Source: a virus. From it: DNA of 31,483 nt. The stretch spans positions 1-31,483 of the IMG/VR virus record IMGVR_UViG_3300032116_000878; one strand, 5' to 3'. The notes beneath the pieces were generated by a model that was not told the DNA's origin, did no database searches, and worked only from the letters and a program-made list of their open reading frames with translations. Below, piece after piece: positions 1 through 31,483 of this stretch; positions within the stretch are counted from its first letter, which is position 1; every line of letters starts with the position of its first letter. The position numbers and the translations under genes were made by a program.

Positions 1-386
1 ATCGCCCTGAAACATTCCAATTTTTCATTTGGATCTTTAATATATGTATCAATCAATAATGAATACATTAAAGAATGGATATTTTCCATTGCCAACTGAA
101 TACCATAGAAAAATTTAGCTTCGGGGTATTGTACTTCTCTATAAAAGTTTTCAGCCAAGTTTTCATTGACAATTCCGTCAGAAGCCGCAAAAAATGATAA
201 TACATTTTTAACGAAAAACTTTTCGTTATCAGACAACATTTCCCAATCTCTGATATCGCCACTCAAATCAACTTCTTCAGCAGTCCAAAATGCGGCTTGA
301 TGTTTTTTATAAAATTCCCATATATCGTGATACTCAATGGGAAAAATAACAAAACGGTTTGGGTTTTCTTTTAAAATTTGTTCCAT
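1..386 (-). CDS. nrdB: Ribonucleotide reductase class I beta subunit (NrdB), N-terminal part, cut by window edge
   Basis: The small subunit of class Ia ribonucleotide reductase carries the di-iron/tyrosyl radical cofactor used to make dNTPs for phage DNA synthesis. Only the first 128 residues are in the window; the C-terminal part lies beyond base 1. Visible hallmarks are W34..EEVD40, matching the region of the first iron-ligand Asp in E. coli NrdB, and ENIHSLMY at 101-108. In the latter, E101 and H104 match iron ligands (the ExxH motif) and Y108 matches the radical tyrosine. The ATG at 386-384 lies 2 nt after the helicase stop codon, so the gene is probably translated from the same message as the replication genes upstream. 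Assignment to the family is secure; completeness cannot be judged. Confidence 0.93.
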
Positions 387-388
387 AA

Positions 389-1771
389 TTAATTTAATTT
401 TTGATCTTTTTCTTTTCTTTTATCCATCAATTCTTTCATTCTTTTACGACGTTCTTCCTCTTTGTTTTCTTCATGACCCAAGAATGTTGTAGATGATTCA
501 ACATCTATTTCAAGCATCGCATTGTCAAATTTACAATTTTCAAAGATTATACCATCATCTCCGATACGAGATTTTGTAATGGCAATTGTTGCCAATTTCA
601 TTTCCTTTTGTTGTAATGTCTTAGCCACTGATATAATAACGTGACCAACTTGAGCTTTCTTAATAGAACCCCCCATTTGATCTGTGGTAACAACCTCTGA
701 TGAAATTGAACTACGATTACCTTGAGTTGCCGTCCATCCAACCAAACTTAATTCGTGACACATAGCTTCAAAACCTCTCATAACCGAACCTTCACTTTTC
801 CATTCATCTTCTAACTGCCTATCAGGTAAAACACAATCAATATAATCCAATAAAACCATATCAATTTGCTGACCATCGGCAATTAATTTTCTTATTGAAT
901 TTTTAATCTGATTCATAGACAACGTATCTGAAGCATATTTTTGTAAAATTAGTTTATTTTTCATTGATCCTTCAACTTCTTTTACTTTATTTATCGCTTC
1001 ATCCTTTTTTACGGTCAAATCGTCAGGGTGGATCCCTGTCCATAATACGATGTGTTTTCTTTGAATGATCTTTGGGTTATCCTCAAAAAATATTTGAAGT
1101 ACATTATAACCCAAATTAAATGCGTGATTTGCTATCTTAGTGAGTAGGGTACTTTTTCCAACCCCTGTCGGGGCAAGTATAACACCAATCTCACCTTTAG
1201 CCAATCCACCTTTTAATAACCTATCAATACCAGGAATACCCATAGGGATTGGATGTCTGTAATCCTCGTTTAAAACATCGTCCAAGTTTGAGAAAACATC
1301 CATAAGTGAAATTTCTCTTTCTCCGACTTGTAACGCATTTTTAAATAATTCCTCAATTGTGTCATAACTTTCAAACTCACCACCATCAATGATTTTCTGA
1401 GCCTTTGTCATGGCTTTTGAAACTTCTTGTTGCTTACAAAATTTCAAAGCCTTTTCTTGAACAAATTGAAGTCCTTCAACGTTAATATCTTTGATTTTTT
1501 TTATTGTGTCAATCACAACCTTTGCAACGGTTTCTTGAGGTAATTCGCTTCTTGTAATTTGGTTTAGCGTTTCAAACGATGGTGATGCTTCGTACTTTTT
1601 GAAATACTCTTTAATCATTTGTAAAATGATTTTGAAGTATTTGTTTTCAAAATAGGTTGGTTCAATAACATCAATAATAGAATGGGCGAACTCCTTATCA
1701 ATGACAAGTTGGTTAAGTAATTGTAACTGAAATGTTTGTCCTAAATATTCAAAATTTTTCTCTGTCGCCAT
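389..1771 (-). CDS. Replicative DNA helicase, DnaB/T4 gp41 type
   Basis: Hexameric 5'-3' replicative helicase of the RecA/DnaB fold that unwinds DNA at the phage fork, presumably with a primase encoded elsewhere. The 460-aa length is typical of DnaB and gp41. The N-terminal ~150 residues are a helical domain (start of the DnaB-N type: [14 protein letters not shown], then helices). The ATPase domain has Walker [10 protein letters not shown] at 200-208, Walker [10 protein letters not shown] at 304-312, and a sensor-like TATQGNR at 348-352 onward. The C-terminus is a highly charged Lys/Glu tail. A promoter-like AATATTTAT element lies 22 nt before the ATG and overlaps the stop of the preceding gene. 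The gene is followed 2 nt later by nrdB. Confidence 0.92.
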
Positions 1772-1793
1772 ATAATTTCTCTTTGATGTATTG

Positions 1794-1802
1794 ATAAATA
1801 TT
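1794..1802 (-). promoter_or_regulatory. AATATTTAT promoter-like element before the helicase gene
   Basis: The coding strand reads TGTAATATTTATCAATA, a match to an element that recurs before many genes here. It ends 22 nt before the helicase ATG and overlaps the stop codon of the upstream 150-aa gene. The promoter role is inferred from recurrence and orientation only. Confidence 0.4.
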
Positions 1803-2253
1803 ACACATCCAAACTATAATTCATATAATCAAAACTTAATTTTTTTGTTGAAAAAATCTCGGTTAGGGCTGTCAGAATGGGTTTTAATTTTGGTCGAAGA
1901 TCGACTGTGTATCTAACTTTGGGCGGATAAACCTTCGCGTCGAGATACCTTGAATATAATACACTTTCACCATTTTTAATTGTTAATGTGAATTTTTCAG
2001 GACCATTTAAAAACGATGTTTCCATAATTTCAGGGTTTTCAAAAATCTCATATTGATTGTCCATCATATAAGTCGCAGTTCTAACTCTTAGATTATCACG
2101 AAATTCTGTAATAAACTCCTCAATAAATTCATGCAATTCCACTGAATTTTTTGCCTTTGGATTATACCCCCTCACATTAAAAAATCTTTGGACGATAATG
2201 TTTTCATTCACTTTTAACAAAAATTCCAATTTTGTTGTTTCTTGATCTTTCAT
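1801..2253 (-). CDS. Hypothetical protein in replication operon (150 aa)
   Basis: I do not recognise this protein. It is soluble in appearance, with alternating beta-like segments (KLEFLLKVNENIIVQRFF, EKFTLTIKN) and an amphipathic helix (ELHEFIEEFITEFRDNL); no cysteine or catalytic motif stands out. Its ATG overlaps the stop codon of the upstream 5' nuclease gene by 4 nt (ATGA), so translation is probably coupled. Position between the 5' nuclease and the replicative helicase suggests a replication accessory role, for example helicase loading as with T4 gp59, but length and visible sequence do not show gp59 similarity. Function is unassigned. Confidence 0.8.
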   Translation of the reverse strand: MKDQETTKLEFLLKVNENIIVQRFFNVRGYNPKAKNSVELHEFIEEFITEFRDNLRVRTATYMMDNQYEIFENPEIMETSFLNGPEKFTLTIKNGESVLYSRYLDAKVYPPKVRYTVDLRPKLKPILTALTEIFSTKKLSFDYMNYSLDV

Positions 2254-3266
2254 AATTTGTTTTTTTGGTTTTTAAATTTTGTTTTTTCTTTTCTTGTTAG
2301 TTTTAGTATTGGTTTTAAAAATTCAACCCATGCGTCGTCTTTTTTTGGTAGGTATTTGAATAACCCATCTTCCATCATCATTTTAATTAGATTTTTATAA
2401 CCTCTCCCATCAGGGTCTAATGTCTCACTATAATATTGATTAACAATTTCTTTAGCTTGATCTGTAATGAGGGGGCTTGATAAATCTATTATTTTTTGAT
2501 TTATCGTAAAAAACTCTTCACCATAAATTCCTTCTTTTGTTCTTCCTGTAAGTAAATTTTTAAGTGCGACATTTTCTTTATCTTCTTTTAAAAGTGTTTC
2601 TGCTTTTGATAAAATATCATCAAATGATACTAAATTTTCAAGTACCTCAGGGAATAATTTTACCAATGTTTTTTCACCAAATAACCTTATACCATCAATA
2701 TTATCAGATGTGTCACCACAAAGGATTTTAACGGTCTTGATATTAAAGTGGGGGAACTCTAAATCTTTATTTTTAACCATATCACCCATCTTATATGTTT
2801 TTTTTGCGTTGGGTGAATAAACTGACACCTTACCTGAAATAAGTTGTGTAAGATCCCTATCCCCTGAAAAGATGGTTATTTGTTCATTCTCAGCTATTTG
2901 ACAATAATATGATATAAGGTCGTCGGCTTCATTATTATCAACCTCAATTTGTCTTACAAACATTTCTTCCAAATATTGTTTTATTCGTTCTTTTTGTCTG
3001 TAAAATGATTCCTTTTTTTGATCAGTATCTGTTGATGACCTTTGCTCTTTATATTTGGGATATATTAACTTACGTGAGGATGAATTTGAATCTCCGTCCC
3101 ACATAACTACCACCTTGTCAAAGTTTTGTTCTTCTATGAACTTACGGAGGGTATTTAAGAAATGATAAATACCTCCGATATGTTCTCCTTTGTGGTAAAA
3201 TTCTTTGACTCCATAGAAGCCTATCTTGAGCAGATTATTTGCATCTACGAGCAATGTTTTAGTCAT
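2250..3266 (-). CDS. 5'-3' exonuclease / flap endonuclease, T4 RNase H-like
   Basis: FEN-family nuclease that would remove RNA primers and flaps from lagging-strand fragments. The 338 aa length is close to T4 RNase H (305 aa). Metal-binding acidic residues appear in family order: D8 in LLVDANN, D57/D59 in MWDGDS followed by a basic YPKYKEQR segment, E113/D115/D116 in NNEADDL, D136/D138 in SGDRDLT, and D185/D188 in GDTSDNI. The last group leads into the helix-3-turn-helix DGIRLFGEKT. The lysine-rich C-terminal tail (EKTKFKNQKNKL) may contact DNA. It starts 6 nt after uvsX and overlaps the following gene by 4 nt. Confidence 0.92.
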   Translation of the reverse strand: MTKTLLVDANNLLKIGFYGVKEFYHKGEHIGGIYHFLNTLRKFIEEQNFDKVVVMWDGDSNSSSRKLIYPKYKEQRSSTDTDQKKESFYRQKERIKQYLEEMFVRQIEVDNNEADDLISYYCQIAENEQITIFSGDRDLTQLISGKVSVYSPNAKKTYKMGDMVKNKDLEFPHFNIKTVKILCGDTSDNIDGIRLFGEKTLVKLFPEVLENLVSFDDILSKAETLLKEDKENVALKNLLTGRTKEGIYGEEFFTINQKIIDLSSPLITDQAKEIVNQYYSETLDPDGRGYKNLIKMMMEDGLFKYLPKKDDAWVEFLKPILKLTRKEKTKFKNQKNKL

Positions 3267-3272
3267 CTTTTT

Positions 3273-4277
3273 TTATTCTTCTGGTTTTTCTTCTTTCAAT
3301 TCAAAATCACCATCCACACCTAAAATTTCTTTCCAATAATCCGCATATTCTTTTTTGTATTTTTCAATAGATGTTTTTTCCTCTGCGGGTTCTTTACCTG
3401 CTATAAATCCGTGTGGTGTCACAATAATTTTACCATCATCATATCCTAAACCAGAAATATGATTTTTAAGAACAGAGATTTTAGTTCTACTCGCAAACTT
3501 TACACTTCTTTTGTCTTTTGTTGCGGTAATCTTTGTAGTACCAGCACCTTTTTGATTACCAAACAAGAATACTAAAGATGAATTTAACCAAATAGCCTCA
3601 CCACCTTTTGCTTTAATTTTTGCTTGACCGAAAGGATTGTCAGGTAACTCAACCCACGGTTGATTCACAATAATCAACGTATTTTCATATTTACTATCTG
3701 ATTTACGTGACCCTGAAATTCTTTGATTAATACCCATACCTATTTTATCTGCAAGAACTGCCGCATTGTGTTGACGACCACCCTTTCCGTCATATGTCAT
3801 TTTACACGGAACGGACCCCACACTATCCCAGAGAAAACATAATGAATAATCTAAATCACCCTTTTCTTGAGCATCCAATAGTTCATTAATATAATCGGTA
3901 ATTTGTTCGATATATTGAAATGAGTTGTTAAATAAAAAGAACCCATCCCAATCCATTTCTCCTGTTGACTCATCAACAACCTCATCACATTCAAATCCCA
4001 TCATCTTTGCGTGGTCAAATGACCATTTTTGTTCAGTGATAATGAATACAGGTAAAGTTTGTTTTTTCTGAGCATCAACAGCCGTCTTTACAAGTGCAGT
4101 TGTCTTACCTGTATCTGAGTGCCCCAAGAACATATTAATATGTCCAATTGCAGGACCTGGTAGCCCCACCGCATCCAAGAACTCAGGACCCAAATCAAAA
4201 TACCTTTGTGGTTTATATTTTGCCGATGTTGAGAACTTATTCTTGATTGATTTAAAATCTTGTTTCTTTAAAGCCAT
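3273..4277 (-). CDS. uvsX: RecA-like recombinase UvsX
   Basis: Strand-exchange ATPase used in recombination-dependent replication and repair. At 334 aa it is somewhat shorter than T4 UvsX (391 aa). Walker A GHSDTGKT lies at 52-59 and Walker B LCFLWD at 146-151 followed by SVGS, as in UvsX/RecA. The later segment LIIVNQPWVEL with a Gly/Lys-rich stretch (KAKGGEAIW) corresponds to the DNA-binding L2 region. The C-terminus is acidic. It lies immediately downstream of the gp32-like SSB and a 72-aa gene, which fits the functional pairing of UvsX with SSB. The start has no Shine-Dalgarno sequence (TTTAATT before ATG). Confidence 0.93.
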   Translation of the reverse strand: MALKKQDFKSIKNKFSTSAKYKPQRYFDLGPEFLDAVGLPGPAIGHINMFLGHSDTGKTTALVKTAVDAQKKQTLPVFIITEQKWSFDHAKMMGFECDEVVDESTGEMDWDGFFLFNNSFQYIEQITDYINELLDAQEKGDLDYSLCFLWDSVGSVPCKMTYDGKGGRQHNAAVLADKIGMGINQRISGSRKSDSKYENTLIIVNQPWVELPDNPFGQAKIKAKGGEAIWLNSSLVFLFGNQKGAGTTKITATKDKRSVKFASRTKISVLKNHISGLGYDDGKIIVTPHGFIAGKEPAEEKTSIEKYKKEYADYWKEILGVDGDFELKEEKPEE

Positions 4278-4279
4278 AA

Positions 4280-4498
4280 TTAAATTTCGTATTTGTAGAA
4301 CTGTTCTAAGTTCTCTAATTTATCTTTTGCACACGCCCTTTTCTCAATTAACTTGTCCATTTCTTCTATATGCTGTGGATGTTCTCCAATACCCACCGCA
4401 CTATTAAAATAAACTAAAAGTGATGCTTCGGCTTCTAACATTTCGGCCTCATACTTTGCTCTAAGAGCTCCGTACATTTTTGTTTTAATTTTGTCCAT
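4280..4498 (-). CDS. Small hypothetical helical protein (72 aa) upstream of uvsX
   Basis: I do not recognise this protein. It appears to be two charged helices (residues ~1-30 and ~43-70, the second rich in Glu/Lys) joined by a short Gly/His/Pro linker, so a helical hairpin is likely. It ends 2 nt before uvsX starts and begins just after the SSB terminator, so it probably opens the uvsX transcription unit. The position between SSB and UvsX invites comparison with the recombination mediator UvsY, but it is half the length of UvsY (137 aa) and no diagnostic motif is visible. Confidence 0.78.
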   Translation of the reverse strand: MDKIKTKMYGALRAKYEAEMLEAEASLLVYFNSAVGIGEHPQHIEEMDKLIEKRACAKDKLENLEQFYKYEI

Positions 4499-4530
4499 GC
4501 TATTAAGTTAAATTGATTAAATATAATAAA

Positions 4531-4563
4531 GGATGGACACTTTGTCCATGTAAATGTCCATCC
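4531..4563 (-). terminator. Intrinsic terminator after the SSB gene
   Basis: A perfect 9-bp inverted repeat (GGATGGACA / TGTCCATCC) encloses a 15-nt loop and, on the minus strand, is followed by TTTATTATATTT. It starts 16 nt past the SSB stop codon. A nested alternative (TGGACA-CTT-TGTCCA) is also possible. It would limit read-through from the highly expressed SSB gene into the 72-aa/uvsX unit. Confidence 0.75.
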
Positions 4564-4578
4564 TATGATTTTGTTTGA

Positions 4579-5430
4579 TTAGAAAGGTAGGTCTTCGTCT
4601 GGTTCTCCGTTAGCCTGTGGATCTTCATATGTGCTTTCAGACCCCCCAATTGATTTGGTATCAACAGATGAATCACCATAAACGTATTTTCCTGCGTCTG
4701 AATCCCACCTTGGGGTTTCTCCCCTTGCGATTGCTTCCAAATAGTCTTCAGGTTTTTTTGAATAGACATCCGCCCAAGTTAATTCATCATTTAACCATTC
4801 TTTAACGGTATCTTCATTCTCATGTAAAGGTTGTGGATCATCTTGCATAATAGCTTGAATTACCGTATAAGGTTTTCCGTTATTTGCCTTTGTTTTGGTA
4901 AGTTCCAAAATGAGGTCTCTACCTTTTTGTGGATCTGTAATATCTCCTTTTGCTCTCCAAATTGGAATGATTTTATCCAAAATTCCTTCTTTTTTGTAAT
5001 TGTGTTTAAATCTCCAAAACTTTGGACCATCCTTTTCTTGGTCACGATCAATTACTTTGACAATATAAAATAATCTTGATCTATAAGAACTTGCGAGTTT
5101 TTTATCCGCTTCTTTTCCTGTTGAACTTAGTTCTTCATAAAGTTCATTAAGCGGTGACCTTTCATTGTCGTTTTTGCCAGGGTCATAAAGTTTAACCCAT
5201 TTTCCATCCACTTGAACTTCGTGGTACCATACTTCTTTGAATGGTGAGCTCCCGTCACTTGTGGGTAGAATTCTGATTCTTTTTTGCCCTTGATTTTCTT
5301 TATCGCCAAGAACGGCAGCGAAGTATTTTTTCATTCTCTCGTCTTGACTCATCTTTGAGCCTGAAGACGAACTTGACTTTTGTTGTTTTTCATACTGAGC
5401 CAAAACAGCATCCATTGCATTTGTCGCCAT
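4579..5430 (-). CDS. Single-stranded DNA-binding protein, gp32-like
   Basis: Coats single-stranded DNA and organises replication and recombination partners. The 283 aa length is close to T4 gp32 (301 aa). It has a basic, Ser-rich N-terminal region (residues 1-35), an OB-fold-like core with aromatic and basic residues (KRIRILP at 50-56, EVWYHEV at 66-72, SRLFYIVKV at 118-126) and an acidic tail ending DEDLPF. There is no cysteine anywhere, so the zinc knuckle of T4 gp32 is absent; where gp32 has zinc ligands this protein has a helical charged segment (ERSPLNELYEEL). The last six residues resemble the protein-interaction tip of bacterial SSB (DDDIPF). Flanked by a terminator on each side, so it is probably a single-gene unit. 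Confidence 0.87.
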   Translation of the reverse strand: MATNAMDAVLAQYEKQQKSSSSSGSKMSQDERMKKYFAAVLGDKENQGQKRIRILPTSDGSSPFKEVWYHEVQVDGKWVKLYDPGKNDNERSPLNELYEELSSTGKEADKKLASSYRSRLFYIVKVIDRDQEKDGPKFWRFKHNYKKEGILDKIIPIWRAKGDITDPQKGRDLILELTKTKANNGKPYTVIQAIMQDDPQPLHENEDTVKEWLNDELTWADVYSKKPEDYLEAIARGETPRWDSDAGKYVYGDSSVDTKSIGGSESTYEDPQANGEPDEDLPF

Positions 5431-5501
5431 AAGTTAAAAGTGTTTAATTGTTAAATTGTTTAAGAAATATAAGTGTTATAAGTGAGTTGTCAAATTAAAA
5501 A

Positions 5502-5530
5502 GGGGTATGAATTTTTTATTTTCATACCCC
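5502..5530 (-). terminator. Intrinsic terminator between small-gene block and SSB
   Basis: A perfect 10-bp stem (GGGGTATGAA / TTCATACCCC) with a 9-nt loop is followed on the minus strand by TTTTTAATTT. It lies 20 nt past the stop codon of the 117-aa gene and about 70 nt before the SSB start, so it separates the late block from the SSB unit. Confidence 0.85.
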
Positions 5531-5549
5531 AAATTATAATGTAATATAT

Positions 5550-5903
5550 TTAATTTTTCAATTTGTAAGCCTCCTCCAACCCAACACCCAGCATTGCAGA
5601 GCTTGAGCTTGGTGTAACACCCTTCAATTTGTAAGCCTCCTCCAACCAGTGTTTCATAATTGATTTAATATCATCATATTCGAGATAAAATAACGATTCA
5701 ATTTTTGACCATATTTCGCCGTAGTGAATCCAAACATACTGATTTTTCTTATTGTATTGCATAAGAATTTCATTATCAGAATCAACGTAAAATACTGAAT
5801 TAGGATATTTGGAACTGGTTTTTTGAGTTAAGTTTCCAAAATATTTATTCAGATACAGTAAAACTACTCTAACTAACTGCGGTCTATTTATTATTATGTT
5901 CAT
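5550..5903 (-). CDS. Hypothetical protein with duplicated LEEAYKLK C-terminus (117 aa)
   Basis: I do not recognise this protein. The N-terminal part has the look of a small alpha/beta domain (RPQLVRVVLLYLNKYF, then SVFYVDSDNEILMQY and YVWIHYGEIW). After residue ~85, LEEAYKLK appears, then a 14-residue Ser-rich linker GVTPSSSSAMLGVG, then LEEAYKLK again and a stop. The duplication is exact at the DNA level and the cassette is clearly more GC-rich than its surroundings, which suggests a recent in-frame insertion or duplication. It overlaps the upstream 229-aa gene by one base at the stop/start. A terminator follows. Confidence 0.75.
   Translation of the reverse strand: MNIIINRPQLVRVVLLYLNKYFGNLTQKTSSKYPNSVFYVDSDNEILMQYNKKNQYVWIHYGEIWSKIESLFYLEYDDIKSIMKHWLEEAYKLKGVTPSSSSAMLGVGLEEAYKLKN
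5557..5647. repeat. Direct repeat of 25 bp flanking a 41-bp hairpin-forming insert
   Basis: TTCAATTTGTAAGCCTCCTC (continuing CAACC) occurs at 5557-5581 and again at 5623-5647, 66 nt apart, which keeps the reading frame. The spacer contains an imperfect inverted repeat, 5584-5592 with 5607-5615 (8 of 9 bp). The unit is inside the 3' end of the 117-aa gene. Confidence 0.9.
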
Positions 5904-6592
5904 TACTTAACTTCAACAGGTCTTTCATTACCAGGAAAATCTCTGAAACTATCTTTAATTTCTGACGGAGAAAAATCTTTCACCTCATCAGTTGTTAAAA
6001 CATATTCATTTTTTCCTGATTTTTCCATTTCTTCTTCTTTATCTACGAAGAAATCTGAAAGTTTTTGATTATATGGTCCCGAATCCAAACTTCTCAATTC
6101 TAGTTTTTCTTGTGCTGTCTTTGGTCTGTATTTTTCAACTTTGGCTTCTAAAGAATCTATTTTTGAAACGAGTTTGTCCATTTCTCCAAGTTTTGTTTGC
6201 AAGTTTTCCAACTGTCCAAACAAATTATTAAAATATTCTTCTTGCTTTGTTTCTATTGATTTTTGAGATGTAACCAAATCTGTAATATCTAATTCTTCTG
6301 TTGAGTCTCCCTCTTCTGATTCCCCTTCAGCACCTACTTTTTCAACATCAGGATCTGTTTCAGGATTAATTGGTTCAGGTTCTGCCGGTGGAGCTGGAGG
6401 TACCGCACCTTCGGGTGATGGTGGAGGTACTTCTCCCCCTAATGGTGGAGCGGCCGCCGCGGGATCTGCGGGTGGAGCGTCAACCGGTGGTGGAGCGTCA
6501 ATCGCTTCTTGTTCATAGATATATCTATTTATTTGATTATATCTTCTTAGTTCCTCTAATATTTTTTTATCTACACTCATTTTTTTAACCAT
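5903..6592 (-). CDS. Pro/Ala/Glu-rich protein with coiled coil (229 aa), function unknown
   Basis: I do not recognise this protein. Residues ~30-90 are a low-complexity Pro/Ala/Glu-rich stretch (APPPVDAPPADPAAAAPP and similar), then an acidic region, then a coiled coil at ~115-155 (NNLFGQLENLQTKLGEMDKL...), and a charged C-terminus (VKDFSPSEIKDSF). This looks like a flexible linker joined to an oligomerising segment, as in minor virion proteins, but the role is not proven. The ATG at 6592 overlaps the upstream gene by 8 nt; a second ATG at 6580 (MSVDKK) has an A-rich leader like other starts here and may be the real one. Confidence 0.72.
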   Translation of the reverse strand: MVKKMSVDKKILEELRRYNQINRYIYEQEAIDAPPPVDAPPADPAAAAPPLGGEVPPPSPEGAVPPAPPAEPEPINPETDPDVEKVGAEGESEEGDSTEELDITDLVTSQKSIETKQEEYFNNLFGQLENLQTKLGEMDKLVSKIDSLEAKVEKYRPKTAQEKLELRSLDSGPYNQKLSDFFVDKEEEMEKSGKNEYVLTTDEVKDFSPSEIKDSFRDFPGNERPVEVK

Positions 6593-6812
6593 TTAATAAT
6601 TGTTTAATACCTTTTGCAGTTTCAACCTGAATTTTTCTAGATTGATTTACGGTGTTATCAACTCTCTCAATAAGACCGTCTTTTATTCTAATAGTGTAAC
6701 ATTCACCACTATCAAGATCGCAAACTTGTTTGGATCCATTACCTAAATCTTTTTCTGACACCCTTGTTGATTTGCCAAGGTAATTGTCCAATATTTCTTT
6801 AACTGTGTTCAT
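6585..6812 (-). CDS. Small hypothetical protein (75 aa)
   Basis: I do not recognise this protein. It starts MNTVKEILDNYLGKSTRV and contains a short beta-rich middle (KQVCDLDSGECYTIRIKDGLI) with two cysteines eight residues apart, then a helical end. The frame is open to an ATG at 6839, but an AATATTTAT-type element at 6826-6834 sits inside that extension. The ATG at 6812 lies 13 nt after the element, the same spacing as before two other genes, so I chose 6812. It follows the giant hub gene and overlaps the next gene. Confidence 0.65.
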   Translation of the reverse strand: MNTVKEILDNYLGKSTRVSEKDLGNGSKQVCDLDSGECYTIRIKDGLIERVDNTVNQSRKIQVETAKGIKQLLNG

Positions 6813-6825
6813 AATTTTTTTATTT

Positions 6826-6834
6826 ATAAATATC
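6826..6834 (-). promoter_or_regulatory. GATATTTAT promoter-like element before the 75-aa gene
   Basis: The coding strand reads GATGATATTTATAAATA. It ends 13 nt before the ATG at 6812 and lies in the short gap after the hub gene. It is one of the recurring TATTTAT elements. Confidence 0.45.
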
Positions 6835-6849
6835 ATCAAAAAAGAAAAA

Positions 6850-9800
6850 TTACATATTTAAACTTTGAGCCAAAACAATTGCTTCTTTAATAACAGAGAT
6901 AGAATTTTTTGTTGTTTGATTATCTTTTATTTTATTATAAGTCGAAACTTCTACTTTAGCCGGATATTCCAAAAATAAGAATTTATATATTTCTGTTGCT
7001 AATTGATCTACGTTTGTAATCTGAGTGCCTGTTTTTATTGACTTGCTATTGAATATGTTTGTATTAATTTTATTTACTAAATAATCAGCAGCATATCTTA
7101 TTGCATTTGTTGGATTATCAAATGACGCTAGAGTGCCTACATAATCTCCTATTGAGACACAATAATACTTCTTATTTAGATATTGATCAACTAAACTTTG
7201 TGAGAAGTTAATTTCTTTATTATTAATATTCAAATTTAAAGGTAATGAAATAAAATTATTTTCGTAAATTGAAAACCCTACTTGTGAATATGTTTGTCGG
7301 TAAATTAAACTCCATATTGTATAATTTAACTTATCTTTAATGATCTGGGACGCAGGTTTGTTTCCAACATTTATATTATTTGTAACACCTGTTATTATAT
7401 CAAAGATTTCATTTATTGATTTTTTTGTTACAGACGGATTAATAATACTTTCAAATTTTTCAAATTGTTTATTAACTTTACAAGAATCAGAATTTGATAT
7501 TTTTAATTCATTTGAGCTTGTTTGTTGATTTTGTTTATCTTGCGCTGTGGTTACAGATTTTTGATCTTGTTTTATTTTTTCTTGTTTTGCTAAATCAAAT
7601 ACGTTATCAAGCAAAGCAGTTAAAATTGATTGTATATATGTATCAGGATTAGGCAAAGAAAAAATAGATTGTCTTACACCACCAAAAGTAGTTTTAAATC
7701 CGCCAGGGTTAATATTATGGTTAACTGTCAAAATCATATATGACCCTGAAAACATTGGTATGTGTCTTAAATTAAAATACATCATAGGTTGGATCATAGC
7801 ACATCCCATCATATCAACTGAACACCCATAACTTCTAGTTTTGTATAAATTATATAATGATAAATTCTGAGTAGACGCATTTCTACCTCCGGCTTGATTA
7901 GCCATATCTGTTTGTATTTTAAGTGTCTCAGATGTTGGCTTTCCCGCATCTTGACTAACTTGTATATTCTCAAAAACATTTTGATTTTGAATACCCATAT
8001 CAACTGTAAATCCTACAACTCTATTTGTCTGACCCCAATTTGTTTTGTTATTTAAATTATCTGCCAATGTGGTTGCCGTATCTAACTTATTGAAATATAT
8101 TCCATCATCATTATATGCATAATTTGGTGTATTTTGAGCCAAATGTTCTGAGGTTTTACCAACATAAAAACACACCATTTTAGGTCCTGAGTTTCTATAA
8201 TCAACATTTGGATGCGTTCCAAACATATCATTTGCAAACTGTAATGAATTTTCTATTTTTGGTATTGCATTTTTAATAGGGTCTTGTACATTGTAAAAAT
8301 TAACAAATGAGGGTAAAGTCATAACTTGGAAGTTATTCATTTGCAAAATAGATTGTACGTAATAAAGTAAATTACTTTTTACATTAATATTTGATAATAA
8401 GTTATTAAGCTGTATTATATCAACTAAAACTAAATCTCCTAAATCACGACTTGCTCTATCTAACAACAATACGTCCTCAAAAATTGTCTTATATTTCAAA
8501 TCATAACCGGCAATCCATCTATCATTTGTCGCTTTTAAAGATTCCCAAAGTTCAACTTTACCAACCGCACCTATTAATTCTGAAGCGAAATCTTGTTGTG
8601 GTGAAATATTAACATCTTTAAGCTTTGACCTGGTTTTTTTCATTGTCGAGGTCAAAAGTAAATTTTGAAATTGATTGTTTTCATTTACATAAGTTAATAT
8701 ATCGGATTGAAAACTAAATTTATTATAATTTGGTTTTTCAAGTTTTTGTGTTGCATATATTTTAATTAACGGATATAAAACTTTTATGTTTTGAGGTTCA
8801 AATTCAACATCATTATCAATAAAATAATCAAAAATTGTTGATCCGCTGTTTGTATATTTAATACCTTCAACTTCTGAAAATCCTACATGTGTTATAAGTG
8901 TTTTCCAAGCTTCGGGATAATTTACTGTAACTGAACTTAAAGGAAAAGGATTTGTTTTTGATGGTAAAGCTGTTGGTGAATTATTTGCATAAGACCTTGG
9001 TATAAATGGATCAACAATAGAGTCGAACCCAAGCGCTCTTGACTGTGGATTTGTAAATGATAAAAATATACTTTTGTTATATTCGGATGGATTTCCATAT
9101 TTGAAAAGAACATCATATTCCATAAATGATTGAACAACTGACCTGAAATTACTATATTGATCTACCTTTATTTTATTAACATCTTTTGATAAGTTAGCAA
9201 TTGGAAGTTTCATCATTTCAGTAAAAAGCAATTGAAAGTTTTGAAATATATTATCATAGCTATTTGGTGTGGTTTCAAATTGAATCCGATCTATTGGTAA
9301 AAAATCATACTTTGAGTTACACCAATTAAGAAATAATTGTTCAAATTGATCTAAAATTTCTCTTTTAAATGTTGGTAATAATTCATCCATATAGGTATAT
9401 CCTGACAGATTACCATTTAATTCAAAATTATTTTGATTTGGAGTATTATTTAAAATTTTCTTGAAATATTCATTATATTCAGGTTTTGTAACTTTTGAGT
9501 TATCAAACCAACCGTAATTTGGCGCAATCCAAAATGTCCTTACAGATCCGTTATACATTGATGTATTATTGAACACTTCTTGTTTTAAAATCGGATTTGA
9601 GGTTGTTGAATCTATATTATTAAAACATTCGTTTAAAGTTTGATTAAAATCATTCCCTATTGATGGTATCACAAAAAAACTTGTATCTGATCTATTATTT
9701 AATAATACAGAATATGAATTAAATGTTAATGTTCTTCCAGTTTGAGCCGGATCAAATCCAAATGGCGCTGCAACTGTTGATGTTTTAAAAACTGTAATAC

Positions 9801-12800
9801 CTGAATTAATTCCATTTTGAATGTCACTTGCGGTATAACCTGAAACAAAAGTTCGGTAACCATTATAAAAAACAGAAAAATCGTTTATTACTTTTGGATA
9901 AAAACCAACATTTAAACTTGAAGCTGAAAAATTACCAACAGTATCGTTTGTCTGTAAAACAATTCTTGTTTCACTTGTGTCACCTTTACCTGTAAATACA
10001 TACGTTTTTGTGGCGGCTGAAGTTACAGGATCATAATTATCTAAATAATCAAAATTCTTCCATACATCGGTTAAAATATCAATATTATTCTCAACCTTCT
10101 TTTTATATCTATGCCAAATTGAACCATATTTTAATACCCATGCGTAAGGTAATTTATGCAAAGCTCCGAATTTTTTGAATGTTGCAAATAGATAATCCAG
10201 TTCTTGTGTTTGATTGGTACTATATGTTTTGTATGTCTCACCAAGTGTTGCTAAAGGTAAGGAATTTAAAAATAAATAACCGGCAGATACATAAGGATAA
10301 ATTACAGAATTTCTAAAATTTGAAACCCCTTTTTGTATTGCATTTACAAAATAAGGCGTATTGAGCATTGATGTTGTTTGCTCATTTAATAGAGATAAAT
10401 CATAATTCTTATATGTTATTTTTCCTTCTGTCGGTAACTGATTTTGCTTTGTATTTAATCTATTCTGATAGAATGTTTTAAGTTGTGCGGTTGTTTGATT
10501 TCCCGCAGGTAAATTAGGTGTTATCTGATCTTTTAAATAATTAAAATAGGTTAATGGTCTTTTAGTGGTTGATGTTGTTGTATCATCAATTGTAAAATTT
10601 GTTATACCATTTATTACCTTGTTATACCCTATAATTCTGTCAGTTCTATTTGCTAAGGTTGGATTTGAAATGTTTAATCCATTTGATAAATTATTAGTTA
10701 TCCATTTTGAACTATTGAATGGATAGCTATCAATAAATTCATAATCGTTATGTGTTGATGACTTTAAATAGTTTTCAAAATTTTGTATGTTCGGTACTGT
10801 TGGTGTTGCTCTTGAAGCTTGATTTATTTGATTGAATATTGGTTTGTCAAATATTTTAAAATCATTCTCAGAAAATGAAGTAATATAAGGTGTTGAATAA
10901 TACCCTCTAATATATCTCTGATAGGACTCCCCTTCACCTGAATTTGATATTGTTCTTAATATTGGTCTTATTGTGGTTGGACTAATATCGTATTCTTTTA
11001 ACTTTTTAATCAAAAAGACATTTGTATCACCTAATGAATTTAAAATGTTAAAAGATTCGGCTTCGGCAATTACATCAGCCACACTATATTGATCAGGATT
11101 TCCTCTTGTTAATCTTGAATAGTTTGTTGTAAAACCAATTCTTTCCCATAACTCATAAAAATACTTAACCTCTTCTTTATTTTGATAAATTTGGTCACTT
11201 ACAGGATATTCAACTTCGTTAAATGTAATTCTATTAACAGCAGTTAATTCTGTTTCTGTAGGATCTTGAGCAGCATTATTTGGATTTTTATTTAAAAGTC
11301 CATTTAATAATTCCTCAACAAATTCTATCTCGGGCCATTCATCAAATAAAAATCCTTGAGTTGTTTGCACAACTTCAGGGTCGCCAGGATATGCAACATC
11401 ATATGTTTTAATTCCATTTTTATCTTTTTCAACAATAAATTGAGGCCAAGGATATATAAGATCATTATTTTTAGATAATAAAGGCTTATCTGAACTTTTA
11501 CCTCCTAAAAATATCGCCTGTTTTCTAATTGGGCTGTCTCTTTTGTTCCAAGCCTCCCTATGAGTATCATCCATTAACCTTAAAAACGCTTCTCCGTTTG
11601 CAAAAAGTATTGCCAATACATTTCTAATTGTGGGGACAAATCCTAATCCTGCTTTATTATTACTACCATTTTTTAATAAGTCATTAAGAGCCTTACTTAA
11701 TTTATCCAAAACCATATTTCGTTTTTGGGTAAGCTGTTTTGTCATATCAGCATATATAGATGTGAAACTATTAGCACCATCTATTTTGTAGAATTGAGCA
11801 ACAGGTTCAGGCTCATTTTCTTTTTTTTCTTTTGTAGAATTTTCGCTAGCGTCTGTTAGAAACAAAGCTACTGTCGCTGCTGAAAAATTTGCAAGTTCAA
11901 CCAAATTTTTTGGGTCGTCAGCACTTTTTTTATATTGAAGTTCAAAAGATTTTTTAATATCAATTTCTTCAGGTTTTATAACATCAAAATTTAACCACAA
12001 TGGTAATTTTGAAGGACCGTTTAGTATTTTTTCAAGTAATGGTATTTTGAATTTATTAGTTATTCTCGCATCTTCATATGTCTGATTACCAATAGTATAT
12101 TTTCCATTAACACCACATATTGGATTATCATCTAATAACTTATTATATTTAATAATAGCTGTACGAAAAGCACTTCTTGCAACTTCTGTTTTGTTTTTAT
12201 CATCTCTAAATTCTTTTTTTAAAAGATAAACTCTTTGATTTTTATCGGATTCAAGAATAAACGGATTGTTCGTATCAACGTACAAATTAAAAATTGAATT
12301 AAAAACTGTTTTAAATTCTTTAAAAAAATCATTTAATGTTTTTGAATAACTTTCCAAATTTGTAAGCGGTGCCATATTTTCTTGACCCCACTTTACCAAA
12401 ACATCTTTAATGAACGTGTCCAACTTTTTTTGTAATTGTACCAATGTATAATTTGGTAAATTTTGTGGTATTAATCCTTTTGACTTATACTCATTATATA
12501 ATTCATTAATTTTTTGTTTTCCTAGTGTTACGTTTTGCGTTATTACATTTGTATTTTGCTCGTTTGGATTGCCCGTATTATTTTTTAAACTTACAATATT
12601 TTTGTACATATAAGGAACTGCTAACATATACCCCATTGCAACATCAGCTAACACTGTAAATTTATAGGTCATAAATGTAAGATCAATAACAAAGTTACCT
12701 GATTGATTATCAAATCTAGCATTAAAATTTTGAAGCATAAGTTGATATCTTACAGCTTTTCCATAATAACCTTTTAGGGTAAGATAAAAAGCCGGATATG

Positions 12801-13266
12801 GTAAGTTAAAAAATGCTGCGTAAGGTGATTTGTCTCCTAATTCAAAAAGAGCTCTTCCTCTTATGTCCTCTAAGGTCATTGTAATTGTTGGCATAAACGA
12901 AGTATTAACTCTGAAGTTAATATTTGTTATTCCAAGTAGTGAAGATTCTATTACTTCATCTGGATTTGTTTGACCAGATTGACCTGTAAAAAAATTTGTA
13001 TAGTTATTATTTAAAAAATTACTATTTGTTGGTTTTAAAAAATTAATTTTGGCTAGAGAAACAGTTCGCAATTCGTTATTTTCAATACCTAAAACTAATT
13101 TTGATCTTGGAATTAAAGAGCATTCCAAGTTTGCATACATCACCAAATCTTCGTGATTTATCAGACGTTCCTTAGCCTTACCTTCTTGATCTATGATTTT
13201 GTTTGGATCAACAATAATAATGTTTTGATAATCAAATTCTACAAATATATTTTCGTTATCTGCCAT
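6850..13266 (-). CDS. Giant baseplate hub-like virion protein (2138 aa)
   Basis: Probable central baseplate protein of the contractile tail. The N-terminal ~230 residues form a beta-rich domain with the block YPAFYLTLKGYYGKAVRYQL, typical of tube-like hub domains. A long Asn-rich middle has no motif I can name. Around residues 1700-1850 is a segment resembling the gpD/gp27 hub fold: CSVDMMGCAMIQPMMYF, then IPMFSGSYMILTVNHNI and GGFKTTF. After a Gln/Lys/Ser-rich linker, the last ~230 residues form another domain (ASFDNPTNAIRYAADYLVNKI) with faint resemblance to phage or FlgJ muramidase domains; the usual catalytic Glu is not visible. T4 gp27 is only 391 aa, so this is much enlarged. Its start overlaps the LysM-like gene by 11 nt. 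Confidence 0.75.
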   Translation of the reverse strand: MADNENIFVEFDYQNIIIVDPNKIIDQEGKAKERLINHEDLVMYANLECSLIPRSKLVLGIENNELRTVSLAKINFLKPTNSNFLNNNYTNFFTGQSGQTNPDEVIESSLLGITNINFRVNTSFMPTITMTLEDIRGRALFELGDKSPYAAFFNLPYPAFYLTLKGYYGKAVRYQLMLQNFNARFDNQSGNFVIDLTFMTYKFTVLADVAMGYMLAVPYMYKNIVSLKNNTGNPNEQNTNVITQNVTLGKQKINELYNEYKSKGLIPQNLPNYTLVQLQKKLDTFIKDVLVKWGQENMAPLTNLESYSKTLNDFFKEFKTVFNSIFNLYVDTNNPFILESDKNQRVYLLKKEFRDDKNKTEVARSAFRTAIIKYNKLLDDNPICGVNGKYTIGNQTYEDARITNKFKIPLLEKILNGPSKLPLWLNFDVIKPEEIDIKKSFELQYKKSADDPKNLVELANFSAATVALFLTDASENSTKEKKENEPEPVAQFYKIDGANSFTSIYADMTKQLTQKRNMVLDKLSKALNDLLKNGSNNKAGLGFVPTIRNVLAILFANGEAFLRLMDDTHREAWNKRDSPIRKQAIFLGGKSSDKPLLSKNNDLIYPWPQFIVEKDKNGIKTYDVAYPGDPEVVQTTQGFLFDEWPEIEFVEELLNGLLNKNPNNAAQDPTETELTAVNRITFNEVEYPVSDQIYQNKEEVKYFYELWERIGFTTNYSRLTRGNPDQYSVADVIAEAESFNILNSLGDTNVFLIKKLKEYDISPTTIRPILRTISNSGEGESYQRYIRGYYSTPYITSFSENDFKIFDKPIFNQINQASRATPTVPNIQNFENYLKSSTHNDYEFIDSYPFNSSKWITNNLSNGLNISNPTLANRTDRIIGYNKVINGITNFTIDDTTTSTTKRPLTYFNYLKDQITPNLPAGNQTTAQLKTFYQNRLNTKQNQLPTEGKITYKNYDLSLLNEQTTSMLNTPYFVNAIQKGVSNFRNSVIYPYVSAGYLFLNSLPLATLGETYKTYSTNQTQELDYLFATFKKFGALHKLPYAWVLKYGSIWHRYKKKVENNIDILTDVWKNFDYLDNYDPVTSAATKTYVFTGKGDTSETRIVLQTNDTVGNFSASSLNVGFYPKVINDFSVFYNGYRTFVSGYTASDIQNGINSGITVFKTSTVAAPFGFDPAQTGRTLTFNSYSVLLNNRSDTSFFVIPSIGNDFNQTLNECFNNIDSTTSNPILKQEVFNNTSMYNGSVRTFWIAPNYGWFDNSKVTKPEYNEYFKKILNNTPNQNNFELNGNLSGYTYMDELLPTFKREILDQFEQLFLNWCNSKYDFLPIDRIQFETTPNSYDNIFQNFQLLFTEMMKLPIANLSKDVNKIKVDQYSNFRSVVQSFMEYDVLFKYGNPSEYNKSIFLSFTNPQSRALGFDSIVDPFIPRSYANNSPTALPSKTNPFPLSSVTVNYPEAWKTLITHVGFSEVEGIKYTNSGSTIFDYFIDNDVEFEPQNIKVLYPLIKIYATQKLEKPNYNKFSFQSDILTYVNENNQFQNLLLTSTMKKTRSKLKDVNISPQQDFASELIGAVGKVELWESLKATNDRWIAGYDLKYKTIFEDVLLLDRASRDLGDLVLVDIIQLNNLLSNINVKSNLLYYVQSILQMNNFQVMTLPSFVNFYNVQDPIKNAIPKIENSLQFANDMFGTHPNVDYRNSGPKMVCFYVGKTSEHLAQNTPNYAYNDDGIYFNKLDTATTLADNLNNKTNWGQTNRVVGFTVDMGIQNQNVFENIQVSQDAGKPTSETLKIQTDMANQAGGRNASTQNLSLYNLYKTRSYGCSVDMMGCAMIQPMMYFNLRHIPMFSGSYMILTVNHNINPGGFKTTFGGVRQSIFSLPNPDTYIQSILTALLDNVFDLAKQEKIKQDQKSVTTAQDKQNQQTSSNELKISNSDSCKVNKQFEKFESIINPSVTKKSINEIFDIITGVTNNINVGNKPASQIIKDKLNYTIWSLIYRQTYSQVGFSIYENNFISLPLNLNINNKEINFSQSLVDQYLNKKYYCVSIGDYVGTLASFDNPTNAIRYAADYLVNKINTNIFNSKSIKTGTQITNVDQLATEIYKFLFLEYPAKVEVSTYNKIKDNQTTKNSISVIKEAIVLAQSLNM

Positions 13267-13579
13267 AATAATAAAAATGGTTCTCCAAGGCGTTATTATA
13301 ATCCTGTAATGAAGCTAACAAGGGAAATGGGATTGTCAATACTGTACCATCAGGTATTATAAATTCATTTCCACCAAATTGTGGATTTGCTTGTAAAATT
13401 AACCATCCAAAATATGGAGAATCGTAATATTGTTGTGAAATCTTATCCAATCTTGTTTGACCTAGTTTGTAAATATAGTTCTTGTCTGTGGTTTTTAAAG
13501 GTATTTTAACAAAAGGAACTACAGTTTGATTACCATCAATTAAAAAATCATTATATCTATTATAATATTGTAATGCCAT
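13256..13579 (-). CDS. LysM-like baseplate protein (gp53/P2 gpX type)
   Basis: Small protein of 107 aa. Residues ~37-82 match a LysM-like pattern: LGQTRLDKISQQYYDSPYFG, then WLILQANPQ and IPDGTVLTIPFP. This is the arrangement of T4 gp53 C-terminal domain and P2 gpX, which sit at the baseplate/tube junction. In phage tails this fold is usually structural and need not bind peptidoglycan. The gene lies directly before the hub gene, overlapping it by 11 nt, and 2 nt after the 1539-aa baseplate gene, which supports a baseplate role. It is shorter than gp53 (196 aa). Confidence 0.7.
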   Translation of the reverse strand: MALQYYNRYNDFLIDGNQTVVPFVKIPLKTTDKNYIYKLGQTRLDKISQQYYDSPYFGWLILQANPQFGGNEFIIPDGTVLTIPFPLLASLQDYNNALENHFYYYGR

Positions 13580-13581
13580 AA

Positions 13582-16500
13582 TTAAAATATTTTACCATTA
13601 AATTTATTGTCTGTAGTTGGAACTGATTTATATAAATTTAAAAGTTCTGTTTTTGCACTATCAGGTGGTGTAGGTGTTGTACTGTAATTAGCAGTTCTAC
13701 TTGTTGTTATTTTTCTGAAGTTAGCATATTTCTCGTATTTGATTTTATAATCCTTATTTGTTTTAATGAATTTATCAACAAAATCTATTAACTCCTTTTT
13801 CAAACCATTATATCTTTCATAGTATGTTGATTGATATCTTAATTCACCATAAGTGGTGGGTGATAATCCTACAATTGAATTAAAAAAATCTTTAGGTGGT
13901 ACAGGAGAATTAACTTCGACTCCTGCTATTTTATTACCTTCAGGAAATAAATAGTCACTTAATTTCTGTAGTAAATTAATATCAGTCATAGTTTTAGACA
14001 TAATTGTGAAAAATTGTTCCTCTTCAGGGTCAATAATCCAACTTGTTGTTTTGATAGATACACTCTCAAATGAACTTGGCTCATCAACAATACCGTTAGT
14101 TTCTAATAATGTAATAAAATTATCAGCGTCCGATCCAAAGTTTGATATGTCATCAACCACTCCAGACCATCCAGTAACACCAGTTGCTCCTGATACATTA
14201 TAGACTATAGGACTACCGTCAGTTTTTATTGAACCATCGTATTCAGAATAAATAAAATTAGCCTTATCGAAATTCTTTATGATATCATTTTGATTTTGAT
14301 AAATTAATTGTAATTGTTGATTTAATTCTAAAAGAAAATCTCCTCTTAACTCAAGGTCTATATAATTTACTAGGTTTTGTTTTAACTGTCTTAAAACAAC
14401 ATCAGTAAATCCTCTGTCTATAAAATCTTGAACTATTAAATTATTATCTGACAATATATCACTTAGAACTGTTCCGAATAACTTTGTAAAAAGTTGGTCT
14501 AAATTTTTTGGTATTCCATAAATATGAGTTTCTACCCCTGTAACAGTTCCTGTTGTATATTTTCTTTCACAATTAACATATTGCCATACATAAAAATTAT
14601 AAGATTCAGAAACTGATTTGCTTGTCTGTACTACATTATTAAAATAGTTTTGCAACGAATCGACATTTGACTCCAAAAATTGTTTATAATCAATAGTTCC
14701 ACTAAAATTAACACCATCACTAAATGTTGTCAATATGTTACCTATTGTTTGACCTCCAGGGTTTTGCTGTTGTGTAACTACATTATTTATATTAGATTTA
14801 TTTTCTCTATCTTCAATTGATTTTGCAATTAACGCATCCAATTCAGATACATCCTCAGTTGGTGTTGATCTTTCATCAAATATTTCAGTATTTGCATAGT
14901 AATTAAAAGATAATGCGTTTTGTAATTCTTCAATTGGTCTTGCTAATCCTTGTCCTCCAATAAAATCAAACGTTAATGTTACGTTCGCAATCATAGGTTG
15001 AACTCCAATTCCTTCTCTATTCATATCTAAAACCAAAGGCTCATAAGAGAATTGAATATTTCTAGGTATTATTTTAGAGTTATAAAAATCACCAATTCTT
15101 AATACCAATACAGGTGGTCTCCCGAAAGCGGTATTTATTGCATCATTATAAATTGGTCTTCCATCTGTTCCTATTGTTGGTATTGTGTCTCCTGGTCTTA
15201 AACATTGATTTAGAAAAGTTAATCTTGAATTTAACCCTTCAGGTGTTGTAGAGTGAAATGCGGGATGAAAATATTTAAGTTTATCTTGTAATAATTGATA
15301 AATAAATGGCGATCCTTGCTCCATAGCTTGGAAATAATTACATTCACTAAGTAACATTCTTAATACCTTTTTTGATAACCCCGGTATTTTTTTAAATTCT
15401 GCGGCAGGACTTGGTTTTACAGATTGTTTAGGCCCAGGAAGATCTTTCGTTGTTTGTTGTGGCGGTTGGATAGTTTCAGTTACAACTGATGTAGTAGGAT
15501 CTGCTGCCGGAGCGTTAATACTTTTAATTCTAACACTTCTACATGCCATAGAATCTGTAACGTAGATAGCTTCGTTATCTGTTAATGTCTTACCACCTAT
15601 ACTTGGTTTTGTGGTACAGGAACTTACTGTAGTTTGAGAACCGCCTCCCCCTATCGGTGTTACATTAGTTGCTAATTCACCTTTAGCTTCATAACTTATT
15701 TTTAACTTCCCTTCTTCAATAAATTTACCCATAGAAACCTCAGTAGATCCACTTGATATTTTAAAATTTTTGAAAAACTCTCTTACTGAATCCACTCTTC
15801 TTTCAGATAGTGACTGATTGTAGGTAACGCTTGCCGATGCTGATGCGGAACCTTCCATTTGTATTTCAACATATTTTACAGAATTTTCAGTAAGAGCTTG
15901 ATATATTAACAAAAATAGACCAGGATCTTGAGGTCCTGAAATTATTTTATTGTAATTATCGGTAATAATATTATCAAAAAATAACCCTATAGATTCTTTA
16001 GGAGTTTGTTTTGTTTTATTTAAAAAAGTTTGTTTTTGTGAGATATATTGTGTATAAAGATCAGAATAAGATTGAGTTGATCCTACTTCAGGAATATCAT
16101 TATTAAAATAAAAACCGTAACCAACATACTTTCCAAAGTCATATGATTTAACTTCATTTGTTACCGTTCTTTGAACTGTTGTTGGTCCTTCAGCGACAAC
16201 AGGAATCGCTTCGCTTATTAAATTTTGTTCTTCAGGCGTCGCTCTTTGCAATGATTCTTGTAAGAATTGAATGTCGTTTAAACTTGCAGTATTAAATCTA
16301 GCGGCTAGTTCATACAAATCATATTCTTGGCATCCGGCAAAAAATGAATTTAAAAGTTTATCGGCATTTGAAGGTATTTCTTTTTGTAGGACTTTATCAA
16401 CAATTAAATTCAAAACAGATGGATGATCCACAACGACTTTCCAACTTAATGTCCCATTTCTGCTTGTATTTCTATATGTATAGACTGGCTCTGGTCTTCC

Positions 16501-18201
16501 TAAAAAACTTGTATCTTGCCAATTGGCTGTTGAATTGTCGTTAAATTTTAAATCGTATGGAGCAAACCACATAATACGTCCGCCATTAGGCCCTCTTTCA
16601 CACAAAGGCAGATCTTGGACATTAAATCCTGGTCTTTTAGAGTCTTTCCAAGCTAGATTTTCTATTGAGAACATATATTTTTTTACAGTTGTTGTTCCAA
16701 CCCAAGATGGTTTTTCATTTTGAGTAATCTTAGAAGGATATATGTTTAAATTATAAGTGTTATCTAATACAGAATTGTTAAATTTTCTGCCGAAATCAAC
16801 AATACCATCAGATTGTTGTAATCTGTTATTTGTTGCATATGGTTTATTTTTTGTAAAAATTCTACAATATACATCACCAGAAAGTGTAGCGACACCTTTT
16901 TCGTTTATATTACTTCCATTTACTTGAGATCCTTTTGTAATTTTTTTATAACCATCGTGAAATATTTCACTTGATTGATTAATTGCGTTTCCTACGTGTT
17001 TTAATCTTTGTTCTCCTTGTAAAGAATCAGCAGCATTTATTAATCTTTGAGTTTCATCTAAAATTGATCCAGGTCTGAAATCAATACTTGTTGACCAAAA
17101 CTTATCATTTCCTGATTTATATTTTTTTGATACCCAAATTAAATTACCTTCTAAATTACCTTGATCTATATATGATTTTGAAGCCAACCCGAACGTTATT
17201 TGACCTTCATTACCTTCATAATCTTTACCTAAAACATCAGGACCATAAACAATAGATTGTGTAGCATTTCCAAATGGATCAATCGGTACTGCATTTAAAG
17301 GTGAATTTGCAAAACTTGGATCGGATATTGCCGAACCGACATAATAAGCGCCAGGCAATTTTATTCCAAAATTATCTAATAAGTTATTAACACCAGTAGT
17401 TATTAAATTGCCAGCTAATCCTCCAAGTAAGCTATCACCATACGCAGGTCTAAAAATGTTATAGGATATATTTGAAAACATAATATCCTTTTGACCATCG
17501 TTTGTACTTTCTAAGAGTATTTGACCAAAATTAACAACCCTTCTTGATGCACCGTTAAATAGTCCTCCAACAAGAGTACTTCTTCCTGCCGCCAAATTTA
17601 TTATTTCACCTAAATTATCTGTACTTCTTTTATTTAAACCATCTAAAAAAAGATCACCAGGAATTGGTGACGAACCAATATAACTTCCTTCTAACTTACT
17701 TAAAAAAGTATCATTAACGTCTGAAGTTGTGATTTGAAAATTTACAGAGTTTTGACTTAAAATCTCTTGATTTGTAAAAAATGCGTCCGTACTTAAAAGT
17801 TGAGTTTTTAAAACTTGTGATCCAATTTTTGCCAAATACGAATCTTGAGATAATGAACCGTTATTACCGTTTGGATTGGTCTTTGTTAATATCTCATATG
17901 CGGTATATGTTGAAGGTATTAATGTTGAATTCGCATTTGTGTTTTTAATAACGGGCGGAAATCCAAAATTTTCTAAAGAGAATAAAACTTCAGAAGCCGA
18001 CAAATTTGGATTAGATTGTTGATACTGCGCCGTTGGTTGGACTGGCGCATTAAAACCAACCATATTATATGGTTTTAGATTTTTAACTAAAAGTTCTTTT
18101 CTAAAGATCTCAGAAGAAGCAAAAGATAATGTACTTCCATTATTGTTTTGACTAACTGGTCCTGCTTGTTGAGCTTGATATAATAAAGATTGTACTGGCA
18201 T
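13582..18201 (-). CDS. Large baseplate protein with embedded OmpA-like domain (1539 aa)
   Basis: Virion structural protein encoded between tape measure and LysM-like gene, so probably part of the baseplate. Residues ~693-900 look like a complete OmpA C-terminal-like domain: YFNNDIPE start, VEIQMEGSAS, NQSLSERRVDSV (N795, L798, S799, R802 match the family pattern NxxLSxxRAxxV), then ACRSVRIKSI as the last strand. In the family this fold binds diaminopimelate in peptidoglycan; the usual GHTD aspartate is replaced by a Ser/Ala stretch. A further conserved-looking block lies near residues 1045-1120 (IIPRNIQFSYEPLVLD, then NALSFNYYANTEIF). I cannot map the rest to a named family. A TATTTAT element ends 13 nt before the ATG. 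Confidence 0.72.
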   Translation of the reverse strand: MPVQSLLYQAQQAGPVSQNNNGSTLSFASSEIFRKELLVKNLKPYNMVGFNAPVQPTAQYQQSNPNLSASEVLFSLENFGFPPVIKNTNANSTLIPSTYTAYEILTKTNPNGNNGSLSQDSYLAKIGSQVLKTQLLSTDAFFTNQEILSQNSVNFQITTSDVNDTFLSKLEGSYIGSSPIPGDLFLDGLNKRSTDNLGEIINLAAGRSTLVGGLFNGASRRVVNFGQILLESTNDGQKDIMFSNISYNIFRPAYGDSLLGGLAGNLITTGVNNLLDNFGIKLPGAYYVGSAISDPSFANSPLNAVPIDPFGNATQSIVYGPDVLGKDYEGNEGQITFGLASKSYIDQGNLEGNLIWVSKKYKSGNDKFWSTSIDFRPGSILDETQRLINAADSLQGEQRLKHVGNAINQSSEIFHDGYKKITKGSQVNGSNINEKGVATLSGDVYCRIFTKNKPYATNNRLQQSDGIVDFGRKFNNSVLDNTYNLNIYPSKITQNEKPSWVGTTTVKKYMFSIENLAWKDSKRPGFNVQDLPLCERGPNGGRIMWFAPYDLKFNDNSTANWQDTSFLGRPEPVYTYRNTSRNGTLSWKVVVDHPSVLNLIVDKVLQKEIPSNADKLLNSFFAGCQEYDLYELAARFNTASLNDIQFLQESLQRATPEEQNLISEAIPVVAEGPTTVQRTVTNEVKSYDFGKYVGYGFYFNNDIPEVGSTQSYSDLYTQYISQKQTFLNKTKQTPKESIGLFFDNIITDNYNKIISGPQDPGLFLLIYQALTENSVKYVEIQMEGSASASASVTYNQSLSERRVDSVREFFKNFKISSGSTEVSMGKFIEEGKLKISYEAKGELATNVTPIGGGGSQTTVSSCTTKPSIGGKTLTDNEAIYVTDSMACRSVRIKSINAPAADPTTSVVTETIQPPQQTTKDLPGPKQSVKPSPAAEFKKIPGLSKKVLRMLLSECNYFQAMEQGSPFIYQLLQDKLKYFHPAFHSTTPEGLNSRLTFLNQCLRPGDTIPTIGTDGRPIYNDAINTAFGRPPVLVLRIGDFYNSKIIPRNIQFSYEPLVLDMNREGIGVQPMIANVTLTFDFIGGQGLARPIEELQNALSFNYYANTEIFDERSTPTEDVSELDALIAKSIEDRENKSNINNVVTQQQNPGGQTIGNILTTFSDGVNFSGTIDYKQFLESNVDSLQNYFNNVVQTSKSVSESYNFYVWQYVNCERKYTTGTVTGVETHIYGIPKNLDQLFTKLFGTVLSDILSDNNLIVQDFIDRGFTDVVLRQLKQNLVNYIDLELRGDFLLELNQQLQLIYQNQNDIIKNFDKANFIYSEYDGSIKTDGSPIVYNVSGATGVTGWSGVVDDISNFGSDADNFITLLETNGIVDEPSSFESVSIKTTSWIIDPEEEQFFTIMSKTMTDINLLQKLSDYLFPEGNKIAGVEVNSPVPPKDFFNSIVGLSPTTYGELRYQSTYYERYNGLKKELIDFVDKFIKTNKDYKIKYEKYANFRKITTSRTANYSTTPTPPDSAKTELLNLYKSVPTTDNKFNGKIF

Positions 18202-18214
18202 CCAATTTTTTTAT

Positions 18215-18222
18215 ATAAATAG
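18215..18222 (-). promoter_or_regulatory. CTATTTAT promoter-like element before the 1539-aa baseplate gene
   Basis: The coding strand reads CAATCTATTTATATAAAAAAA. It ends 13 nt before the ATG at 18201, in the 39-nt gap between tape measure and baseplate genes. Confidence 0.4.
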
Positions 18223-18240
18223 ATTGAATGTTATTTTTTA

Positions 18241-21200
18241 TTAAGCAGTAAAGTTATATTCACCTACCTTACCTCCTGTTAAATTATAATCAGATTTCAT
18301 ATTTTTTTGTTCTTGTATTAGAGCCGCAATAGTCTGTGGTTGCTTTAACACTTTTGTCATTACATCTGTTATGTAAGCAGTATCAACTCCTGGCGGTGCA
18401 TCCACTTTAATATTAAAATCTATAGTATGGTTGTGAGTAAATTCTCCTTTTTTTGTTTCAGTACTCTGCGAATACTCTTTTATTTTTTGATCAAATGTGT
18501 TTTTTGTTATAGATTCTGTAATAGGATTTGGTGTAATGGTGTTTTTAAATCTATTATCAGTTAAAGGACTTTCTAATGAATTAGGTGTAACATTATTAGA
18601 AACTAAACTTATGTTGGGTATTTGTATTGAATCTTCTTCTTTTTTTGCAATTTGACCATTAAATAAATTTTGAGATTTTTCATCAAAGCTTTTAAATAAA
18701 TCTGCAAATCCTGACATTTGTTTATCAATGTCTATTTCAATGTTACCTAATGATTTATCTTCTTTAAATAAATTTTCATTTGGTGTGTTAGTTATATTTG
18801 TTGTCGATAATGCTTTATTTTCTGTAATTTGATTAGATAGGTTTTTTACAATATTTTCTGAATTTGCTACTGAAGAATTTGTTGTTGTTACAGGTTGCGG
18901 TAAAGGAGTTTCTTTTTCCGATAAAACGTTTATTAACTTTTCAGTTTGTTTTGTTTCAGATAATATTTTAGATTCTGAAACCGGTCTAATATTAGATTTC
19001 TCATCTACCTTAACAAATTTTGCAAAATCAACATTAGATAAATCAAGACTTATTTGCTTTTTCAACATATCAGCAAATCCAGATTTTGACACATCTATCA
19101 ATTCTTGTAATTTCTCAATAGATTTATTATCCTCAGTTACTTTATTAATTTCATTTGGTAAATTATTTATATTTGTTGTCGATAATGCTTTATTTTCTGT
19201 AATTTGATTAGATAGATTTTTAAAATTATTCTCTGAATTTGTTAATGAAGTTGTATTTGGTTTATTATTTTGTAATAAAATACCAATCAGAGAATTAAAG
19301 TCGTAATCAGTACCACCAATAAATCTTTTATTTTCTATTGGTTGGTTGTTATTTAAATTTGAGGCTACTGGTGCGGTTGTGATATTATCCTCTTTTTTAG
19401 TGTTATCTACTTTATTGAAAGTTAGACCAGGTGTAACATAAGGGATATTTAAACCGAACTTAGTACTTTTTTGATCCGGCGAAAAAGGACCGCTCAAAAG
19501 ATTTTGCGAGCTATTTTGATTAACTAAACTTGAGAATTGATTATAATTATCAGTTGTTTTTAGCGATGAATATTGATTTAAGTTATTACTAAATTCTGTT
19601 AAATTATTATTGTTTGTAGTTTGAGGATTATTTAATGTGGTATTTAATGTATTATCAAATTTTCTTAGTAAACTTGAATCATAAGGTAACGTATTAATTA
19701 ATTTATCATCATTTTTAGTCTTAGCATTTTCGGCAAAATTTAATGATGCGTTTTCTGTATTTTTACTTGCAACAGATTTATCTTCTAAAGTTAAATCAGA
19801 AATATCTAACTTTGTTGGTTTTTCTGATGATTTTATTAAATCTGCAAATCCTGTTTTTGAGACATCATTTAATATTTTTAATTGATTTACCGTTTCTTCA
19901 TTATTTTTCAGAGTTGCAATCATATCTGATTGCTGAGTAACATTATTAACGGTAGATTGGTTTTGAGTTTGATTGTTTTGCGCGAAATTGTTTTTTATTG
20001 TTTTATCTGCGTTTGATAAGGATGGTATTGATGTTGTATTAGCATTAGGATTTATTTGACTTTTTTGTGACGCATCCTCATTTTGTCTAGATAAATTATA
20101 TACATTTTCTAAAATTTGCAAACCAGTACCTTCTTTTTGCAATATAGATTCTGCCGGTTCTTTTGGTTTTTCTGGCACTTTTAATATTTCGGAACCGGAT
20201 CCTAAAATTGCATTCAAAAGTCCAGAACCTAAATCCGTGGCAGCTTTACCAAGTACATCTCCAGCTTTATTAATTGAATTTTCTAATTTAACAAGTTTAT
20301 CTTTGTATTTTTCATTAATCGCATCTTCTTGTTTTTTTATTTCTTCATCACTGTACTGACCGCTAGTCTTATTTTTTGTATAGTTGGCTAAATCTGTTAC
20401 AATATCATCAATAAGTTCTCTGGCATTTTTAGAAGTCGCAGCGTCAGTTATAGGTTCAATAGTTTTATCTTTAAACTTAATAACTTCTTCAATTCCTTTT
20501 CTAACTGGTCTTGAAGTTGCTAAACCTCCTCTTAAAGAGGAAGCAACCGACTCCATTTCATTTAACATTCTTTTTTGAATAGTTAATTGATCTTGTGCTG
20601 TTTCTTCTAATGTTTTATTACTTTCTGAGTATTGTTTTTTTAAATTTTCAATATCAGTATCATCTAACAAACTAACATCTTTAGAATCAAATTCTCCTAA
20701 ACCTCGACCTTCTTTATCCCTACGCTCAACTTTAATCATGTATTTACCATCTTTCATTTCTGACATATTAGCAATTAGCTCTTTTTGATCCTCAGTAATG
20801 TCTGTTTTTAAAGTTGGAAATCTTATTTTACTCATTTTGTCCGCCAAAGTACTACTACCTAGAGCCATTTTAGCTAACTCGTCCGCATTCAACCCCATCG
20901 CGCCAGCAATTTCCCTTAATTCTCTTTTTGCTCCAGGCATAATTTCAAACTTCTGATTTTGCTCATTGAAGTATGTAAATCTTTTGGACATTTCAACAAT
21001 TTGTTTTTGAAGTTCTTCGGGATTATTTTGGCCTAAATCCATAAGTTTTAGAGGGTCTAATAGGTCTCCTGTCGCAACACCTAGTCTTTGTAATGACGAC
21101 GCCATTTCAACCGCCTTTTCAGGATCAAACAAATTATCCGCTAAGGTAAAAATCTTAGTCATGTCAATATTAAAGAGAGCCGCTTTAGCCGCCATCCTTG

Positions 21201-21801
21201 TAAGACCTTCAATGCCGTTAGCAAAGTTAAACGTATTAAGTTTTGATAAATTAGCAACAACTGAACTTGAAACCGCCGCGGTATTCACACCTAATGCGCG
21301 AGTAGTATTTACTACTTTTTGCATATTTTCAGAAATAGCATTTAAAGAATATCCCTGCTCTGTAAAATTCTTTATAAGAGTTCCAGATTCCACTTTGGAA
21401 GCTTCGGTGGCTGCAACAATCTCTTCGATATTTTGTGATGTTGCCATATAATTTCGATTGGTTCCTTCGGCTACCTCATTAGCGATTGTTGCCGCTTTTG
21501 CCATGGCCTCTTCATATGTAGAAACGTTGTCTGTTAATAAAAGAATTTTAGAAGAAGCGTCTGAAATACCAAGAGCCATTTCTTGAACTCGATCTCTTGC
21601 ACCACCGAAGTTTTTAATTAGACTTGTTGTGGACTCGTCTATTTGCGCTAAGGTGTTATCGACATCATTGGCTCTTTCTTTAATAGCTTTAAAAGCATTA
21701 GCAAATTCACTTGATGAAAACTTTGTTTTTCTTTGGCTACTTTTGAAATAACTTTCAATATCTTTTTCCGTAAGTTCTCTTTTTTTACTATCGCCCGGCA
21801 T
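18241..21801 (-). CDS. Tail tape measure protein (1186 aa)
   Basis: Predicted tape measure, assigned from position (after tube and chaperone genes, before baseplate genes), length and composition. Residues 1-350 are helical with a heptad-like pattern (NDVDNTLAQIDESTTSLIKNF and on), as in tape-measure N-termini. Residues ~560-1110 are Asn/Thr/Ser-rich low complexity carrying three degenerate copies of a SGFADLxK unit (TGFADLIK, SGFADMLK, SGFADLFK) and an exact internal DNA repeat. The C-terminus is again ordered (FNIKVDAPPGVDTAYITDV). By the usual ~0.15 nm per residue rule a fully helical ruler would be ~180 nm, but the disordered middle makes that an upper guess. No transmembrane helix is obvious. 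Confidence 0.8.
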   Translation of the reverse strand: MPGDSKKRELTEKDIESYFKSSQRKTKFSSSEFANAFKAIKERANDVDNTLAQIDESTTSLIKNFGGARDRVQEMALGISDASSKILLLTDNVSTYEEAMAKAATIANEVAEGTNRNYMATSQNIEEIVAATEASKVESGTLIKNFTEQGYSLNAISENMQKVVNTTRALGVNTAAVSSSVVANLSKLNTFNFANGIEGLTRMAAKAALFNIDMTKIFTLADNLFDPEKAVEMASSLQRLGVATGDLLDPLKLMDLGQNNPEELQKQIVEMSKRFTYFNEQNQKFEIMPGAKRELREIAGAMGLNADELAKMALGSSTLADKMSKIRFPTLKTDITEDQKELIANMSEMKDGKYMIKVERRDKEGRGLGEFDSKDVSLLDDTDIENLKKQYSESNKTLEETAQDQLTIQKRMLNEMESVASSLRGGLATSRPVRKGIEEVIKFKDKTIEPITDAATSKNARELIDDIVTDLANYTKNKTSGQYSDEEIKKQEDAINEKYKDKLVKLENSINKAGDVLGKAATDLGSGLLNAILGSGSEILKVPEKPKEPAESILQKEGTGLQILENVYNLSRQNEDASQKSQINPNANTTSIPSLSNADKTIKNNFAQNNQTQNQSTVNNVTQQSDMIATLKNNEETVNQLKILNDVSKTGFADLIKSSEKPTKLDISDLTLEDKSVASKNTENASLNFAENAKTKNDDKLINTLPYDSSLLRKFDNTLNTTLNNPQTTNNNNLTEFSNNLNQYSSLKTTDNYNQFSSLVNQNSSQNLLSGPFSPDQKSTKFGLNIPYVTPGLTFNKVDNTKKEDNITTAPVASNLNNNQPIENKRFIGGTDYDFNSLIGILLQNNKPNTTSLTNSENNFKNLSNQITENKALSTTNINNLPNEINKVTEDNKSIEKLQELIDVSKSGFADMLKKQISLDLSNVDFAKFVKVDEKSNIRPVSESKILSETKQTEKLINVLSEKETPLPQPVTTTNSSVANSENIVKNLSNQITENKALSTTNITNTPNENLFKEDKSLGNIEIDIDKQMSGFADLFKSFDEKSQNLFNGQIAKKEEDSIQIPNISLVSNNVTPNSLESPLTDNRFKNTITPNPITESITKNTFDQKIKEYSQSTETKKGEFTHNHTIDFNIKVDAPPGVDTAYITDVMTKVLKQPQTIAALIQEQKNMKSDYNLTGGKVGEYNFTA
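18792..18840. repeat. 49-bp exact direct repeat, copy 1 (in tape measure gene)
   Basis: This block is identical to 19167-19215, offset by 375 nt (125 codons, in frame). It encodes LSNQITENKALSTTNI in both copies. It marks an internal duplication in the low-complexity part of the tape measure. Confidence 0.92.
19167..19215. repeat. 49-bp exact direct repeat, copy 2 (in tape measure gene)
   Basis: Second copy of the 49-bp block at 18792-18840. The similarity continues imperfectly on the protein level on both sides (SENNFKNLSNQ versus SENIVKNLSNQ). Confidence 0.92.
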
Positions 21802-21826
21802 ATGATATAAATTATTGGTTTATAAA

Positions 21827-21835
21827 ATAAATATA
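21827..21835 (-). promoter_or_regulatory. TATATTTAT promoter-like element before the tape measure gene
   Basis: The coding strand reads ATTATATTTATTTTATAA. It ends 25 nt before the tape measure ATG, in the 40-nt gap after the second chaperone frame. Confidence 0.38.
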
Positions 21836-21841
21836 ATACCA

Positions 21842-22024
21842 TTACGTTTTTGGCGTAATTTCCTCAATGTACTTATTTATTATATACTTTCTTAACCATG
21901 TTGGCATAACATAGAAATCTATATAAGATACATTTAAACTTTTGGTGCAATAATAATATTCGTCGGAAAGAATTTTCCTATACTCAGAAGAAAGGCCGAA
22001 AAAATTCAACCCCGAAGGAAACAC
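21842..22024 (-). CDS. Tail-assembly chaperone, second (T-like) frame
   Basis: A 60-aa frame that overlaps the end of the preceding 252-aa gene by 41 nt. It has a GTG start at 22024 directly after an in-frame TAG, so it could be translated alone. The content (LSSEYRKILSDEYYYCTKSL, then MPTWLRKYIINKYI) resembles the C-terminal extensions of tail-assembly chaperones, which lie between tube and tape measure genes in contractile and siphophage tails and are often made by ribosomal frameshifting. Relative to the upstream gene it is in the +1 (equivalent to -2) frame, and the overlap contains TTTTTTC. It is either a separate small protein or the tail of a fusion. Confidence 0.68.
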   Translation of the reverse strand: MFPSGLNFFGLSSEYRKILSDEYYYCTKSLNVSYIDFYVMPTWLRKYIINKYIEEITPKT

Positions 22025-22742
22025 CTATGGTAACCTTTTCTCCTGACGGGGCTAAAATATCTCTTGAAAGTTCTAAACTTGGTTCATTGTCATTCAAAAA
22101 ATTTCTAATTGTTTTCGAATCTAAAATTGGTAAATTTTCTACAAATTTGGCAATACTATTTCTATCAGTAGTACCATCTACCTCTAAAATTTGTTTATTT
22201 AATTTCCAAGTTATTTTTGGTGCAACTAAATTTACGGGATAATTATCCGCCAACTTTTCAAGTTCAATACTTTCGCCCAAACTTAATGGTTTTATTTTAA
22301 CAACACTATTTGATTTTGGTAATTTTAATGTGAATGTGCCTTCCTCGCTTGGTTGCTGCTCTGTTTTTTTAAAATTTAATTCATCAAGTAACAAAGTATA
22401 TTCAAACTTTTTATCAGTTTTTGGATCAAGCAAGTTAAAGTTATATTCAGGTCCAAATGCGGTATTTCTTAAAAATAAAAGAATAGCTTCAACATCACCC
22501 ATTAACAATTCTTCAGGTTTCAAGTCAGGTTCATATAATTTACTTCTTAATAATGATAAAATTATACCTTCTTTATTATTTGATTTTGCCGACATTAGAA
22601 TATTTTCATCTGCAGCTGTCAAATAACCTACTTTAACAGATTTCTTTTTACTTTTGTAAAAAACTCCACTGCTTGGTAATGCTACAATATCATGTGGTAA
22701 ATTAAACCCTACTTGTCCGTATGCTGAATTATCTTGTTCCAT
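21984..22742 (-). CDS. Tail-assembly chaperone / T4 gp26-like baseplate protein
   Basis: Protein of 252 aa. Its start has the pattern seen in the T4 gp26-type baseplate family and related tail chaperones: IVALPSSGVFYKSKKKSVKV, then LTAADENILMS and a helical region (GIILSLLRSKL...). A second part (KLPKSNSVVKIKPLSLGESI) repeats that general style. Position between tube and tape measure is the classical place of the G/GT chaperone pair, which coats the tape measure during tail assembly and is absent from the virion. The downstream overlapping frame fits the T part. A preceding terminator (22807-22832) means it probably has its own promoter; a weak CTTATTTAC version of the recurring element lies 38 nt upstream at 22781-22789. 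Confidence 0.72.
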   Translation of the reverse strand: MEQDNSAYGQVGFNLPHDIVALPSSGVFYKSKKKSVKVGYLTAADENILMSAKSNNKEGIILSLLRSKLYEPDLKPEELLMGDVEAILLFLRNTAFGPEYNFNLLDPKTDKKFEYTLLLDELNFKKTEQQPSEEGTFTLKLPKSNSVVKIKPLSLGESIELEKLADNYPVNLVAPKITWKLNKQILEVDGTTDRNSIAKFVENLPILDSKTIRNFLNDNEPSLELSRDILAPSGEKVTIGVSFGVEFFRPFF

Positions 22743-22754
22743 ATATTTTTTATT

Positions 22755-22782
22755 ACAATAATATCTTATATTGTATTATTGT
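22755..22782. repeat. Inverted repeat upstream of the gp26-like gene
   Basis: ACAATAATA (22755-22763) pairs with TATTATTGT (22774-22782), a 9-bp all-AT-rich stem with a 10-nt loop, in the leader of the gp26-like gene. It could be an operator or mRNA hairpin; low GC makes its stability doubtful. Confidence 0.5.
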
Positions 22783-22806
22783 AAATAAGAACTTATGTAA
22801 ATAAAA

Positions 22807-22832
22807 AATTCCCATACAAATATATGGGAATT
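22807..22832 (-). terminator. Intrinsic terminator after the tail tube gene
   Basis: A perfect 10-bp stem (AATTCCCATA / TATGGGAATT) with a 6-nt loop runs on the minus strand directly into TTTTATTTAC. It lies about 40 nt past the tube stop codon. Confidence 0.85.
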
Positions 22833-22871
22833 AAACAAAGTTCTATTTGAATAGATATATTTTGGTAATTG

Positions 22872-23360
22872 TCAATACACCAATATGCAACGATCCATGC
22901 GAAGAGAAGCTGTAATCTCAGCCAAATTATCTGCATTATAGGCCAAAGATCCAAAATTAACATCAGTTAAAAATGTTCCTTGTAAAATCCATTTTTCAAC
23001 AGGTACGCCAGTCGGATCAAGCATTTCTAAATCAACATCTTGTTTATATCCAGCAGCGTAACCCATACGACCTGTAACAGATTCTGCACATAATCTTACC
23101 CACTCCATTAAAGCCTGAGCGGCCGATGGTCCAATTGGATCTCTGAATTTTACAGAAATAGGGTCCCAATTAAATCTTCCAGCAACAAACGTTGATGTAT
23201 TTAAAAAAGGAATTTCAGTTGAGTTTATTTTTATTGACGGTCTAGCGGCGGTTTCAACAAACCACTCATTAATACCCAAACTTGATGGAAATCTCAAGAT
23301 GAACCTGTTCTGTCTTTTTGGTTCATAGGGTATGGGCATTTTCATTAGTAAATCAGCCAT
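22872..23360 (-). CDS. Tail tube protein (gp19-like)
   Basis: Major tube subunit stacked inside the contractile sheath. The 162 aa length matches T4 gp19 (163 aa). Family features include the N-terminal MPIPYEPKRQNRFILRFPSS segment, where the KRxNRF pattern is common in gp19-like tubes, then VETAARPSIKINSTEIPF, the central ISVKFRDPIGPSAAQALMEW segment, and a C-terminal strand block (LQGTFLTDVNFGSLAYN). Flanked by a TATTTAT element upstream (35 nt before ATG) and a strong terminator downstream, which fits a single highly expressed unit. The leader is A-rich with no Shine-Dalgarno sequence. Confidence 0.92.
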   Translation of the reverse strand: MADLLMKMPIPYEPKRQNRFILRFPSSLGINEWFVETAARPSIKINSTEIPFLNTSTFVAGRFNWDPISVKFRDPIGPSAAQALMEWVRLCAESVTGRMGYAAGYKQDVDLEMLDPTGVPVEKWILQGTFLTDVNFGSLAYNADNLAEITASLRMDRCILVY

Positions 23361-23395
23361 TTTATTTTAATTTTTTTTTTCAGTTTATTTTTATT

Positions 23396-23404
23396 ATAAA
23401 TATC
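23396..23404 (-). promoter_or_regulatory. GATATTTAT promoter-like element before the tail tube gene
   Basis: The coding strand reads GAATGATATTTATAATAA. It ends 35 nt before the tube ATG. The tube unit is closed by a terminator, so a dedicated promoter is expected in this 61-nt gap. Confidence 0.5.
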
Positions 23405-23421
23405 ATTCACTTTTGTTTTTT

Positions 23422-24249
23422 TTAATATTTTTTCTTTACTCCTCCTGCTGTTGAATAAGTTTGTAAAATATTTTCAGGTTCTTTTTCAAAATGTTTTTTC
23501 ATAGTTTCAACATTTCTAATATCATCATCTGAAAACCCTATTTTTGGTTCGGGTAAAAAGTTGTTACTTATATCATTTTTTAAGAAAGCTTTTTTTCCTA
23601 TTTCGGCAGATAATTGTTTTACATAAGAAATAAATTCTTTCATAGCCTTTATCTTACCTTCTTCTGGACTTGTTGCTGATCCTTCGCCATATGAAACAGG
23701 ATAAAATTTGCAAAGATCTAAATACTCATTTAAAATTTCTATTTTATCTTGAGTTCCTTGATATCCTGCAATATCTCTATACTTCTCTAAATTTCTCACC
23801 AATTCCGTAAAAGAAATACCATCTCTATTTGATAATATAATATTATAACACGCTTCTCTTAAAACAGAAGGTGTGTGCCCTCTTGCGGTGACAATTGCAA
23901 ATATTGAACCGTTATTTATCGCTTCAACAAAGTCAGGCCAAGCTGGCCCAACTGGAGCTACCATGCTATCAATTATAAATTTTTTATCACCATCAACTCC
24001 AAAGTTTCTAAATGGATTTTCACCAAAACCTACAATAATTTCACCTTCATATTTAAAATCTTCTTTACCTATTTTGGTTCTATAATGTGCAAAATCTTCG
24101 GTTGACATTCCAACTTGATCTCCACTATCAGTTTTAAGAATAATTTTTGTTGGCATATTCATAATATTATCATCCCAATCAAAAGCATAATATTTCATAT
24201 CGGGAGTTCCTTCTTCTGTAATTCCTTCAAATATTTTTTTTCTTATCAT
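23422..24249 (-). CDS. HAD-superfamily phosphatase-like protein in the tail operon
   Basis: A 275-aa protein with all HAD signature motifs. Motif I is FDWDDN (nucleophile D24, acid/base D26), motif II is VTARG with T121, a lysine lies in EEGKIKAMKEF (K199/K201), and motif IV is IGFSDDD (D241-D243). HAD enzymes dephosphorylate nucleotides, sugars or nucleic-acid ends; the substrate here cannot be read from sequence. T4 has a HAD phosphatase domain in PseT, but no kinase domain is present. An insert (~40-115) between motifs I and II may be the cap. The start overlaps the stop of the 36-aa gene (ATGA). Its place between sheath and tube genes is unusual. Confidence 0.82.
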   Translation of the reverse strand: MIRKKIFEGITEEGTPDMKYYAFDWDDNIMNMPTKIILKTDSGDQVGMSTEDFAHYRTKIGKEDFKYEGEIIVGFGENPFRNFGVDGDKKFIIDSMVAPVGPAWPDFVEAINNGSIFAIVTARGHTPSVLREACYNIILSNRDGISFTELVRNLEKYRDIAGYQGTQDKIEILNEYLDLCKFYPVSYGEGSATSPEEGKIKAMKEFISYVKQLSAEIGKKAFLKNDISNNFLPEPKIGFSDDDIRNVETMKKHFEKEPENILQTYSTAGGVKKKY

Positions 24250-24356
24250 TTTGTTAATTTACTAATTAATCTCTCTAACTGAGATTCGGAAACAACAATT
24301 GATTTTGGTTTTTTCTTGGTTGTTTCATTTATTTTTTTTGGTTGCTTAGGTTTCAT
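24246..24356 (-). CDS. 36-aa basic peptide with SESQLERLI motif, coupled to the HAD gene
   Basis: A short frame (MKPKQPKKINETTKKKPKSI, then VVSESQLERLISKLTK). The first half is Lys/Pro-rich and the second is a short amphipathic helix. Support for coding: a TATTTAT element ends 13 nt before the ATG, and the stop overlaps the HAD start by 4 nt (ATGA), the same coupling used elsewhere here. I do not know its function; it might be a leader peptide that couples translation or a small partner of the HAD protein. Confidence 0.6.
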   Translation of the reverse strand: MKPKQPKKINETTKKKPKSIVVSESQLERLISKLTK

Positions 24357-24369
24357 AATTTTTTTATAT

Positions 24370-24378
24370 ATAAATATT
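24370..24378 (-). promoter_or_regulatory. AATATTTAT promoter-like element before the 36-aa/HAD genes
   Basis: The coding strand reads TTCTAATATTTATATATAAAA. It follows the sheath terminator by about 15 nt and ends 13 nt before the 36-aa ATG, a logical position for a new transcription start. Confidence 0.5.
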
Positions 24379-24392
24379 AGAACTTTATAAAA

Positions 24393-24428
24393 AACAAATC
24401 CCCCCTAAAAAAATAGGAGGGATTTGTT
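24393..24428 (-). terminator. Intrinsic terminator after the tail sheath gene
   Basis: A 15-bp stem with one mismatch (24393-24407 against 24414-24428; arms AACAAATCCCCCCTA and TAGGAGGGATTTGTT) and a 6-nt loop is followed on the minus strand by TTTTATAAAG. It lies 18 nt past the sheath stop. The plus-strand orientation lacks a comparable T-tract. Confidence 0.88.
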
Positions 24429-24446
24429 AATTTTATTTAAAAACGA

Positions 24447-27400
24447 TTATATGTTTTCAAATGAAGCACCTGTCGGTGTAATATAGAATGTGATATCTAT
24501 GAATTCCAAAGATTTTGTTGGTTTGATATAAATAGATCCTACCAATCTATTATTATCCAAATCTTCAACAGAATTAGATACTGTCACTCTAAAGTCATAA
24601 AGACCTCTATCTCTTCTAATTGAATCCAAGATAGGATTAACAGCATCAAGGAATTGTTGTCTCACAATCGCATCGTTTTGTTCAAATAACAATCTAACTG
24701 CAACTGCTGATATTAATTTACGAGCTTGTAATAACAATCTTCTTACGTTAATTCTATCAAGAGCCGATTGTTTAATTTGTAGAGTTTTGTTACCCCAAAT
24801 TACAGTACCAACATCAGAGAAAGTTGCAATTGGATTGATTCTTCCTTCGTAAAGAACATCTCTGTCAGTTTGAGATAATTTCTTTCTTGCTTTAACTGAA
24901 TTAACAAGACCTCTTGTGTAACCTGCGGTTGCGAACCAAGGGAATGCTACGTTATCAGTTAATGCCAAGTTTCTTGTAACCTCAGCTGTTGGTGGAATGT
25001 AAATTTGTGTATTATTCACATTATCTCTTGTTAATAACCAAGGATAATATGTCGCCGTATAATTTGAATCAATATCAGAATTATTTAATGTGTCTATTGC
25101 GTCTTCAGGTAATATCTGATCAGATTCAAATGATGTTGTTGGAACAAACATTTGATAGTCAGGAGTTGTAACAATATAAATTGAGTCAGCTCTATCAAGT
25201 TCGACCATATTAATTGTTTGCTCAACCAATTTAGGATTATTAACATAATCAATACCTGGTGTTACAAACACATTGATATTAACAGATTCAGGATTTGCAA
25301 ATGTTTGGATACCTAAAAGGTATGCATAATAATCTGTGTTTGCCCAATCAACTTCGTTTTGATTAATTGTTATATTTCTGAACAATCCTTCTCCATTTGC
25401 GGTTGGGTATCTTGCTGACGAACAAGCTCCTTTTCTATATCCTCTTCCTCCAAGTACAAATGAATCGTCATTTGTTCTGTATTCTCTATAGATATCCCAA
25501 CCATCAAATCCACCGTATGGTAATACTGTGAATTTTCTTGCAGATATTCTGTAATAAGGATTTTCTTGAGATTCAGGATCTGATTGGAAACTTGCAGCAC
25601 CTACTTCAAACGCGACGCTTCCGCTTGTTACATATTCATTTGATATTGTAACGCCAGTTGCATCTTTATCCATGTGGAAACCTTTTGTTAAGTATTTCCA
25701 TGATTGGAAGTCACTTTCATTTATTGTGCAAAAATCTGAAACTGATTTTTTTCCTTTATAATCCAAAAAGTCGGAGTCAATTCCAATTTTATCTGAAAAA
25801 CCTAAGTAAGTTCTTCTTACGTTATCACCTGAAGAAGTAATTGTTACACCAGCCCCTGATGGTATTCCAAAAGGAGGATTATAAACAACTTCACCTGGGA
25901 AGTTATAACTTGTTTTGTAAGGTGCAAATGGTGGTATCGTTGCCGTTGACGCTGAATATTCTCTCATAACATAACCTTCAAAACCACAAGGTAATGCGTC
26001 AGCCGGAGCATCAGGGTTCATTTTCACCATTATGAATTTAGATATCAATCTATACTCACCATCAGATGTTCCTATTCTTTGAGCTACATAATTATTTAAA
26101 GTCGGATCCAAAGAACAATTTGTAAATTTCTCAATTACAACTGGATTAGAGTCCGTATCAAAATAATCTCTTACTAACACATCAAATGTGCCATTTTCAA
26201 ATGACATATTTGCCAATGAAATTTTAACTTGTGTGTTTGCCTCTGATCCGTCAGAAATAAGAACAAACTTAAATAATTGATAAACAGTATTACCCCTTAA
26301 TTCAGAAACAACCCAAGGTGTTTCAGGTGTTTTATATTGTTCTAAATAGTTAGCTATAGATGATGTAGCGTTGTTTCTTGCACTGTCAAGTTCTATTAAA
26401 TCACAACTAAGTCCTCTAATATATCCTTTGTTGTAAGCCCATCTTAACATGTTCGAGTAACGTTCTTCAACAAACAAGGGAACTTCAGTTCTTGGTTTTT
26501 CAAAGTTTGTTGTTCCAAATACTTTTGTTATAAAGTTAGTATTTGTAGCGTCCATTGATGTTTCAAATTCAAATGCTTGATTTGTTCTTGTAATACCTGA
26601 AATTTTGAAAGTTGAGAATGGATTTTTTGTAACTGCTGAGTAAGAACCTGAACAAACCATATTAACTCCTGTTGTTGCAGATACTTGATAAACAGGTCCA
26701 TTATCAGAAGTATATGTTGCAATACCTCTTGATCTTAATGTGGATACTACAACATTATCATAGTCTGTAAATGATGTTCCTGAGAACCCTTGTATGAACA
26801 CTTCATAAAATCCAGTATAATAAGTAGTAAAATTAGAAAACGTACCAGAACCAGGTGTTTGGTTAATATAAAAAGAAAATCCATAGTAATTACCATTTGT
26901 ATTAGTAAAATTTGAATAATACCAAGGGTCATTTGTTGGGTTAGTCAAAGTGTTTGCTGAAAGTGGAATTCCTGGAACACCGAACACGTTTGTACTTGCG
27001 GTAAGACCATTTGATAAATTTGTTGCATAATCACTATCTTGTATTGATCCGAAATAATATATGTGTGGTTGGTTTTCATAAGCCGGAACACCTCCATCTA
27101 TCGCGGTTTGAACTAATTCCTGTAAAAAACTTACAATATCTTCTCTGAAAGTTGATACACTACCATCAAATTTTTGATACGGAACGTCTAAATTATTATC
27201 AATCTCAGGAATACCAGTAGGGTCAAAAACATAATTAAACTCAGATGCTTCCACTAATGTAAGGGTATCTCCGATAGCACTAAAATTTATTGTTGGATTA
27301 CTTGGAGCTGGACTTGTTGTTCCTGTAGCAGCAATTGTTGATTGATCAACATTTGCGATTGTTTTTATCGACCAAGATGGTCCTGCATCATAACCAGATA

Positions 27401-27692
27401 GACCCAATATCCTTGTTACGAATAATTGATTTGATTGTTGTAGATATGATTTTGCAATATATGCTGCCTCATATTTTGGAATTTGTGTATTCACAAATTT
27501 TTCAGGAGATGTTCCTCCGAACATTGTTTGAAACTCGTCATAACTAGATATGAATATAGGTTCAAAAGCTGGACCCTTTAAGGTCTCACCTACTATACCC
27601 AACGTTGTAATACCAACACTAGATGCAACAAAACTCAAATCAACCTCAGATGTGTAAACTCCCGGTGAAACGAATACTTTACTGTTTGCCAT
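24447..27692 (-). CDS. Tail sheath protein (gp18-like), enlarged (1081 aa)
   Basis: Contractile sheath subunit. The N-terminus (VSPGVYTSEVDLSFVASSVG, then GETLKGPAFEPIFISSYDEF and a later FGG) is the standard sheath start. The C-terminal ~150 residues carry the conserved sheath core (GRINPIATFSDVGTVIWGNK, LDRINVRRLLLQARKLI, then FRVTVSNSVED). At 1081 aa it is much longer than T4 gp18 (659 aa); the extra length lies in the middle (~130-800) and is rich in Ser/Thr/Asn/Tyr, presumably surface-exposed domains. It has its own promoter-like element 33 nt before the ATG and a strong terminator after the stop. Leader CAAAAAATG is A-rich with no Shine-Dalgarno sequence. Confidence 0.95.
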   Translation of the reverse strand: MANSKVFVSPGVYTSEVDLSFVASSVGITTLGIVGETLKGPAFEPIFISSYDEFQTMFGGTSPEKFVNTQIPKYEAAYIAKSYLQQSNQLFVTRILGLSGYDAGPSWSIKTIANVDQSTIAATGTTSPAPSNPTINFSAIGDTLTLVEASEFNYVFDPTGIPEIDNNLDVPYQKFDGSVSTFREDIVSFLQELVQTAIDGGVPAYENQPHIYYFGSIQDSDYATNLSNGLTASTNVFGVPGIPLSANTLTNPTNDPWYYSNFTNTNGNYYGFSFYINQTPGSGTFSNFTTYYTGFYEVFIQGFSGTSFTDYDNVVVSTLRSRGIATYTSDNGPVYQVSATTGVNMVCSGSYSAVTKNPFSTFKISGITRTNQAFEFETSMDATNTNFITKVFGTTNFEKPRTEVPLFVEERYSNMLRWAYNKGYIRGLSCDLIELDSARNNATSSIANYLEQYKTPETPWVVSELRGNTVYQLFKFVLISDGSEANTQVKISLANMSFENGTFDVLVRDYFDTDSNPVVIEKFTNCSLDPTLNNYVAQRIGTSDGEYRLISKFIMVKMNPDAPADALPCGFEGYVMREYSASTATIPPFAPYKTSYNFPGEVVYNPPFGIPSGAGVTITSSGDNVRRTYLGFSDKIGIDSDFLDYKGKKSVSDFCTINESDFQSWKYLTKGFHMDKDATGVTISNEYVTSGSVAFEVGAASFQSDPESQENPYYRISARKFTVLPYGGFDGWDIYREYRTNDDSFVLGGRGYRKGACSSARYPTANGEGLFRNITINQNEVDWANTDYYAYLLGIQTFANPESVNINVFVTPGIDYVNNPKLVEQTINMVELDRADSIYIVTTPDYQMFVPTTSFESDQILPEDAIDTLNNSDIDSNYTATYYPWLLTRDNVNNTQIYIPPTAEVTRNLALTDNVAFPWFATAGYTRGLVNSVKARKKLSQTDRDVLYEGRINPIATFSDVGTVIWGNKTLQIKQSALDRINVRRLLLQARKLISAVAVRLLFEQNDAIVRQQFLDAVNPILDSIRRDRGLYDFRVTVSNSVEDLDNNRLVGSIYIKPTKSLEFIDITFYITPTGASFENI

Positions 27693-27725
27693 TTTTTGAA
27701 ATTTTTTTAAGATTTATTTTTAATG

Positions 27726-27734
27726 ATAAATATT
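27726..27734 (-). promoter_or_regulatory. AATATTTAT promoter-like element before the sheath gene
   Basis: The coding strand reads ACATAATATTTATCATTAAA. It ends 33 nt before the sheath ATG. Back-to-back with a plus-strand copy at 27767-27775. Confidence 0.5.
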
Positions 27735-27764
27735 ATGTAAATTACCAAAAACTTTACTTGACAT

Positions 27765-27780
27765 AAAATATTTATATTTT
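27765..27780. repeat. Short palindrome AAAATAT-TT-ATATTTT, possible operator
   Basis: Perfect 7-bp arms with a 2-nt centre. It includes the plus-strand AATATTTAT element and lies between the divergent sheath and RHH-like gene starts, so it could be a binding site for a dimeric regulator. In AT-rich DNA such palindromes also arise by chance. Confidence 0.35.
27767..27775 (+). promoter_or_regulatory. AATATTTAT promoter-like element before the plus-strand RHH-like gene
   Basis: The plus strand reads CATAAAATATTTATATTTT. It ends 35 nt before the ATG at 27811, the same distance as before the tube gene, but on the opposite strand. This supports a directional element. Confidence 0.5.
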
Positions 27781-27806
27781 AGGGAGAATAAATTCTTCCT
27801 TTTTTA
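27781..27806 (+). terminator. Hairpin plus T-tract in the leader of the RHH-like gene (possible attenuator)
   Basis: AGGGAGAA (27781-27788) and TTCTTCCT (27793-27800) form an 8-bp stem with one G-U pair and a 4-nt loop, followed on the plus strand by TTTTT. It lies between the promoter-like element and the ATG, so it might attenuate the gene. The stem is weak. Confidence 0.4.
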
Positions 27807-27810
27807 TCTT

Positions 27811-27975
27811 ATGGATTCTAAGGACGCAGAAGTGAAGAATTTAAAGATTTCAAAAGAAGTTCACGATATATTAAAACAATATTGTGATAAAAGAGGTATA
27901 AAAATTTATCGTTTTTTGGAAGCTTTAATTCGTGAAAAGTGTATTGAAAAAAAGGATATATACGGAGAAAATTAA
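27811..27975 (+). CDS. Ribbon-helix-helix-like small DNA-binding protein, antisense to the tail operon
   Basis: A 54-aa plus-strand gene. After a short charged start, VKNLKISKEVHDILKQYCDK, then RGIKIYRFLEALIREKC, has the shape of an RHH/Arc-type domain: a short beta strand (NLKIS), helix A (KEVHDILKQYCDKRG), a turn, and helix B (KIYRFLEALIREK). Such proteins dimerise through the strand and bind palindromic operators as repressors or activators. It is the only plus-strand gene inside the tail block. Its stop codon overlaps the stop of the convergent neck gene (27972). It shares its upstream region with the sheath gene, so it could control sheath transcription and its own. Fold assignment is by eye; the target is unknown. 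Confidence 0.68.
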   Translation: MDSKDAEVKNLKISKEVHDILKQYCDKRGIKIYRFLEALIREKCIEKKDIYGEN

Positions 27976-29009
27976 TTATATCCCTTATATATTATTTGAG
28001 AAGATTGCAAATTGTCGTCTTTGACAACTTCAATTCTTACAAAATCGTTTTTGCTAATTTGCAAACTTTTTAAGTTTGACCCATAATATAAGTTATTCAA
28101 AAAAACATCAAAACTTTGCACATTATTTTGTGATAACAACTCCAAATAATTTGCTTGATTAAATGGTATTGTCTGAGTTGTTGTACCCGTTTCAAATACA
28201 AAATTTATATTTTGACCTACAGGTTGAGTTTCAGTTCCTATTTCTTTTATTTTTTTCTGTCTTGATTCAGTTTCAAATACAGTTAAAGATCTATTAATCG
28301 CAGGACTTACAATAAACTCGTCTTCATCAATTAAAAATCCTAAAACAAAAAATTCATAGCTTTGCACATAATACTTTCTTTTATCAATATCAGATACCGA
28401 TTCGTCTGTTACATTATTCCATATAATAGGTATATAATGTCCTTTTACTACCATATAAGATTGTCTTGATGCAAACTTTTCCAATACAACTTGATTGAAT
28501 TTATTTAATTCTCGCATTCTGTTGCAGATAATTTTAACTTGGTAAGTTATATCAACAGGTATAGGTTGAGGTATTTTATATACGTCAGCCCCTATTTTAT
28601 CCCCATCCCATTTTGGTACGGTCGCATAAAAATATTGTCTTCTATTTGGTATATTATATCTTAATGCCGGATTTGTTCCAAATTTAACTTCAGGTGTTCT
28701 AACTGTTGTAACAAAAGGAGGTTTAACATTAAAATCAGAATCAACAAAATTCCAAGTTTCAGTAAACTGAGCCCAGTTTTGTGTTGTGATAATAATATCA
28801 ACTGAAGGAACAATTTTACCATCGGCAGAAATTTGAAGGTCATCTCTAACAAAATCTAAAAACCCTCTATCTAAATCTGCATGTAAAATAGATTTCGGTA
28901 AAAATGTACCATCTTGATTTATTTTTTCAAGTAACTCTTCTCTTCTCGGATAAAGAGTTTTTGAATACGTGAGCGGCAAATATTTTTTTATTTTTTTTGG
29001 AAAACCCAT
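27972..29009 (-). CDS. Neck / tail-completion protein, gp15-like candidate (345 aa)
   Basis: Probable virion protein at the head-tail joint. It lies just before the sheath gene, as T4 gp15 (tail terminator/sheath stabiliser) lies in the same neighbourhood. Features include a Pro/Arg-rich N-terminus (PKKIKKYLPLTYSKTLYPRR), a central beta-rich region with IPVDITYQVKIICNRMRELN (a VPV.Y.V...... style seen in gp15-like proteins), and a C-terminal strand-rich domain (SFDVFLNNLYYGSNLKSLQI). It starts 1 nt after the 170-aa gene and its stop overlaps that of the convergent RHH-like gene. Structural role is likely; the gp15 label is tentative. Confidence 0.55.
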   Translation of the reverse strand: MGFPKKIKKYLPLTYSKTLYPRREELLEKINQDGTFLPKSILHADLDRGFLDFVRDDLQISADGKIVPSVDIIITTQNWAQFTETWNFVDSDFNVKPPFVTTVRTPEVKFGTNPALRYNIPNRRQYFYATVPKWDGDKIGADVYKIPQPIPVDITYQVKIICNRMRELNKFNQVVLEKFASRQSYMVVKGHYIPIIWNNVTDESVSDIDKRKYYVQSYEFFVLGFLIDEDEFIVSPAINRSLTVFETESRQKKIKEIGTETQPVGQNINFVFETGTTTQTIPFNQANYLELLSQNNVQSFDVFLNNLYYGSNLKSLQISKNDFVRIEVVKDDNLQSSQIIYKGYN

Positions 29010-29010
29010 C

Positions 29011-29523
29011 TTATAATCCTCTAAATTCGTTATCTGTTACTGGCGCTGCTAATATGGTTCTATAAAAAGCTTTATAACCCCCATATGAATGTTTGTTATC
29101 GGATGTAACACGACCATCATCAATAACAGAATAATATCTTACCTTTGTTTCTGTTTCATAATAACCAATATAATCTCCGTACGCGATATCAATATCAAGT
29201 TCTTGTAAATGTTTTATATAAACTGATATTCTAATGTTGCCCGGTTCGGTTTGTTCAATTTTTGAATTTCCCAAAGCTTTTGATGTTGGTGCTGAAACTT
29301 GAACGAAAGCTTTAAATTCAACAGGAGCGTCAAACTGTATTCCGTCTTTTAGGGTTTCGCCATAGACATCATCTTTTTTTGTTTTTACCCTATTTACACG
29401 ATATAACACTAATGTAAAATTCATATCTCCTTCTAACCATTCGGATCCCATATCAATATCTAAATGGTAATCCTCAGCCCCGAAGAACTTACCTAATCTC
29501 GTTATGGGAACTTTCTTTGCCAT
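29011..29523 (-). CDS. Neck / head-tail connector candidate, gp14-like (170 aa)
   Basis: First gene of the minus-strand tail block. Recognisable features are FTLVLYRVNRVKTKKDDVYG followed by a beta-rich body (EFKAFVQVSAP, IRISVYIKHLQELDIDIAYG, DYIGYYETETKVRYYSV). The YGE segment and the L.ELDI...GDYIGYY pattern recall T4 gp14-type neck proteins, but the match is weak and 170 aa is shorter than gp14 (256 aa). Position directly before the gp15-like candidate supports a neck role. A TATTTAT element ends only 7 nt before the ATG, so the message may be nearly leaderless. Confidence 0.45.
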   Translation of the reverse strand: MAKKVPITRLGKFFGAEDYHLDIDMGSEWLEGDMNFTLVLYRVNRVKTKKDDVYGETLKDGIQFDAPVEFKAFVQVSAPTSKALGNSKIEQTEPGNIRISVYIKHLQELDIDIAYGDYIGYYETETKVRYYSVIDDGRVTSDNKHSYGGYKAFYRTILAAPVTDNEFRGL

Positions 29524-29530
29524 ATTATTG

Positions 29531-29539
29531 ATAAATATT
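29531..29539 (-). promoter_or_regulatory. AATATTTAT promoter-like element before the neck genes
   Basis: The coding strand reads GTAAATATTTATCAATAATA, ending 7 nt before the ATG at 29523. It overlaps the plus-strand element at 29534-29542 because ATAAATATTTAC is nearly palindromic. Confidence 0.42.
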
Positions 29540-29542
29540 TAC
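29534..29542 (+). promoter_or_regulatory. AATATTTAC promoter-like element before the helicase gene (plus strand)
   Basis: One-base variant of the recurring element, facing the SNF2-type helicase gene. It ends 33 nt before the TTG proposed as start, a spacing shared with the sheath gene. Confidence 0.38.
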
Positions 29543-29575
29543 TTGTTTCTTATTTTTAGTTGTAAAACTATTTTT

Positions 29576-31330
29576 TTGGAAAACATCATATCAATAGAAC
29601 AGAAAGCCTTGGAGATACTGTCTTCGTATAATGGTGCCAACAATTTTATATTGAAACTAAAACAACAGCAATCGATTAATAAAAAATTTTTCCCAACAAG
29701 AACTCAATCAGATTACATAATATCATATTATGATACCCAACCTAAAATAGCCAAAAAGTGGGTTGATTTGGATCCTTACTTTGCAAAAAAGTTTGCGGAT
29801 GAAAAATTATTTAGAGAAATTCCAAATAATGTTTATGTTGATAAACTTTTAATTGAAAAAGAAAAATCATATCATATATGGGGCAAGTTTTTTGAATCTG
29901 ATACGTTAACAGATTTTTGGCTCCCTAAAGGTGCATTGATTAAAACTCACATAATTGAAAAAATTAATATTGATTATTCAAAATATTCTCACAGACCTCC
30001 CCTTGACCATCAAAAAGAAGCGATTGAAAAACTTGCCGGTAGCAAAAGATTTATTTTGGCAGACGATATGGGTTTGGGAAAAACGACTAGCACAATAATT
30101 GCCGCTTTGGAATCGAAGTCCAAAAAGGTTTTGATTATATGTCCAGCGTCACTTAAAATAAATTGGTTAAGGGAGATTGAGAATTACACAGATAAATCCA
30201 TTTATATATGTGAAGGTAAAAATTTTTCATCCGATCAAGATTTTGTTATTGTAAATTACGATATAATAAAAAACTTTCACGATATAAAAGACAAAGAAAA
30301 TTCTCAGATATTAAAGGCAAATTTTGATTTAATAATTATAGATGAGGCTCATTATATTAAAAATTCTCAAGCCCAACGCACCAAATTAATTAATGATTTT
30401 GCAAAAAAAACTAACCGTTTATGGTTATTGACAGGGACGCCAATAACATCTCGTCCTATTGATTATTATAACTTATTAAGTTTAGTTGAGTCGCCAGTTT
30501 CTCAGAATTGGATGGCATATGTAATTCGTTTTTGCGCTGGTTATCAATTTAAAGCGGGAAATAGAAAAGTTTGGAATGTTAATGGTGCTGCAAATTTAGA
30601 TGAACTTCGCGAAAGAACATCAAAACAAATTTTAAGAAGATTAAAAACTGATGTACTTGATCTGCCTGAAAAAATAATCAATCCAATTTATTTAAGATTA
30701 AGGTCAAAAGAATATGAAAATTTAATGGGTGAGTACTATGATTGGTTTAGAAATAATAAAGAAGAATCTTCATCACTTACCGTTCAGTTTTCAAAACTGA
30801 TGAAAGTAAGACAAGTAATCGCAGAAGAAAAAGTTTCTCAAACAATTGAACTCGCTGAAAATATTATTGAGCAAGGTAAAAAGGTTATAATCTTTTCTAA
30901 TTTTACTGAGCCGTTAAAACGTATTCATGAACATTTTGGTAAAATGTCTGTTTATCTTGATGGGTCCACAACAAAACCCGCAAGGCAAAAAGCTGTAGAT
31001 GATTTTCAGGATAACGAAAAGATAATGGTATTTTGTGGAAACATTAAAGCTGCTGGAGTCGGTATCACCCTTACCTCGGCTGAGGTTGTAATTTTCAACG
31101 ACTTATCCTTTGTCCCCTCTGATCATTCGCAAGCCGAAGACAGAGCTTATCGTTATGGTCAAAAAAATAGTGTTTTGGTATATTATCCATTATTTGAAAA
31201 TACAATAGAAGGGGCAATTTACGACATATTAATTCGTAAGAAAAGTATATTTGAAACTGTGATGGGTGACAACTTAGATAGGGGTAGTGTTGCTGAACTA
31301 ATATTGAATTCAATTAACGATGCTGGATAA
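29576..31330 (+). CDS. SNF2-family (SMARCAL1-like) DNA helicase/translocase
   Basis: ATP-driven double-strand DNA translocase. With a start at TTG 29576 the protein has 584 aa; Walker A region DDMGLGKTT lies at ~163-171, followed by motif Ia (VLIICPASLKINW), II (IIIDEAHYIKN), III (LWLLTGTPI), a second lobe with VIIFSNFTEPLKRI, and motif VI (QAEDRAYRYGQ). These match SNF2/SMARCAL1-type annealing helicases and distinguish it from T4 UvsW. It probably acts in fork remodelling or recombination. The frame stays open to ATG 29504, but that would add a hydrophobic 19-residue stretch (FFAILLINIYLFLIF), overlap the divergent neck gene, and precede the promoter-like element, so I prefer TTG. The next ATG lies inside Walker A. 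Confidence 0.88.
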   Translation: MENIISIEQKALEILSSYNGANNFILKLKQQQSINKKFFPTRTQSDYIISYYDTQPKIAKKWVDLDPYFAKKFADEKLFREIPNNVYVDKLLIEKEKSYHIWGKFFESDTLTDFWLPKGALIKTHIIEKINIDYSKYSHRPPLDHQKEAIEKLAGSKRFILADDMGLGKTTSTIIAALESKSKKVLIICPASLKINWLREIENYTDKSIYICEGKNFSSDQDFVIVNYDIIKNFHDIKDKENSQILKANFDLIIIDEAHYIKNSQAQRTKLINDFAKKTNRLWLLTGTPITSRPIDYYNLLSLVESPVSQNWMAYVIRFCAGYQFKAGNRKVWNVNGAANLDELRERTSKQILRRLKTDVLDLPEKIINPIYLRLRSKEYENLMGEYYDWFRNNKEESSSLTVQFSKLMKVRQVIAEEKVSQTIELAENIIEQGKKVIIFSNFTEPLKRIHEHFGKMSVYLDGSTTKPARQKAVDDFQDNEKIMVFCGNIKAAGVGITLTSAEVVIFNDLSFVPSDHSQAEDRAYRYGQKNSVLVYYPLFENTIEGAIYDILIRKKSIFETVMGDNLDRGSVAELILNSINDAG

Positions 31331-31343
31331 TTCGCGTTTTGAT

Positions 31344-31352
31344 AATATTTAT
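31344..31352 (+). promoter_or_regulatory. AATATTTAT promoter-like element before the last gene
   Basis: The plus strand reads TTGATAATATTTATGGAAAATG. It ends 5 nt before the ATG at 31358, so a transcript starting here would be leaderless or nearly so; its role is uncertain. Confidence 0.35.
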
Positions 31353-31357
31353 GGAAA

Positions 31358-31483
31358 ATGAAAGTAACCGTTTTCCACATAAAATTCGTAGGTGTAAAGA
31401 CTAATAAAATAACTACTAACACTGGTGGAAAAGAAAAAAATAAGGTCAATGTAACCCCCATGGCTTTAATTAAAAAATTTGAA
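31358..31483 (+). CDS. Hypothetical protein, N-terminal 42 aa only (cut by window edge)
   Basis: Open frame from ATG 31358 to the window end, starting MKVTVFHIKFVGVKTNKITT, then a charged loop (GGKEKNKVN) and PMALIKKFE. The beginning looks like two beta strands joined by a loop. It follows the SNF2-type helicase by 27 nt on the same strand and probably belongs to its transcription unit. An earlier ATG (31351) is closed after 17 codons, so 31358 is the better start. Function unknown. Confidence 0.55.
   Translation, partial: MKVTVFHIKFVGVKTNKITTNTGGKEKNKVNVTPMALIKKFE

Follow-up and report, generated by a model that had tools for sequence, protein, structure and literature searches.

TATTTAT sites at the gene starts of the window

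The window, here the whole analysed stretch of 31,483 nt, is a genome fragment from a T4-like jumbo phage belonging to the Bacteroidota-phage group; it codes, among others, for a DnaB-like helicase, the tail tube and the tail sheath. The heptamer TATTTAT precedes several of its genes, at the putative promoter cores listed below, in which distances run from the end of the motif to the start codon and offsets are counted from the start of the core.

1794..1802, minus strand: AATATTTAT core, 22 nt before the DnaB-like helicase gene (389-1771); A at offset 11
6826..6834, minus strand: GATATTTAT core, 13 nt before ATG 6812; AAA at offsets 11-13
18215..18221, minus strand: TATTTAT core, reading CTATTTATA, 13 nt before the gene of a 1539-aa protein (13582-18201); AAA at offsets 11-13
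21827..21835, minus strand: TATATTTAT core, 25 nt before the gene of an 1186-aa protein (18241-21801)
23396..23404, minus strand: GATATTTAT core, 35 nt before the tail tube gene (22872-23360); AAA at offsets 11-13
24370..24378, minus strand: AATATTTAT core, 13 nt before a small ORF (24241-24356); AAA at offsets 11-13
27726..27734, minus strand: AATATTTAT core, 33 nt before the tail sheath gene (24447-27692); AAA at offsets 11-13
27767..27775, plus strand: AATATTTAT core, 35 nt before an Arc-like small ORF (27811-27975); no A-run
29531..29539, minus strand: AATATTTAT core, 7 nt before the gene at 29011-29523; near-leaderless
29534..29542, plus strand: AATATTTAC, an inexact variant proposed for a helicase gene
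31344..31352, plus strand: AATATTTAT core, 5 nt before ATG 31358

The ten exact sites given in the preliminary description are all present, and each reads on the strand of the gene that follows. This includes the eight assigned to the minus strand (1794, 6826, 18215, 21827, 23396, 24370, 27726 and 29531) and two on the plus strand, whose heptamers begin at 27769 and 31346, the positions first given for them (27767 and 31344) being the first base of AATATTTAT. The plus-strand sequence at 29534 reads AATATTTAC and stands as a variant, not as an exact match; as a helicase promoter it is plausible only if the helicase starts at a TTG around 29576. The spacing of 13 nt described for three genes was recovered (6826, 18215 and 24370), while that of 33 to 35 nt, claimed for four, is seen at three exact sites (33 nt at 27726; 35 nt at 23396 and 27769), and the count rises to four only when the 29534 variant is taken as the helicase promoter, with translation from that TTG. 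The site at 27767..27775 is the weakest of the exact cases in the window, and the gene at ATG 31358 is predicted to have a leaderless mRNA. Sequence inspection indicated that the TTG start at 6839 chosen by the ORF caller is wrong and that the gene behind site 6826 begins at ATG 6812. Site 24370..24378 lies directly behind a terminator-like hairpin, and the spacing of 33 nt at the tail sheath gene is found again at the sheath genes of the related genomes G004 (33 nt) and G016 (34 nt). Some gaps of the window (4499-4578, 5431-5549 and 22743-22871) lack an exact TATTTAT.

Over the whole window TATTTAT is not over-abundant (27 copies versus 26.1 expected); the case for the motif is therefore one of where the copies lie and on which strand. 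The gene-start DNA (808 nt) contains the heptamer 10 times on the gene strand and once on the opposite strand, while 1.34 +/- 1.15 copies are expected from dinucleotide shuffles, and none of the 2000 shuffles reached 10.

Occurrence of the motif in related phages

The motif belongs to a large, uncultured virus family that infects Bacteroidota and is almost unstudied. In 625 upstream regions from 81 related contigs, TATTTAT had the largest count excess of any 7-mer, and in the same contigs it was found upstream of genes in 319 of 622 regions, compared to 46 +/- 6.6 in shuffles. Conservation is evident at the tail tube, where 65 of 66 distinct upstream regions retain the heptamer while its flanks vary. 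The motif is also strongly enriched in Flavobacterium phage immuto (34 upstream regions versus 4.9 expected) and "Microcystis" phage Mel-JY01 (24 versus 5.3), and G004 has 95 versus 9.3. An origin by chance, from AT-rich intergenic gaps or from the relatedness of the contigs, would be compatible with gaps of about 77% A+T and with the 27 copies scattered over the window, but it is refuted by the dinucleotide-keeping shuffles (1.3 copies in the window, 46 regions against 319 in the relatives), by the strong orientation bias and by the separate recovery in immuto and Mel-JY01, two phages with tail tubes 36% and 44% identical to that of the window; we assign it a negligible probability. The motif is thus enriched over shuffled intergenic DNA in both the window and the relatives, the sequence-based half of the check that the preliminary description had singled out as able to overturn it. 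The proposal of a promoter specific to the phage is supported, and an altered sigma specificity is its best-supported form.

In immuto, the genes behind the motif code for the terminase, portal, sheath, tube, hub, tape measure, a tail spike and PhoH. The motif thus lies in gene orientation before virion genes of immuto, before the sheath and tube genes of the window and in 65 of the 66 tail tube regions. In immuto and the window the promoter class would serve mainly virion and tail genes, a late mode. About a quarter of the called genes carry the motif in the relatives of 300 kb, for which a strictly "late" label is too narrow; there the class would serve this quarter beside a host-type promoter, TTG...TAnnTTTG.

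Proposed promoter architecture and alternative readings

T4 late promoters consist of TATAAATA at -13 to -6 without a -35 element, depend on the sigma factor gp55, the coactivator gp33 and the clamp gp45, and initiate transcription 6 nt beyond the seventh base of the core. Here the fuller motif is V-TATTTAT-W, most commonly ATATTTATA, with the core forms TATTTATA and TATTTATT, and TATAAATA is not the dominant form, although the same pipeline recovers it in the T4 late region. The preliminary description had noted that the complement of the T4 sequence lies on the coding strand, which is literally true; because TAT-NN-ATA is a palindrome, it is simpler to read the motif as TATAAATA turned into TATTTATA by a change of the two central bases, with the orientation and the other bases unaltered.

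No -35 partner was seen in G004, G016 or immuto, where base frequencies by position are nearly flat ahead of the core, and TTG is not enriched upstream of TATTTAT. Downstream, the leadered sites of these three genomes have an A-run at offsets 11-13 from the core start (A at ~0.7-0.9), which is weak in Mel-JY01 and absent at window site 27769, while at leaderless sites these offsets are occupied by the ATG. The start codon is often found there in the 300-kb relatives, so that leaderless mRNAs are predicted for them. TATTTAT on the gene strand would then act as the -10-like element in a class of promoters with the T4 late layout, and we infer that transcription starts 11 to 13 bases downstream of the core's first T. 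This point falls inside the A-run or, in the 300-kb relatives, on the A with which the start codon begins.

Closeness to the start codon could also indicate a Kozak-like translation-initiation signal, as Bacteroidota mRNAs use the bases before the start codon instead of a Shine-Dalgarno sequence, according to a published study (PMC6847099), and 50 of 106 G004 sites lie 3 to 7 nt before the ATG. In G004, however, the motif precedes only 3 of 150 tightly packed operon-internal genes versus 106 of 258 others, which rejects this reading. Moreover, the distances vary widely (4-6, 12-17 and 20-45 nt) with an unchanged core, and the position marked by the A-run of leadered sites lies before the start codon, so we regard a translation signal as very unlikely. 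The nearly palindromic core, as in some protein-binding sites, would suit the binding of a regulator made by the phage, or of a replication or packaging factor, at sites that lie before genes by happenstance; this reading is rendered highly improbable by the strict gene-strand polarity, the fixed A-run or ATG at 11-13 and the -10-like geometry, which are features of promoters.

A true promoter could still be read by the host housekeeping sigma or by an RpoD-like sigma of the 300-kb relatives instead of a gp55-like protein. The Bacteroidota housekeeping promoter, probably the host type here, consists of TTG at about -33 and TAnnTTTG at about -7; both TAnnTTTG and the TATTTAT core are T/A-rich, recognisable TAnnTTTG promoters of the 300-kb relatives lie at distances from the ATG similar to those of TATTTAT sites, and a Sigma70_r2 protein is encoded by each of G003, G004, G016 and G017. 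However, immuto and Mel-JY01 possess the motif without any Sigma70_r2 match, and TATTTAT fits TAnnTTTG poorly: the core spacing is different, the upstream TTG is missing, and TA at -2,-1 occurs in only 17 of 100 G004 and 18 of 85 G016 sites. Host-type promoters are, besides, separately visible in the same genomes. A host housekeeping promoter was rejected on the misfit of both core and TTG, and the broader reading by another sigma seems to us unlikely, though it keeps a real share of the probability. The TATTTAT-type signal is very probably a promoter of these viruses themselves, and its reader is probably a distant cousin of T4 gp55.

A gp55-like sigma candidate and known late systems

The long relatives, and not the 31-kb window, code for a remote gp55-like sigma. 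With a profile of the T4-family gp55, the candidates of G004, G016 and immuto rank 1 to 3 among the 1297 ORFs of four genomes, while that of Mel-JY01 does not rank high with this profile alone. Conversely, gene 55 is the sole match of the candidate profile in the whole T4 genome (E 7.7e-4), hhalign aligns both with a probability of 85% (E 5.9e-6), and the best match in a search of PDB sequences is T4 gp55 (7d7c, E 0.0087). The homology is remote, with ~19% identity over 113 columns, and the candidates (~240-265 aa) have a C-terminal helical domain added with respect to gp55. Pfam and NCBIfam gave no match above cut-off; the AlphaFold model is weak (mean pLDDT 68), and in Foldseek sigma factors rank high with none below 0.001, which is weak support. 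Tyrosine Y97 of T4 gp55 stacks on A-12 (PMC7892883), and H95 and T99 contact A-9 and A-8. This pocket residue is invariant in the candidate family (Y108) while H95 and T99 are replaced, and the motif keeps A-12 and A-8 but changes -10 and -9. The residue-to-base match is only partial, since the motif retains A-8 and the family lacks T99, the residue that contacts it in T4.

No phage RNA polymerase beta subunit (PF00562) was detected in any of six genomes, with all 14 controls positive, which speaks against a phage polymerase as the reader and makes an altered sigma the better explanation. The sliding clamp profile (phrog_223, gp45) matched T4 and none of the relatives; as Mel-JY01 codes for a clamp-loader-like ATPase, a diverged clamp may exist. 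We consider it likely that these phages use a variant of the T4 late-promoter system, in which a phage-encoded, remote gp55-type sigma would direct the host RNA polymerase to the -10-like TATTTAT core, for late or wider use. As in T4, there is a single -10-like octamer without a -35 element, virion genes, a gp55-family sigma, no phage polymerase found and an inferred start ~13 bases after the first base of the octamer. Unlike T4, the two central bases are changed (TATTTATA), the gp55 homology is remote with the extra helical domain, no clamp was detected by profile, and leaderless and non-virion genes are included in the 300-kb relatives.

A precedent is phage Aeh1, whose late promoter CTAAATA goes together with a diverged gp55 (PMC1524935), although its core change differs from the one described here. 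Jumbo phages AR9 (AACA-6N-TA/G) and phiKZ (TATG) also have short phage-specific late promoters, read by phage multisubunit RNA polymerases (PMC5312081), unlike the phages studied here, in which no beta subunit was found. In Rhodothermus phage RM378 we found the upstream motif TATTTAA(A): this phage shares the TATTTA core, the A-run behind it, a short or no leader and a distant member of the sigma family (p020), and differs in the seventh base (A, not T) and in an additional ECF-type sigma (p144). A 484-kb phage with a relative of the sigma, LR756508, showed no dominant motif in the 345 kb searched, a point against the reading proposed here. Whether the Bacteroidota (including 300-kb jumbo) and Rhodothermus T4-like phages share a separate sigma family that stands between gp55 and ordinary sigmas and reads TATTTA-type cores instead of TATAAATA, with two modes in the jumbo members (short-leader mRNAs predominating in the genome part that holds the virion genes, leaderless ones elsewhere), we hold to be evenly balanced.

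Literature searches, which left out most subscription papers and are weak evidence of novelty, returned no paper pairing TATTTATA with a late promoter, nothing relevant for TATTTAT and, among the papers found, none on immuto promoters; a paper on bS21 Bacteroidetes phages, probably of the same kind, contains no promoter analysis. A large phage group thus appears to run the textbook T4 late system with a two-base core change and a remote sigma to match, which makes it a natural experiment on the way a sigma region-2 domain sets promoter specificity. The motif can also guide the search for late genes and for correct start codons in many uncultured contigs, and it suggests that leaderless mRNAs are widespread among jumbo phages. 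Flavobacterium phage immuto is a cultured member, so these predictions are directly testable; its early 5' ends would follow AGTTGC...TATATTTAGG.

Location and conservation of the motif

The TATTTAT element is almost certainly a real, conserved promoter class encoded by these phages. What sets it apart in the window is its location and strand, not its abundance, as the whole window holds 27 copies for 26.1 expected. The ten exact sites listed in the preliminary description are all present in the sequence, each pointing toward the next gene. That description proposed comparing gene starts with shuffled DNA, and the enrichment is clear: within the 808 nt of gene-start DNA, the gene strand carries 10 copies and the opposite strand 1, while dinucleotide-preserving shuffles gave 1.34 ± 1.15 and reached 10 in 0 of 2,000. 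From the end of the motif, the start codon follows after 13 nt in three genes and after 33, 35, 35, 25, 22, 7, and 5 nt in the others; for site 6826, reading the sequence moved the start to ATG 6812. The cluster described at 13 nt in three genes therefore stands, while the one at 33 to 35 nt comprises three exact sites (33, 35, 35), with a fourth gene only if the 29534 variant serves the helicase from a TTG near 29576. Because the calling of open reading frames (ORFs) simply took the longest ORF, individual motif-ATG distances may be wrong, although random starts would not produce tight clusters of distances. At 29504-29580, the first ATG of the helicase ORF (29504) overlaps the divergent gene 29011-29523; its true start is probably further inside, perhaps at a TTG near 29576.

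The motif search in relatives, also proposed earlier, used 80 contigs found through the tail tube protein plus the window (625 upstream regions). TATTTAT had the largest count excess among all 7-mers (320 regions versus 43 expected); many of the remaining high-z-score words form reverse-complement pairs, the pattern expected of terminators. Among the 622 regions of at least 25 nt, it occurs in 319 (46 ± 6.6 in shuffles) and its reverse complement in 112 (65 in shuffles). Upstream of the tail tube gene, exact TATTTAT is kept in 65 of 66 distinct regions with variable flanks. As these contigs are related to each other, we also examined the cultured Flavobacterium phage immuto and the "Microcystis" phage Mel-JY01, with tail tube identities of 36% and 44%, and found TATTTAT in 34 (4.9 expected) and 24 (5.3 expected) upstream regions, respectively. 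In immuto it precedes the terminase, portal, PhoH, sheath, tube, hub, tape measure, and spike genes. As a method control, the identical procedure recovers TATAAATA from the T4 late region.

Promoter architecture and predicted leaderless mRNAs

The architecture is very probably T4-late-like. The core is mostly preceded by A, G, or C in place of T and mostly followed by A or T, and neither a -35 signal nor TTG enrichment was found upstream of TATTTAT. At leadered sites of immuto and of G004 and G016, two related viral contigs of about 300 kb, A is strongly favored at offsets 11 to 13 from the first base of the core, a preference that recurs when only sites 14 nt or more from the ATG are taken. 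The T4 late core begins at -13 (PMC1524935), and a core set likewise would place the predicted start, +1, at offset 13.

G004 and G016 have a second class of sites, with the ATG itself at offsets 11 to 13; the core-ATG gap is 3 to 7 nt, nearly always 4 to 6 and mostly 4 or 5, in 50 of the 106 motif genes of G004 and 39 of the 92 of G016. Since this ATG coincides with the A-run of leadered sites, we predict that these sites produce leaderless mRNAs, which, at nearly half of the motif genes, would mean leaderless transcription on a large scale in Bacteroidota jumbo phages. In G004, the first 118 kb, where the virion genes found in it lie, have mostly leadered sites (4 of 27 leaderless), and the remainder has mostly leaderless ones (48 of 79; Fisher P = 4e-5). 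TATTTAT precedes 3 of 150 tightly packed operon-internal genes in G004 versus 106 of 258 other genes, a near-absence that would be surprising if the motif were a translation signal.

TAnnTTTG promoters (Bacteroidota type, with an upstream TTG) are visible in the same genomes. Their distances to the ATG (4 and mostly 14 to 24) are similar to those of TATTTAT, which supports a second promoter class with the latter as its putative -10-like element. Upstream regions of Mel-JY01 show CTTGCATA...GTATATTTG, of the Bacteroidota type (TTG, TAnnTTTG). A second, longer promoter of immuto, AGTTGC-N~21-TATATTTAGGTAT(CAATAATTAAAA), found mostly at 60 to 76 kb before small genes, is probably an early host-type class.

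Candidate sigma factor and the T4 late core

As stated earlier, TATTTATA is the reverse complement of TATAAATA. Because TAT-NN-ATA is palindromic, it is equally TATAAATA with the central AA changed to TT, a reading that makes a reversal of polarity unnecessary. Phage Aeh1 is a precedent, pairing an altered late core with a diverged gp55 (the T4 late sigma) as proposed here, its core being CTAAATA (PMC1524935).

RNA polymerase beta (PF00562) had no match in six genomes and matched 14 of 14 controls. The PHROG late sigma family phrog_234 weakly matched six relatives, always at the same orthologous ORF (about 240 to 265 aa), which has a homolog in Mel-JY01 too; the window itself has no sigma gene. 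We consider it likely that this gp55-like candidate reads TATTTAT. Against nine gp55 proteins, hhalign gave a probability of 71% for the near family, rising to 85% (E = 5.9e-6) with remote members added. A gp55 profile ranks the G004, G016, and immuto candidates first, second, and third among 1,297 ORFs of four genomes, the candidate profile matches only gene 55 in the whole T4 genome (E = 7.7e-4), and the best-matching PDB sequence is gp55 of 7d7c (E = 0.0087). Confidence in the AlphaFold model is low (pLDDT 68); sigma factors are frequent among its fold matches, none of which is significant. A profile search of the relatives did not find gp45.

T4 gp55 contacts A-9 through N13 and H95 and A-8 through T99, and its Y97 stacks on A-12 (PMC7892883). 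TATTTAT retains A-12 and A-8 and is altered at -10 and -9. In the remote alignment on which this comparison rests, TATTTAT-bearing genomes have an invariant Y at Y97, Y or F at H95, and G, Q, or S at T99, a pattern that would agree with the motif at -12 and -9 and be neutral or contrary at -8.

Rhodothermus phage RM378, of a more distant lineage, has a remote member of the candidate sigma family (E = 1.8e-11; p020, annotated as hypothetical) and shows TATTTAA(A), then an A-run and an ATG at short distance. The promoter-like TTATTTAAA-(N)AAAA-ATG, with a very short or no leader, precedes about 30 of its genes. In the 484-kb uncultured phage LR756508, no upstream motif dominates across the approximately 345 kb covered, despite a sigma homolog (E = 1e-48; segment L240:321-1031). 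The 300-kb relatives also encode their own RpoD/RpoS-like sigma of 265 aa (G004, 291706-292503, minus strand); none was detected in either immuto or Mel-JY01. Its upstream neighbor (G004, 292507-293025) carries a TATATTTG box that ends 4 nt short of the ATG.

Identity of the window and its relatives

PHROG matches in the window include a DnaB-like helicase, an exonuclease, a UvsX-like recombinase, a gp32-type single-stranded DNA-binding protein (SSB), and, for the tail, a gp25-like wedge, the hub, tail tube gp19, and sheath gp18. The 321-kb G004 has the gene order and strand of the window:

26.8 kb, DnaB
exonuclease
UvsX
32 kb, SSB
hub
49 kb, tube
51 kb, sheath

Both gene blocks are kept in immuto, with the same order within each. 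Contig size and gene content are like those of freshwater Bacteroidetes phages that carry bS21 and reach 331 kb (PMC9723584). Together, these matches identify the window as part of the genome of a T4-like jumbo phage, whose host group is probably Bacteroidota.

The tail sheath protein of the window (24447-27692) is 1,081 aa long, with the sheath match confined to the last ~320 residues and no family match in the N-terminal ~760. Three very large tail-region proteins (6850-21801; 2,138, 1,539, and 1,186 aa) have no PHROG match. Mel-JY01 (PP395634) is similar to immuto in gene content and order, and its host label, Microcystis, is doubtful.
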